Source: Melanopsichium pennsylvanicum
Taxonomy: Eukaryota; Basidiomycota; Ustilaginomycetes; Ustilaginales
Assembly (NCBI GenBank): GCA_900208305.1
Contig: OAPG01000019.1
Location: 1-64,000 of the forward strand
Direction: 5' to 3'
DNA length: 64,000 nucleotides
The position numbers and the translations under genes are program-made. Below are positions 1-64,000 of this stretch, one piece after another. Position 1 is the stretch's first letter, and each line of letters opens with the position of its first letter. Below the pieces are notes generated by a model, which did no database searches, had not been told where the DNA came from, and worked only from the letters and a program-made list of their open reading frames with translations.

Positions 1-160
1 CTAACCCTAACCCTAACCCTAACCCTAACCCTAACCCTAACCCTAACCCTAACCCTAACCCTAACCTAACCCTAACCCTAACCCTAACCCTAACCCTAAC
101 CCTAACCCTAACCCTTAACCCTAACCCTAACCCTAACCCTAACCCTAACCCTAACCCTAA
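1..160. repeat. Telomeric repeat array (CCCTAA)n
   Basis: About 26 tandem copies of CCCTAA read inward from base 1, so the minus strand ends in the canonical TTAGGG repeat and the window starts at a natural chromosome end. Two units are irregular: a 5-base CCTAA near 63-69 and a 7-base CCCTTAA near 112-118. The array stops at 160, followed by unique sequence beginning GCATTAAGG. Confidence 0.97.
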
Positions 161-890
161 GCATTAAGGACATTTGTGTGTAGCGCAGGTCACACAATCA
201 TCTAGACGGGCCACACCAATGCTGAACGGAGTGTTTACAGGGGCTAGTCAACTCAGGATGGTTCCAGCGGGTCTCAGAGTGAAATTGGATAGAGAACGCA
301 TTTCCAGCGGGTTTCATTTTGAAACACAATTAAACCCCAGATTTCACCAGGTATCAAACGGAACCCCAAGTTAGGCACATTGGCCCCTTGACAATAGGGT
401 GAGGTTTAGTTTGCCTCAACTAAATCTCATTATGATTTGTCCAACTCTGCAGTGCCCTCTGCTCAAAGAATTGTTACTGACTGCAGCATGCAGCAGTTTT
501 CTCCACACCCATTTCCCATTGTGTTAGGTCAAAGCTTCAGCAACCCAGATTTGATGTGCTGCAATTGGCCACCAGGCCTGGCATGTTGCGGCAGTCCATT
601 GTCATCCGGGTGTCTGGGTTGCGGATGGTGCAACCCAGACCATGGTGATGATGGTAGTGGTTTGGAGTGTCATCTGGGTTGCGCACTTTCGAGCTCAGTT
701 GAACAATAGGGAGGTTTTGGAGACAAAATCAAGTGAGCATCTGAGAAGAACAGAGGAAATGACAATTGGGTGCTATGAGCATGCCTCAGCGTCATCACAA
801 AGTCACGATGACAAAGTGGCGTAGTCACACTAGCGACTGTTTACGATAATCTATGATTACAAGGAAGGACCAGAGAGATTGATTACCATG
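161..890. other. Short subtelomeric region without a recognisable gene
   Basis: This stretch lies between the telomere and the first coding sequence. Its open frames are short and look random, and none has a recognisable domain. It carries four copies of a 10-mer (TCTGGGTTGC or its complement) at 540-549 (-), 613-622 (+), 630-639 (-) and 673-682 (+). I see no sign of the RecQ-like helicase genes that often sit beside telomeres in fungi, including Ustilago. Confidence 0.7.
612..640. repeat. Perfect 11-bp inverted repeat, 7-nt spacer
   Basis: GTCTGGGTTGC (612-622) and GCAACCCAGAC (630-640) are exact reverse complements separated by GGATGGT, so the strand can form a hairpin. The same core recurs singly at 540-549 and 673-682. 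No function is known to me; it may be a remnant of a subtelomeric repeat family. Confidence 0.6.
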
Positions 891-1499
891 TTATGCATCT
901 CCATCGTGCTGCATGCTGCGTTCGACAGCTCTATACATCTTTGAACCATGTTTGCGGGTTTTCAACCGTCTGGATCTCCGCGCAAGTCGTTGGAATCCTT
1001 TGATGAGCTTGACAACGTATTTGGACAGCACCGATTCAAACAAAAAGCAAAGGATTGTGTTGAGTATAACTGCAATGAACAATGTAATGTGAAACGACGT
1101 AGGGAATTCGACCAAACCCAGAAGATCGACCACGAAGCCTGAGGGAGCGAAAATAGCATAGAGAGAGAAGCCGAAAAGCAGCGTGACAGTGGTCATCAAC
1201 CATAAGTTGGTCCATACGGGCTTTCTGTACGGGTAGCCCGTGCTATATACGATTGATCCGACCACATACTGGAATGAAGAGATCAAAAACACCGCAGAAT
1301 TCTCTGGATTGACTACGTTGAGTTCGTCCGGATCAATCTCTGGAGGTTCGTACCAAGGTTGACGGCGAGTGTAGTAAAAAGCCCAAAATTGGAAGCCACC
1401 GCAGATTACGACTTGACCGATGAGACTGACGAGGACTCTGACGGAGACAAGGTTGGCGGTTGGGGCCCTCGGATGGATGGGAGTGTGTACGTGTGAGTA
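891..1499 (-). pseudogene. ypk9: Detached C-terminal part (helices M7-M10 and tail) of the P5B ATPase
   Basis: From the TAC codon at 1499 to the stop at 891 this frame encodes 202 residues that match the C-terminal end of P5B cation/polyamine ATPases (yeast Ypk9, human ATP13A2). It begins at the conserved Pro-Thr-Ala-x-Leu segment before helix M7, then shows RRQPWY, an SSFQY motif in M8, PYRKPVWTN, M9, and M10 with FESVL, ending in a basic tail. There is no ATPase catalytic domain here. The open frame extends upstream to 1631, but those roughly 44 codons have no family counterpart and read into SurE upstream sequence. The missing N-terminal part is at 33,988-38,337 on the other strand. I infer this is the displaced 3' end of that gene, probably not translated from a proper start. 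Confidence 0.85.
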
Positions 1500-2003
1500 A
1501 GTACCGATGGTAGCCATGGTGACCGACGGCGAGCCTCGCAAGCGAAGAAGCTGCGGGTCGTATCGGACAGAGATGGTGGCTAGCAGGATTCGTGTTTCGC
1601 TGGGAGCTCGTGCTGATGATAAGCTGAGCACTGTTAGGAAATTCTGAAGCGTTTAGGTGAATGAGCAAAGAGAAAGAGAGGCTCGTTGAGATACGGTGAT
1701 GTACAAGTGCCCTGGTTTGAGTGGAAAATCCGAATTCTTGGCGATTTTCCTGCTGTTCGGTGCACGGAATATCTGACAAATTGACAGAGCGGGGGACGCA
1801 CAAGCCTCGGTTGTGGACCGACCGTAGGCATTTCCAGCGAGGTGTACGACCAACTTGGTTCGCCATTTCACAGACATTCATCGTTCTTTCATGTCGCGGT
1901 CTTCATCATTACATACATTCTTCACCTCACTGCTCCTTCTACTCGTGTCAATATTGGCTTACCGAGACCAAAAGCGCACATCCGCTCGTTCCAAACCCCA
2001 AGG

Positions 2004-2009
2004 TATATA
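2004..2009 (+). promoter_or_regulatory. TATA-like element upstream of the SurE gene
   Basis: TATATA lies 71 bp before the ATG at 2080, a normal spacing for fungal promoters. It supports 2080 as the main start, because the alternative upstream ATG at 1891 would lie before this element. Confidence 0.4.
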
Positions 2010-2079
2010 CATAGAAACGGAGCTCTCGGATACCCAAGTGCCGCCTCCCTCTCGTACTTCGCCCAGCTCCCCATGCATC

Positions 2080-3228
2080 ATGCCCAACAACACTCGCCCC
2101 AAAGTTCTACTCGTCAATGATGATGGGCCTCCTTCCCCTTCATCGCCGCACGTCCTTGGCTTGTACGAGTACCTGACAGCCCTTGGGTGGGACGTAAGCG
2201 TGGTTCTCCCCTCGTACCAAAAGTCATGGGGCTCGATGCAATTCTCCCTCGCCGGTCCCATCGCCTACTGGTACTACTATCCTCTCAAAGACAATTTTGA
2301 CGGCAAGGCTTCAGGCACGGCGGAATCCTGGTCTGCAACCCGTCGCCCCATCAATCGCGAACGTGGAGAGATCGCCGAATGGATCCTCATCGATGGTTCC
2401 CCTACCACTGCGTGCAATTCGGGCCTATTCAATCAGAACGCCTTTTTTGGCGACACACAGCAGGAGAGGCAGGCTGCTGCCAGTATCAGCACTCCATTCG
2501 ATCTCGTGGTTTCAGGACCGAACTTTGGCAGGAACACAGGCACCGCTTTCGCGCTCTCATCGGGCACACTCGGTGCTGCTCTTGCCGGATCTTTGGCAGG
2601 CGTCAAGAGCATTGCTGTATCTTTTGGGCACTTTACCGCCAACCCGCCCACTTTTGCTGATCGTTCAAAGTCTCATGGGCCCGGTTTGGAGCCATCTGAA
2701 TTGCGTCGCATTGCCACACAAGCCAGCCAATTCTCTGCATCCCTCATCGAGAAACTTTACAACAACTGGCATAACGAGCCCTATGTCGGCACATACTCCA
2801 TCAACGTGCCCCTTTGCGAAACCGTTTATAAGCCTGAAGTCCTGTGGACTAGAATCTGGGAAAATCGCTATGGTCCCCTCTTTGCTGTGGAGCCAATGTC
2901 CAAGTATGCGAACCCCCCTGCAACTGTCCCTGCGACTGCACCCAAACCAGAGAACATGCTTCACTTTGCACCCAACATGTCTTCGTTGCTGGGACCCAAA
3001 ACGTTGCCCGAAGCAACCGACGTATGGGCTATCTCGAACGGATATGTTAGCGTTACAAGACTCCGCCCCAACTTCTTGGAAGTCGACGCTAGCGGTAAAG
3101 GTCTCGATGTGCCATCGGAGGCAAAGGATGTGGTCGAGGAAGGAAGTTCCAAGATTCTGGATGCTCAGCTTGAATTGACAAAGACATTGGAGGATGGCTC
3201 GGAGGTTGGGAAGCGCTGGAGGCTCTAG
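2080..3228 (+). CDS. SurE-family 5'/3'-nucleotidase / acid phosphatase
   Basis: A 382-residue protein of the SurE survival-protein family, metal-dependent nucleotide monophosphatases; fungal members include Yarrowia Pho2 and the phosphatase-like part of yeast Pby1. The N-terminus carries the metal-binding VLLVNDDG motif. It is followed by WILIDGSPTTACN and the conserved SGPNFGRNTG and SSGTLGAALAGSL blocks, then GVKSIAVSF. ATG 2080 is chosen because the family fold starts six residues later and a TATA-like element sits at 2004. The frame stays open upstream to an ATG at 1891 that would add 63 residues, including a run of leucines resembling a signal anchor, so a longer isoform is possible. The 3' end converges on the gene at 3381. 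The exact substrate cannot be read from sequence. Confidence 0.87.
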   Translation: MPNNTRPKVLLVNDDGPPSPSSPHVLGLYEYLTALGWDVSVVLPSYQKSWGSMQFSLAGPIAYWYYYPLKDNFDGKASGTAESWSATRRPINRERGEIAEWILIDGSPTTACNSGLFNQNAFFGDTQQERQAAASISTPFDLVVSGPNFGRNTGTAFALSSGTLGAALAGSLAGVKSIAVSFGHFTANPPTFADRSKSHGPGLEPSELRRIATQASQFSASLIEKLYNNWHNEPYVGTYSINVPLCETVYKPEVLWTRIWENRYGPLFAVEPMSKYANPPATVPATAPKPENMLHFAPNMSSLLGPKTLPEATDVWAISNGYVSVTRLRPNFLEVDASGKGLDVPSEAKDVVEEGSSKILDAQLELTKTLEDGSEVGKRWRL

Positions 3229-3380
3229 ATAACCAATACGACGGATAGTACTCGAGAAGTTTAGACACAGGTATGGCAACTACATCCGCCATGACTCAAA
3301 AGCACAGTCGGGGTCGCCTTGCGAGAACTCTGCGGACTGATTCATGTAGAGACGGTGTTTTGATTGACTATTGAGTGCGG

Positions 3381-3790
3381 TCAGACACGGGGCTTGTCAG
3401 GGCCAGACTGGGAAGAGTGGACCTGCTTGTGTGTCTCGTTTGCACCAGCGTGCGTGTTGGGCTTGTTCTCGGGCAGGTCGATATCCTAGGGTCACCACAA
3501 CGATCAATGCCAGAACAACCATGAGCGAAGGTTCAGTTTTTGTGATCAGCTTTCGACAACGAAGAATTGGTTGCTGGGAGCGTACTTACGTGAGAGTGAA
3601 CTTCCTGACGAAGCTCATCACCGCCGCGACCACCCGTGTTGACATCGTCACGGCCAGCTTCAGCATTTGGAACGGTGTCGATGGGAACCTTGGGGTCAGC
3701 CTTCATGTTTTCGCCTCCGAGCGAGTATTTGTTGGGCAACGTGCCAGCAACTTCCTGCTGGGGGCCGCTGGAGATATCGATGTTGGACAT
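3381..3790 (-). CDS. Small hydrophilic protein, two exons, function unknown
   Basis: Exon 1 is 3790-3590 (67 codons), intron 3589-3486 (GTAAGT donor, CCCTAG acceptor, 104 nt), exon 2 3485-3381. Removing the intron keeps the frame and gives 101 residues ending ...PDKPRV. Without splicing, the frame runs into the intron for 18 codons. The protein is hydrophilic, rich in Gly, Asp, Asn and Lys, with no membrane helix, signal peptide or recognised domain, and is probably largely disordered. I do not recognise the family. The well-formed intron and uninterrupted frame across both exons argue that it is a real gene. It is convergent with the SurE gene, 152 bp away. Confidence 0.7.
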
Positions 3791-4555
3791 TTTGACGATT
3801 CCTGCAGCTTCTAGGATGAGCTGTTGCTATCGAAAGGTTGAAAAATGCAGACGTAGATACTGTTACTGTCGGTAGTTCGGAAGGGTACAGAGTGTCAGAC
3901 TGGAACTTGTAATGAGAGGCCTGATCAGGCACGCAAAGCTAGCGGCGGCTCCGCTAAGTTACACGGATTCGCGAGCAGAAGCCTGATTGCCAGGAGCGCT
4001 CTCACACACAGGGCGCGCATCGCTCTTATTTGGAAGCAAAAGCTTCTTTGAACCATTCGCTTCGCTAGCCTCACTCGAGCATAAAGAGCATCACAGCTGA
4101 TCTGCAAGAAATATTTCCATACGACTGCGTACTGTTCCAGACGCTGCAAACAGAAGTTGCTTCGCGGAAGGCTGAGTGAACCTCCACTCCATTTGTCAAA
4201 CCTCCCGAAAAAAAAACAAAAGTTTAAGCGATTGTGATTGTTGACAGCCGAGGCTGGGTAAAACGACGTGAGCTGGGTTTGACCAGGGTGACAGACCCTT
4301 ACAACAGAAGGTGGTGATGCGAAACCTCAGTCAGCATTGCCCATTCTCGGAAGCATCGTGTTCCAAAACAACTCCTATCTCGCATTAGCCCTGCTCGTCA
4401 CCGGATCAGACGAGCTCTATTTCAACGCTCACGTGATAGCAACACATCAACTTGTGTACCATGATCATTGGAAGGACGACAGTGCTTGATTCAGAGATGT
4501 GCGAGAGGAAAATTGCTAGAAACATTAAAAACAGGAACGAGAACACACAGGTCAA
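3791..4555. other. Intergenic region, nothing recognised
   Basis: Promoter side of the small gene at 3381-3790 and 3' side of the dehydrogenase. It contains a short A-run near 4207-4215 and no open frame with coding character. No tRNA-like T-arm was seen. Confidence 0.6.
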
Positions 4556-5863
4556 TTAAGCGCCAGGGACAGGTCCTAGCTCAGGAGTACCCTGAGCCCG
4601 AGGCTTGGAGTGCGTGGTCTCAATAAAGGCCTTGAGGTAAGGGATGCCCTTCGCCTCGTCGGTGCGCTTCTGGTCAAAGGCCTTGTAAGCTTTGGCAACA
4701 TCGTCGAAGGCGAAGCGGTGCGTAAGGATGAGCGTAGGGTCGAACTTTCCAGGAATGACGTACTCATTGATCACCTTGTCCATGTAGCGCTGGACGGGAG
4801 CCTGGCCGTTGCCCTTCAAGGTGATCGCCTTCATCATCAACGCACCAATGAGGAAGCCGCCGCAGACACCCGCGTAGTCGGCGATCACGCTGATGCGTCC
4901 ACCTTTGCGAGTGGCTCGAATGGCCTCGTTGAGCGTCTCTGGGGTGTCCGTTTCGAGCGCCAAAGTCTGCATGGCGCGGTGGAGGAACGATTTGGAGTAG
5001 CGGAAGCCAGCCGCGTCAAAGGAGACATCCACGCCACCGGGGACTTTCTTCATGATCTCCTCAGCCACCTTGCCAGTGTGGTCGAAGTTGATGACCTCGA
5101 TGTCGAGGCGGTCCTTGGCCCATTGCAGACGAGGGGCAACGTTGTCGATGAGAATCACCTTCTTGGCGTCAAACACCTTCGTGAGCCATTGAGCAATGAG
5201 CTGCCCGATAGGACCGGCGCCCCAGATGGCGGCGGTCTCGCCTTCCTTGAAGCCAATGTCGATGACGCTGTGGTAGGCAGTGAGCGAGACGTCAGCCAGG
5301 AGAAGAGCCTTCTCGTCGGGGATCTCGTCGGGCAGGTGGAAGCAGTTCACGTCACCATAAGGGATGCGGAAATATTCAGCCTGGGTACCGGCGTAACCAC
5401 CGAGAAGGTGCGAGTAGCCGAGGATACCGCCGAGCTTTTGACCATAAATTTGCTCCAACTTGCCGCTCTTGTTGGTGCGGTCGCACTGGTTGAACTGGCC
5501 GTCCTTGCAGTTCTGGCACGAGCCACAGGCAACGGAGAAAGAAGCGACAACACGATCGCCGACCTTGAACCTGGTGATCTGGGCGCCGACCTGGTCGACG
5601 ACGCCAACACCCTCGTGGCCGAGGATCTCACCCTTCTCGATGTCAGGAATGTCACCGTGGAAGAGATGAAGGTCGCTGCCGCAGACGGTGGCGCCGGTGG
5701 TCTTGATGATGATGTCCGTCGGGTCAGTGATGGTGGGCGTGTCCACCGTCGAGACGCGGACATCGCGCTTACCGTGCCAGGTGAGGGCGTGCATGGTAGA
5801 CTCGCCGGGCTTGTAGCCTGGAGCCGTGCCGGTTGGAAGCTCTCCAGGGGCAGAGGAAGACAT
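4556..5863 (-). CDS. Zinc-dependent medium-chain dehydrogenase, formaldehyde-dehydrogenase-like
   Basis: A 435-residue single-exon member of the zinc alcohol dehydrogenase superfamily. The catalytic zinc region shows C61-G-S-D and G-H83-E84. The structural zinc loop has four cysteines, C113, C116, C119 and C127. The nucleotide-binding fold carries the glycine motif in IWGAGPIGQL. A long C-terminal half and the insertion around ALETDTPETLNEA are typical of the formaldehyde-dehydrogenase-like subgroup rather than classical yeast ADH. It should oxidise an alcohol or aldehyde adduct with NAD(P)+, probably in the cytosol; the substrate cannot be told. A TATAAA on the same strand at 6031-6036, 168 nt upstream of the ATG, may be its promoter. 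Confidence 0.85.
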   Translation of the reverse strand: MSSSAPGELPTGTAPGYKPGESTMHALTWHGKRDVRVSTVDTPTITDPTDIIIKTTGATVCGSDLHLFHGDIPDIEKGEILGHEGVGVVDQVGAQITRFKVGDRVVASFSVACGSCQNCKDGQFNQCDRTNKSGKLEQIYGQKLGGILGYSHLLGGYAGTQAEYFRIPYGDVNCFHLPDEIPDEKALLLADVSLTAYHSVIDIGFKEGETAAIWGAGPIGQLIAQWLTKVFDAKKVILIDNVAPRLQWAKDRLDIEVINFDHTGKVAEEIMKKVPGGVDVSFDAAGFRYSKSFLHRAMQTLALETDTPETLNEAIRATRKGGRISVIADYAGVCGGFLIGALMMKAITLKGNGQAPVQRYMDKVINEYVIPGKFDPTLILTHRFAFDDVAKAYKAFDQKRTDEAKGIPYLKAFIETTHSKPRAQGTPELGPVPGA

Positions 5864-7081
5864 TGTGGTGCTGCTCTTCGGTGAGTTCCGTGAGTCGACT
5901 GACGCTTAAGAGGTTCTCGAAGCTGGAAGGTATCAAGAATGCGAAGATGATGGTGTTGAAGCAAGGAACTGGAAAGTGGACGAAAAGGGGGAAAGCTACG
6001 ATGGCGGGTCAGATACGGACCGACACCGTCTTTATACTTACAGTTCGGTCGCTCCTGGACTCAGCCATCAGTGTGTCTTAGCAGAACTGACTTAGCCGAC
6101 ACTCGTTGGTTTGTGAAGAATGGGTGTCAGGCCAGCCGAGCGTAGATAGAGCAGTGAGATGGTGCCTTGGCTGACGTTGAGCCAGGCACACGACATCACG
6201 AGATCAGTCACAGCAGCACTGAACACGGGCTCCGTCTGGCTGCCTGGCCATTCGTTGTCGACACGGGATGGGCACGGAGCACATTAGCATTCTTCGAGCA
6301 TATGGGCCTGAAAAGCTGGAGTGAGTCGAGTGACGACTCCTGGCAGGGAGTGAGTGGTATTAAACGGCTACGCTATCTCTACTAATTGTGGGAGGGGGAA
6401 ACAAGCTGACTGTCGTGCGCCACGTGTGGGTTCCCGCTGATCAGGGTCTAAGCATCGAAGCTGCACATTCGGGCCGTCTCAACGGAAAACAGCGGTGGCT
6501 ATGAATCATTCATTTGATATTCGCCGGTCGCTGTCAAACAGAGGCGTTTCTGTGCATGTTCAGTAACTAGCTGTGGAAGAAGGAAACCGAGCCGGGTGAA
6601 TCAGCAACGCGGTACGTTACACGCCGCGCCCCACTGGCTAGGTGATTCTGAGGATCGAGATGCAATCATCGTATCTCCACCGCTTTCTCGGCCCGTGTGC
6701 TCGTCTAGACCGTCTCTTCTCGCCGGCATCAAGTCTTTTGGTGGGCCTACTTTTGTTTAGCTATGATAACTCTTCCGAAGTTTGATGTTTGCAAGAGTAT
6801 CCCTTAGGGCAATTTAGAGAAAGAAAAGAAAAGAAAAAAGGACAAAGAAAGGACGTCCGAGACAGATTGCGAAAAGTCTGACCTTAAATGCTCGATCGCA
6901 GCTTCCTCCAGCAGTACAAGTCGTCGAACCCATCACTCTTTCACATTCGCATTCTCTGCACTGCTGACACGGAAGATGCGCAAGACAGACTTCATAGAGT
7001 TACCAAGTAACTTGAGAGGACATGCAGAGGTATTAAGGAGGCAGTCAAGACGGCGTCGATTGTGGGAGCAGAATCGGGTCA
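5864..7081. other. Intergenic region (dehydrogenase promoter; 3' side of the TFIIB-like gene)
   Basis: About 1.2 kb between two minus-strand genes. It holds the likely dehydrogenase promoter and a purine-rich tract (A/G) at about 6818-6856. Open frames here are short, and none resembles a known protein. Confidence 0.6.
6031..6036 (-). promoter_or_regulatory. TATA box candidate for the dehydrogenase gene
   Basis: TATAAA on the minus strand (TTTATA on plus), 168 nt upstream of the ATG at 5863. It is the best TATA match in the region. The evidence is positional only. Confidence 0.35.
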
Positions 7082-9118
7082 CTAATCGCTCCAGTCGGAC
7101 TCTTCTTGTTGTTCACGGAGCGAGATCTTTGAGCTTATTCGTGCAACTGTGCTTGCATGGTAATTCGTTGGCTGTGACGATGATTCATGCGTAGGATGCT
7201 GCTTTCGTTTGTGAGCGTGCTTCCGTTCGAACTCGGAGGAACGAGTTGGAGAAGGCTCTGCACAGCCATTGCCCTTGATCTGGCTTTGGGCGTAAAGAGC
7301 GAATTCGGCATTGCGCTGGCGCTCAGACTTGACCGGCCAGTCTCCTGCAGCGATCTTGGCTTTCTCGAACGCAGCCAATTCGTCCGGATCCGTTCGCAAG
7401 ATCGCTGCGAGCTCATTATCATCGAAGAGAAACTCATCAACTTGGTTATCATTGAGCAGATCGATTGGATGATTTTGAGATGCCGACCCGTTGAGAGCAG
7501 CCGCATCTTCGAGCTTCTTTCTGATGCGCGGCCATGCCGCGACACTCTTGTCTTCTTTCGTGCTTTCTTCATCGTCTAATGCTGAATTCGAATCTGTTGC
7601 CACGTGAGTCCCACCTACCGCAGTCGAAAGGAAGCAATCGAACTCGACCTGGTCGACCTCCTGATCCGACAGAGACTCTCCAGAGGCATCAACTTGCAGT
7701 GAATGAGCCTTATTCCCTGAATGTGATACTGCGATGTAGTGGTGGAGAGTTGATAACATCCCAGCAGATTCTATTTTCTGGGGGTCAGATGCAGGGCCAT
7801 CGTCTGTACGGGATGATGAAACGCTCCTCCACACGTCAAGTATGTCGAGAGCATTGACTACCACATCGCGACGGTGCAACTCCGCCGCGCCGTCTGCGCT
7901 GGATTTGGCGGATTTCAGGCTTGTGGAAGGCTTTGAGGCACGCCGACTTTTTTGGCCATTGGCCAGAGCTAGCGTCATGCCGGTGAGCCAGGGTATCTCG
8001 TTTGCTTGTTGCTTGAAAGCTGCGATCATCTCCTTGTAATATTCGACAGCGGTTTTACTAAGGGGGTCTTGATCGGTGAGCTGCGGAGCGCTGGCCTTTT
8101 CGGAGCGACGGGCGGTGACTCTAAAGGCCAGAGCCTGATGGGTGTAGCGAAAAATTTCAGAGATGGGCGCGAGAGCCTTGATGTGAGCTTCAAGAGCCGC
8201 GACGACGATTGCAAATGCAGCAAGTTGAGAGGGGACAGAAGCCGTAGTGGCTCGCTTGGCCCACCAGAATGCGCAAAGATCAAGCGCAGTAGCCTCGACA
8301 GCTTCGAAGGGAGTGTTGCACAGGATACGAGCAGGATCAGAGCTGGTCGCGATGGCAGCGCCAGAACTTCTGCTTTGGAGAGGTTGAAGGAATTTGAGGA
8401 CCTTGTGGTTGAGAACCGAAGAATCAGTACGTGAGAGATGGAAGTGAAAGAAAGCTAGGATGCGATGTAGATATGGGTCCGGGTTTGCGAGTTTGATGCT
8501 TCGAACAGCATCTGTGACGAGAACCTTGAGCCACTTGAAGGCACGCTTCACCTTTTGTGAGGGCAACTGAGCAGCATCGGCCACTGTGTCAATGTCGATG
8601 CGAACTCGTTCGCGGCGCAAGACGGCGTAGCAGCAGGCGGAAGCTAGGAAGAGTGAATCATTGCCCCATCTAATCTTAGGAACAGCGGCGCAAGATTGGA
8701 TTTGGCTCCGGCTCGTTTCGGCTTGTTCGGGGAGTTGTTTCCATGATTCGGATCGAGCACGATCAAAAAGAAAGACGATCTGGTCAAAGAAAGCTGGATA
8801 ACCAAGGCGCGAGAGGGCACCCTGGATTCGTGCTTCGACTTCGGGTCTGCGTCGAAGCTCGTTGATGCGTCGATTGTCGTCGAGACCGCTCGACCATGGG
8901 ATGCGACCTTCAGGTCCGATTGGACCGAGCAAGGACGTGGTGGAGGTGCGGCGTTCTGACGGTGCACCCAGAGTATAGGCTATTTCATGAACATTGATGG
9001 GTTCGTAGCTCTGAAAGTCTTGTGAGACAGTGCCACAAGTAGAACAGACATTCTGACCGACTTGAGCAATGAAAGTGATGGTGTCAGTCGATCCGCAGTC
9101 GGGGCAGGTCTGCTGCAT
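7082..9118 (-). CDS. TFIIB/Brf-family transcription factor with N-terminal zinc ribbon
   Basis: A 678-residue protein starting with a TFIIB-type zinc ribbon (C5, C8, C25, C28). A first cyclin-like fold is recognisable around residues 80-215 (LFLASACCYAVLRRERV ... VKRAFKWLKVLV), with a second, more divergent repeat around 260-370. The C-terminal 300 residues are low-complexity apart from an acidic block (LLNDNQVDEFLFDDNELAAI) that resembles the TBP-binding homology block of Brf1. This suggests a subunit of RNA polymerase III factor TFIIIB, but a lineage-specific TFIIB paralogue is also possible. The start is firm because the ribbon begins at residue 5. It is divergent from the RSC9-type gene across a 989-bp region. 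Confidence 0.7.
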   Translation of the reverse strand: MQQTCPDCGSTDTITFIAQVGQNVCSTCGTVSQDFQSYEPINVHEIAYTLGAPSERRTSTTSLLGPIGPEGRIPWSSGLDDNRRINELRRRPEVEARIQGALSRLGYPAFFDQIVFLFDRARSESWKQLPEQAETSRSQIQSCAAVPKIRWGNDSLFLASACCYAVLRRERVRIDIDTVADAAQLPSQKVKRAFKWLKVLVTDAVRSIKLANPDPYLHRILAFFHFHLSRTDSSVLNHKVLKFLQPLQSRSSGAAIATSSDPARILCNTPFEAVEATALDLCAFWWAKRATTASVPSQLAAFAIVVAALEAHIKALAPISEIFRYTHQALAFRVTARRSEKASAPQLTDQDPLSKTAVEYYKEMIAAFKQQANEIPWLTGMTLALANGQKSRRASKPSTSLKSAKSSADGAAELHRRDVVVNALDILDVWRSVSSSRTDDGPASDPQKIESAGMLSTLHHYIAVSHSGNKAHSLQVDASGESLSDQEVDQVEFDCFLSTAVGGTHVATDSNSALDDEESTKEDKSVAAWPRIRKKLEDAAALNGSASQNHPIDLLNDNQVDEFLFDDNELAAILRTDPDELAAFEKAKIAAGDWPVKSERQRNAEFALYAQSQIKGNGCAEPSPTRSSEFERKHAHKRKQHPTHESSSQPTNYHASTVARISSKISLREQQEESDWSD

Positions 9119-10107
9119 CGTACAGCACCAATCAGTAGAAAAGGCATGAAAGCATGTTACGTCTGCCGTCGAAGTGGTACATGAAGAAGCATCACGTCAT
9201 ACCTAGCTGTGCTGCTGATCAAACATGAAGCCGTGACGCTGAGGAAGTCGTTGCGGCAATTGTTCCGAACAATGGGTTGAGCTGATGCAAGATGGTGGGT
9301 GAAAGCAAAGTGAATGGACCCGCAGTGTGCTGTTTTCTCATGCACGAGACTACTTTTTGTGCAGCTTCAATTCTTTGTTTTGAAGGTTGTTAGATCGGGA
9401 CAAGGCTGTCTTGCATTTTATTCGCGTCACGACACGACTCGAAAGGGTGAACAAGATTTCGACTTAGAGTTTTGGCGGGTGGGCCGCTTCTGTGGCTTTT
9501 CGCTCATCATGTGTGCTGTACTGTCCTGTGTATACTGTGATAATACAGATGGCAACAAGCAATACATTCGACCTTGAAGGCTCTTCCTCAACATCACAAC
9601 ATTTGCTCGGCCTCCGAGCCTACATTTTGCCTTCACTCCTTTTCCAATCGCCAAGACAATTACTGACAGGTGACATTGGCTTTGATCAGGCGCCACATCA
9701 ATTCGGCTCACCCAACACTGTCTTTACCAAACATCACGATTCCTATACCCTCTTCAATCTCTATCCGAGATCTGTATCGGCTCGCCTCCGCCCAGCTTCG
9801 GAGCAATCCGATCGCGTTGACTGCTCAGCCTCTCTGACATTTCATCAAGCTCAAACAACTTGAATGCAGCACATTGTTCAACATCGCAGTGTGGCTGTGT
9901 CGAGACCTAATCACGATTGACACTGCTTTCAAACTGCTTCTGGTATCGAGTACGTGTGCACCCTCAGACGTAGCTGTATCCGAGCTATAGGAACCTCGTC
10001 TCATGCGATAGCATCCGTCAACAGTGCAGTGACAGCTCCGATCAATCCGTCATCTCCATCCCACATTTCATCTTGGCCATCATTTTGCTCCGGCCAGCTG
10101 AAACCTC
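9119..10107. other. Divergent promoter region between the TFIIB-like and RSC9-type genes
   Basis: 989 bp between two divergent ATGs. A plus-strand open frame with ATG near 9549 (about 104 codons) lies inside, but it has no recognisable domain and a composition like the surrounding non-coding DNA, so I do not call it a gene. No other elements were recognised. Confidence 0.55.
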
Positions 10108-13100
10108 ATGTCGTATCCACACCAGTCCTCGTCTGCGGGCGGAGCATACATGGCGCCCAACCCAGCTGTCATCCATAGTCAGAATACACCCCACGTCCCA
10201 TCACAATCACAAAATATGCCTGGCGTACCGATTCAACAACACTCGCAACGTCCGTATCCGCAATCCAATACCTTACTGCAGCACCAACACTCGTTCCAGC
10301 GTCCCATCGCATCCTTACCGTCTCGTCACATCCTTGCTCCCCAGATACCTTCAAATCGTCCCCAGTTCAACGCAGGCAGGCCTCAAATTGCATCATCAAT
10401 GCTCCAACAGCGCGGGAGCTCGACTACATTACCTCGTATGACTGGCGATCTGTCTTTCAGGCGCGTAAAGTTGGTCGGTGATGGCTATGAAGCACCCTAC
10501 CTTCTACCTGGTCCCAGCAATCGCATCCTCTTGTCACTCAAATCAGGCCTCTCCAATCAAATCGATTGGGCTCTCTCGCGTCTCGTTCTGCTGACCCACA
10601 ATCATCGTGATCAAGCTGCCCGCGACTTCACCCTTGATAGCGTCCCTGGCTTGGCCGACGCATTGCTCTCGTTCGTCCACAGACTTCATGCCGCTCTAAC
10701 AGCCCAACCTGCCACCGCATGGGCTGCATCCTACTTCGAGCAGTCTGCCCATGCTCCCGACGTTGGTATCGGCGCTCCCGGTGACGCTGGTCATCAGGGC
10801 ACTTCGTCTTCGCAGCTCGTCAGCAGCACCGCCCCCAGCACGGCCCTCATCAAACGCATTACCTCGAGTTTCGCTCCTGATGCCGCCTTCAATCCGTCCA
10901 TCGACATTTCCCATGCGGCTCTTGTGCGCAGAGCTCTCGAGGCAGCGCTCGCGCTTCGCAACTTGAGCACACACAGCTCCAACGCGCGCAACATGGCCTC
11001 CATCAAAGGCATCTTTGCCTTGATCCGTGACATTCTTCGCCTTCCCGTCACTGCAATCCAGACAAGCAGTCGTACGCCGAGCCAGGACCAAGTGGCACCA
11101 GATCATGAAAGTGGATGGCTTGAAATTGAAGGCATCACAGAGCTGCGTCTCTATGTTCTCGACATCCTCGATGCCCTGGCGTCCAAAGTCATTCTGACAC
11201 GACGAGCGGCAAGTACGGCTGCCATATCCACGGCCCTCTCTCTGATCGACGGACAAGACAGCGAAAAGGCGCCCAAGGAAGATGTTTCATCTCCGGGCGA
11301 TGACATTTTTGCATCACTGCTCTCCTTAGCATTGCACTCGAATGATCGTGCCTTCTTGCTCGGCTCGTTACGCTGCCTCAGCACCATGGCGGCACTTGAA
11401 CGCAACGAGGCTGCTTTTGTTGAAGTGACACTCCAAAACGGAGAGCAATCGCCTGGCCTTCTGCAGCGTTGCGTCGAGCTACTGCCGTTGACTCAAGACA
11501 CGGAGCTGCTGGAAGCCGTACTCGACTTGCTCTACCAAATCGTCTGCATAGGCAACAATGCCATCAAGATCGCCACCGTGCTCAACACCCAGAGACACCG
11601 ATCTCAAGTGTCACCATCCCAGCAATGCAGTAGCACTGGTTTCAGCTCAGCAAACGCCAATGGCGTTGCTGCTACTGCCAAGACTGCCGCTCTCATTCGC
11701 CTCCTTACACGCAATCTTCAACTTGGACGCATCATGTGGGAGCGTCTCATGCCGCTCAAAGTTCCCCAGGACTGGCTCAACAATGTACCCAACCGATTCA
11801 ACGAAGCAATGCGCAAGAGACGCGAGTTGCAGATCAGGATCGCAAACGAGACGCCTCAAGGACGTGCCAAGCGCAAGAAACTTACGTCTCGGGAGCGCAA
11901 GAGTCTCCTGGGTCTCAACGAGCCGGACCGCGGTATTGCATGGATGCGCATGGTATTCCAACGCGACCCTGACAGCGAGGTTACTCAGATGGAGTTCTGG
12001 ACGGCATACAAGGAAGAGTTCAGTCTGCAGACTGACGGCGTTCCTTTGCAACCCGCCGCCGAACTTATCCGTGCTGTTGGTCACGTCTTTCCTCAGGCTG
12101 CGGCTATGGTGGTGCCCAAGCAAGATGGTAACCCTCAGCGTTTCGTGATCAGGGGTATTAGCATCAAGGAGAGGGACATCGATCTGCTCGAGCCTTACCG
12201 CTGCCATTGGGCGACATGTCCCTCTGCCGAGACCGATTCGCTGAAAGCGCAGAGAACCCATGCCAAGTTACACGTACAGTTTGCTTCTGACGGTCGTTGC
12301 CAATGGAGGCGATGCAATTTCGATGCTAAAAGCTACTGCATGGCATCCACGGCGGAGCAAAAAGAGGTGCTCATGACTCACGTGCTGACGCATATCAAGT
12401 CTGACGGTACCACCACAATCCTTGCTAATTCGATAAAATGTCCCAAGATTGTGGTGGACGATGATCTTCGAGTCGTCTCTGGAGCCGAACACACTGGCGA
12501 GGCAGCCAATCTACTCACTGCCAAGACAACCGGTGGAGGTCGCGTGTTGCGCGGAAAGAGGGGCGCGGATGGAGTTGAGGTTGCCTTCAATATGGATACA
12601 AGAGCGAATGGGGCCGTAAATGGACGTGTCGCACCGTTCAACGCAATCTCCTCGCTTGGCACAGTCGACAACCCTGGGTCGTATGTCTTTGACGTCACGC
12701 GAACACCATCAACAGGTAATGATGAGAACCTTTCGCCTCAAGGGCCGGCGTTCACCTCAATCCTGATTCTGCGGATGCTCACAAGACGAGCAGCTTCGCT
12801 GTTGCAAAAGGCGGGATCGAAGCAAACCAAGCAGGCGGAGGATGAGGAAGATGCGGCAGCAATTCGAGGCCAAGGCGATGACAAGTTCGGCTTGCCTCTT
12901 CCTGCCAACTTTGGTTCATCTAATCGCGCTTTTAAGCACGCTGAGGTCATCGATGGAGATGCAGCTTCCATGGAAGCAAGCGGGCTTTCCCTCTGGGGAG
13001 GCGAAGAGGAAGACTACGAGACAACCGAGAAGTGGGCAGTGGACGCAGCGACTCGATTGCTCGATTCGGTGCAAGGAGTGGAAGAGGAACTGATGCATCA

Positions 13101-13218
13101 TTCGTCTCAGAACGACATCTTGTCATCGTACATCAACGATACTCTGATGGAGTTGCGTCGGCGTCCGAGTTCAGTCGAAGGGCCAGTAAACGTCCAAATG
13201 GATCCACAGCTTTTGTAA
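10108..13218 (+). CDS. rsc9: RSC9/ARID2-type chromatin-remodelling complex subunit
   Basis: A 1036-residue protein. A Gln/Pro/Ser-rich N-terminus (1-110) is followed by an armadillo-like helical region (about 120-560), then an RFX-like winged helix from about residue 610 (IAWMRMVFQRDPDSEVTQME...). Two C2H2-like zinc-binding segments follow at about 698-770 (CHWATC...H...H and CQWRRCNF...H...H), and the tail is disordered. This order matches fungal Rsc9 and animal ARID2, although I see no ARID domain at the N-terminus, as in yeast Rsc9. The protein should sit in the nucleus in an RSC/PBAF-type SWI/SNF complex that slides or ejects nucleosomes. It is uninterrupted and single-exon, convergent with ubc2 (133 bp apart). 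Confidence 0.8.
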   Translation: MSYPHQSSSAGGAYMAPNPAVIHSQNTPHVPSQSQNMPGVPIQQHSQRPYPQSNTLLQHQHSFQRPIASLPSRHILAPQIPSNRPQFNAGRPQIASSMLQQRGSSTTLPRMTGDLSFRRVKLVGDGYEAPYLLPGPSNRILLSLKSGLSNQIDWALSRLVLLTHNHRDQAARDFTLDSVPGLADALLSFVHRLHAALTAQPATAWAASYFEQSAHAPDVGIGAPGDAGHQGTSSSQLVSSTAPSTALIKRITSSFAPDAAFNPSIDISHAALVRRALEAALALRNLSTHSSNARNMASIKGIFALIRDILRLPVTAIQTSSRTPSQDQVAPDHESGWLEIEGITELRLYVLDILDALASKVILTRRAASTAAISTALSLIDGQDSEKAPKEDVSSPGDDIFASLLSLALHSNDRAFLLGSLRCLSTMAALERNEAAFVEVTLQNGEQSPGLLQRCVELLPLTQDTELLEAVLDLLYQIVCIGNNAIKIATVLNTQRHRSQVSPSQQCSSTGFSSANANGVAATAKTAALIRLLTRNLQLGRIMWERLMPLKVPQDWLNNVPNRFNEAMRKRRELQIRIANETPQGRAKRKKLTSRERKSLLGLNEPDRGIAWMRMVFQRDPDSEVTQMEFWTAYKEEFSLQTDGVPLQPAAELIRAVGHVFPQAAAMVVPKQDGNPQRFVIRGISIKERDIDLLEPYRCHWATCPSAETDSLKAQRTHAKLHVQFASDGRCQWRRCNFDAKSYCMASTAEQKEVLMTHVLTHIKSDGTTTILANSIKCPKIVVDDDLRVVSGAEHTGEAANLLTAKTTGGGRVLRGKRGADGVEVAFNMDTRANGAVNGRVAPFNAISSLGTVDNPGSYVFDVTRTPSTGNDENLSPQGPAFTSILILRMLTRRAASLLQKAGSKQTKQAEDEEDAAAIRGQGDDKFGLPLPANFGSSNRAFKHAEVIDGDAASMEASGLSLWGGEEEDYETTEKWAVDAATRLLDSVQGVEEELMHHSSQNDILSSYINDTLMELRRRPSSVEGPVNVQMDPQLL

Positions 13219-13350
13219 CGGGTCTCAACATCAAATTCAATCTAATATTCATCCTTTCAATCTAGCAAGCGCGCGGGTTGTGAACAGCAAATGCAATCAG
13301 TGTGCTACTCAAGCGTTATCGAACTGCAGAAGTACTAGTGCCGAGCTGCA

Positions 13351-15897
13351 TTACATAGACGCAATCGCTGTTGCACCCGCAGATGCATGATCGGTGGTTT
13401 CGTGGGCCGGTGAATTCGCCGCAGCTGCAGCTTCGGTGATGTTGTGCGTGAATCTTGAGTCTGAGCTGGCAATCGACGACAATGCATTTGCCGGGGGTGA
13501 CTTGGCCAAAGCTGCATCTCTCGTGCTGCTACCATTTGCCCCACTACCGCCGTTCGACGACGACGAAGATAGCTTGCCAATGTACCAGCTAGGAACCCAT
13601 CCCCGGGCATACCCATCTCGCTCTTGAACACAATACGACCAGTGATTGTACCTCTTAAACACGCGCAGCCGTTCTTCCCTCCTCAGGTCCAAATCGCCTT
13701 CGGCGCTCAGATAGTCCATGAGCATGATACCTGGCGTGCTCGTACTTGTGATGAGAGTGGGCGGGATTGCTGCTCGCTTGGCGTCCATCTTGGATCCCCC
13801 ACTGACGCCGGTGATGGTCGAGATCGTCGGTGTGCTAGGATTCGAGATCGTGCTCGGTCCGGATCGCACGTGAGACGAGACGCTTTCTGCGTCCACAATT
13901 TTGCCCAAAGGTCGGCTCGTCTCAAGGAGACATCCCGCCGGAACCCAACCTGAAACATGTTCGGCGCGGTAATTCGAGTAGATCATTCCGTCGTCTTCGC
14001 CCGAGCTAACTTCACCGGCGGGTACACTGTAAGCCACATCTCCGGCTCCATCGCCTTTTGCATCTCGTTGAACGATCCACCAGCCCTTTGCCTTGTTGAT
14101 GACAACGAATGTGTCACCAACATTGACATCGAACTCGTCATCGCGTTCCGGCACGTATGGGTAGATGGCGACAGCATACGTCTTTGTCACCTTGTTGTGC
14201 TCGGGCAAGTCTGCAGCAGGTCCTACTTCAACAGGACTCGAAGTGCTGGTCACTAACGCATCAGAAGGCGGTGTGCCAGCAACGATGCAGCGCCGATCGG
14301 CCCTTGGCGCAGAGCGCTTTTTTGTGGAGGAACCACCTTCACTCTCGCGCTCCTGCAACTTGGACGCCGCCTTGGCCTCGGCGATGGCGATGGGCGATTT
14401 GACATCTCGGATGTGCCTAAGCATGAAGACGGGACTCTGTTCGTTCTCCTTGAGCTTCTGAAAGAGGAGCAGCGGCTTCTCATCGTAGCTGAGACATCGT
14501 TCCGTCTTTCCGTAGCAGATGAAGAGGGCATATTTGCGCCAGTCATCATTGATCTTGTATTTCTTGAGAGCTGCTGGAAGGACCTTGTAGCAAGGGTCGT
14601 CGAGGGTCACACGGAAAGATTTGTAGGGATTGCTGTCGGATGAGCTGGAGTTGGCGGATGCGGATGCCGAAGAAGATGCGGATGCCGAAGAGAAGAGGCC
14701 TGTTGCTGCGACAGATTTTGCGTTGGATTCCGACGTTCTGGCTGCTGAGGTCTCTTTGCGGTCGCTGCGTTCTGTTGCTGGACTGACTGCCGAATTAAAC
14801 GTGGCGCTTCCACCGTTGCTGGTGCCGCTGCTAGCGAAAGTCGAGTTGACGCTCGTCGAAAGCGCACCCGCTGCGCCCAGCGAGCCGGCGCGAGGTCGAG
14901 ACGAACCAGCTGCGTCTGGTTGCGCGAATGCGTTTTGATGAGCAAGTCGACGTGTAGGACTGACCACGGAGGCAGATCCTGCGCTTGAAGGCTGCTGCTG
15001 CTGCTGCTGCTGTGGCAACTGCTGCGAGAAGCCGGGCTGGGATCCGAGCGAGGTAGGCGTAGCCATGGGTGTGGACTGCGTGGGCGAAAGACCAGTTGGG
15101 CCGGATGCGGCAGATGAGCTGGTAGGATACGAGTGGGCAGAGGTGGTTGGTGTCATGGGTGAGTTGCCTCCGATGCTATCCGATCTGCTTGAAGTGACGG
15201 TCGCTGGCTTGAATCCACTCACGGCGTGACCTGCAGGGTACGTGAAGCCAGAGCGAGAAGGTGAGACGAGGCCACCAAAGTTACGAGACGTCGGCGACTC
15301 GAGCGGCAAGCTGGAAGTAGCAGAGGAGGCGAAATCCGAGCTGGACGCATAGCCAGACATGGCGGATGCGCTGCTGTCGGAAGGGTTGTGGAAGTGAACC
15401 GAGTTGGATACCAGGGTGATAGGGGCATCGATTGAGTGGGCTTTAACACCAACGTGCCTTGCTACTGAGGCCATGTCGTGTTGGAAACGGGCTAGATAGT
15501 CTGCCAGTCGAAGAACCTGCGACTCTAGAAGACGAATGCGGTCGTCTCTCTGGCGCAAGGCATCTGCCATGTGGGCTGTTGTGAGTGCGTTGGATGCATT
15601 CTCTTGGGCCTCAACCGCTTTGGGGACCCAATCCCCATCCTGGACGGGGATGCCGAACCGTTGTTTCAGACGGTAGATGGCGGAGAGAAGAGCAAGACGC
15701 TGGCCGATGGTGACAACGCCGATGTCCTTGAGGGCTTCGTCATCGAGCAGAACCAGAACATCGCCGGTGATTCCGTTCGACTTAAAGTCCCGCGCATACT
15801 TGGGGAGGCCAACTGTGGAGAGCCAGTCGACAACCTGCTGTTCGGACCACTTGTTGACGTGCACCGTCGGAGAGGACTTTGGACTGTGAGAGGTCAT
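13351..15897 (-). CDS. ubc2: Ubc2-like MAP-kinase adaptor (SAM, RA, two SH3 domains)
   Basis: An 848-residue single-exon scaffold. A SAM domain occupies about 13-80 (WSEQQVVDWLSTVGL...). A long Ser/Thr/Gln-rich linker is followed by a Ras-association domain at about 424-500 (FRVTLDDPCYKVLP...). The first SH3 domain is at about 569-656 (YAVAIYPYVPERDDEF ... GWVPAGCL) and the second at about 720-774 (LMDYLSAEGDLDL ... GWVPSWYIGKL). SAM plus RA is the layout of yeast Ste50; the C-terminal SH3 pair is the basidiomycete form known from Ustilago maydis Ubc2, which links pheromone/filamentation signalling to the MAPKKK and is needed for pathogenic development. A short polyglutamine run is encoded by CTG repeats (14,992-15,012 on plus). 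No key segment is missing. Confidence 0.9.
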   Translation of the reverse strand: MTSHSPKSSPTVHVNKWSEQQVVDWLSTVGLPKYARDFKSNGITGDVLVLLDDEALKDIGVVTIGQRLALLSAIYRLKQRFGIPVQDGDWVPKAVEAQENASNALTTAHMADALRQRDDRIRLLESQVLRLADYLARFQHDMASVARHVGVKAHSIDAPITLVSNSVHFHNPSDSSASAMSGYASSSDFASSATSSLPLESPTSRNFGGLVSPSRSGFTYPAGHAVSGFKPATVTSSRSDSIGGNSPMTPTTSAHSYPTSSSAASGPTGLSPTQSTPMATPTSLGSQPGFSQQLPQQQQQQQPSSAGSASVVSPTRRLAHQNAFAQPDAAGSSRPRAGSLGAAGALSTSVNSTFASSGTSNGGSATFNSAVSPATERSDRKETSAARTSESNAKSVAATGLFSSASASSSASASANSSSSDSNPYKSFRVTLDDPCYKVLPAALKKYKINDDWRKYALFICYGKTERCLSYDEKPLLLFQKLKENEQSPVFMLRHIRDVKSPIAIAEAKAASKLQERESEGGSSTKKRSAPRADRRCIVAGTPPSDALVTSTSSPVEVGPAADLPEHNKVTKTYAVAIYPYVPERDDEFDVNVGDTFVVINKAKGWWIVQRDAKGDGAGDVAYSVPAGEVSSGEDDGMIYSNYRAEHVSGWVPAGCLLETSRPLGKIVDAESVSSHVRSGPSTISNPSTPTISTITGVSGGSKMDAKRAAIPPTLITSTSTPGIMLMDYLSAEGDLDLRREERLRVFKRYNHWSYCVQERDGYARGWVPSWYIGKLSSSSSNGGSGANGSSTRDAALAKSPPANALSSIASSDSRFTHNITEAAAAANSPAHETTDHASAGATAIASM
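14992..15012. repeat. CTG/CAG microsatellite in ubc2
   Basis: Seven CTG triplets on the plus strand, read as CAG on the coding strand, encode a glutamine run in the linker between the SAM and RA domains of Ubc2. Such runs commonly vary in length between strains. Confidence 0.8.
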
Positions 15898-17653
15898 TCT
15901 GGGGAGGGGGAACGCTTACTAAAGTGCAGACCTTGATCACACTGCTTTCTTTGGCGAAAGTACCGGGTTCCTGTGACAATGGCATTCAGGTTGAGAGTTC
16001 AAAGGCGCTACCTTCCATCTTGTAGCACGTCCGACACGGCTATGATTGACCAGACGGAGCGTCGGCAGTCCGAAGCGCGCTCCGAAGCCAGCGGGAAGTG
16101 TTGATTAGATGCTTTCGGAAAAGCCGACCAAGTTGATAAGTCGCTAAAGCCGATTGTATTTCAGCGCTGACTGACGGAGATGATGTAATTCTAGTTGGTA
16201 TCAAAGGTGAGCCGGCTATCCAGTGAACGCGCCAGTGTTGAATCAACAAAGTGGAGTGATGGTATGATAGCAGGATATGGCAGGTTCAAGGATTGTGATG
16301 CGATGAGTTGTGACAGGATGTGGTGTTTTTTCGATGTGATCAAGTAGACGACCGGAGCAAATTGATGCTACTGCACCCTTGATCTGTTACGCAACCGAGG
16401 GCTCCTGGTCGTTGTCGGGCCCAGTTGCAACTGTAGGGCGCCTTCTCGCGTTGCATTCCGTGCCAACTCAACTTGGACCGCCGAATCCATTTTTACTCAA
16501 TAATGGATGCAGAACTCTCACGTATCGCTTACTCAGGACGCGTCTCTCGAGTCCAAACCCATTCGCTTTGAAAAGTACGCCCAGGTCATCAATTGTTGCG
16601 AGCGTAGAAGGATATTTATTTGCTGTCAAACACGGCTGGCTGCCAAATCGTTCTCGAGCATGTAAAGAGTTTGAATCATTCTGTTCTGTTGTACGCATCA
16701 GAGCACACAATGCTCGAAGTTTTTGCGTTGATCGTTGATCATGGTCAGGAAGCTACTTCAACTGATCATCGTAGCAAGAGCTGATTGGAGAGCATTACGA
16801 ACAGCTCACAGGCATCCCTCCGTTGTTCTCAGCACTGGACGCAATTTGCAAAACATAGAACAAATCAACGTCGCAATCGTTCAGACTTCCGACAATCCCT
16901 GCTAGTGCGCAGCATCACAAACCCTTGCTGATGAGAAAGTGAAAAGGTCGTACATTACTGTACACTGACATCTCAAACTCGTCTGAGACTCATCTCAATC
17001 TGTGCTGAGTGCATGCACAAAAGAGGTTGGCAAGAAAAAAAAGCAATCATACTCTTGGTCTCTCAGGCATATCCTGGAAGTCACCTTCCTCGAGACCTTC
17101 GAGAGTGATTTTCTTCATCTGCTGCTTTCGATGGTACAACTGTGAAAGGGAGGAGGGCGTATATTCAATGTTGCAAGATTATGACAGGAGTCGAATTAGC
17201 ATTTCACGCTCAAAGGTTATTTGGCGTGCTACAATCTAGCGGTCACTCAAATTCGAATCCGAGAACATAAGAAGTGCCAACTCGAAACATGCCACCAATG
17301 ATACCACCTGGGGCTTCGCTGTAGGTACGCGGCAGATCAGTGAGCATATACAAGACCTATATATGGTGCTCGGACTGCATTCCTTACTATGTAAATCGAG
17401 GCTCAACTCAAATTATGGAATCAATTGCTCAGCTGAATCCTCAATCAATTGACTCAGGCACTCACAGCACAGACCACATAGCAGACAGAACGGCCCAATA
17501 CTAGCAAATGAACCGATGAATTAATGATGCGTGCGGCTAGTCATGAATGAATGCAAATTAGAATCTAGCAAAAGTCTGAAAAGGTGAATCCTAGGCGATG
17601 CAAATGTTTTAACAGAAAGCACGCTTCGCTCTCCCAACAATGGGTTGGCAACT
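15898..17653. other. Intergenic region, ubc2 promoter and downstream sequence
   Basis: About 1.75 kb without a recognisable gene. It contains the ubc2 promoter and the 3' region of the transporter gene. TACTGTACA occurs at about 16,957, and similar ACTGTAC strings recur in other intergenic regions of this window (about 20,340 and 42,505). I cannot assign them a role. Confidence 0.55.
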
Positions 17654-19645
17654 TTACAACCTCTTTTCAATCTCGGCGAGCTTGGAAGGGTGTTTTGGAC
17701 CAGTCTCCTGAGGGGGCTGCAGCTTCTTGTTAGCACCCTGACCATCGGCAAGGCTCTGGAAGTAGAGCTGTAGGTCAGCTTCGAGCATGTCATCAGGAGC
17801 CTCACCACCGGCAGCCTTTTCAGCCATGCTCGAGTGGAAGAGGACCTCGAGTTCAGCCATCTTCTGCTGGCGGTCGAGCTCAGCGTCGTAGTAACGGTGT
17901 CGCTTCAGCACGACACGTTCCCAAAGCGACAGATGACGGGGATGGACGGCCACACCGTGGTATTCGTGCTCGCGGCCTTTGACGACATACTCCCAATATC
18001 GCTCCTGCTCACGGAGATCAAGACCGGTGGTGTCGGGAATGAATACCATGGTCAAGATCCAACCAAGCAGACCGAACCACGACACCACCCAGAACTTGGT
18101 GTGGTTGTCAATGTAGTTGTAGAGGATTGCGGGTGCAAGGGCACCGAGCTTGCCGACAGCGGCGGAAACACCGTGCGAAGTGGCACGAATAGAGGCAGGG
18201 AAGACCTCGGCAGCGAGCAAAAAGCTGGTCGAGTTGGGACCGAACTGGTTGAAAAACGACGAGAGGAAGTAGATGGCTTGGAACGCCCTGATGCCCGAAC
18301 CCGGCTTGGTGAGGGTGTTGAACATGGCAGCACCGATGATGAATAGAACGAAGTCGGCGACAAATCCGTTGGCTTGCATCCACTTTCGTCCATACTGCTT
18401 GTGATCCATGAGAAGAGCGGCCATGTAGTAACCGGCGAGCGAGACGATGATGTTGTACAGGTTATAAGTCCAAATGGTCTCGAGGTTGCTGTTGCCACCA
18501 GTGATGATGTTGATGAAAATACCGGAGAAGATCTTATTGCCGTAAAAGAAGAAGTCGTTGGCAAACCAACCGCCAGCGGTTCCAACAAGACGGTGCCAGT
18601 AGTGGCTCAGAGAAAGCTTGAGCGACTTGACATCGTAACCGGAAGTGTTGAGGCGCTTTTTGGCGGCCTGAAGGGCGGCATCCTGGTACTTCATGCGGTA
18701 GAATCGAATGTAGGCAAGATACAGAGTGAAGACGGCGATGACTGCGAATTGAACACGGAAGGTCCACTGGGTTGAAGTCTCGGAGAAGGGAGCGCTGAGC
18801 GAGCCGTGGAAGATGAGGAGCAAGATGATCAAGATACCCTGGTTGGCGAGCTGACCCCAACCCTGCATAAGAAAAGAAAGAGCAACCTTCCTACCACGGT
18901 GCATTCGGTCTCCAGTCGAAGCAGCACGGCCGGTGCCGGAGCCTTCCATGGCACGAGTAGAAGTCATCGGGTACTCGCCTCCGACACCAATTCCATATAC
19001 AAAGACCGACCATGCGTAGCAGATGACCCAGCCGTTGAGCGATGTGCCCCACATTGCTGTCAACATGACGGAGCCGAGAGTCATGATGAGAGCATCCTGA
19101 ACCATACCGAAGCGGCGGCCAATCCAGTCACCCTCGACACCCACAAGGATCTGACCGACAATGATACCCACGATCTCGAGATAGTCGATAGCAGAGTCCC
19201 ACTTGTCGTTGCAGACACGATGAGTTTTCCAGCAGGCGGGCCAGACTGCCTTGAAGAGGGGCTTGAGGTTACCGACAGAGAAGAGGGTGAAGCCTTCGAC
19301 GAAGAGACCGAGACCGGTAATCACGTAGTTGTTGAAGTAGGCACGGGCGGGCGAAAGAGGGTCGCGCTTGAACATGCGGCCGATCTCACCGAGCTCTCGG
19401 CGAGCTTCTGCGTTGGACTGATTGTTGATCCATTTGGTCTTTTCCCAGAAGGGGAGGTCCGCCCAGTAGGTCTTTGTATCGGACGTGTACGAGTCGGCGG
19501 GGAAGAGTGTTTCGTCGAGGACACTGGACTGAGCAGCGCTGAGATCAGTGTGATGTTCTTGGGGAGGAGTCGAGTCGGAAGAGTGAGATATACCAGCGTG
19601 GGAGGATGATGAGACGGAAGCCATCTCGGTTCGAGGCTCAGACAT
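17654..19645 (-). CDS. MFS transporter, phosphate / glycerophosphodiester type
   Basis: A 663-residue major-facilitator protein with about 12 membrane helices. It has the MFS loop signature after helix 2 (GDWIGRRFG), the helix-4 block GIGVGGEYPMTSTRA that marks the phosphate:H+ symporter and Git1-like families, and long hydrophilic tails at both ends. The first in-frame ATG is at 19,645; the open frame extends to 19,702 without an ATG, so 19,645 is used. It probably imports inorganic phosphate, glycerophosphodiesters or a related organic anion at the plasma membrane; the exact substrate is uncertain. A TATA-like CATAAATA on the minus strand near 19,740 is a possible promoter element. Confidence 0.8.
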   Translation of the reverse strand: MSEPRTEMASVSSSSHAGISHSSDSTPPQEHHTDLSAAQSSVLDETLFPADSYTSDTKTYWADLPFWEKTKWINNQSNAEARRELGEIGRMFKRDPLSPARAYFNNYVITGLGLFVEGFTLFSVGNLKPLFKAVWPACWKTHRVCNDKWDSAIDYLEIVGIIVGQILVGVEGDWIGRRFGMVQDALIMTLGSVMLTAMWGTSLNGWVICYAWSVFVYGIGVGGEYPMTSTRAMEGSGTGRAASTGDRMHRGRKVALSFLMQGWGQLANQGILIILLLIFHGSLSAPFSETSTQWTFRVQFAVIAVFTLYLAYIRFYRMKYQDAALQAAKKRLNTSGYDVKSLKLSLSHYWHRLVGTAGGWFANDFFFYGNKIFSGIFINIITGGNSNLETIWTYNLYNIIVSLAGYYMAALLMDHKQYGRKWMQANGFVADFVLFIIGAAMFNTLTKPGSGIRAFQAIYFLSSFFNQFGPNSTSFLLAAEVFPASIRATSHGVSAAVGKLGALAPAILYNYIDNHTKFWVVSWFGLLGWILTMVFIPDTTGLDLREQERYWEYVVKGREHEYHGVAVHPRHLSLWERVVLKRHRYYDAELDRQQKMAELEVLFHSSMAEKAAGGEAPDDMLEADLQLYFQSLADGQGANKKLQPPQETGPKHPSKLAEIEKRL

Positions 19646-22590
19646 GGTGAAGGAGCTAAGAGGGAAAGAAGCAGCGGTCCGAAAGAGTGGTAGAAGAGCC
19701 ACAGGCGGGCGGGATGGCTGGAAGAAATTACAAAGAAGGGTATTTATGGAGAAAAGAAGATCGGTAGGCTGAAAAAGCTAGCCAAGTACAACGTAGAAGC
19801 AGAAAAAAGTGGCTACATGAGCCCGAATGCAGAGGGCAAAGAAGAGGAAGAAGTTCAGGTCGGATGTGCCGGCGACGCGGATTTTTTGACGCTCTTCTTC
19901 GCTGCATGGAGACCGCAGGTTAAAAGCGCCAGAAACAAACCATCGGTCCTAATTCTTGCTTGTCCTTCTGAGGTTTGGGAACGCTAGAAAATTCATCTCT
20001 ACTTTATTTTGGAGCAGCAACGCCAAAATTTCTGGGTGTATCGATGTATCATCGCACATTGCTCCAATAAATTGCCTCTCGGGAGAAAGGGACCATGTTG
20101 GAATCATTTCAAGAGATGCTCTTGGCCTGCCAATACAAGGCGGTCGCTCAAAATGGCCTCTACTTGTGCTGCTCGAGGTCAGCCTTTCAGAGGATGCAAT
20201 GCTCGATTAGACCAGGGAACTCCACTGATACTCGTCTAACATCTTTGCGAACCGCTTTGAATAAAGGTCGCATTCAACCATCACGTACAGATTCTTCAAT
20301 GGACGATCTGATACCGATGCGGAACAGACTGTAAATTTACTGTACACAAACCAGACTTGTTATAGTACATGTCGGTCCTGCAGAGCCTCGCCTAGGAAAG
20401 CGCAACACCCAGATCTGCGCTTTCTGTTCTAGGGTACAAAATGAATTGGAGCTGCAATCTGTTTAAACAGTTCATTTGAGCCCTTTTGAAAATTCAAACC
20501 CGATATCTACAAATTCAATCTATCGTTTCGAAATTTGAACCGCAACAGCAACAATTTACCGCAAAGAAGCGCCCGCTTCAAAAACAATCGCAATGCAGCT
20601 TTGCAGCAAATGTTGCATCTTGGTACAAGTCGTGTGACCTGTGAAATCAAGCTGAACGGAATCGGGAGCGCATGGAGATCGGACGAGTGGTTTGGGCCAC
20701 GCCCTTCGCGAGGCTGGCCTGCTTTGGCTTCGATTTCGATTCGGATCAAGGCGCCGAGGTCTTTCGAACGGGCTCAACCGAATAGAATGCTCTCTTTGGC
20801 TGTCCATGTCTAGAAATTCTGGTCACAGTTTTGCCAAGGCTGCCTGAAGCTACGCCTTGTCGTTCCGAGTCCGCTCAGCCGGCACACTCTCTTCACTGTT
20901 TTACGATTGCTACGGTCAGCATGGAGATACGCATCTCTCAACTCCTTGAATGATGTCAAAGATGACAAAGTCAGCCCAAGACGCGCAATTCAACCACAAG
21001 GGCAGACACAAATAGAGCTCAGAGATCAAGACCACCGTAGCAGGGCGCGCAAGCTGTCTGTGGTCCATCCAATTTCACGAAAATTTTTATAGCCTATTGT
21101 ATCTACAGTGCTTGCATATAGCCGAGCTGTCCACGTTCCCTCCGATGCATACACTCGTTTCAACACTTTAAACCAATCACTGCCAAAAAGCAGCACTTCG
21201 ACAGTGTTTCGCCACTGTCCCCCAACAGCATCACGTCCCAAAATGGTCACAAAGGCTCTCCCTCATCATATTATCTTCGCATCCCTTGACATGATGTTCC
21301 GCCATCGGCTTTTTGTGCGCCCGCTGGTACTCGATCGCTGAAGCCAGAGAACACAAATCACTTGCAAGATATGCTATGCCTAACACCAACTTTGAAACCC
21401 CGACTTCTTTTGACCAGGATTGGTTTCCACTTGTTCAGGATACAGTCGTAAGTACAGTGAAGGGTTGCAACAAAACATGGGCAAGTCTGACTAAGACCGT
21501 CGGGCATCTGCGGTCCTAGAGTGCATTCATTTGCTTCTTGTATCCCTTGCACCTTTTCTTCACCTTGTCGCTGCACGTTAAACCTGCGGCTGCCGGCAAC
21601 TTAAACCGCCGTACATCGGACTTACAGCAGCCAACAACTCGGTTGTTCCTGGTGGAATGTACGGAGTCACCTCTGTATGCTGCGCCTACCGGTACGCTTC
21701 AGGCGAGTCCCCATGATCCCCGAACACGGCCGTGCGGGGCCCACCTGTCATCGCAGAGGACAGTACGAAGCAATCGTCCTGATCCTTTCGCCAAACCGCT
21801 CACATGAGTTTTGGCCATCACGTTGCTGACGAGACCTTGAACATGCCGCTTCCTTCTCTTCGCAACGGCCTTTAGGAATGCGGCCGGTGACGCACAGCAG
21901 CATGATGGCACTGCGATCGCCAAGCTCGCCTCCCGTACATCGATTGACGATGCTGCCAGTAAGCAGCATGTCCACGTTCTCATCCTCTGAGTTCTGCATG
22001 TCAAGGATTCTGCGCGGATGACGTTCCGTGGTCGAATCAAGCCAGTTCGGCCCCGTGATTCTCTGTTGCTACTGTGTCGTGCTTGGCCGAACCCGATGCC
22101 CGGTCTGTCTACCAAGCTCCAGACTCCTAAACACCCAGAAGCAAGGTTTACCTCGCGTACCCTGACCACACATCGTACAGCACTCCCATCACCGCTTGCC
22201 GCAGCTTCTTTCGGCGTCGTGCAGCCACATTCAGGTACCCGAGCCTTAGCCTTCGCAAAATGGATCATGACATCAATGGACCCAACTTGTAAACCTGCTC
22301 ATTGGATCTCGTGTCACCCCCCTTTCGGGCGTACCCAACTTGGCTCGCTTCGAAAGCCGAATCAGAAACCAAAGGCTTGCCTCTTAATCAAGCATACAGA
22401 TGCGATGGTCGTAGAGTGCCACCATTCTGCTTGATAATATTTGACTCTATGTCCGGCATTGGCAACCGACTTTCCTTGACACGTGCGCAAAGTTCTCGGA
22501 TGTTGAGAAGCCGGAAGCGCATAACACGAGATTGAGCAAATACTGCAATTTTTTCTATTGCGCTGATCTACATTGATATTGCGAGGAGTT
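19646..22590. other. Long intergenic region (2.9 kb), no gene recognised
   Basis: This is the largest gap in the left half of the window. I checked both strands. The longest frame (21,699-22,268, minus, 189 codons) and the overlapping plus frame (22,018-22,434) have no domain, repeat or membrane pattern that I recognise. The first 400 bp are presumably the transporter promoter. Decayed sequence or an unrecognised small gene cannot be excluded. Confidence 0.5.
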
Positions 22591-23772
22591 CTAGGGCATC
22601 AAGCCACGAATGTTGGCGCTGCTGATTTTGCCATCTAGTATGAGCTCTGACAAGACCTTGCCTGTGCCCAACGAGTTGGTGATGCCCCAGCAGGAGTGAC
22701 CTGCTGCGACGTAGACTCCGTCCTGGCCGCCGATGATCGGATTACCAGTCCTGTTGCTGATCGGGAGATAGCACGACTGCTTGGCCCGCAACGTGGCTCC
22801 TGCTTCCAAGTCAAGTGACGAGGGAGAGAGCACCTTGCTCTGCTCGATCAGTGTCGCGATCTCCTTCTCGTCAAAGCCAACTTCATCTGCAGTGTCGGGC
22901 AAAGGCACATCGTCCGAGCCGCCGCAAACATAGGCAGTACCATCAGGGCGACAGTAGAGCTCTGGGGCGCCAGCCTTGCGGCCATCATCACCATAGGCCA
23001 TGTCTGTAAAAAGACAATCGGCCGACAGTGGTTTTCCGGGAGGCGACTCGATGACTACACTGTGCGCACGAGAGCCATCGATGGAGGACGCTGACTTCAG
23101 GTGTGAAGGGAGCAAGTTGGGAGGAAAAAGCTGCGTAATAAGCGAGCCAGTCCAAGGCCCAGCAGCGATGACAAGATCATCGACATGAAGCTTCTGAGTC
23201 TGTCCGGACTTGGTGTCTTTAATCTCGACACCTTCTAATTTACGGTCTTCATTGAAGGTGAGACTGGTAGCACGAGAGTTGAAGAGGACCTCCACGCCTG
23301 CTTTGGTAGATTCGTCGACGAGGTGCCGTGTCAGCTGTCCAGGGTGCACCTGGGCGGTCGAGCCGTTTCCGCCCATGTTTGAAGTATGGCGAACGATGCT
23401 GTTGTCCAACCAGCTGATGGTGGAAGTGCTTTTTTTCGCCTTGTTTTTGAGGTTCGAGTCGACATTCACTTGCCACGTCTCAACTTCGCGATAACCCCAC
23501 TTTTCGTGCCCGCCGTCCTGATCGGCAAGCTCACGATGAAGCTTGTAGCTCAGCTCGGCCAAGCTTGCGGTTGCGCCACCGTGCCAATCCAGAGCAAGGA
23601 AACCGCCCGCTTTTCCCGAGGCTCCTGACGCTGGCGCTGAAGATGCCTCGACGACAGTAATTTTGGTGGCAGTTCGAGCCGCGGAACGTGAGAGATAGTA
23701 AGCGACGCTGGAGCCAATGACTCCGCCGCCGATAACGACAACGGAGCGAGAAGGTTGACTTGCTGCTGTCAT
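22591..23772 (-). CDS. FAD-dependent oxidoreductase (DAO family, Tda3-like)
   Basis: A 393-residue flavoenzyme. The N-terminal dinucleotide-binding motif VVVIGGGVIGSSVAYYLS starts about ten residues in, followed by VEASSAPASGASGKAGG. A central substrate-domain core (VHPGQLTRHL) and the C-terminal FAD-contact segment (YVAAGHSCWGITNSLGTGKVLSEL) complete the DAO fold. It most resembles the yeast Tda3 group, which acts in endosome-related trafficking and whose substrate is unclear. An in-frame ATG at 23,790 would add six residues; 23,772 is preferred because it sits directly before the Rossmann fold. The open frame runs further upstream without an ATG. It is divergent from the nucleoporin gene (431 bp). 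Confidence 0.82.
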   Translation of the reverse strand: MTAASQPSRSVVVIGGGVIGSSVAYYLSRSAARTATKITVVEASSAPASGASGKAGGFLALDWHGGATASLAELSYKLHRELADQDGGHEKWGYREVETWQVNVDSNLKNKAKKSTSTISWLDNSIVRHTSNMGGNGSTAQVHPGQLTRHLVDESTKAGVEVLFNSRATSLTFNEDRKLEGVEIKDTKSGQTQKLHVDDLVIAAGPWTGSLITQLFPPNLLPSHLKSASSIDGSRAHSVVIESPPGKPLSADCLFTDMAYGDDGRKAGAPELYCRPDGTAYVCGGSDDVPLPDTADEVGFDEKEIATLIEQSKVLSPSSLDLEAGATLRAKQSCYLPISNRTGNPIIGGQDGVYVAAGHSCWGITNSLGTGKVLSELILDGKISSANIRGLMP

Positions 23773-24203
23773 TCTGTGCTTTGAATGCATACGTTGTAGG
23801 GTAAGGAGGGTTCTGCATCTCAGGTAGACTGATGAAGACTCCGGCGGTGGCAAAACTCGGAGGAAATCAGCTCCAATATCGGAAATGCACCTGTGCGTTC
23901 GCTGTTGGACCCTATTTCGCTTCGCCGAAAGCGGAGGGAATTTCACCGATCCAAGAGATAAATTTTTTCACGGCCGAGACGCACATTGATGGTCAACGTG
24001 CCAAAAGAAAAAGGCGCGTTGACTTTCGAAAGCCAACAACATCATGTATCACAGGTATCACATCTTTGTTGCGATTTCGATCAGAAGACCATATCTGAAT
24101 TTCACTCCCAATCTCTCGAACTGTCTAGATAACTTCCAATCATCTCGGGTACAAGAAGCCGACCTCACATCCGATCTGGACTGAGCTCGATCGATACGCA
24201 GAC
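23773..24203. other. Divergent promoter between the FAD oxidoreductase and NUP53 genes
   Basis: 431 bp between divergent starts. No recognisable coding sequence or clear TATA box was seen. Confidence 0.5.
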
Positions 24204-26561
24204 ATGTTCTCATTTTCGAATTTAGCAACAACTCCCCAGCAGGGTGCTCAACAGCAGCAGCAACCAATACAGCCACAGTCATCGACATTATTCGGTAGCA
24301 ATGTGGCAGGCGTTACCAACTCCTTTGGGACATCAGGTGGTCTCTCTTTCGGCAACAACACTTCAAATAATGCGCAACAGCAACAGCAGCCACACCAGCA
24401 ACAACAGGGAACTCCGCAGTCTGCGGGGCTCTTTGGTCAGAAGCCGTTCTTTGGCACTCCTAGTTCTGATCAACCACAGCAGCAGCAGCAGCAGCAGCAG
24501 AAAGCAGGCTCGTTCTTCGGATCCAATGCGACCGGTACGCCAGGTCAATCTGCCCAGCCGCCGACGAATCTGTCTGGCACACCGCAGAACAACAGCCTGT
24601 TCGGTTCATCCGCATCGGCAGGCTTTTGGCAGCAACAACAGCAACAACAGCAGCAGCAGCAGCCACAGCCAACGGGACAGCAACAATCATCACAGCCGAA
24701 CGCTTTCGGGCAAGGCAACTTTGGCGGCCACAGCTCATCCTCTCCTACACCACTTCAATCCCAACAGAGCCAGTCATTCGGCAGCCCGTTCCACCAGCAA
24801 AGCTTACAGCAGAATGTGATGCAGCATGGTACCCCTCAATCATCACAGCACCAGCACTTTCAGCAGCAAAACCAACACCAACAGCAGCAGCAACAGGCCA
24901 TTGATCAGCAGCGGTACAACCTCGAGCAACAAAGCCAGAATATGAATTATATCCCGGGATACCTCAGCCGCACAAAGGTAGTCAAGCCTTACAAGCTTCA
25001 CGCTCGTCAAACCGAGCCCACTTCGCCTGAAGCAGTCCAAGATGCCGACTCGAGCATCGCTTTTGGTACTCCCGCCTCTAAGTCTGGCAAAGAGGAAAGC
25101 ACTCCTTCCTCGAAAGGCCAGCCATCGCCTGTGGGGCGATTTAGCTCCAGCTTCTTCAACGAGAGACGCGACGATCCGTCGTTCGGTCGGGCTGGATCCG
25201 TTGGGCCAGCTACTCCCTGGAGGGGCGGCAGGGAGAGCATCTTCGGTGCAGGTGGTCTCCGTGGCGGTCGTCAATCTGCGACTCCAGCTCCTGCCTCGTC
25301 CATCACTGGCACTTCAGCCACGCCTGCTCGCAAGACTTCCATGGACTCACCCGCTTGCTCGATCCGCTCCAATTCAACTCCTCCCACAGCATCCACGTCA
25401 TTCAACGTCACACATGGTGCTATGGAAGAAGAAGAGGATGACGACGCTCCGCCGCAAGAGCGTCTTGAGGACGAAACTCCTGCTGCCATCCCGTCGACTT
25501 TCCTTGGCTCCTCTTCCGGCAGTGCCAACGTCTATGGAAACAGCTTCCGCTCCTCCACCGGCGCAGATTCCACAGATGCGCAGAGGCTCGCCTCCGGTCG
25601 TACCGCGCTGTCAACACCTTCCAATGGGATGCAGAGATTGTCGTCCTCGACTGGCGCCTCCTCCACCAGCACGGAGGCTTCCTCTGTGTCCGCTCGCGGT
25701 GATGCCTCGTCCGAAAAGAACTCCCTCCTTGGCTCTGCTCAGCGGACCGTTCTTGTCTATGGCTACCCCACATGGATGGAGAAAATTATCCTCGAAGTTT
25801 TCGCAACCATCGGTGGTGTCGAGCTCATCGAAGCCATCGATCTAACTGGCAGCGGCTCCGCTCAAGAACAGGCAGCAAATCAGCCTTCTTCCCCTCAACT
25901 TTCCTGCTGCACTCGAATTCGCTACATCGAATCCTTCCAGGCACTTCATGCCCTCCGTCGCAACGGCGAGGTCGTCGCGGGCGCATGCATGGTTGGCGTC
26001 CGCTGGGAAGATGACAACTTCCACCAAGTGGCCCTGACGAATGGTATTGATGCTGTCTTCCGTATGGATGTTTTCCCGTCCAATCGCACAGCACAAAGTT
26101 TCAGGGCAAGCTCAAAGTCCATTGCCGTCCCTTCGATCGACGCTGCCATGGGCGCATCTGCGCTTTCGGCGAGGGCAAGCAACGTTGGCTCGTCTACCAA
26201 CGGGAATAGCGCGCAGGAAAATCGCCACTCGATCAGTTTTGGTCAGAGTGTAAGCGCACGTAACGAGAATGCATCCTCCAGCAATCAAGGCGCAGCGTCA
26301 AGCAGCAACAATGTTGCTTACCCCGCATTTGGGCGACCCCTGTCGGTCATCAATGACCCAAGTGTGACTTTCAAGCACTCCGCTTCCACTAGCAACGCGA
26401 GCGGCCTAGCAGGCTCGCCGTTCAAAGCAGCTTCTTCTCTCTTCGGTACCGGCGCTGCGACTACTTCTAAGTTTGCAGCACCAGTTGGTGGAGACGAGAA
26501 ACCTGTACAGGGCAGCTCTGGTGTCTTCGGTCGCATCACTGATGGTATTTTTGGCTGGTGA
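24204..26561 (+). CDS. nup53: Nucleoporin Nup53/Nup35 family (MPPN-type RRM)
   Basis: A 785-residue nuclear pore protein. Residues 1-245 are Gln-rich with scattered FG and GLFG-like dipeptides (GLFGQKPFFG, NSLFGSS). A short conserved block (YIPGYLSRTK) lies at about 248. The Nup35-type RRM spans about 514-605 (TVLVYGYPTWMEKIILEVFATIGGVE ... GVRWED). The C-terminus ends in an amphipathic helix, VFGRITDGIFGW, the membrane-binding feature of Nup53/Nup59. The family links the inner ring to the pore membrane and binds Nup170 and Nic96. Two glutamine tracts are encoded by CAG/CAA repeats. It is complete, with one exon. Confidence 0.9.
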   Translation: MFSFSNLATTPQQGAQQQQQPIQPQSSTLFGSNVAGVTNSFGTSGGLSFGNNTSNNAQQQQQPHQQQQGTPQSAGLFGQKPFFGTPSSDQPQQQQQQQQKAGSFFGSNATGTPGQSAQPPTNLSGTPQNNSLFGSSASAGFWQQQQQQQQQQQPQPTGQQQSSQPNAFGQGNFGGHSSSSPTPLQSQQSQSFGSPFHQQSLQQNVMQHGTPQSSQHQHFQQQNQHQQQQQQAIDQQRYNLEQQSQNMNYIPGYLSRTKVVKPYKLHARQTEPTSPEAVQDADSSIAFGTPASKSGKEESTPSSKGQPSPVGRFSSSFFNERRDDPSFGRAGSVGPATPWRGGRESIFGAGGLRGGRQSATPAPASSITGTSATPARKTSMDSPACSIRSNSTPPTASTSFNVTHGAMEEEEDDDAPPQERLEDETPAAIPSTFLGSSSGSANVYGNSFRSSTGADSTDAQRLASGRTALSTPSNGMQRLSSSTGASSTSTEASSVSARGDASSEKNSLLGSAQRTVLVYGYPTWMEKIILEVFATIGGVELIEAIDLTGSGSAQEQAANQPSSPQLSCCTRIRYIESFQALHALRRNGEVVAGACMVGVRWEDDNFHQVALTNGIDAVFRMDVFPSNRTAQSFRASSKSIAVPSIDAAMGASALSARASNVGSSTNGNSAQENRHSISFGQSVSARNENASSSNQGAASSSNNVAYPAFGRPLSVINDPSVTFKHSASTSNASGLAGSPFKAASSLFGTGAATTSKFAAPVGGDEKPVQGSSGVFGRITDGIFGW
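24477..24500. repeat. (CAG)8 microsatellite in NUP53
   Basis: Eight CAG triplets encode a pure glutamine run in the FG/Gln-rich domain. A second, mixed CAA/CAG tract lies at about 24,630-24,668. Confidence 0.85.
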
Positions 26562-26850
26562 GGTCGGATTGCCCACTTTCTCTGTCAAATTGAATTTGTC
26601 TCTACCTCCTCAGCCCTGCCCAATGCGCGAAGCACTTAACAATTTGAACAACACTGATGAGTGCCTAACGGATTCAAAGACCATGTTGGTTGTTCGTCAG
26701 TGCGAATGAGACTAGAATACATAGATACTTTACAGCTGGAGACATTCAGAACAGATTGAGGTTTGGATTTTCTGAACCCATCTTGAAGGTATATGAGCGG
26801 TGCCGAGGGCGGCAGAAGCGAAAAAAGAAGATTGGAGTAGACTGACTGGG

Positions 26851-27604
26851 TCAATAGCCTCCGAGACCATCCCAACGGCCACGCAGACGGCGCGCGAGCT
26901 GAAAGTCCTTTTTCATGAGTGTGACACGCTTGCCGTGAATAGCACAAAGATTGCTGACGATCAAAACAAAAAGGGATCAGAAGTCAGTTCTTGTGCAGAC
27001 CAAATCAGTGAAAGCAGGGCAAGGTGAATGCACTTACGCGTCCTCAAACAGATGCACCAGGAACGCTTCTGTGGCTTCTTGGAGCGCCAAAATAGCTGAA
27101 CTTTGCCAGCGCAAGCCCGAGCCATATTCGCCGTGCTCGTACGATGTTACAAAGTCGTTGGCAATCTCTCTCACGAGTCGCGCGAAAGGCAGCTTGCGAA
27201 GAAGCAGATCGGTGGACTTTTGGTACTTGCGGATCTCTCGCAGAGCTACTGTGCCGGGCTTGAATCGTCTTTTGCCGGTGACATGACCTGTTGAGACGTA
27301 ACAGTGAGAATGAATCAGTCATCTGATGACTTTCACAAGATGATCCGGACGCATCTAGCGCGCGCTATCTGCACCGAATGATGTAGATAGCAGTGTACTT
27401 ACTAAGACTTGGCTCGGTCACCGAGTAGTCTTCGAATCTTCGCCTCGACATCGCCGACTGGACGGAAGGCGCTCGACGTGAAAGCATTGCGGATCCACCA
27501 CCCTCAGAGGAACTAGCATAAGAGCCTTCATCGTATGTCTCGGCGTATGTAGTTGACTCGGGGTAGGATGTGTCAGCCAAGCTCGGCATGCCATAGGAAG
27601 TCAT
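26851..27604 (-). CDS. cse4: Centromeric histone H3 variant CENP-A (three exons)
   Basis: Exon 1 is 27,604-27,403, exon 2 27,287-27,038, exon 3 26,953-26,851. Introns of 115 and 84 nt both have GTAAGT donors, with acceptors AACAG and GTCAG. The spliced product is 184 residues. An unconserved N-tail of about 67 residues is followed by a histone H3 fold: [20 protein letters not shown], then [33 protein letters not shown] and [17 protein letters not shown]. Loop 1 carries an insertion of about nine residues ([12 protein letters not shown]) relative to canonical H3, and the N-tail lacks the H3 lysine motifs. Both are hallmarks of CENP-A/Cse4, which replaces H3 at centromeres. The ten-residue C-terminal extension ends RWDGLGGY. 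It shares a divergent promoter with the coiled-coil gene at 28,029. Confidence 0.93.
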
Positions 27605-28028
27605 TATGTCGAATCCTGGTGTTCGCACCAAAGCTGAACGAATCTCCAGATTTCCGCAAAATGTGCGTCGTTTGGAGATGATCGGTGTGAGAGAAGTTGT
27701 GGTGAAGGTGACGAGCACGATGGATTTGGAAGGCGTTAGCGTCGAAAAGGGATGAGGAGAATGTTGTAAGGGTCGCGTCGTGCTGCGCCCAGAGTTTCAA
27801 ATCTCCCGATCTGAATCCAACTCTGTCACGTGCGAGTCACAAAAATCAGCGACCCAATCTTGTGTCAGCAGTGGAAGCTGAGACGCGTCGCGAGAAGAGT
27901 GTTGTTCTTTTTGATGTGCACCTGTTCAACCTGCATGTTCGCTCAGCTCGAAATCACCATCTTAGCAACTGCTTGACAACCATCATCTTTCTTGACATTG
28001 TAGCTCTCAACGCTCTATCAAAGCTGCT
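27605..28028. promoter_or_regulatory. Shared divergent promoter of CENP-A and the Msd1-like gene
   Basis: 424 bp separate the two ATGs. It contains ACGCGT at 27,883-27,888, extended as ACGCGTCGCGA, and CACGTG at 27,827-27,832. ACGCGT is the MluI cell-cycle box bound by MBF in yeasts and by related APSES factors in other fungi, and centromeric histone genes are usually cell-cycle controlled. Binding here is inferred. Confidence 0.5.
27883..27888. promoter_or_regulatory. MCB-type ACGCGT box
   Basis: A palindromic hexamer 279 bp upstream of the CENP-A ATG and 141 bp upstream of the coiled-coil gene's ATG. It could serve both directions. It is one exact match, so chance cannot be excluded. Confidence 0.4.
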
Positions 28029-30779
28029 ATGGCCGCATCCGACCCGCAGCCCGCTGCGAAAGGGTCCCAAGCGGCATCAGCCGAACATGGCCCTTCACCT
28101 GGCGCCTACCACCACCTCCCCGACTTATCCGCAGACATCTCGATGGACACAGAAAATGTCACAAGACCGACATTTGAACAGCTCAACGCTGCCCTCATCT
28201 CCAGAGGATACCTCAGATCGCCACTCAACGTGACTGGTATGCGTGAAGAATCGCTTGTCGCTCTTTCCGACACACTACACGCTATGGTCGCTCAACGAGA
28301 AGAAGATATCGAAGTCCGCACAGCCCTGACTGCTAAGAATCGCTCACTCACAGCATCTCTGGAACGGACAAAGCGCTTTCAAAAGGAAGAATTGGAACGA
28401 TCTGCAGACCTTGAACGCAAAGTCGAAGCTTCCAAAGCAAAGCTACTTCACCTCGCAACCCAGCTCGACACGGAGCGCAACGCTCAGAAAGCAGCCAAGG
28501 AGGCGCTAGGTCGCATGCGCAGAGACTTGCAGGCGATCAAGGCTTCAGCACTTCAGTACAAGGCTGCCAATGATCGATCCGTAGCCAGGGTCAGGGCTCG
28601 TATTGGAGAGGTCACTGGCTCAGCCATTCGTTCTGCCGTTCCTGACTTTCAAATCGTGGCATCTGCATTTGACGATGTACCGACTACGTCCACCCCGAAA
28701 GCAAGTGCCACAGCACTGTACGTACGGCAAGTGCAGGAGCTCGAACAGAAGCGCGCACACCTCGTCGAATACAACCAGGCACTGAAGCGCTTTGCTACCG
28801 AAGCTATAAATGCTATTCGCCGTGCAGATCAAGAACTTGTCGACATGGTCGAAGCAGAGGAAGATGACGTCAAGAGGCGGGATCCATCCAGCACCGCAAA
28901 GCCAAACAGCGAATCCAGCAACATGCGCTCTGTCTCTTCAAGTAACTTGAGCGGCAACGCAGCTGTCAAACGATTAGCATCTACCGATGCATGGCTTTAT
29001 GGTCACCGGCCTTTGTTCCAACGCGATCTTTTCCCTGCCAACGACACTTTCCGATCAACCTCCTCGGGCGCGTTCGTCTCCGCATCATCCAGCAAGACCC
29101 AGCATCCAGCACTGCGAGCGCTTGAGCTCACTTCTACCGCCGTCATCTCCCACGTCCAGTCCCTCCTCGATTTGCGCACGGAACGCACCATTCACGAAGC
29201 TGCACAGAGTCAGCGTCTGTCTGCAGAAGCTCGCGAGCAGGTGTGGGCAGCAGAACTCGAACAGGTCATTCAAGAAGACCTGCGAAGCGATGCTCGCCTC
29301 TCGCTCAACAAGATGAATGGGCCAATACAAGGGGGCTCTTTGGCATCCGCTGCCATTGCAGCCTCGAGCGGGTCGTCTGGCGGAGGTGCGTCGCACCGCA
29401 TCGACTGGCAAAAAGAGAAGATTGAGCTGGAGAAGAAACTTGCTCAGCTTGTCAAACAGGTTGCTCTCGCGGAAGAAAATGCAGTCAGGAACGGAAAGCA
29501 AGCCAGGAGACTTGCTGAAGCAGAAAAAAGCGCGCGGAGCTTGCTTGAGCAGGCTTCATGTTTGGGGTCTGCAAAAGACGAGGGTGCTGAAACGTCTCCG
29601 GATGCTTTGCAAGAAGCTGAAAGGCTCAAAGCGGAGTTGCATGCAGTAGAGCATGAGCGAGATCGGTACGCGAAACGATGCGAGATGCTTGAAGCGGAAG
29701 CACAGGAGCTTCGCAGCGAGCGCGAACGTGTCCTTTCTGCCCATAGCGGGCCGTTGGCGTGCACGCAAGCTTCGAGCTCTGAACTTACATCACTCAAGCG
29801 GCTCGACGAAGGCGAAATGGCCAAGATACATGCACTCGATCAGAAGCATCGTAAAGAGCTCAGTCATCTTTCTGTTGTTGCGGAGAACAGTGAAGTGCAG
29901 CCTCTGACCGAAGCACGCAAAAAGGCAGAGATTGGCGGGAAGGAAACGGTTGAGAGCACCGATGCCGCAACATCTCACGCATCCGTTCGGAAGGAGAGAA
30001 GCAACCGGGGATCTGCTGACACGGGCACGATCAGTTTTGGCGAGAGCTTTGGGAACAACCCTGAGCTGGATTCCATCTTTGGTGTGAAACGGTCTTCGGC
30101 GGTCGCTAACCCCAAGAGGGACGCAGCTCCGCGTCGATCCTCAAGACTCTCGGGTGGTAGCGCTGACGCTGAAGCTGTGACCCCGATTGGTGACGAGCCT
30201 ACCAAAGCATCAGAAAGCGGGACCCGCAAGCGCAAGGCCGGTGAAGAGGACCCATCGCCATTGATGGGGCCTAGTAGCGCAGGAAGGAGGAGGGCAAGCC
30301 GTCGCCTCTCCAATGGTAAGGCTTCCAAAACAGACTTCGAGGAGCTCTCTTCACACGCGTCAAAACAAACAAAGGCTGAGCATCGATCTTCGTCCTCTTT
30401 AGAAAGCGTGACTGTTGGACAAGATGCATCGTCAGAACCAGTGTCGGAAACGCTTCCACCGAACGTCGCTCGATCAAGCCGACGGCTCTCGACGCGTGAG
30501 AAAGAAGAGCTCGATCGAAAGCACAAGCGCAAGGCTACCACCTCCGATACTGTTCAATCAAAGACACCCGCTTCTACTTCCAGAAGAATTGTTTCGGCCT
30601 CATCATCTGTCAGTCGACCAACCGTGGCGTCACTGAGCCGAAGCGAAGCTCTTCAAACGAGCGCGAAGCGTCCGCTATCAAACGCCACCAACACACGCCA
30701 AAGCCTAACTCAAGCTTTGAGGCCTACCAAGGCTCATGCCCGTGTCGTGTCTTCGGCCTCCATTCGAGCACGCTCTTGA
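28029..30779 (+). CDS. Coiled-coil protein with ADIP/Msd1-like N-terminal region
   Basis: A 916-residue protein. Residues about 48-200 (TFEQLNAALISRGYLRSPL ... followed by a long heptad-rich helix) resemble the afadin/alpha-actinin-binding (ADIP) domain found in SSX2IP and in fission yeast Msd1, proteins that anchor microtubule minus ends at centrosomes or spindle-pole bodies. Further coiled coils lie at about 370-420 and 455-630. The last 280 residues are Ser/Lys/Arg-rich with several RRSSRLS-like basic patches that could be phosphorylation or nuclear-targeting sites. No catalytic domain was seen. The gene is divergent from CENP-A, consistent with a mitotic role. The family assignment rests on a short region and is moderate. 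Confidence 0.6.
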   Translation: MAASDPQPAAKGSQAASAEHGPSPGAYHHLPDLSADISMDTENVTRPTFEQLNAALISRGYLRSPLNVTGMREESLVALSDTLHAMVAQREEDIEVRTALTAKNRSLTASLERTKRFQKEELERSADLERKVEASKAKLLHLATQLDTERNAQKAAKEALGRMRRDLQAIKASALQYKAANDRSVARVRARIGEVTGSAIRSAVPDFQIVASAFDDVPTTSTPKASATALYVRQVQELEQKRAHLVEYNQALKRFATEAINAIRRADQELVDMVEAEEDDVKRRDPSSTAKPNSESSNMRSVSSSNLSGNAAVKRLASTDAWLYGHRPLFQRDLFPANDTFRSTSSGAFVSASSSKTQHPALRALELTSTAVISHVQSLLDLRTERTIHEAAQSQRLSAEAREQVWAAELEQVIQEDLRSDARLSLNKMNGPIQGGSLASAAIAASSGSSGGGASHRIDWQKEKIELEKKLAQLVKQVALAEENAVRNGKQARRLAEAEKSARSLLEQASCLGSAKDEGAETSPDALQEAERLKAELHAVEHERDRYAKRCEMLEAEAQELRSERERVLSAHSGPLACTQASSSELTSLKRLDEGEMAKIHALDQKHRKELSHLSVVAENSEVQPLTEARKKAEIGGKETVESTDAATSHASVRKERSNRGSADTGTISFGESFGNNPELDSIFGVKRSSAVANPKRDAAPRRSSRLSGGSADAEAVTPIGDEPTKASESGTRKRKAGEEDPSPLMGPSSAGRRRASRRLSNGKASKTDFEELSSHASKQTKAEHRSSSSLESVTVGQDASSEPVSETLPPNVARSSRRLSTREKEELDRKHKRKATTSDTVQSKTPASTSRRIVSASSSVSRPTVASLSRSEALQTSAKRPLSNATNTRQSLTQALRPTKAHARVVSSASIRARS

Positions 30780-30883
30780 AGCTGATTTGGCTAGCATACC
30801 CATCTATGTGCTGTATGGAAAATCTGTCATCGCACAATTGCGCTTGTGTGTGTTGCTGCTCGGACAGGGGTTTGACAGCAAGT

Positions 30884-31309
30884 CTAGGCCTCAAAGTCGT
30901 AAATGAAAGCGTCTGCGAGTGCTGGCTTGACCTTTTGCTATATGTAGTCGACGCACCGAGCCATACATTGCATATGTGCGAAAACGAGCAAGTTGTCAGC
31001 GCTCCGAGCTTCGTCTACCTTAATCAAACGACTACTTACGACAAAAGCCAGGTGTACCGGGTCCTTCTCGAGATAATATTTAACGTGCTCCTGAGATGGG
31101 AAAGTGGAGATGAATATGTGGTGGAATCCCTTGCCTGCGCCCTCGGGCGATATGTTTTGGGTCGAGCTCTTGAAGTCGAGAATGTAGGGTTTGTCGTCAG
31201 TGTCTAAGCATTTCGATTTGAAAGTGTTGAATTGATCATAGATCTCTTGTCTCTCGGAGGACGAGACCGAGTCCTTGTACTTGAAAGAGACTATGTGGAT
31301 GATTGGCAT
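30884..31309 (-). CDS. Stress-responsive Dabb (dimeric alpha/beta barrel) protein
   Basis: Exon 1 is 31,309-31,040 (90 codons), intron 31,039-30,938 (GTAAGT ... ATATAG, 102 nt), exon 2 30,937-30,884. The spliced product has 107 residues. It starts MPIIHIVSFKYK and contains the FHHIFISTFPSQEHVKYYLEKDPVHLAF block typical of Dabb domains, and exon 2 supplies the usual closing strand (ADAFIYDFEA). Without splicing, the C-terminus is unlike the family. Dabb proteins are small dimers; some are stress-induced or act on polyketide-like substrates. No specific role can be assigned here. Confidence 0.85.
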
Positions 31310-31691
31310 TCTTGCAAAGCAAAGATGATGAGGGTATGGTGGAAGGCGTCGAGATCACAAATAGCTAATAAGTTAGTTGGATACCAAGATGCAATCACGA
31401 TTGGCGCTCTGAGTCCGGGTGGAGGTATTTACTCTGCTGCGTGCATGGACCATTCGTCTCGTCAGAGAGACTGAAAAGGGACTGATAATAATAATATCGA
31501 AGTTCAGCTCGACTGTGGAAGCCATACACCAATAACGCTGTGAACATGCTGCACGAAGCTGTCTCAACTGCTCTACAGCTTAAGTTACCTGGTCATTTGA
31601 GGCGCGTGAGCGAGAATCATCCTTAGTCGAGCAACCAAGGGGAACCTCACCGCAGTACAGCTCGTCGTTGAAAAGAACAAGTATCCCTCAG

Positions 31692-31988
31692 ATTGCAGAG
31701 TGGGTCTCACAAATTGTGAGCGCCAAGGCAACCCCAATTCCCATCGCCGAACAGGATTGGGCTGCAACCTTCAAGGAGGCGGGCATGCCCGACAAGATCA
31801 CCGGTCTGTTTGTCGAGCTGACTGCAGGTGTCGTACACGATCACATTGTAGTTTTGGACGGTGCTGCCATTGAGCTGGAGAGGCAGCGAGGCATCTCCGT
31901 CATTTCGGAACAGACTCATGTCGACTACAAAGCCGTAATTAAGGAGCTTGTCGATCAGGTGAGGCAGGCCACTTTCACCTCCTCCTGA
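31692..31988 (+). pseudogene. C-terminal remnant of an NmrA-like NAD(P)-binding protein
   Basis: About 98 codons (IAEWVSQIV ... IPIAEQDWAATFKEAGMPDKITGLFVELTAGV) resemble the substrate-side C-terminus of NmrA/HSCARG-type atypical SDR proteins. The N-terminal Rossmann fold with its GxxGxxG motif is absent: I find no matching sequence upstream as far as the Dabb gene. The frame has no upstream ATG; the first in-frame ATG is about 30 codons in. It begins directly after TATCCCTCAG, a good splice acceptor, so this could be a last exon whose earlier exons were lost. I interpret it as a gene relic. Confidence 0.6.
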
Positions 31989-32197
31989 TCATGTCAAGCA
32001 TGCATAGATCTGTGATGGCTTCTTTGTACCTCTTTCGAGGAGCTTCAATTGCTTCCGAATCCCTTCTAACAATGCTTCACAGTTTGAGTAGAATACAACT
32101 GTACACTTTCGCTACGTATGAATAGATCGTGATCCTGTGGTCGTTCGTGCACGACACTCAAGTTGTCTGACTTCACAGGAACAAAAGGTAAGCGACA

Positions 32198-33716
32198 TCA
32201 CGATGAGTGCAGAACATCCTGTTCTGCCGCCAGACGAATCTGCCACGATAGCTTGTATGTCTTGAGCGCATCGGCAAAGCTGCTGAGAGGTTCTTGCGGC
32301 ACATTGTCCAACGCCAAAGTATTGTCGGCATTTGAGAGACTTGAACGGACGAGACACTGGAATTCAGTCAAGAACGCATCATCTTCGAGCCGGATGATCT
32401 GCTCCTCTGCTTTGTGAGGGCTTCGGATAGCAAGGGTTGTTATTGCGTCGTATGCGTTTCGAACGCGAAGGATCCAGCCGTCTGCGAGTACTTCGATCTC
32501 TGTATCATATGTAGTGCCTGAGAATTATAAGTGCCATTGTTTACAACGAGATTTCAAAGTCAGTCATGATTCAGCCCTTGCATGAAGAAAGATGGCAAAG
32601 ATGGACAATTGACTTACCGTGTAGAGTGATGCCGTGAGTGAGTGATCCGATGGTGCCCTGCAATTTTCATGAAGCATGTCCGACGAGTACGTAAAGCGCA
32701 AAGGAAAAGGAGGTCAGAATGTTTTGCACAGTCCTGCACAAATGCAATCGGCGGTTTGTTGGCAATCTCACCTTTTGATGTTTCCAAAAAGCATTTGTCA
32801 CTCTCGGCACTCGCTCTTCGGATGGAATCAAAGTCTCATCGAAACCAAGCTGGGAAAGCGCACCGACTGGTTCTGTGTGCGTCACTGTAGTGGCTCTGAC
32901 ACTGCCCAGCATTGCATCGTTATTGTCTCCGGCAAGGAAGCGGATGAGGTCGATAAAGTGCGTCGCTTGCTCTACTACTGGTCCACAGGAGTGTGACTTA
33001 TTCCACCAGTCGAGCTTCCGAGCATATTCATAAGCCATGTAGTATCTTGCATTGATGCACGTTGGCGTCAAGCCGTTCTGGTGCAGGATCTCGCGGATCT
33101 TGAGAATCGCCTTGTTGTAGCGCAGCATGTATCCCACGCTCGTGTATCCAGGTGCTGCCGCAAAGCGAGAAGCTACCTCATCACAATCATTACTTAGGAA
33201 TGGGTTGATGGCTGAGACGGGCTTCTCGACCAGATACGACTTGGCTTTTGGAAAGTGCTCAAGCATCTCAAGATCGGCTCTTTTGCCCGGCTGCAGCGCG
33301 CCCCTGAAGTGTGGGGGGCATCCAAGAATCACAAGATGGACCTCATCGTCGCCGTTGGCTATTAAGAGCGCTGCTGCCTCTGCAATGCAATTAAAGGCCT
33401 TTGTTAACTGCCATGCTGATCGCACGTCGGGGTCACTACAAGCGCGCTTGTCACGTATACGCTGAGCGGCACGAGAAATGTCGGGATCAACGAGAGCGAT
33501 GAAGTGTAACTGAGTTGCGCTGTTCTTAAAGATTTGTTCCAGTCTTGCAGAGTGGTTCCATGGACCTTCCGGCGAGCCTATCCATGACAAAGTTAGCAGA
33601 GGTGTCAGTTCTTAGTGCTCTCGATGATCTCTGATTTTGTGTGCAAAATGATCGGTCTGCTTACCGAAATTGATCTCGCCCGCCCCTATTATAACTACCT
33701 TGAAAATGCCCGACAT
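32198..33716 (-). CDS. Gfo/Idh/MocA-family oxidoreductase (four exons)
   Basis: Exons are 33,716-33,665, 33,577-32,772, 32,657-32,618 and 32,517-32,198; introns are 87, 114 and 100 nt with GTAAGC, GTGAGA and GTAAGT donors. Splicing gives an unbroken 405-residue protein. The nucleotide-binding motif VVIIGAGEINFG is split across intron 1. The conserved EKP triad (YLVEKPVSAIN) lies near residue 130, and the C-terminal substrate domain contains GPVVEQATHFIDLIRFL, a GGxxxDxGxH-like segment. These enzymes oxidise or reduce sugars, inositols or related compounds with NAD(P); the substrate is unknown here. It shares a 271-bp divergent promoter with the P5B ATPase gene. A single-exon reading would lose the N-terminal glycine motif and the last 120 residues. 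Confidence 0.87.
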
Positions 33717-33987
33717 GGTGTGTGTGGTATCTTCTCAAAATCACACGCTATAGTGAAAAATCGGAAGCTCGCCTTTTTATTTCCCTCGTCTCGTCACAAC
33801 GCAGCTGGAAATTTGGCGTTGGGGTCGGAGTTGCCGAGGCTGCACGGCCTCTGATGCTGTGTAGTCTCAGGTTTTTATTTTGGCTCTGTGTGCCTTGCAC
33901 TCCATCACTGGCCTACAATAATCGGAGCCCTCCCATCTTCCTATCGACTTGACTCAGCATCGGATTGCTAAGAGAGATACAATCACC
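33717..33987. promoter_or_regulatory. Divergent promoter between the Gfo/Idh/MocA and P5B ATPase genes
   Basis: 271 bp between two divergent ATGs, AT-richer than the flanks near 33,770-33,920. No clear TATA box was found. Confidence 0.4.
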
Positions 33988-36900
33988 ATGTCCGAGTTGC
34001 GCCCAGGTGATCGCCGCGGACAGGTGTCATCCAAGTCTCAGCACCCCTTTGAGGTCGCAGGAGATGAATACCAAGCACCATTCCAGCTTCCAGCCAAGAA
34101 AGCAGCCATCGACAACGACCAGACCGCCGACCAAGCAGATGTGACAGAGTTCGCCTCTTCACCCTATTTTGACGACCAAGAGGCACGCGAGGCATTCGAA
34201 TGGGCTCAGTCTCAGCGCGAGGCCGACGCAGATGCTAGCAACGACGCATCCGGTGGTGTCGAGATCGGTCGTAGAAAACGTAGAGATAGTCAGGTCGGTA
34301 GCTACGATGAAGGCGGAACCATCTTTGATGGGCCCGGAGCAGGGGCCGTACCCAGTTCAGTGAGCAGTATGCGTCACGAGATGACTAGGCCGGAGCTTGG
34401 CCGACGAGCTTCACGAAGTTCTCGTCGTCGCATCTCGATGGAAGGACGCTCGCCACGCCGTTCTCGCAAGCTTTCCAGTGCTTCGGTCAACAGCGAAGCT
34501 GTCACCACGTCAAGCGAGCGCAGCATATCGCCAGACTCTGTTGCCGGCCGCCGCAAGCCTGCGAGCCAGCGAAGCGGAAGCACCTATCGCTTCGGCCGCA
34601 GGAAGCGTATACCTGAAGATGCGGACCTCACTGGCTCCAGCCAACCCAAGGGAATGCTTGGATCCATTCTCGCCTCTATTCGTGGCGATCGTGGCGATGT
34701 CGACGACGATACCCGCAGCCGCCGCTCTTCGTCTCGGCCTCTACTTTCGCATAGACGCTCGTCAGGCTCGGTCGTCTCTTCGCGCACAGGACGTTCAGAC
34801 GTAGAGCTCGATGACGCAGACCAAGAAGAGCGTGATAGTAGGGGCTGGAGCGACGACGACTACGGCTTTGATGATGAACATGACGATGATGACAGCTCCT
34901 ACCACTCATCTGACGACGATGTATCCAATCGCAACGGTATTCTTCCCTCCGCCTTCGGTACACTAAGCGGCGCAGTTGACCCCGTCTTTGGAGACACTCG
35001 CTTCTCCACCGATCATCCACCCGAGGACGAGCTGGATGCCGAACTCGGCGGTCGCGAGCTCGAGGGGGGCAATGCCTCGGGCTTCGGTCGATCCGAGGGC
35101 GACCTTAGATCCAGCTCTCACGCTCGTGATTCTGGCGTCCGTGCAGCTGAAGCCAAACGCGAGCTCACTTTCCTCGACAAGTCCTCCAAGAGTCGTCAGC
35201 AGATATACCTTACCGAAGAAGACACCATCATTCGTTTCACCGGCTACCGCACTCTTGTGGCGAACCAGATCATTTATTCGATCGTCTGCTGTCTCACTTT
35301 AGGCATCGTTTACCTCATTGGGCGGTGGTTGCCTCGCTTCCGTCTCAAACGGGTCTGCAGGGAGATCGAGTTTGAGAATGCCGAATTCATCATGATCGAG
35401 AACCAGTGGGGCGATCTTCACAAGGAAAAGCTTACAACAATCCCTTTCGCCCGTCCTCTCGCCACTGTATTCCCACCTTCTTCTCGAGAACCACCTGCCA
35501 CACAAGCCGAGTTTCAATCAGCGCCGACCATCAATTTGCCTCCCGAACTCGTTGGCAAGAGCAATGCACCATTCAAGATCGCATCTGCTAAGAGCAGCAT
35601 CCTCAACGGCGGCAATACTGCCAACGGCAAAGGTAACGGCACCGACTCACCCTTGATCGACGGGCTGCCCATGCTTTCGGGCGTTCAGACCGAACAGCTC
35701 ATGGAGCTGACCTTCTTCGACTTCAGATACACTCGCTTTGCTCTTCATCCGCCCACAGGCCGTCTTCGCATGGTCAAAGACTGGCGAGACCCACTGTGGA
35801 CTTCGCTCGCTACCATCAATGATGGAATCAGCTGGGACGCCGAAAAGGATCGCACCACCATCTTTGGCAAGAATGCCATCGAAATCCAGGCCAAGTCCAC
35901 TTGGCAATTGCTGGTAGATGAAGTACTTCATCCATTTTACATGTTCCAGATCGTCTCGATCATCCTATGGTCCTTCGACAATTACTACTACTATGCCTTT
36001 TGCATCGCAGTCATCTCTCTTGCATCCATCTTCACCACCCTCATCGAGACTCGTCAAACCGTCAATCGCATGCGCGAAATGAGCAGATTCTCCTGCAATG
36101 TCAGAGTCCTGCGCGAGGGTAATTGGCAAGTTCTCGATTCCGGCGATCTGGTACCAGGCGACGTTTACGATGTCGCTGAGCCCGGCCTTCTGCTCTTCCC
36201 AGCCGACAGTGTCTTGTTAAGCGGAGATGCCATTGTCAACGAGAGTATGCTTACGGGAGAAAGTGTTCCCGTCAGCAAAATGCCCCTCACTACCCCTGCT
36301 ATGGTCGGCCTTCATGCCGCTGGCACTGATGTCACCGCCGATCTGGCCAAGCATTTCCTGTTCTCAGGCACTCGAATCATCCGTATCCGCGGCAGCGGAT
36401 CCACTGACAAGAATGAGGCAGGTGCCAAAGCGATGGTAGTCCGGACCGGTTTCAACACCACCAAAGGCGCTTTAGTGCGCAGCATGCTTTTTCCCAAACC
36501 CATGGGTTTCAAGTTCTATCGTGATTCTTTCCGCTTCATCGGCTTCCTCGCTGCCATTGCCGGTATCGGCTTTACCTTTGCTGCAGTCAACTTTGTCAAG
36601 ATCGGCATCGCTTGGCAAACCATCGTCATCCGTGCACTCGACCTCATCACTGTCGTTGTCCCCCCCGCACTGCCGGCTACCATGTCTATTGGTATCTCTT
36701 TCGCTATCAATCGTCTGCGCAAGCAGGGGATCTACTGTATCGCACCCAGTCGAGTGATAATTGGAGGTAAAGCCGACGTATTCTGCTTTGACAAGACGGG
36801 TACTTTGACTGCAGAAGGTCTCGATGTTCTTGGCACGCGAACCATTGATCTAAAAGCTGGCAGGTTCAGCGAGCTGCATGAGACGGTCGACGAGATGCCT

Positions 36901-38337
36901 GTGGGTACCGGTACTAAGACGGATACCGATGCACGCAAGATGCCTTTACTCTATGCACTTGCCACCTGCCACTCTCTCAAAGTGGTCGATGGGGAGGTGA
37001 TCGGCGACCCTCTTGACGTCAAGATGTTTGAATACACCGGCTGGACGCTTGACGAAGGTAAAGATCGCGCTGCCAAAGCAACCACTAAGGCCGGTACGGC
37101 AAGAGATGGCAAGTCGAAGCTCACCGAGCGTCCTCCTGCACTGGTACAGACTGTTGTTCGACCACCGGGCGGACAGGCCTTCGAAGTTGAGGACGCCATC
37201 AAGTCTGGCCGCCACGCGCATTTCCTCGAGCTTGGTGTCCTGCGCACCTTCGAATTTGTGTCGTCTCTCCGAAGAATGAGTGTCATCGTCAAGCGTCTCA
37301 AATCACAATCCATGGAGGTGTTTGTTAAGGGCGCACCCGAAGTCATGGCCGATATCTGCGACAAGGACACCTTCCCAGCCGACTACGACGATCTTCTTTC
37401 GTACTACACCAAACACGGATATCGTGTCATTGCATGCGCAGGCAAAACGATGGCGGGCATGAGTTGGATCAAAGCTCAGCGCATGCGTCGAGAGCAAGCC
37501 GAGAGCGGTCTTCGATTCTTGGGTCTCATCATCTTCGAGAATAAGCTTAAGGAAGGCACCGCCCCTGTGATTGAAGTTCTCCAGCAGGCCAACATCGTCA
37601 CCAAGATGGTCACGGGTGACAATCCTCGCACCGCGATCAGCGTAGCGCGAGAGTGCGGCATGATTGGCCCTTCTGCACACGTCTTTATGCCCACGTTCGT
37701 TGAAGGCGATCAGAGGGGCCGTCGTGCGGTGATTGAATGGACGAGCGTCGACGACGACCGTATCAAGCTCGACCCATACCATCTACAGCCTCGCGAGGTG
37801 GACCCTCATGTCCTTGACCTAGAAGAGTTCGATTTCCAGGATTACCAGCTTGCGTTGACCGGCGATGTTTTCAGGTGGATGGTCGATTTCGCAGCCATCG
37901 AGACGTTACGCAGGTTGCTCATCAAGGGAACCGTGTTTGCACGCATGTCCCCGGACGAGAAGCACGAAGTGGTGGCCCGCCTGCAAGCATTGGGGATGAC
38001 AGTCGCATTTGTGGGAGATGGATCGAACGATTGCAGTGCCCTCAAAGCTGCTGACATCGGCATCTCGCTGTCTGAAGCTGAAGCATCGGTCGCCGCCCCT
38101 TTCACCTCCAATAGAGGCGACATTAGCTGCGCGATTGACACGATCAAGGAAGGAAGGGCGGCACTCGTTACCTCGTTCGGTTGCTTCAGCTACATCTGCC
38201 TGACATCGCTCATCCAGTTCTCTTCTATTACTCTCTTATACAGCTTTGGATCTAGCTTGAGTGATTCGCAGTTTATGCTGGCAGACTTCTCTGCTTTATT
38301 GTTGAGCGTCTTCTCTGCTAGGACTGGCCCAGCATGA
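33988..38337 (+). pseudogene. ypk9: P5B-type ATPase, 5' part only (lacks helices M7-M10)
   Basis: 1449 residues from ATG 33,988 (the frame is open to 33,949 but begins with TTG). An acidic, Arg/Ser-rich disordered N-terminus (1-390) is followed by P5-specific N-terminal helices, the A domain with TGES at about 756, PPALPAT in M4 at about 892 (P5B type; P5A has PPELP), phosphorylated D935 in DKTGT, KGAPE, TGDNP at about 1208 and GDGSND at about 1342. Helices M5 and M6 end in SARTGPA, then TGA. Family members continue for about 200 residues with M7-M10. Nothing downstream encodes these; they lie at 891-1499 on the minus strand. Intact homologues (Ypk9, ATP13A2) are vacuolar/lysosomal polyamine and heavy-metal pumps. 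The truncated protein is unlikely to fold as a working pump. All catalytic motifs remain, so the break looks recent or artefactual. Confidence 0.9.
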
Positions 38338-38965
38338 GTTGGTCAAGAATAAGCAACGCCTGTATTGACACATTAGCAATGAAAGATGTTTTCCATAGCG
38401 TCCACTTTGCGGGGAAAGAAAATCGGACGATTTGTCTACAGCCTAGAGAAATGTGTGGAGTGAGACCAGCCGAGGAAGGTTGAATGCTCAGATTTGCTCC
38501 TTGCAGCACTTACAGAGCTTCGCATTGGACGGAATCTCAGATCAGAAATTCAGCTGTCGCCATCGCCTTCTCCCTCGGCTAGGCCCACTTGCACAAATTG
38601 TTGTGGGTGGGGATGTTTAAGTTGCCTAACCTACGGTAATCCCTTCACCCCACCACACCTGTCCGGCTGATAATGAAGCTGCTCTGCAGCTCACCTGACT
38701 TTACTTGGTTGCTGGACCCATTTCACAACCACACAGTAGTCAGATACGCGCAATTGTGTGCTCTCTGCTTCATCTTTGCTACGTGTCTCAACCAAAACAG
38801 CTGCAACAACCACCAGACTCGGAGGCCGGCCCTTATCGAGCATCAGTGAGACCCCTTTTCATCATTACAACCACCAACATTCACCGACGTTCAGGACACT
38901 GCGGTGTCACTCCGAACATCGGAATTCTCCTCACCCCCACCACCACCCCCACACCTTCTGGCACC
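38338..38965. other. Region after the ATPase break; upstream of the dipeptidyl aminopeptidase
   Basis: No P5 ATPase-like helices are encoded in any frame. Pyrimidine-rich and CCACC-rich sequence before 38,966 looks like promoter and leader for the peptidase gene. Under the inversion model, this DNA was originally joined to the SurE upstream region at 1500. Confidence 0.6.
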
Positions 38966-41900
38966 ATGTCTCCTCATCCACCTCGCGCATCCTACGATTC
39001 ACAAGCCACTGCATCCGATGCCACCGTCGATGACATCGATAACGATGATAAAAAGCCGTATCAAGACTCACAACATACTTCTACCGTGTATCCGCCAAAG
39101 CGCAATAGCTCGAGATATGGGCACAACGATCTGGAAGAAGGATTGGGCGATGGATTAGGGGTGAGTTTCGAAGATGATGAAGAACAAGTTGGTCTGATGC
39201 AGGAGGATCGAGATAGAAACAGACAGCATGGTAGCAGGGGAGGTACGGCACCGACATGGACGAAGTTGAGTGGGAATGGCAACAACAAGAGGCCAAGTTT
39301 GGCTGCTGGCTGTTTGATCTTTACAGGTGTCTTGCTAGGATTCATGCTTGCTCTTCCCGTATTGCAATGGTTATCTTCCAACACTCGCACGCCTTCTTCT
39401 TCTTCACACACAGCGTCATACGCTTCCGACAGTGCAAAGATAACGAGCAATCCGAACGCCGCAGGGGACACTGATGCGCATCGCACTGGGTCAACAACGT
39501 GGAAACAGGCTGTGTCGCCCAATACGCTCCAAGGTCACTACGGTCTATCCAACACAAGTGTCTTCCAAGTCGACTTTCAAGATCCAGGCTATTCGACCTA
39601 CGTTGAATCTGCGCTCGTCACGGGTCTACCACAATCGGAAGTGACGGGATCCAAAACCTCGGACGGACACGATCTGATGCCGTTGGATATGGATACGGTG
39701 TTTGGTGGCACACTCGCACCTCAAACATCCGACTTGACGTGGTCGCAAGAGGATCCGGACCAAGGCGTCTTCTCCCACGTCGATTGGTCAACAAGAGATA
39801 TCTGGTTGGAAGATGTCACACATGCCAGACATGCCAAGACCGGCGATGGCAAAGTGGCACCTTTTGGAGGTAAAGTGTTGGTGGTACAAGGCAAGAATGT
39901 AGTGGATGGTAATGGGAGGATGCTCGATTGGACGGGTTTCAAATTCTCGCCCGACCTCAAATGGGTCTTGTTCTTTAGTGCTGAAACCGGGGTTTGGAGG
40001 TATTCCAAAAAGAGCCGGATCTGGTTGCACAACATTGCCGCTCACAGAACGGTCCAGTTGGGCACCCAAAGTGGTGAACCCAAGGTCTCCTACGCTGCCT
40101 GGGCACCCGACCCGGCAGGTACCAATATGCAAGAACCTCCAAGTATCGCCTTTGTTGAGGATAACAACCTCTTCTTTGTACCTCATGCAGGAGACGATGC
40201 GATCCAAGTCACCACCGATGGAGCCGAGACCATCTTTAACGCCATCCCCGACTGGGTGTATGAAGAGGAGGTGTATGGAACCGACAACGTTCTATGGTTC
40301 TCTCCAGGTGGAACCAAGTTGGTTTATCTGAGGTTGGATGAGACAGCGGTCCCCGTGTACGAGTTCCCGGTATACAATCCTGATCCGTACAGAGCAGGAT
40401 TGACAACACCTTACCAAAAGATGATTAAGATGAAGTATCCCAAACCTGGATTTCCCAATCCCGTGGTCAGCGTCAAGTTGATCGACCTGGACGAGATTCG
40501 TTCCGCTGCGCGTAGAGGAGTTACTGTTCGTCCGACGCAGTACACCCTGCACAGCCCAATGTCGACCAAAGGCAAGGCAGAGAACGAGGTGGACAAGCTG
40601 CTTTCTACGGATGCGGGAGTCAAAGAACGGTTGGTGACCGAAGTCAAGTGGGTTTCGGATAACCAACTTTTGGTTCGCGAGACGGATCGATACAGCGATG
40701 TGATGCGCATTGTCAATTTCGATCTCGCTTTGAAAGCTCTAAGAGATGATATAGTTGGAGAAGTTGTTCGTCGTCAAAATGCAAAAGCCGAAGGGAGTGG
40801 GTGGATTCAAGCCGCACAAACCATCGAGCCTCTGTCGCAACATGACCTGTCCCTAGGTTCGACGGCTTACCTGGATCTGGTGGTTTCTCAAGACGGATAC
40901 CGACACCTTGCATACTACGACTCTGCACGTTCGGACCAGCCCATCTTCCTCACACAGGGCAAATGGGAAATTGCAGCACTCAAATACGTCGATGCGAAAC
41001 GAGGTCGAGCGTACTTTGTGGCTGCTAAACCTACACCAGCTTTACGCAATGTGTACTATGTTGATTTGCCCGATTGGAAAGGTTCTGCTTCTCGCGGTCC
41101 AGGTATTTCGTCAACATACACTCTCAAAGAATTGGTAGCTCTTACGGATGACAAGGAACCGGGAAGTTACGACGTATCGTTTGATCCAAAAGGAGCTTAT
41201 TACGTTCTCAACTACCTAGGTCCCGACGTACCTTATCAAAAAGTGGTGGGTGTGGACGATCCGACATTCTCGCTCATGTTGGAGGAGAATACGATGCTTC
41301 GACAACTTTCGAGTCAATACGTCAAACCATCGAACACGTTTTACCAGCTTCGTCTCAACTCTACGCTCCCCAATGGCGATGCGGTTTTGGCGAGTGTCAA
41401 GGAGATTCGACCGCATGACTTTGATCCCAGCGGTGCAACGAGATATCCTGTTCTGATACGGGTGTATGGTGGACCGGATAGTCAACTTGTGGATGCACGT
41501 TGGAACCGTGCTGATTGGCATCAGTACGTTGCTTCCACGCTAGGATACATTGTCATTGTAGTGGATGGAAGGGGAACTGGGTTCAAAGGACAACTTTACC
41601 GAGCCTCTGTTGCGGGTAACCTAGGTGATGTTGAAGCGCAAGATGTGAACGAAGCAGCACGACTCATCTCGACCTTGGCCTATGTAGATGAAAATCGGAT
41701 CGGGGTGTGGGGATGGAGTTATGGCGGGTATTTGACGGGTAAAAGTGTTGAACGTGATACGAAACATATTTTTTCACTTGCGGTATCCGTGGCACCAGTA
41801 ACGAAGTGGGAGTTTTACGATAGTGTCTATACGGAACGGTACATGAAGTCTAAGGTTGTCAACAAGCTTGGGTATGAAAGTGCTGCGATTCACGTGACTC

Positions 41901-42202
41901 CTGCGTTTGGAAAGACAAAGTATCTGCTGATGCATGGGACGGCGGATGATAACGTCAACGTAGCCAACTCTGCGCATTTGTTGGACTTGTTGACCAAAGC
42001 CAAAGTCAGGGGTTTCAGGATGCGATTCTTTACAGACAGTAAGCACAATATCATCACAAGGGGAGCGTACAGGGAGCTGTTTGAAGAGTTGACACGCTTC
42101 TTGAGCGAGAATTGGGGTGCGGGAGGAAAGAGGGAAAAGAAAAAACCAAAGGATAAGGGTAGGCCAAGTTTGCATAATTCGGTAGAGCGCGCCGATTCAT
42201 AG
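38966..42202 (+). CDS. Dipeptidyl aminopeptidase, S9B family (Ste13/Dap2-like)
   Basis: A 1078-residue type II membrane serine peptidase. A cytosolic acidic N-tail precedes one signal anchor at about 112-138 (LAAGCLIFTGVLLGFMLALP), then the beta-propeller, then the alpha/beta-hydrolase domain. The catalytic triad is visible: S918 in GWSYGG, D994 in HGTADDN, H1027 in DSKHNI. The EEVYG motif that binds the substrate N-terminus is present (YEEEVYGTDN). The enzyme should remove X-Pro or X-Ala dipeptides in the late Golgi (Ste13, which matures mating factor) or vacuole (Dap2); the compartment cannot be decided. The first in-frame ATG is 38,966; the frame is open to 38,705 without another ATG. Complete, one exon. 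Confidence 0.92.
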   Translation: MSPHPPRASYDSQATASDATVDDIDNDDKKPYQDSQHTSTVYPPKRNSSRYGHNDLEEGLGDGLGVSFEDDEEQVGLMQEDRDRNRQHGSRGGTAPTWTKLSGNGNNKRPSLAAGCLIFTGVLLGFMLALPVLQWLSSNTRTPSSSSHTASYASDSAKITSNPNAAGDTDAHRTGSTTWKQAVSPNTLQGHYGLSNTSVFQVDFQDPGYSTYVESALVTGLPQSEVTGSKTSDGHDLMPLDMDTVFGGTLAPQTSDLTWSQEDPDQGVFSHVDWSTRDIWLEDVTHARHAKTGDGKVAPFGGKVLVVQGKNVVDGNGRMLDWTGFKFSPDLKWVLFFSAETGVWRYSKKSRIWLHNIAAHRTVQLGTQSGEPKVSYAAWAPDPAGTNMQEPPSIAFVEDNNLFFVPHAGDDAIQVTTDGAETIFNAIPDWVYEEEVYGTDNVLWFSPGGTKLVYLRLDETAVPVYEFPVYNPDPYRAGLTTPYQKMIKMKYPKPGFPNPVVSVKLIDLDEIRSAARRGVTVRPTQYTLHSPMSTKGKAENEVDKLLSTDAGVKERLVTEVKWVSDNQLLVRETDRYSDVMRIVNFDLALKALRDDIVGEVVRRQNAKAEGSGWIQAAQTIEPLSQHDLSLGSTAYLDLVVSQDGYRHLAYYDSARSDQPIFLTQGKWEIAALKYVDAKRGRAYFVAAKPTPALRNVYYVDLPDWKGSASRGPGISSTYTLKELVALTDDKEPGSYDVSFDPKGAYYVLNYLGPDVPYQKVVGVDDPTFSLMLEENTMLRQLSSQYVKPSNTFYQLRLNSTLPNGDAVLASVKEIRPHDFDPSGATRYPVLIRVYGGPDSQLVDARWNRADWHQYVASTLGYIVIVVDGRGTGFKGQLYRASVAGNLGDVEAQDVNEAARLISTLAYVDENRIGVWGWSYGGYLTGKSVERDTKHIFSLAVSVAPVTKWEFYDSVYTERYMKSKVVNKLGYESAAIHVTPAFGKTKYLLMHGTADDNVNVANSAHLLDLLTKAKVRGFRMRFFTDSKHNIITRGAYRELFEELTRFLSENWGAGGKREKKKPKDKGRPSLHNSVERADS

Positions 42203-43992
42203 CATCAAGATGCCATGACAAGAGTAGCAACTTACAGTAGATGTATGGATTGCAGACTAAAGACCACGCCCATCCCATGTTTGCGGACATTTTGTGTGGT
42301 GCACTCTCGCCGATGAGTCCAGGAAGTGATTCGTTCATGAGAGTGCGGAGTGCATGTGTACATGGTTTGCTGCGGTGTTGGAGGAAGGAGGATCTCAGTC
42401 GAAATTTGGCGAGCACAGAGTAATTGCGTGGGCTTGGCACCTCGTGGACAAGACGAGAAAACACGGGTCGAGCATGGATTGGATCCCACCTCTCTTTCGA
42501 AGCTACTGTACGTACAGTATACCAAGTTTGCTCATCTCTGTAGTCACTGTGCTCAACAGCACAAAGTGTTGTCAAAAGTGGGTCAGATTCTTGGGCTCAG
42601 GCATCATTGTAGTAGTATACCGGCACATTGGAGAAGAAACGGCAAACAGACAATAAATATAGATCACAGTGAGTGACAAGCTATTGACGCTGCTCTGGAC
42701 GCTGCGCAACTTCCCCACGCCAAGCATATTGAATGGGTAAGCACTTTGCCTGTGTCGACTACTCGATCCGACCATTTTTGACAGCGTGATGAAAACTTAC
42801 GGTATACCTTTGGAGCGAAAGGATGCCGATGTTCTTCCTTTCTGTCAGAAGCGCTATACTTGTCAGCACAGCATCTCTTTCTCTGTGCATTCTTCGCCTT
42901 GCTCTGCCAAGTCCATATGAATAAAATGACGCACCATTCAGGACGACCTTGTCAAGAGGAGTACACCATCTCGCCCTTCTCCTGTTGATCAGCGTCATCA
43001 TCATTTCACAACAACGATTCCGCTCCGAGACCCTCCCGTCGACATTCATTCTAACTCTCCCTCACGTTCGCTTCCAACGTCGGCCCTTCGCTCCCGAACC
43101 GGATTGTGATACGACATGCTGTCAAAAGCATGAGTAACTTTGCCGGACGCGGCGATCCTCACAACAAGAGCATGTTCCTCAAAGAATGCTCGCTATACAC
43201 ATGCTTCCTCTTAGCAGGCTTTGTCGATGCAACACCAGGGTTATCAACATCGAGTGGGTCCCTAATGCTATGGCATTGTGTTGACAAGCGCAGAGTAACT
43301 TAGCGTCCAGCTTCTTTCGCCGCTTTTCAAAAGGCACCAATCAGCCGGAATAGCCTAAGTCGCCACCGAGCGAGAAAGAGCCTGAAATCTGCATCACAAG
43401 GCACATGATCGCAGACGCCATCTACTCCACTCGTGCAGACAGAACAGAAACAATAATATTTTGATTGAGAAATAAGAAACATGTTTACCTTATTTGTGCG
43501 AGTCGCTCGCGTCCCCACTGTGGCCGTACATGGCACAGACGGAGGAGCGTCGCGTGTGGGCGTAGCGGTGGCAAGAGCTCACCAAGATGATTAAGCCTTA
43601 CATCATTACAATTGAAACACAGAAAGGTAAAATCACGGTAATCCCGAGTAATTTTGTGATTTTGGCTCAACAGCACGCCACTCGACTCGAATTCTTAAGC
43701 CTTGCAGCTGTGTCAAGATTTTGGAGAAACAAAAGAAAATATCAAATTATGTGATTATGCAGTGCATAGCCGATCCAATTGTCGGCCTTCGGAGTACATA
43801 GCGAGTCACATCAAGCTCGCACGACATCATGCTCAGCTTCTCATCATACAGCTACCCTTTTGTTAACACCGACACTCACACATCGGCAGCCCAATACCGC
43901 ATGTCATAGCCTCTCCAGGCGCTACTTGTAGCCCTCCTCCAGCTCTCTCTCTCGATCGTCGCCTCTTCAAAGCGGATCAGCAGCTCAACGAC
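42203..43992. other. Intergenic region (1.8 kb) with one exon-like fragment
   Basis: No complete gene was recognised. On the plus strand at about 42,679-42,736, a frame reading AIDAALDAAQLPHAKHIEW ends at a GTAAGC donor, with a possible acceptor at 42,784. No start codon or upstream exon fits it. A 57-codon frame from 43,131 has no known domain. The last 500 bp are presumably the promoter of the sulfite exporter. Confidence 0.4.
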
Positions 43993-45654
43993 ATGGTCGA
44001 CCTCGAGAAAGGGTCGCTGGACCCAAATCACCAAGCAACTCCACCGTCTGCAGTCCAGGCCGATGACATGTTTTGCAAACCAAATATGGACCCATCCATG
44101 GCAACAGATCTACCATCGTTCAGCAAGCACCTCAACTTGGTAGACGATGCTATCGCTCAGTGTGAGCTCAGCAACACTCCATCCACAGTGGCGTCCAATC
44201 AAGCATCTACATCACAGGCCAGCTCACCATTGACGCTTTCACGCTCACAACGCTTTCTTTCAGAGCTCCGACGTATTACCATGCACTTCACTCCAAGTTG
44301 GTTCTCGGTAAATATGGGAACCGGAATCACTTCCATCTTGCTCCATCAGCTGCCGTATCAGTTCCGTGGACTCGCCATTATTTCCAACGTCATCTTTGGC
44401 TTCAACGTGCTGCTCTTCTTCCTCTTTCTTGGCATCAGCATCGCAAGATATGTCATCTGGCCACAACTCTTTTGGATCATGCTTTTTCATCCTACGCAGT
44501 CGCTCTTCTTGGGTACTTTTGCCATGGGACAGGCCACTCTGATAACAATGTGCGCCATCTCTGCTGCACCGGCTTGGGGTCCAGATTTTGCCATATTCAC
44601 CTGGGTCCTTTGGTGGATTAATGCTGTTCTATCTCTTGCTATCTGCATTGGATTGCCCTTTATACAATTTACTCGACATGTGCAGTCGCTGGATAAGATC
44701 ACCGCAGTTTGGTTCTTGCCCGTCGTCACAACCATTGTGTGCTCAGCGACGGGAGGTTTGGTTGCAGACATTCTGCCTGTCGCACATGCAAAGTTGACCT
44801 TGATCGTCTGCTGGGTACTTTGGGGTACTGGATTTGGTATGGCATTCCTCCTCATGTCGCTGTACTATGCCCGTCAAGCCATTTACAAGATCCCTCCAGC
44901 ACAGCTCATCGTGAGCACGTTTCTACCACTGGGACCCTGCGGTCAAGGCGCCTTTTCACTCTTGCAATTCTCGTCCGTACTTTACAAGATCGCACTTACC
45001 GACGACGTAGCCTTGCCCAGCCTTAATTCAACCGATGCGAACACAGCCCGTGTCATGGCCACCGCGATCTACGCCGTCTCAGTCCCAGTTGCTCTTGTCA
45101 TCTGGGGTCTCGGCCTCGTCTGGCTTGTGCTCGCCGTTTCGAGCTTAGTGGATCTTTGGCTCGTATCTAAACTCACTTTCAATCTGGGATGGTGGGGTTT
45201 CACTTTCCCACTGGGCGTGTTCGCTACCGCGGCCATCAAGTTTGGCAGCGTGCTCGACTCACGAGCATTCCGAATCATTGGAACTGTGTTGGCATTGATA
45301 GAGGTGTTACTATGGATATTCATCGCCATCATGACATTGCGCAAGGCGATCAGGGGTCAGATCTTCTTCTCGCCTTGTCTTGCGGAGATGTGCGATGAGC
45401 GCGGAGAACCGCCAAAGTACGTTCCTCCTGCGAGGAAGTATGCCTACGAGCCTAGACCGGTCGAGCACACTTTTGATGGAAATGATGCAACAAGTAGGAG
45501 CAGGAGCAGGTTGAGAGGTAGGATAGGTGCAGCTGAGCGTTCGTTGAGTAGAGCAAGAAGGTGGATTGGTGGTACTAGTTCGCCTTCGAGAAGTCGAGGT
45601 AGGCCACTCCAGCGTGTCGTAAGCCAGAAAAGCACATGCGCTGGACACCATTGA
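43993..45654 (+). CDS. ssu1: SSU1-type sulfite exporter (TDT family)
   Basis: A 553-residue membrane protein of the tellurite-resistance/dicarboxylate transporter family. After a hydrophilic N-tail of about 95 residues, it starts with the family signature FTPSWFSVNMGTGI and continues with about ten helices, including HPTQSLFLGTFAMG and FLPLGPCGQGAF. These blocks match fungal Ssu1 plasma-membrane sulfite pumps rather than Schizosaccharomyces Mae1 malate uptake, though the two are related. The C-tail is Arg/Ser-rich (RSRSRLRGR) and probably cytosolic. Ssu1 exports sulfite formed during sulfur-amino-acid catabolism or encountered from outside. Complete, single exon. Confidence 0.87.
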   Translation: MVDLEKGSLDPNHQATPPSAVQADDMFCKPNMDPSMATDLPSFSKHLNLVDDAIAQCELSNTPSTVASNQASTSQASSPLTLSRSQRFLSELRRITMHFTPSWFSVNMGTGITSILLHQLPYQFRGLAIISNVIFGFNVLLFFLFLGISIARYVIWPQLFWIMLFHPTQSLFLGTFAMGQATLITMCAISAAPAWGPDFAIFTWVLWWINAVLSLAICIGLPFIQFTRHVQSLDKITAVWFLPVVTTIVCSATGGLVADILPVAHAKLTLIVCWVLWGTGFGMAFLLMSLYYARQAIYKIPPAQLIVSTFLPLGPCGQGAFSLLQFSSVLYKIALTDDVALPSLNSTDANTARVMATAIYAVSVPVALVIWGLGLVWLVLAVSSLVDLWLVSKLTFNLGWWGFTFPLGVFATAAIKFGSVLDSRAFRIIGTVLALIEVLLWIFIAIMTLRKAIRGQIFFSPCLAEMCDERGEPPKYVPPARKYAYEPRPVEHTFDGNDATSRSRSRLRGRIGAAERSLSRARRWIGGTSSPSRSRGRPLQRVVSQKSTCAGHH

Positions 45655-47683
45655 CTTGAGGTTTTTCACGCCATGTTAATGTACACAGCGCTATTCAGAC
45701 GTCAGATCATCTTTATATACCCTTTGAACCACTTCGTAAACTGTTGATAGGTTTGAATCTCATACATGGGCGGCACATTAATTGAGGCCGGTTGGTGTTG
45801 TTGAGAAAGCGGAACCAATATCAATTGACTGTACCCTCTGTAGCCTCGCTTTGAGGACCACAAACCATTATGCCAATCCACCACTCTTCTCTATCTGCAT
45901 GCTATGGCCAGGGGCTGGCAAAACCTAGATTTTCTCACAGGAGGAATGTTTTGGGTTTGACATTAGAGCGGTTTTGATGCTCGATGTCTTGCTGGGATGG
46001 GTTTTGTAGCCAAGGTTGAGATTTGAAAGATTGTGGTAGTCTGGATGGACTGATTGTTAAGGCCGTAGGGTCTAGGTACCGCTGGGCGGCTACAGCCGGA
46101 ATAGGGTCTACGGGTACGGAGAGGTTGTAGGCGTAGGCGACACAGGCTGTTGGGGGTCAGAGCACACTACTGCGTTGCTATAGAGCTAACTAAGTAATAC
46201 ATGCGGCAAGGTCCGGAGGCAACCTCATGTCAGGCGGGGGCGGGGTGGTAGGGTCCAAGAGCTATCGGCCACCTCCCGTGCCCCCTGCGGTAACTACCTC
46301 CCACCGCGGCGCTACAATGTTAGATTGCCGACGGCCGTATTCTGCTTACGGAGGGGCCAGCCGCGGTTGGACGGTAGGAGGGTTGTGTTAGGCCGACCGC
46401 TCCTCTGCGAGGGATCCGGAGAGGATCGGTCGTGGCTCGATCGCGACAGTCGCTCAATCGGGAGGGGGGGGCGAGCGCCCACTCTTTGGACTACGGTTGG
46501 TGGGGCACTAACACTGGGCTTGGATTGAGTGGTCAACGCACTGTATTGCTGTGAGCTAATAAGCTTGGACTTAGTAGAAGACAGATATGTAAAGAAACTT
46601 GGAAGGGGCAGATAGGGTGAAAACTTGATGTTGCATGACTCTAGCATCATGCTCAGACCTCCATCAGCCATCATGTCATATCTTATTCCTGAGTTGTGGC
46701 CATGCCTCCTGTAGACAAGCTGTTGATTAATTTTGGTAAAGTCTTGGCAGACTGGCATGCTCATCTGTTGACTGCATAGCTCAAGGCACTCTGTTTTGCA
46801 TCTGATGAATATAGCAACCAGAGTATCAAAAAGGTGTGATAAACATCTGGTTGCCAATAAGAAAAATTCAAAGAAATAAAAGTGAACAAAAAATAGACGG
46901 ATCCCCACCCTTCTACGGATCAAGCGGCATGAACGGCCGCACAAAATTCACACGTGGCTGAGTCTTGGTGGTCCTCATGTTTTGATGATTTTTTTTTTTT
47001 GGTTTTCGCGAACATGTTAGACCCTAGATATTGGTCTGAAATTTCTACGATAAAATTTGCCGAGAATCGGCGGGCGATACGGACCGCTGTCAAGCCATGT
47101 GGTATTAAAATTCGAAAGAAAAAAAAAGAAAAAAAGAAAAAAAAAAACTCAAAGCCGCGGGCCCGGATTGGAAAATTTTCCTTTTCCTTTTTGGTCTGTC
47201 AAACTTTGCAAGCCGAAATTCCACCGTGTGTGGGTTGGGTTACAGTATCAGCAGCGCTATTCGTTGCATAACGCCATTTCAGAAGCCAATGTCGTTTAAA
47301 AAGCCAAATGTCAAAGAGAAAAGAGAAGGAATAATGCTAAGCGAGCCATCCAGATGGTCAGGGTCGCACGACTCTGATGTGCGTTAGAACACAAAGCACA
47401 CCACGGAACAACACTCACAACCGCGTGGTGAAATGACTTTGATTGTTTGGGTAACATACCGCCGGAGCAGACAGAGCCTTTTTGTCCAATTTTTTCTTCT
47501 GCAACATCAAAGAACGCTAGCAGTCAAGCTTATCTTTCAGCCTCAGAAGAAGGCGATAAGGCCGTTCCTGAGTCCCCCTCCGCAAATCCTGGTGGGGACC
47601 TAGCTGAACATCGTTTTGAAAACTGTCATCGACGGTGATTTCTTCCTTTCCTTTCCACATCACGGTTTGTCCTCGTCTTCACC
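45655..47683. other. Intergenic region (2.0 kb) of mixed composition
   Basis: Downstream of the sulfite exporter and upstream of the permease. It contains a GC-rich block at about 46,030-46,520 (separate entry), a T12 tract at 46,989-47,000 and an A-rich tract at 47,114-47,147. The long minus-strand open frame (46,944 to 46,312) has no ATG at its 5' end and no recognised domain. Confidence 0.45.
46030..46520. mobile_element. GC-rich block, possible mobile-element remnant
   Basis: Base composition changes sharply at both sides: the block is G-rich with runs such as GGCGGGGGCGGGGTGG and GGGAGGGGGGGGCG, while its flanks are AT-rich. A segment starting TGTTGGGGGTC (46,148) and ending CACTAACA (46,513) has LTR-like ends, but I see no target-site duplication and no reverse transcriptase, integrase or transposase. 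The call rests on composition and end sequence only. Confidence 0.25.
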
Positions 47684-49396
47684 ATGACAGCTTTTCATCA
47701 AGCTTGTCCAGACTTGGGCTCCTCGATAGAGGCCACGCACAACACCAAGCTTCGTGTAGAGGAAGATGCGAGTTCGGATACCAAACACGTGCATAGCACC
47801 TCTGAGGATGATCACCACTTTGAAGGCTTGGTCACAACCACGGAACAAGCACACCTCAAGAAAGGGTTGAGTCAACGTCATCTGTCCATGATCGCTTTGG
47901 CTGGTTCGATCGGTACTGGTCTATTCCTTTCACTTGGCGGATCGATTCAAACCGGTGGTCCACTAGGCGCACTACTCGGATATGCAGTCGTGGGAGCCAT
48001 CGTCTGCGCAGTCCAATTCGCACTCGGAGAGGTGTCAGCGCTCTTACCCGTCACAGGTTCTTTTGTTCGACATGCCGACTTCCTCATCGATCCCGCTTGG
48101 GGTTTTGCTGCCGGATGGAATTTGGTCTACGGCAATCTGCTCTCCATTCCCTCTGAAATCTCGGCCATCTGTGTCTTGTTCCAATTCTGGACAGACATCA
48201 ATTCGTCGCTTTGGATCATGATCTTCATTTTCTTCACCTTTATCATCGGTACTGCTTTCGTTCGAGTGTTTGGCGAGATCGAATTCGCTTTCGCCTCGCT
48301 CAAGCTTCTTACGATTGTTTTCCTTATTATCTTTGGTCTTGTGGTGAATCTCGGTGGAATTCCTGGTGTGGAGCGAATCGGTTTCCGCTACTGGAAGCAC
48401 CCAGGGCCTTTTGTCGAGTACATTGGCACCGGATCATGGGGCAAATTTCTCGGCTTTTACTCGGTCCTAGTCAACGCTGTTTTCTCATTCGCGGGAGTCG
48501 AGTCTCTGGCTATGGCCGCAGCCGAGACTCGCAATCCCGGTCGTGCCATCCCTCGAGCCTGCAAGAGGGTCTTTGCACGCATCTGTCTGTTCTACCTGAC
48601 TGCTGTCCTTGTTGTGGGCATGTTGGTTTCTTCCGATGACCCTCGGCTCGACGATGAGTCAGGAACAGCAGCACAATCTCCATTTGTAATCGCTGTCCAG
48701 ACCGCAGGTTACTCTGCTGTTGGATCTGTCATCAACGCCGTCGTCATCACATCGGCGTGGTCTTCCTCCAATCAAGCTCTGCTTTCCGGTACCCGTGTGC
48801 TTTATGGTCTCGCACTCAAACGTCAAGCACCACGATTCTTCCTCAAAACCACATCGTGGGGTATTCCAATCTACTGCGTACTCTTCTTCACCGCTTTCAT
48901 GTTCCTTAGCTTCATGACACTCTCTTCGGGTGCTCTCACCGTGTTTTACTGGCTCTTGAGCTTGACCGCTGCCGGAGTTCTCGTTTCGTGGTCCACAGTG
49001 TTGTTGAATCACATTCGTCTCAAGACAGCGCTCAGAAAACAGGGCATCTCGGCCTCAGAGTTGCCCTGGAACAATGGTTGGACTTTGTACTCCAGTTATG
49101 TTGCATTGATTTCGTGCCTGGTGATCCTGTTCACGGGCGGTTTTGCGGTCTTCACCACAGGAAGGTGGAATGCCAACAGCTTTGTTTCGAGCTACCTCGA
49201 CATTCCACTTGTCATTGTCTTCTTTTTGGGTTGGAAGCTGATAAAAAAGACAAAGTGGGTTAAGCTCGAGGATTTACCTTTGCGAGAGGTGATTGATGAG
49301 GCGAAACAACGTGCGGAGCAAGCCAGGATGGAAGAAGACGCACTCAAAGGTGGTAACAAGACGTGTTTCAAATATATTAGCTGGATTTGGGACTGA
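47684..49396 (+). CDS. Amino-acid permease (fungal YAT/AAT family)
   Basis: A 570-residue APC-superfamily permease with about 12 helices. The N-terminal signature is LKKGLSQRHLSMIALAGSIGTGLFL, where GSIGTGLF lines the substrate site in helix 1. FAGVESLAMAAAETRNPGRAIPRA in helix 6 and the following loop is the other hallmark block. Charged cytosolic tails (about 75 residues N-terminal, 50 C-terminal) could carry ubiquitin-regulated turnover signals, as in yeast permeases. It should bring amino acids in with protons at the plasma membrane; specificity cannot be told from sequence. ATG 47,684 is preceded by a TTTCCTTTCCAC leader. Complete, single exon. Confidence 0.9.
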   Translation: MTAFHQACPDLGSSIEATHNTKLRVEEDASSDTKHVHSTSEDDHHFEGLVTTTEQAHLKKGLSQRHLSMIALAGSIGTGLFLSLGGSIQTGGPLGALLGYAVVGAIVCAVQFALGEVSALLPVTGSFVRHADFLIDPAWGFAAGWNLVYGNLLSIPSEISAICVLFQFWTDINSSLWIMIFIFFTFIIGTAFVRVFGEIEFAFASLKLLTIVFLIIFGLVVNLGGIPGVERIGFRYWKHPGPFVEYIGTGSWGKFLGFYSVLVNAVFSFAGVESLAMAAAETRNPGRAIPRACKRVFARICLFYLTAVLVVGMLVSSDDPRLDDESGTAAQSPFVIAVQTAGYSAVGSVINAVVITSAWSSSNQALLSGTRVLYGLALKRQAPRFFLKTTSWGIPIYCVLFFTAFMFLSFMTLSSGALTVFYWLLSLTAAGVLVSWSTVLLNHIRLKTALRKQGISASELPWNNGWTLYSSYVALISCLVILFTGGFAVFTTGRWNANSFVSSYLDIPLVIVFFLGWKLIKKTKWVKLEDLPLREVIDEAKQRAEQARMEEDALKGGNKTCFKYISWIWD

Positions 49397-50637
49397 GCTC
49401 GAAATCAAGGTTTCTTTAGATTTGGGTGAATCATATCTATTGCATTGGCATGCGAGGTTCACTTTGGTGTCCTTTTGTTTCCACGTCCATCGATGATATA
49501 CTCTATCACAGCTTCCGCATTTGGCATGATATCTTGCCTATGCGCTTCTTGATCAATCCAATTGTCTTGGCGCAAAACTTGTTGCACTTTGAGCGGAGTG
49601 GCAAACTTTGATAACGTAAATTAAAGTGGTACCAAACGGAGCCTTTTGAGTCAACGTCGTACCTTTTTAGCATATCTCTGCATGTACCACGCGACAGCAT
49701 GTAGCCGAGCGGAAGAAGCGTTCCTGAGTTAAAGATGTTACAGAGCTGTAATGTTGTTAAGCGACCAGATTCAATCCACGCTACTCTGCTTGGGATTAAA
49801 AACGTAATTAAAGCAGTACCGAAGCGTACGGAGCTACTATAGCTCTCAGATTGATAAGGACTCACCATGAGACAGTCAGTTTCAATCAGATTGTATAAAG
49901 AATCAGGATAGAGTTGCAATGTTGACTGAAATCAACTTTATTGTTTGATTTGTCGGTCGTGTCTCCACGAGGTAGTGTTTGGTCATGGATATCGCGACCA
50001 GGAGGCTAGCTTTTCCTCTCTGAAGGACAAGCGCATGTTATTGTCCCTAGGTGGATGGCACAAAAGACAGATGACCAATCCCATCTGCCACCTTGTAGCG
50101 ACCATTAAGCTGGCAGGTAGTACAACGGGTATTTCGTTTGCTCCTATTTTGGCCTGGCAGCTCTTCATAACAAGTATTGCAGCTAAGGACGATTCTTTTC
50201 ACTATATGACGGTATCAGAGATCTGCAAGTAGACAGTTATCAATTAAACAAGCGGAAGTCTGCAATGCTTACACTATGCTCTGCAGCGGCATGCTGAATC
50301 TCTGCATTTGGTAGAAGCTTCGAGATGGTATGACTTACGCGTGGGTACTCAATGCCGCGGTCTATGCATGGAAAATGCACGTGGGACTGTGGAGGCTGGA
50401 ATCGGAAAATATTTCAAGCGGAACTTGAAGGGTGCAGCTCAACTCCGAGAGCATATATTAATCAAGGAACCTGTCGACCTGTAAACAATTAGGCGAACCA
50501 TATCTTCGGCACACTTGCATGACTTTTCCTACTCAGATGGGTTCATGTTTTTTTTTTCTAAGCCCTCATTCTCAACATAGAAGTTTCAACGGCCGAACAT
50601 GCAGCAAACGTGTCACTTACCACGCTCAGCAACATAG
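49397..50637. other. Intergenic region, nothing recognised
   Basis: About 1.2 kb, relatively AT-rich, with only short frames lacking recognisable domains. No tRNA signature or repeat structure was found. Confidence 0.5.
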
Positions 50638-51071
50638 TTAGCGTTCTTCGGACTTGAACAATGTCTTGTCACGGCCAACCCTCACCTTGATCATCCTGCA
50701 TCCTCGTTTGGCAAGACGAACCCGTATTTGGCAGACCTCGATATCAGTGTAATCCAAATCCCTCAAGTGGAAAATCGAGAGTGTCTGAACGGATCCCCGA
50801 CCGTTGCCGAAGCTGTAGGCGGGCTCGGTGTTCCTTCCGAATGCGGGATTGTCAACAACGTGCTTGTTCTCAATCAGGCGAAAGATGTGCTTTGTTTTTG
50901 TTGGTCTTATCGGTGCTCGCGGTCGGTCGCGGCAGCACACTTGCACTAGGTTGGTAGGACGGAAGTTGATCCTTCGATAATGATGCCAGCGGTTAGTAAA
51001 GACAGTGGTAATGGTGAAGATCTTAGACACGAGGGCGAGCTGACTGACTAACCAGATTTTGTTTTGAACAT
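50638..51071 (-). CDS. Possible small basic protein, two exons, unknown
   Basis: Exon 1 would be 51,071-51,053 (ATG TTC AAA ACA AAA TCT G), followed by an intron with GTTAGT donor and a good branch site (TACTAAC), then exon 2 from 50,945 (after CCTAG) to the stop at 50,638. This gives 108 residues. The unspliced frame is open but has no ATG before its last quarter, so splicing is needed to give it a start. The product is Arg/Lys-rich with no signal peptide, membrane helix or family I recognise. It would be divergent from the alginate-lyase-like gene, 213 bp away. This is a tentative model. Confidence 0.4.
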
Positions 51072-51222
51072 CCAACTCTGTGGAAACGACTCACGACCAC
51101 CCGTAGGAAGGGCTCGGGCTCCAACCTTCTCACAGATGCCAGCACGTTCAGTGTGTCCGTTTCTGTCGCATTGGATCAGACCTGACGCGAGTCGATATGC
51201 CGCTCAGGCCTCCAACAAAAGC

Positions 51223-51228
51223 TATAAA
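51223..51228 (+). promoter_or_regulatory. TATA box of the alginate-lyase-like gene
   Basis: TATAAA in the context GCTATAAAATG lies 57-62 bp upstream of the ATG at 51,285. Its spacing and match make it the clearest TATA box in the window. Confidence 0.6.
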
Positions 51229-51284
51229 ATGTAGGGCATCAGGATCGTATCCGGATAGACGCATCACTATCCGCCCTTTCAAAT

Positions 51285-52756
51285 ATGCTTTTATCCCCTT
51301 TGTTGAAGCTTTTCTTGATAACCGCCGTCTCTGGTGCGGCGGTTGTTCCGCGAGCTGATACATTCAAACACCCCGGATTGCTCCACACCGAGGAGGATTT
51401 TGCAAGAATTCGATCCAAGCTCGCAAGCAACTCCGAACCTTGGGTTCAAGGATACCGGGCATTGACCAACAACGGTCATTCGAAGCTGGGCTATGAGGCT
51501 GCACCTGTCGCCGGACTATGCCGTGGTATCAACGCTGGCTGTCAGGAAAACTACAGTCGTGCCTTCAACGATTTCGCGGCCGCCTACCAGTAAGTCATGA
51601 TTGTAAATCAGTCCTTCTAAAGCTTTGAAGACTAATTTTTCTCTCGGTTGAAGTCGAAAGTCCAGCTTATTCATACTAATCACATTGTTACGCTGTCATC
51701 CTTCTCGATTCCCTTGAATAGACATGCGCTTCGCTGGAAGATTAGCAACGATACAGCCTTTGCTGACGGAGCAGTTGCGATTGTTAACGCTTGGTCCACA
51801 ACGCTCAAAAACATTTCGGGAATCAGCTCGGATCGCTTCTTGGCTGCCGGAATCTACGGCTACCAATTTGCGAATGTTGTAGAGCTGCTCAAGGACTATT
51901 CTGGATTTTCTGAACAGAATCTGACTTCTGCAAAGAATTTGCTTACAGATATCTTCCTCCCTCACAACATTCAGTTTTTGACCGAGCATGGTGTTGACGG
52001 TCCCAATGATGAGGCCTTCTGGGCCAATTGGGACCTCTGCAACTACGGATCTGCGTTGGCTATCGGTGTTGTCACTGACAATCGAACTACGTACGATTTT
52101 GCAATGAATTACTTTTACAACGGCGGGGGTCGCGGATCCATCCACAACTATCTGTGGAAGACGTACAACGATTCAACAGCTCAAGGACAAGAGGTAAGTC
52201 TTTATGAACGACAGGCTTTGTATTCACTTTTGTTCGAATTGGCTTGAAATCGTTCTGACATTTCTCTGCTCTAACTCTCTAGGCCGGTCGTGATCAAGGA
52301 CATTCCATGCTTGACCTCGCTTTACTTGGACCTTTCGCAACAACTGCGCTGAACCAGGGCGATGATGTGTGGGCTTACAATGACAGCTTGATCCTCAAGG
52401 GTGCCGAGTATGCTGCCAAGTACAATCTTGGCTACGACGTTCAATACACGCCGTACCTTGCTAAGGATGCAAAAGGAAGGGTGCTTTATAACCAGACGAC
52501 AATCTCTAACGTTAGTCGTGGTAACATTAGACCCATTTGGGATATGTACTACAACCAATATGTGGTTAAACGTGGGCTTAATGGCACCTACACAAAGCTG
52601 TATGCAGACAAGGTGCGAGCTGCTAATAATGGAAGCGAAGGAGGCGGAGGTGACTATGGCCCGAACAGCGGTGGTTATGACCAGTTGGGCTTTGGAACCC
52701 TGATGTACACACTCGATAACACGCGCGATGAATTGTACGCCGAATGTGATGAATAA
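51285..52756 (+). CDS. Secreted alginate-lyase-superfamily protein (three exons)
   Basis: Exons are 51,285-51,589, 51,722-52,193 and 52,283-52,756; the 132- and 89-nt introns have GTAAGT donors and TAG acceptors. The spliced protein has 416 residues. It begins with a signal peptide (MLLSPLLKLFLITAVSGAAV), then HPGLLHTEEDFARIRSKL, the usual opening of the alginate-lyase (alpha/alpha-barrel) domain. WDLCNYGSALAIGV and a GRDQGHSMLDLALL block follow, the latter holding the conserved His expected near the active site. Several N-glycosylation sequons are present. Fungal members are secreted polysaccharide lyases of uncertain substrate. For a plant-associated smut, a host- or algal-type uronate polymer or a fungal exopolysaccharide are possible targets. 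Catalysis is inferred from the family. Confidence 0.82.
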
Positions 52757-53297
52757 GCAGGTGGACATCACAAAAATGCTCAAACTCCTTGGAAGTCCGA
52801 CGAGGCTCCAAGTCGCTTGACAATGCAGAAACCACTGCATTGTGGACCCAAGGCGATGCAGAAGTTTAATTTTGGGTTCATGTTTCGCTCCATCTGCACA
52901 TAATTCTATTCTTTCCACCAACGTGAAGCTTGGCGGCGTTAACCGCTAGCACTCTCGAATAGAAATAGTACCACTAAAAGTTGTAATGAAATTTTCGAAA
53001 ATTATCTTTTCAGCTTCACACAGTGCATCGTGTTAAACCTAATTTTGAGAGACAGCAACGAGAGAAACCAAGAGCAAATCAATGGTCAACATTAATGATG
53101 GCCCCGCCCTTGATGATGATGAACAAGAAGAAGCAGCAAAACCTTGCGCTCAAGCCGTAAATATAATTCAAGATTGCGCAAGTGATTAGGAGAGTGGTTT
53201 GAGAGAGTCTCGCAAGCATGTACAATGTATGCAAGGCAAGGTATATTAAGTCGATCGCTTGCTGTCGATCTTTCAAGAGCTTGGCCTCGAGCAGCAG

Positions 53298-53363
53298 CTA
53301 CATGAAAGACTGGTTGCGATTGATGACGAGCTGGTTAGCAAGGTTGTTACCAGATGGAGGCAT
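53298..53363 (-). CDS. Possible 21-residue micro-ORF with upstream TATA box
   Basis: ATG at 53,363 in a good context (ACCATCATG), stop TAG at 53,298. TATAAA on the same strand (53,416-53,411) lies about 50 nt upstream, a spacing suited to a promoter. The peptide (MPPSGNNLANQLV...) has no known match. The ORF could instead be the first exon of a spliced gene reaching into 53,079-53,290. Weak evidence. Confidence 0.2.
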   Translation of the reverse strand: MPPSGNNLANQLVINRNQSFM

Positions 53364-54741
53364 GATGGTTTTCTCGTGTGAATAGATTGATAAACTACGA
53401 CTTTGCTCTGTTTATAGTCAATTGATATTCGCAGCAATCATATGATAATTCTCTGACCCAGTGATGAACGAATTCCGGTACCAAAATGTACATGCGATCT
53501 GATCCTAACATGGACAAGATGTGTCTGATAAAGGAGCGATTGGATTGAGCCGTCGAGAGATACAAAGAGATGGTAATGGTATCAGTGAAAGGGTTGGATG
53601 AATGAATTGTAGGGCTTATCGGATCGGCAGTTGGACTGAGCAGTCATTGACTGATTAGGACCAAGCAGCAGGTGCTCTACTTGACTCATCTACCTGCTTA
53701 CCCACTTGGTCACGCAATTCACCCGAAATTGGGATGTGCCTGCGCAAGTCTGAGAGGTTCGGACAGGCCGACACCAACAAGCGTGAGAAAGACATGGGCT
53801 AAACGTGACCGTTTAGTCCGCGTTTGATCAGCAGAATTTTTGGATTCTCATGACATCAGCGAAACTTGATCACCCTTAGGCTCTTCCGAAAGTGTACAGT
53901 AAAGTACAAAGAACGTTATTCGATGCGAGTTGTCCCATTCTGCGAGCTTGTCAACCTTTCTGGTACCATTAGAGAATCCAGTCACAGTTCTTGTTACAAT
54001 GGCTCGAGAGTTTCATCTCGGACATGCATACAAAAAGCCTCCTTTTGAATTTCTCGTCAATTTCGGTTGGGAGGTTTCCTTTTCTTTTCGGCGGGCCTTC
54101 TCTTCTCTAACGGTTGGTTTTTGACCGGTCGGCAATGCAACTAGGCAGCGCAGCGCACTCTTTGTTAGCGCCGCCATTGTTCGTCGCATGTGTGCAAGTG
54201 GAAGAAAAGACCGCTCTCCCCTGCCACCTTGATTCTCCGTGATTCTACCTCCACCTTCCCTTTGCCAAGATAAGGCTCTCGGCTCGAAGTCGACTTTGTC
54301 ACTAGTGTCACACCAGCTCAACGACTTGTGCCGACTGCCCTGAATGCAAATCCAAGTCAGAAAGTCAGACGTGCATAACCGCAACCGCAATATCATTGGT
54401 GGGGGAAAGTGTGGAGTGTGATTATGTGTGTGTTGCTTTTTACGCCGATGCATCTTGCTCGCGTCGGCAATGCAAAATTTCGTATTTCATTCGATTCACC
54501 TCGGCTGTTCGCTTGCAAAGCTTCTGTTTTTGTGAAAACGTTTCATCGGCTTGTGCTACCTCATTTGGGTTTGCTTTGCCCAAAAATTCATTATACGTAC
54601 ATGTGTGAAATCGTAACACAGTAGTCTACTTTATTCTTAACCGTATACTGTATTTGAATACACTCAGGATCATCTCGGAGTTAAAAGCGCTATGCAGTCT
54701 TCTTGAACTTGGCGATCTTTCCCCTCCTTTGCTTGACAATT

Positions 54742-54747
54742 TATAAG
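54742..54747 (+). promoter_or_regulatory. TATA-like element of the ABC transporter gene
   Basis: TATAAG within ATTTATAAGCG, 153-158 bp upstream of the ATG at 54,900 and followed by the pyrimidine-rich tract common in highly expressed fungal promoters. Confidence 0.4.
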
Positions 54748-54899
54748 CGTCGCTATCTTTCCTTTCCATCCCATCCATCGCGTTCAGTTCCTCTTGGTGA
54801 TCTTAATCTCAGAGCCCTCTTTTGGCCTGCTTCGCCTTTCTCGTTTTTCAACTCGACTCTAAATCGTCTCTCACTTATCTGCTCGAGTGCAACCATCAC

Positions 54900-57800
54900 A
54901 TGGAAGGGCTGAGGACAGACGACGCATCGGTATCGCCGAGCAACGCTAAAGCTATGGCGTCTTCCAATTCTCGGCAGCTCCCGATCGTGCCTCTCACCGA
55001 GATGCGAGAGACGGATCATCCATCACAAGCTCCCACTCAACTCGCTCGCATCACAAGTTCTGGCACATGGGGCGAGCCAGAACGTGGTGAGCATGTCAAT
55101 GTCAACCAGGCTAAACACGATTTCCAGCTCGCAAGAGAGTCGTCACGCACCTCTGCTCATGCTATCTCGCGTCTCCGTGGAGGCTCAATCATAGGTCGTG
55201 CTCTCAGCGGTGATGATCACAGCAAGCGGCAATCTAAAATCAATGAAAACCACCCAGATCTCGAACCAGCTTTATCCGACAACAATGACGATTTCGATCT
55301 CGGAAAATGGATGCTCACACGCAGCGCACAGGCAAAGGAACAAGGTATTGATGATGGCAAGCCTGTAGGCATGCTATGGAGGGACATTTCTATCACTTCG
55401 CCCGGCTCTAGCGGCGGTGGCATCTTTGTCAAGACTCTTCCGATCGCCATCACCAACACAGCTTGGAGGGACCCTATTGGCGTCCTCACCACTCTCATCC
55501 CGCCCCTCTCCAACCTATTCGCACCTCGCAACATGCCCACCACCAATCTCCTTCACAGCTTCAGTGGTATCCTAAAGCCAGCAGAGATGCTCCTCGTCCT
55601 CGGCCGTCCAGGTTCAGGATGCTCCACCGTGCTTCGAGCCATCACCTCCAAGAACCATTCCAACGTCTCAGCCCAAGGCAAGCTCCTCTACGGCGGTTTC
55701 ACCCCTGACGAGATTAATCGCAAGTATCGCGGTGAAGTCGTCTTTGTTGACGAGGAGGACACCCACTTCCCTACCTTAACCGTAGGTCAGACCCTCGAAT
55801 TCGCTCTCAAGAACAAAGTGCCTCACCGATCCCGACGACTCCAAGGTGAATCTCGCAACGAGTTCATCGAGACCTGCATCGACGTCATGTTGAAAATGTT
55901 TGGTATGACGCACGTCCGCGACACCATTGTGGGTGATCAGGCCGTCCGCGGTGTTTCTGGAGGTGAACGAAAGAGAACCACTATCTCTGAAGCCCTCGCA
56001 ACTCGCGCCAGTGTCATTGCATGGGATAACTCCACTCGAGGTCTGGATGCCTCGACCGCCCTCGACTACGCTCGTTCTCTTCGTATCATGACCGACCTTG
56101 CCCAGCGATCTACTATCGCCACCCTATACCAAGTCTCAGAAAGTATCTTTGATCTGTTTGACCGTGTCGCTGTTATCGACGACGGCAGGTGCATCTACTA
56201 TGGCCCTCGCAAACTTGCTCGATCTTACTTTTACGAGCTTGGTTATGATACTCCGGACCGCCAAACTACCGCCGACTTTGTGACCGCGCTTACCGACATC
56301 AACCAGGTCGTTTTCCGACCAGGTATGAAGGCGCAAGCTCCCAAAACCGCAGAAGACCGCGAGCGCGTTTGGAGGCAGAGCGAGCTCTACCACCAGCTCG
56401 AATCCGAGATGGATTCGTACGAGCAGCATCTCGCTCAAGCAGAGCAGGCCGATCAACTCAAGCAAACCGTCCGTTCAGAGAAGCGCAAGGGTGTTAGAAA
56501 GGCTTCCAGCTACACTGTCAGTTACTGGGATCAGATCGTCAGCTGCATGTGGCGACAGCTTCTCATCAAGTGGGGCGCAAGGCGCGATCTCTACGTCAAG
56601 CTTTTCACCATTATCTCGGTTTCCTTCATGATTTCGTCGCTTTTCTACAACCAGCCTTTCGACTCGCAAGGTGTCTTCACCTGTGGAGGTATCTTGCTAT
56701 TTGCCTGTCTTTTCAACGGTTGGCTTCAGCTCTCCGAGTCGTTCGAGGCAGTCGCCGGTCGTCCTATGTTGGCCAGGCATCGTCAATTTGCATTCTATCG
56801 ACCTTCAGCGGTGGTTCTGGCTCGCGCTATAACTGATATTCCCTTCTTAGCCATCCAGTGCTTCCTATCGTCCATCATCATCTACTTTCTCTCCAACCTG
56901 AGGAGGGACGCTGGCGCCTTCTGGATCTTTTACGTATACTGCTTCCTCTCTTCGTACAGTTTGACCGCACTCTACCGCATGTGTGCCGCTTTCTCGCCTG
57001 GTTTCAACGAGGCCATTCGATTCTCGGTACTTTCGCTCAACGTGCTCATCATCTGGGTCGGATACGTTTTGCGTAGGCCGCAGATGAACTGGATGATTTG
57101 GCTCAGCTACGCACAGCCCATCAGTTACGCCTTCGAAGGATTTCTCGCCAATGAAATCAACTACCCCATCAACTGCGCGCCGTCTCAAATTGTGCCCTTC
57201 GGTCAAGTTCGAGACCCTGCATATCAAACATGCTCACTCACAGGCAGTGTTACTGGATCCATCGTCGTCTCAAGCGCCGACTACCTCGGCACAACTTTCG
57301 GTTATTCCAGGTCGCACATCGGTCGCAATGTGGGTGTGATGATTGCTTTCTCTGTCCTATACCTGATCCCCACGGTCATTGGAGCCGAGATCATGAATTT
57401 TGGTGGCGTCGGAGGTGGTGTCACCGTCTTTGCTCGTACAAAGGCTGCCGAGGCCAAGCTTGCTGCTTCGTTGCCTGCCAAGTATGACGATCTCGAAGAG
57501 AAAGCGGCCGTCGTGGCCAGCCGTCCAGAGTCGGGCAGCGATACCAACGGCAATATTACCCGTGCCAACTCGCCTGCCGCATCAGCAGGCAAGAAGAGCA
57601 ACGGAAGCAGTAACAAGCTTGCCACAAAGTCGGCAGAAGAACTCGACAAAAAGGCCATCTTCACCTGGAAAGACTTGTCACTCACGCTGCCGACGGGACG
57701 AAAGTTACTCGACGACATCACAGGTTACGTCAAGCCAGGTACTATCACGGCTCTCATGGGTGCCTCGGGTGCAGGTAAGACGACGCTTTTGACCGCTCTC

Positions 57801-59591
57801 TCGCAACGTGGAGTCGCGGGCGCTCTCTCGGGTGATGTTCTCGTGGATGGCAAGCCTCTCGGACCCGGATTCCAGCGAGGTACTGGCTTCGTTTTGCAAG
57901 GTGACATTCATCTTGCATCGCAAACTGTACGAGAGGCTATCGAATTCTCTGCTCTGCTCCGACAACCTGCTGAAGTGCCTCGAGAGGAGAAGCTTGCTGA
58001 TGCCCAGCGTTCCATCGAGCTTCTCGAGCTGGAAGATCTTCAGGACGCACTCATCGGTGTACCTGGCTTTGGTCTGGGTGTGGAGCGAAGAAAACGTGTG
58101 ACAATTGCTATTGAGCTTGCCGCCAAGCCAGATCTGCTCCTTTTCCTCGACGAACCTACTTCTGGTCTTGATTCGGCTGGTGCTGCCTCGATCATCCGTC
58201 TGCTTCGACGCCTTGCCGAGGAAGGCCAGGCCATCCTTTGCACCATTCATCAGCCCAGCGCTTTGCTCTTCGAATCCTTTGACAATCTCTTGCTTCTTCA
58301 GCCAGGAGGACGTACAGCGTATTTTGGTCAGATTGGATACGAGCGCGCCACAGGTTCGGACAAGGTGCGCGAATACTTCGAACGTAATGGCGCTCCTGCT
58401 TGTCCGTCTACGACCAATGTGGCAGAGTACACGCTGGAAGTTGTGGCACAAAGGTCGGAAAAGGCTTGGTCGGAGCGATGGAAGGTATCGGCTGAAGCTC
58501 GCGCTCTTCGTCAGCAAGTCGAAGCTATGAATGCCGAACGAGCAGGTCGACCGGTTATCGAGGATTCGCGCTCGAAACGAGAGTTTTCTGCTACGCTCAA
58601 GACGCAGATTGTCGAATGCACTAAGCGACAGTTCCGCGATCTTTGGAGAGATGCTCCTTTTGCATATGGTATCCTCTTCTCCAACATCGTTACTGGCTTC
58701 GCAGCAGGTGGTGGTTTCGCACACCTTGGCAATTCGGTCACTGACTTGCAATACCGCGTCTTTGTCGTCTTTTTGGTGGTTCTCAACTTCCCTGCTACGG
58801 TCAACTCAATCATCTCCAAGTTCTGGGAGATGCGCATTACCTTTACCGTACGTGAGGGCCCTTCCAAGACATATTCGTGGATCGCATTCATGACTGCCTT
58901 CGTTGCTGTATCCATTCCAATCGCTGTTGTGGCATCGGTGCTTTTCTTCTTGCCATCGTTTTTCCTTCCTTTCTATTCTCAACCATCTACGGTAACTGGC
59001 ATGTGGTTTTTTATGATCTTTTTGGTCACTTGCTACGAGATGTTCTTCTCACTCGCGCTTGCGGCAGCCTGTCCTACGCCTGTCACTGCTGCGAATTTGC
59101 TTCCATTTCTGCTTCCGTTTGTTGCCATTGTTAACGGCGTCATTAAGCCAAAGGCGACACTACCTGCTCCTTGGTCTGGACTTATCTATTCCAACCCTCT
59201 TTATTGGTACGTACGTTCTATGGTTGGAGACATTCTGCACGATTTGCCCGTAAAGTGTAATCAGCAAGATTTGGCGGTATTTAATCCTCCTCCTGGCGAA
59301 ACTTGTGGTTCTTACGCTTTACAGTGGGTTGAATCAGTCGGTGCTCAACTTTTAAACCCTAGTGACAATACCAACTGCGAGTTCTGTCAATTTCAAATAG
59401 GAGATCAATTTGCTGCTACTTTAGGAGCCACATGGGATTTTCGTTGGAAAGGTGTTGGAATTGTTGTGGGTTATACATTTGGACAACTTTTCTTAGCTTA
59501 TTTGGCCTATTGGTACTTTACTGAAAAGCGTTTTGGTTTTGGCGGTAGTCTCATTTCCAGACTTAAGCGTTTCGGTAAACGTCGTGAGTAA
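54900..59591 (+). CDS. PDR/CDR-type ABC transporter (full-size ABCG)
   Basis: A 1563-residue pleiotropic-drug-resistance transporter with the (NBD-TMD)2 layout. NBD1 has the PDR-typical Walker A GRPGSGCS (Cys replacing Lys) at about 235, VSGGERKR at about 351 and WDNSTRGLDAS. TMD1 spans about 560-830. NBD2 has a canonical Walker A, GASGAGKTT, at about 954, the degenerate GVERRKR signature at about 1060 and LLFLDEPTSGLDS. TMD2 spans about 1250-1560 with Cys-bearing extracellular loops. These pumps export hydrophobic drugs and plant defence compounds across the plasma membrane. ATG 54,900 is the first in-frame ATG after the TTG-opened frame. The last 140 codons are markedly T-ending, unlike the C-ending remainder. 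The stop TAA overlaps a GTAAGT string, so a further 3' exon is conceivable but unsupported. Confidence 0.93.
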   Translation: MEGLRTDDASVSPSNAKAMASSNSRQLPIVPLTEMRETDHPSQAPTQLARITSSGTWGEPERGEHVNVNQAKHDFQLARESSRTSAHAISRLRGGSIIGRALSGDDHSKRQSKINENHPDLEPALSDNNDDFDLGKWMLTRSAQAKEQGIDDGKPVGMLWRDISITSPGSSGGGIFVKTLPIAITNTAWRDPIGVLTTLIPPLSNLFAPRNMPTTNLLHSFSGILKPAEMLLVLGRPGSGCSTVLRAITSKNHSNVSAQGKLLYGGFTPDEINRKYRGEVVFVDEEDTHFPTLTVGQTLEFALKNKVPHRSRRLQGESRNEFIETCIDVMLKMFGMTHVRDTIVGDQAVRGVSGGERKRTTISEALATRASVIAWDNSTRGLDASTALDYARSLRIMTDLAQRSTIATLYQVSESIFDLFDRVAVIDDGRCIYYGPRKLARSYFYELGYDTPDRQTTADFVTALTDINQVVFRPGMKAQAPKTAEDRERVWRQSELYHQLESEMDSYEQHLAQAEQADQLKQTVRSEKRKGVRKASSYTVSYWDQIVSCMWRQLLIKWGARRDLYVKLFTIISVSFMISSLFYNQPFDSQGVFTCGGILLFACLFNGWLQLSESFEAVAGRPMLARHRQFAFYRPSAVVLARAITDIPFLAIQCFLSSIIIYFLSNLRRDAGAFWIFYVYCFLSSYSLTALYRMCAAFSPGFNEAIRFSVLSLNVLIIWVGYVLRRPQMNWMIWLSYAQPISYAFEGFLANEINYPINCAPSQIVPFGQVRDPAYQTCSLTGSVTGSIVVSSADYLGTTFGYSRSHIGRNVGVMIAFSVLYLIPTVIGAEIMNFGGVGGGVTVFARTKAAEAKLAASLPAKYDDLEEKAAVVASRPESGSDTNGNITRANSPAASAGKKSNGSSNKLATKSAEELDKKAIFTWKDLSLTLPTGRKLLDDITGYVKPGTITALMGASGAGKTTLLTALSQRGVAGALSGDVLVDGKPLGPGFQRGTGFVLQGDIHLASQTVREAIEFSALLRQPAEVPREEKLADAQRSIELLELEDLQDALIGVPGFGLGVERRKRVTIAIELAAKPDLLLFLDEPTSGLDSAGAASIIRLLRRLAEEGQAILCTIHQPSALLFESFDNLLLLQPGGRTAYFGQIGYERATGSDKVREYFERNGAPACPSTTNVAEYTLEVVAQRSEKAWSERWKVSAEARALRQQVEAMNAERAGRPVIEDSRSKREFSATLKTQIVECTKRQFRDLWRDAPFAYGILFSNIVTGFAAGGGFAHLGNSVTDLQYRVFVVFLVVLNFPATVNSIISKFWEMRITFTVREGPSKTYSWIAFMTAFVAVSIPIAVVASVLFFLPSFFLPFYSQPSTVTGMWFFMIFLVTCYEMFFSLALAAACPTPVTAANLLPFLLPFVAIVNGVIKPKATLPAPWSGLIYSNPLYWYVRSMVGDILHDLPVKCNQQDLAVFNPPPGETCGSYALQWVESVGAQLLNPSDNTNCEFCQFQIGDQFAATLGATWDFRWKGVGIVVGYTFGQLFLAYLAYWYFTEKRFGFGGSLISRLKRFGKRRE

Positions 59592-59607
59592 GTTTTTTCT
59601 CTTTTTA

Positions 59608-59628
59608 AAAAAAAAAAAAAAAAAAAAA
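59608..59628. repeat. A21 homopolymer tract
   Basis: Twenty-one consecutive A residues 17 bp after the ABC transporter stop codon. Exact length is prone to sequencing error. Confidence 0.8.
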
Positions 59629-59988
59629 CTATATTCACATCTTATTAGCATTCGTTACATCAAACTATTCATTCATTCATTCGATTTCTTTAATATGACT
59701 GCATTGACATTCGTAACATCATCATCCCATTCATGTAGAAATAATAGACCCTAACTTAAATACAGACCAACTAAATAAATATGTACACAGTCCAGGTACG
59801 TGTACGTTACCCAGCAGAGGGGTGTAACATCCCATCGCATTTCGACTCAGCCCCATTTGGCGCCCAACCGACGCTCGGCGATGGTGGTCTGACATCAAAT
59901 ATTCAAGTTAGGCGGGATCAACTAGGTTACAATACCAGGGCTTTCTCTCATTCTCAGACGGCATGCTCGTGTGGAACACACTATACAA

Positions 59989-60004
59989 ACACACACACAC
60001 ACAC
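59989..60004. repeat. (AC)8 microsatellite
   Basis: Eight AC dinucleotides in the 3' intergenic region. Confidence 0.8.
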
Positions 60005-60455
60005 ATGTCATAAATTCTTGAAAGCCCAACAGCATACTATAACAAACGCAGCCACAAAAGGCCTAGCGCTAAATGTAACAATCCAAATCAAAACTAAACG
60101 GAACGAGTAAGAGGATGTGAGGTAACGAGCGTGATCAGACCAATTTCCAGCACTTGAAGTTGGAGCAAGTCGTTTTGGGGCAGGTGTTAAAAGAGTGTGA
60201 GGCTGCCATCCTAAACCGGACGATCAGGAAGGGGGCGGGGAAACAGCGGGGGAAAAACGAAAATTATCGAAACACAATATGTGTGTGAGGGAGAGAGAGG
60301 ACTGGCAATGGCTATCAAAGCCGTACGCACCGATATCTCTGGGTATATTGTCACCTTTCGATCAATATCTTCGTGTACATGCCATCGAGGAAGAGCGACC
60401 TAGAGCAGTAAATTTTGCAAGGTGAATGTGTACATACGTACACCAAGGACTGAGC

Positions 60456-62573
60456 TCATACTGGCGACTTGCGCTTGGCCAGACCAGGGCTGGTGGCATT
60501 CTGCATCAGCATGGGCGTCCCTTGTGCGCTTGGCCCAGAATTGGAAGCGGTGCGCTTCATCGGCGTTCGCATCGCTTTGGCGTTCGGACCTTCGCCATCA
60601 GGCCCAAAGAAGCTGTGGTCGGCCATGTTCAGGTTGTGGCCATATGCAGGGAAGCCATTGTTGGCAATAAACGGTGAGCCTTCAAACGATTTGAATTGGC
60701 CGCCTGCTATGACTCCCGGCGCTGGTGACGGTGGAAGAGGCGTGTTGATGGCGGCCATCATGGCTTGATGTTGCGGTGTGAGCGGAGAGGGAGGTATGCT
60801 CATCACGCCTAAACCAGCATTGCTGGCCGAAAGGCCTGCAGACGTGGGACTGATGCCGTGATGCATACCGCCGTGTCCAAACATGCCTGACGCTGCCGAA
60901 GTGTCGATGGCCAATCCAGCAAGACCAGGTCGATTGGATCCCGGACCACCTCGGCCAATGTTGAACTGCGGAGGAGGCATTTGGCCTTCACCGAACGAGG
61001 CAGACCGTTGAGGCATACCCGATGCAGCCATCATGACAGCCTCGCCTTGCATAGATCCGTGCATGGGCGAACCGTTCATGGCAAGCATACTCTCGCTGTG
61101 TGTGGAGCTCGAAGAGACGCGGCGCGAGATCGGGGTGCCAGCCATGCCGAAGCCGTCCGCTGGTCCTCCAAAGCCCTGTGGCGGGCCGTGCATGCCTTGC
61201 AAACCATGACTGGGACCCATGCGTAAGCCGCCGGGACCTACGCCTGCGCCGAATTCGGGTTCCGTGACAAAGATAGGGGGACCGTCATGTCCCTGTGGGG
61301 TCCAAAGCCCTTGCGGAGGCATGGGGGAAGGGAGATCGAGAGTCGGGATGCGCACGTCAAAAGCGAGATTGCCACCGCTGGCCTTTTTCACATGCTCGAG
61401 CACGAGTCCAAGGACGTCCCTGAGCTGCGTCGTAAACGTGCGAAGCGCCATGTTCTGCTCGGTAAGCTCTTCCAGACGGAAGTGCATCTCGTCAATCTGT
61501 TGACGCAATTGCATCTGGCCGACACTGACGCTGTACTGCAGGTCTCTTGCCTCTACGCGGGCATGTTCCGAATCCAGAGCTTTCCTGCGAATGTCGTCCA
61601 GCAGGTCAGGTCGCCCTCGCAGGAACTTGGGATGAGAGAACTCCCAGATCTGCGCATCAACGGACTGACGATGGCCGCGTGGAGTCTTGTTGACCTTGTA
61701 GAAGCCATACATGTTGAGCTGACGAATGAAACTCGAGAAATTGCTGTGCTTGAAATGCTTGCCAAGCACCTCTTTTGCAAACTCGTCGAAATTGCAGACC
61801 ATGACGCTGGTACCGTTGCGATTCCAGCTGATGAGGTGCTGGTAATCGGGATCGCCGACCATGCGGAAGAGCTTGTAGACGAATTTGCTCGACTGACGCT
61901 TTTCGGCGGCGAGGTCAGCGTCAGATTGGTTGGTTGCGTTGGGATCATCTACTGAAGCATCGCCCATGGATTGGTTCGCGATGCCGCCGAAAGCTGAAGA
62001 GGGGCTGTCTGCATTCTGGGAGTTGGCGCTCTTGATCGAGGTGGAGCTGTAGGAACGCATGGCGGTGGTGATGCCCCTGGTGTCGTTGTTCATGTTGTGC
62101 TCTGTTTGCAGGTTGGAGGATGCGGTAGGCGCGCCGGAATGCTGTTCCTGCATGAATGAGGAGCCATCGGGATGCAAGAGCGGCGAAGTGGAAGAAGAAG
62201 GCATGTTGATCGAGGATGCTGCATCTGCTGGAGAAGGGAGGTTGGATTGCGGCGAAGAAGCAGAAGCAGAAGCATTGGCGTAGTTGAGCGTGTTTCGCAG
62301 TCGCTGCTGATGTTCTGCTTCGCCCTTGACAGAGAGGTTTGAGATGTTGAGGTGAAGATTGCCTCCGGACGAGCTGGGTCGCATGGCGTTTTGGCCGTTG
62401 CCAAAGGCGCCAAACGAAGTTTCGGCTGTGCTGATGTTGCCGAGTTGTGTTTGGGACAGAGGCGAGTCAGAAATGGGATGCTGAAGTTGGTGGTTGTGGG
62501 AAGAAGAGGAAGGAGCTTGAAAGAAGGCGTCGAAGGCCGGATCAAAAGTCTGACCGTTTTCGATGCCATTCAT
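60456..62573 (-). CDS. HSF-type transcription factor
   Basis: A 705-residue protein. A Ser/Asn/Gln-rich N-terminus (1-225) precedes the heat-shock-factor DNA-binding domain at about 228-333 (FVYKLFRMVGDPDYQHLISW ... FKHSNFSSFIRQLNMYGFYKV ... IWEFSHPKFLRGRPDLL). The recognition helix SSFIRQLNMYGF is intact. A heptad-repeat oligomerisation region (about 340-400) follows, then a Gly/Met/Pro-rich tail. The domain binds inverted nGAAn repeats as a trimer. It may be the general heat-shock factor or one of the Mga1/Sfl1-type paralogues; the sequence around the wing (NKTPRGHRQ) does not let me decide. Complete, with a 1.4-kb upstream region. Confidence 0.88.
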   Translation of the reverse strand: MNGIENGQTFDPAFDAFFQAPSSSSHNHQLQHPISDSPLSQTQLGNISTAETSFGAFGNGQNAMRPSSSGGNLHLNISNLSVKGEAEHQQRLRNTLNYANASASASSPQSNLPSPADAASSINMPSSSTSPLLHPDGSSFMQEQHSGAPTASSNLQTEHNMNNDTRGITTAMRSYSSTSIKSANSQNADSPSSAFGGIANQSMGDASVDDPNATNQSDADLAAEKRQSSKFVYKLFRMVGDPDYQHLISWNRNGTSVMVCNFDEFAKEVLGKHFKHSNFSSFIRQLNMYGFYKVNKTPRGHRQSVDAQIWEFSHPKFLRGRPDLLDDIRRKALDSEHARVEARDLQYSVSVGQMQLRQQIDEMHFRLEELTEQNMALRTFTTQLRDVLGLVLEHVKKASGGNLAFDVRIPTLDLPSPMPPQGLWTPQGHDGPPIFVTEPEFGAGVGPGGLRMGPSHGLQGMHGPPQGFGGPADGFGMAGTPISRRVSSSSTHSESMLAMNGSPMHGSMQGEAVMMAASGMPQRSASFGEGQMPPPQFNIGRGGPGSNRPGLAGLAIDTSAASGMFGHGGMHHGISPTSAGLSASNAGLGVMSIPPSPLTPQHQAMMAAINTPLPPSPAPGVIAGGQFKSFEGSPFIANNGFPAYGHNLNMADHSFFGPDGEGPNAKAMRTPMKRTASNSGPSAQGTPMLMQNATSPGLAKRKSPV

Positions 62574-64000
62574 CTTTAGAAGCTAGCTGAGCTGACCTGC
62601 TAGTTAATGAAGAATGGAAAGCAAAGTTGTTGTGCCAATTGGCCGTCTCGAAATGTAGTTTACCAGCGTCGCGGCAGATCCGAAATGGTGAGACAAAGCT
62701 TGATGATGAGCCGGAGGGAGTCCAATGTAGATGCAGCGTACAGTAGCCGACCCGTCTGATCAGCACGGCCAACACGCGAGATGTGCGGTGGATTATATGG
62801 ATAGCGAAGGAGCCGATCCTTGAGACAAGCTGAATGCTGCGTTTGGTGCGCTCGGCTCAAATGTGACGAGGACTACTAAAAAGCTTCACCGCCTCTGGTA
62901 TTTGAGAAGAGGAGCGTTGCGATGTGGTCGATTGACAGAAAAGCAACCTTCTGATGGAAGGGACAGTGTAAAAGAGTGTGAGGGGAGTCGTGCACGATTT
63001 GCGAACGAGACTACGCGTTGGGCGATAGAAAAGGACCGAGAAGGGGCGATGGTTTTCTGACGAGCGATGATGCTATCCCATGCCGAAACCAGGATTCGAT
63101 ATCTTTGGTGTGCGCCTATTACTGACGATGAGGGAGCTGACAGCAGCGTCCGAGTCTAATGTTTGTGCCGGCTCGAAAGATTCCAATTGGAGGAACGAAG
63201 CACGACTTTGCCGCTTGTTCTGAAGGAGAGAAAAAGAGAGAAAGAGAGAGACGGAAGAATGAAAGGATGAAGCAACAATACAGAGAGTGTTGCGCGCGGG
63301 ATGAAAACGAAGGTCGAGATGATACAAAAATCGATCACTTGGAAGAGAGCTGAAAGGGGTAAATGGTGACAGTGCGGACGAGGAGCGCGACAGTCAAGAC
63401 CGACTTCAGCAGCAGCAGTAGCGGCAGCAGCAGCAGCAAGTGAGACAAGCGGAGGGAGGGACAGCGCAGAAGCGCGAGCACGAGCACGGGCAAACGCAAG
63501 CGCACGAGTAAGAGACCAACAAAGAAGGGCGAGAGCTAACAGCGCGAATACGGGCTTGAAGGCCACTTTCGCTAATCGCCTTACATCGCAGGGCAGTCGC
63601 AGAGGAGGCCAAATTTGATGTAGCCGAGAAATGTGATTTGACAGCTCTTGCCGGTTGAAATGGCTTTCTTTTTGCGCTTCTGGGCTTGTCGGCTGCTGCT
63701 AATTTTTTTTACTCTATATGTTCCTCAGCTCGATTAGGGCGTAGATTGACTGACTGACAGAAGTCGAGGGAGCACGCCGACAAAGTACTTATGGCCTGCA
63801 AAGGGTGCGGTACTTTGGCAGACCAAAAGCGCGACCCGACACTAACATTAACAATGTCAGCGGAGGGCAATGGCGAACGGTACATCTTAGACATTATTTT
63901 ATTTTGTTTGACTGTCGGAACTCGACCGCCTGTACAGCAAAAGGCCGTTCAGGACGCTGTCAACCTGCTTGGTTCTGAGCAGCAACAAAAGCAGCACGTT
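62574..64000. other. Upstream region of the HSF gene and right window edge
   Basis: Contains purine-rich (GAGA) sequence at about 63,226-63,262 and a CAG-rich stretch at 63,407-63,440. From about 63,917 a plus-strand frame (PPVQQKAVQDAVNLLGSEQ...) stays open to the window end, preceded by CTGTACAG that could be an acceptor, with an ATG at 63,854 as a possible first exon in a different phase. This may be the start of the next gene, but the window ends too soon to say. Other small frames lack support. Confidence 0.4.
63407..63440. repeat. Interrupted CAG/CGG triplet repeat
   Basis: CAG triplets interrupted by TAG and CGG in the long upstream region of the HSF gene. Non-coding as far as I can tell. 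Confidence 0.6.

Follow-up and report, generated by a model that had tools for sequence, protein, structure and literature searches.

In the smut fungus Melanopsichium pennsylvanicum, a gene for a P5B ATPase is divided into two genes, one of which codes for everything as far as transmembrane helix M6 and the other for helices M7-M10 and the tail. The two pieces are complementary and conserved, the catalytic and acidic substrate residues are retained, and the same split is found across smut-type relatives, whose tree is consistent with a single origin. We consider it likely that an ancient and probably single fission at the cytosolic M6-M7 loop took place, that both products were kept and that they work as a two-chain P5B pump; that both chains are expressed and assemble, as well as the location and cargo that we propose, we infer from sequence.

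Two complementary genes for one P5B ATPase

The gene for the large chain lies on the plus strand at 33,988-38,337 of the window (the whole 64-kb stretch of DNA that was analysed) and codes for 1449 residues, comprising a long N-terminal region, the P5 N-terminal domain, the A, P and N domains and helices M1-M6. As the original prediction had it, this frame ends in SARTGPA-TGA directly after M6, and both halves are open and undamaged. Against TIGR01657, an NCBIfam profile of 1055 positions with a curated cut-off of 618.25 bits, the large chain scores 947.2 bits, which places it among the P5B ATPases, and Pfam finds PF12409, PF00122 and other domains. The TGES motif of the actuator domain (36,253-36,264, residues 756-759), the VPPALP sequence in M4 (36,658-36,675, residues 891-896), which is named as a P5B ATPase signature (PMC8233418), and the DKTGT phosphorylation motif (36,790-36,804), whose D935 is equivalent to D680 of Ypk9, are all in place on the plus strand, and GDGSND is also present. 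Judging from an alignment to a solved P5B chain (D885 for D630 of Ypk9) and from motif and spacing (D1426 and D1433 for D1177 and D1184), the three acids equivalent to the spermine contacts of Ypk9 are retained.

The gene for the small chain (891-1,517, minus strand) codes for 208 residues, with M7-M10 and the C-terminal tail. The original prediction assigned this content correctly to a minus-strand frame, which it placed at 891-1,499; the start has to be moved, since the gene has its own ATG at 1,517, in a good start context (GGTCACCATGG), and the six codons ahead of the joint proposed at 1,499 are the N-terminus of the small chain itself. Taken alone, the small chain scores 77.6-79 bits against TIGR01657, under the 618.25 cut-off, as expected of a fragment, and a Pfam search gave no match at 0.001. 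Its predicted structure consists of helices (pLDDT 74.9, pTM 0.62, a moderate confidence), and the best 15 Foldseek matches of this model are all P5B ATPases. Upstream, a gap of 373 bases (1,518-1,890) separates it from a divergent SurE-like phosphatase/nucleotidase gene on the plus strand (1,891-3,228, PF01975), and, going by this layout, the gap is probably a promoter region shared by the two genes. The other matches in the genome to positions 1-1,900 belong to a dispersed repeat adjoining the telomere.

The two chains cover consecutive parts of the family, which bears out the original claim of a P5B ATPase in two complementary halves. On TIGR01657, the large chain covers positions 4-903 and the small chain positions 921-1054 (the latter with a query that started one codon past its ATG), and on the solved P5B chains 7op1 and 7op5 the large chain matches as far as residue 1200 and the small chain from residue 1196, or from 1200 when the family profile is used. 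In the window, the halves lie on opposite strands, 36.8 kb apart, with other genes between them. The 64 kb contain no N, and a search of the 21.1-Mb genome of the fungus with positions 1-1,900 and 37,900-39,000 found neither junction twice. Nothing points to inverted repeats as the cause of the cut: none of at least 18 bases was found touching either one, and the segments 1,400-1,900 and 38,234-38,733 have no inverted 9-mer in common.

DNA searches of this genome found no second copy of either half, and the small half as a protein query returned only itself and one paralogue, 34% identical. The paralogue search, which combined the PF00122 profile with the small-chain protein as query, led to a gene on the minus strand of another contig (C11, L021:732-4781) with an intact, unsplit frame of 1349 codons that scores 906.8 bits against TIGR01657 (cut-off 618.25). 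Both it and the split gene are thus P5B; the 34% identity to the small chain refers to the tail part of the paralogue. Loss of the P5B pump by this strain, as put forward in the original prediction, is not supported, because this paralogue is present and both halves of the split gene are conserved as proteins.

The same cut in related smuts

The large chain stops at SARTGP[PAY] in all 20 sequences formed by the window and its 19 closest relatives among the matches listed, all of smut type; of the 101 homologues that come next, 100 continue through the linker motif into M7. A separately deposited M. pennsylvanicum protein (P0003), which may derive from a related assembly, stops at the same position. 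In smut-type species of several genera and from several sources, the tail is a stand-alone protein, mostly of about 206 residues; among the 38 matches, which for the relatives are, like their large chains, database gene models, 26 belong to this family, including the window's own small chain and UMAG_05267 of U. maydis. The start methionine lies 8-19 residues ahead of the PIHP motif in 18 of these 26 and further away in three, and in the remaining five the motif is altered or the gene model short. The small chains have a variable N-terminal piece ahead of the conserved part, as expected if they are translated independently.

The 19 split rows group together in a quick tree, as a single clade (SH-aLRT 100) beside the unsplit Violaceomyces; this makes it probable that the fission happened once, ahead of the divergence of Ustilaginales and Urocystidales. 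A search of DNA for the gene order of the relatives returned one bacterial ATPase among genome contigs and nothing among viral contigs, and gene order was therefore inferred from locus tags. By these tags, SurE lies one or two places from the small gene in 4/4 split species for which both tags could be read. In U. loliicola and P. hubeiensis, the tags of the large and the small gene follow directly on one another; they are 6 apart in P. flocculosa and 12 apart in T. frezii.

Both pieces are conserved. In the large part, 378 of the 415 columns that are invariant in 22 unsplit fungi are kept by all nine split species compared, and in the tail 33 of 47. The median ratio of tail to core distance is 2.25 in the split species (36 pairs) versus 1.25 in the unsplit ones (231 pairs), and this faster tail, relative to the core, suggests that constraint on it may be partly relaxed. 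Additionally, the M5-M6 stretch (38,161-38,334, plus strand, residues 1392-1449) is remodelled in the split clade, and, as read from the aligned proteins, this falls on the same stem as the fission. At the equivalent of Y1157 of Ypk9 (T1406, placed by spacing), threonine is found in 9/9 split species and tyrosine in 22/22 unsplit fungi aligned, and M6 is apparently one residue shorter through a one-residue deletion; the equivalents of D1177 and D1184 are kept. The tyrosine is one contact and does not define the family. With threonine in place of a tyrosine that touches spermine and an apparently shorter M6, we are less confident of polyamine as the cargo than of pumping as such.

A putative two-chain pump and competing readings

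In the mechanism that we favour, the P5B ATPase gene would have been cut between M6 and M7 on the stem of Ustilaginales and Urocystidales. The large chain would supply the N-terminal, A, P and N domains and the six-helix transport (M) domain, and the small chain, whose translation would start at its own ATG and whose gene in the window is probably driven by the promoter region shared with the SurE-like gene, the four-helix support (S) domain M7-M10 and the tail; in a review, the six M helices likewise make up one domain and the extra S helices another (PMC10654040). The two chains would insert separately into the membrane, with topology unharmed because both new ends are on the cytosolic side, and would then associate laterally to form a single polyamine-type pump of the endomembranes or the vacuole, running the usual phosphorylation cycle on D935. 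A bolder version, which we regard as tentative and on balance doubtful, is an obligate two-chain P-type ATPase with a separately regulated support subunit, in which the stem event reshaped the pocket (Tyr to Thr in M5, M6 minus one residue) and changed the cargo, making it something other than a plain polyamine exporter.

The original prediction took the exact complementarity of halves on opposite strands, 36.8 kb apart, for a young inversion or a misassembly that wrecked one pump gene in a single strain. That one gene was cut in two, possibly by rearrangement, still holds; a young age or an assembly error does not, for the same split was found in the relatives compared, with the identical stop in the 19 closest among the matches listed and separate tail proteins across genera and sources. 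The lack of N and of a common inverted 9-mer at the junctions, the SurE neighbourhood that locus tags indicate for the small gene in relatives and the end of P0003, possibly from a related assembly, also speak against it, and with the cut common to relatives we reject this reading as having next to no probability. Joining of the halves as RNA, by trans-splicing or, where the genes are adjacent, by ordinary splicing, into one mature chain would suit a joint without duplication or loss and the consecutive tags of U. loliicola and P. hubeiensis; it is nevertheless very improbable, given a large frame that stops at the same residue in 20/20 sequences, a small frame with its own well-placed ATG and variable N-terminal piece, halves that the window has on opposite strands and separated by other genes, and the wider tag distances in P. 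flocculosa and T. frezii.

It is somewhat less improbable, although still unlikely, that the large chain alone acts as a six-helix pump, the small chain having drifted to another job, or that the pair is inactive and the unsplit paralogue does the P5B work. The faster evolution of the small chain, the remodelled M5-M6, the intact paralogue and the six-helix M domain common to P-type ATPases (PMC10654040) would fit this, but the nine split species compared have kept the M7-M10 features and a conserved tail, including 33 of its 47 deep invariants.

Relation to known pumps and significance

Ypk9 (7op1-7op8) and human ATP13A2 (7n70 and others) have the same domains and motifs, with VPPALP, the phosphorylated aspartate and the three acidic spermine residues; each is one chain, whereas the smut pump is encoded by two genes whose halves cover consecutive parts, and the split clade differs further in the threonine at Y1157, the apparently shorter M6 and fixed M5-M6 changes. 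Since the ten transmembrane helices are divided over two genes (M1-M6 and M7-M10) instead of lying in a single polypeptide, we file this ATPase as a split variant and not as an ordinary P5B member. The same review describes P-type ATPases whose transport and support helices lie within one catalytic chain, and KdpFABC, Na,K-ATPase (alpha/beta) and P4 flippase/Cdc50 combine the catalytic chain with a separately encoded membrane partner (PMC10654040). The smut pump would likewise have a separately encoded partner, which in its case consists of the chain's own support helices M7-M10. To our knowledge, in none of those three systems is the partner a piece of the catalytic chain. None of the titles and abstract openings listed in literature searches describes a P-type ATPase, whether P5B or other, that is split. 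The phrase "heterodimeric P-type ATPase" does occur in the literature, with no split P-type ATPase in the titles and abstract openings concerned.

Whereas its known relatives consist of one chain, the smut pump is thus probably built from two, through what is probably a gene fission of single origin with a plausible route to expression, the promoter of a divergent neighbour. A clade-wide split would be a natural experiment indicating that the covalent M6-M7 link is dispensable, and it would isolate the support domain as a unit for removal, swapping or titration. This would offer a direct handle on the role of M7-M10, relevant to ATP13A2, whose loss leads to a form of parkinsonism.

Two complementary chains and the age of the split

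The P5B ATPase of the window is encoded in two genes, a large-chain gene (33,988-38,337, plus strand; 1449 residues) whose C-terminal end reads SARTGPA followed by the stop, and a small-chain gene (1517-891, minus strand; 208 residues) with helices M7-M10. The small piece had been predicted to start at 1499, which we correct to its own ATG at 1517 (start context GGTCACCATGG). The original prediction of two complementary P5B pieces is borne out, since their spans adjoin both in the ATP13A2/P5B profile TIGR01657 (1055 positions; 4-903 covered by the large chain, with 947.2 bits, and 921-1054 by the small one) and in the alignment with the solved P5B chains 7op1/7op5, where the large chain runs up to residue 1200 and the small one starts at 1196 (or at 1200 with the family profile). 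The window contains no N bases, no second copy of either junction was found in its own genome, and no inverted 9-mer common to both junction areas was found.

The split is neither young nor an assembly artefact, the two readings originally offered; both are contradicted by the relatives' proteins. Residues 400-1440 of the large chain were compared with the protein collection and the best 120 of 4720 matches were taken. The SARTGP[PAY] end is found in 20 of 20 cases, namely the window and its 19 best-listed relatives (P0003-P0021, from Melanopsichium, Ustilago, Sporisorium, Pseudozyma, Kalmanozyma, Testicularia, Thecaphora, one "Cichorium" record that looks like smut contamination, and further records), and the linker motif into M7 is present in 100 of the 101 next-ranked relatives (P0022-P0122), the sole exception (P0075) being a sequence that ends early. 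Over 998 aligned columns the large chain shows 100% identity with P0003 of M. pennsylvanicum 4, which makes this species almost certainly the source of the window. The small chain matched 38 proteins, 26 of which (P0123-P0147 and P0149, P0123 being the window's own) we assigned to a stand-alone smut family, including U. maydis UMAG_05267 (P0144); 19 of them have 205-215 residues, two 245, two 286 and 307, and the remaining three are short models (142-166). In P0148, which looks like a fragment of an unsplit gene, M5-M6 precede the tail part, and P0150-P0160 are weaker matches outside the 26.

In a quick tree built from 57 rows of the large-chain core (midpoint root as drawn; the short P0018, P0040 and P0041 omitted), the 19 split rows lie on one side of a single branch (SH-aLRT 100), adjoined by the unsplit Violaceomyces palustris, and on this tree the fission probably has one origin. 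Thecaphora is a member of Urocystidales, Violaceomyces of Violaceomycetales and P. flocculosa, following NCBI's taxonomy, of Ustilaginales. Given this placement, and the approximately 209 (137-285) million years that one dated phylogeny (PMC4738420) gives for the common ancestor of Uleiellales/Violaceomycetales and Urocystidales/Ustilaginales, the fission would be younger than that ancestor and older than the Urocystidales-Ustilaginales parting.

Gene neighbourhood and chromosome end

A SurE-like gene (PF01975) diverges from the small gene across a 373-base gap. Taking locus tags in the relatives to follow position, SurE lies one or two tags from the small gene in all four split species with both tags visible (small/SurE: UTRI_06282/06281_B, SPSC_05204/05205, PFL1_05399/05398 and ACQY0O_003804/003802), whereas in 5 of 5 unsplit genomes where both genes are tagged (two of T. 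horrida, three of Malassezia) at least hundreds of tags separate P5B from SurE. The simplest story would be a rearrangement that placed the tail beside SurE, where it could be expressed from a divergent promoter, and some shuffling afterwards. Large and small genes are 6 tags apart in P. flocculosa and 12 in T. frezii, with SurE between them, in the order of the window. In two further species, U. loliicola (NDA16_002430/002431) and P. hubeiensis (PHSY_005570/005571), the tags of the large and small genes are consecutive. A cut in place followed by rearrangement would be a possible, less simple alternative.

Counted from the chromosome end, no frame of at least 150 codons precedes the small-chain gene; some 730 bases separate its stop from the telomere repeats, and this subtelomeric place could affect its expression. 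In window 1-395 (as in 1-399 of contig C23 and other places of the genome) there is a dispersed repeat, which begins here at 161, directly after the telomere array, and 51 of 53 among the matches listed for window 1-1900 fall within 161-405. Since similar sequence goes on upstream of the 161 point in the seven other copies checked, it was apparently a broken repeat copy that received the telomere here.

Constraint and the remodelled M5-M6 region

Nine split species with both proteins were compared with 22 unsplit fungi picked from the list; gaps were not counted, and for P. hubeiensis the tail came from a short model. All nine keep 33 of the 47 tail columns and 378 of the 415 large-part columns that are invariant in the unsplit set. 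Relative to the core, the tail evolves faster in split than in unsplit species (median distance ratio 2.25 over 36 pairs versus 1.25 over 231, the pairs being non-independent), which counts against a simple reading; the split ratios overlap the upper end of the unsplit ones, as 49 closer unsplit pairs span 0.90 to 2.84. We read the small-chain constraint, from these alignments, as maintained but looser.

All nine split species agree on a different residue at six columns where the 22 unsplit fungi show no variation. Five of the six fall within M5-M6 (residues 1392-1449), a stretch with 30 of the 416 invariant columns in that alignment (hypergeometric P 8e-6). Since M5 and M6 would be expected to touch M7-M10, these changes may reflect the new interface or a different cargo, or the two together. 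M6 is apparently one residue shorter and, judged likewise by alignment and spacing, the spermine contacts D630, D1177 and D1184 of the P5B ATPase Ypk9 are kept (D885, D1426, D1433) and Y1157 is replaced by threonine (T1406), the contacts being those named in PMC8233418. The hinge motif reads VGDGSNDCS (38011-38037, residues 1342-1350), a form common to the window and P0003. Where this form departs from the rest, at three positions, C, A and G are found in the remaining eight split species and in all 22 unsplit fungi compared.

A second P5B gene and the standing of the split

A divergent unsplit P5B ATPase with an intact frame of 1349 codons lies on contig C11 of the same genome (L021:732-4781, minus strand; 906.8 bits against TIGR01657), 34% identical to the small chain over the tail part. 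Whether or not the split pair pumps, the strain therefore still carries a P5B gene, and the predicted loss of its P5B pump is not supported. The abstract of PMC5837089, by contrast, mentions a single P5B isoform for fungi.

Among the matches listed from open-licence papers, none was found to describe a P5B or other P-type ATPase of smuts as split. In public records the small protein goes by hypothetical, uncharacterized or, where names are truncated, cation-transporting ATPase.
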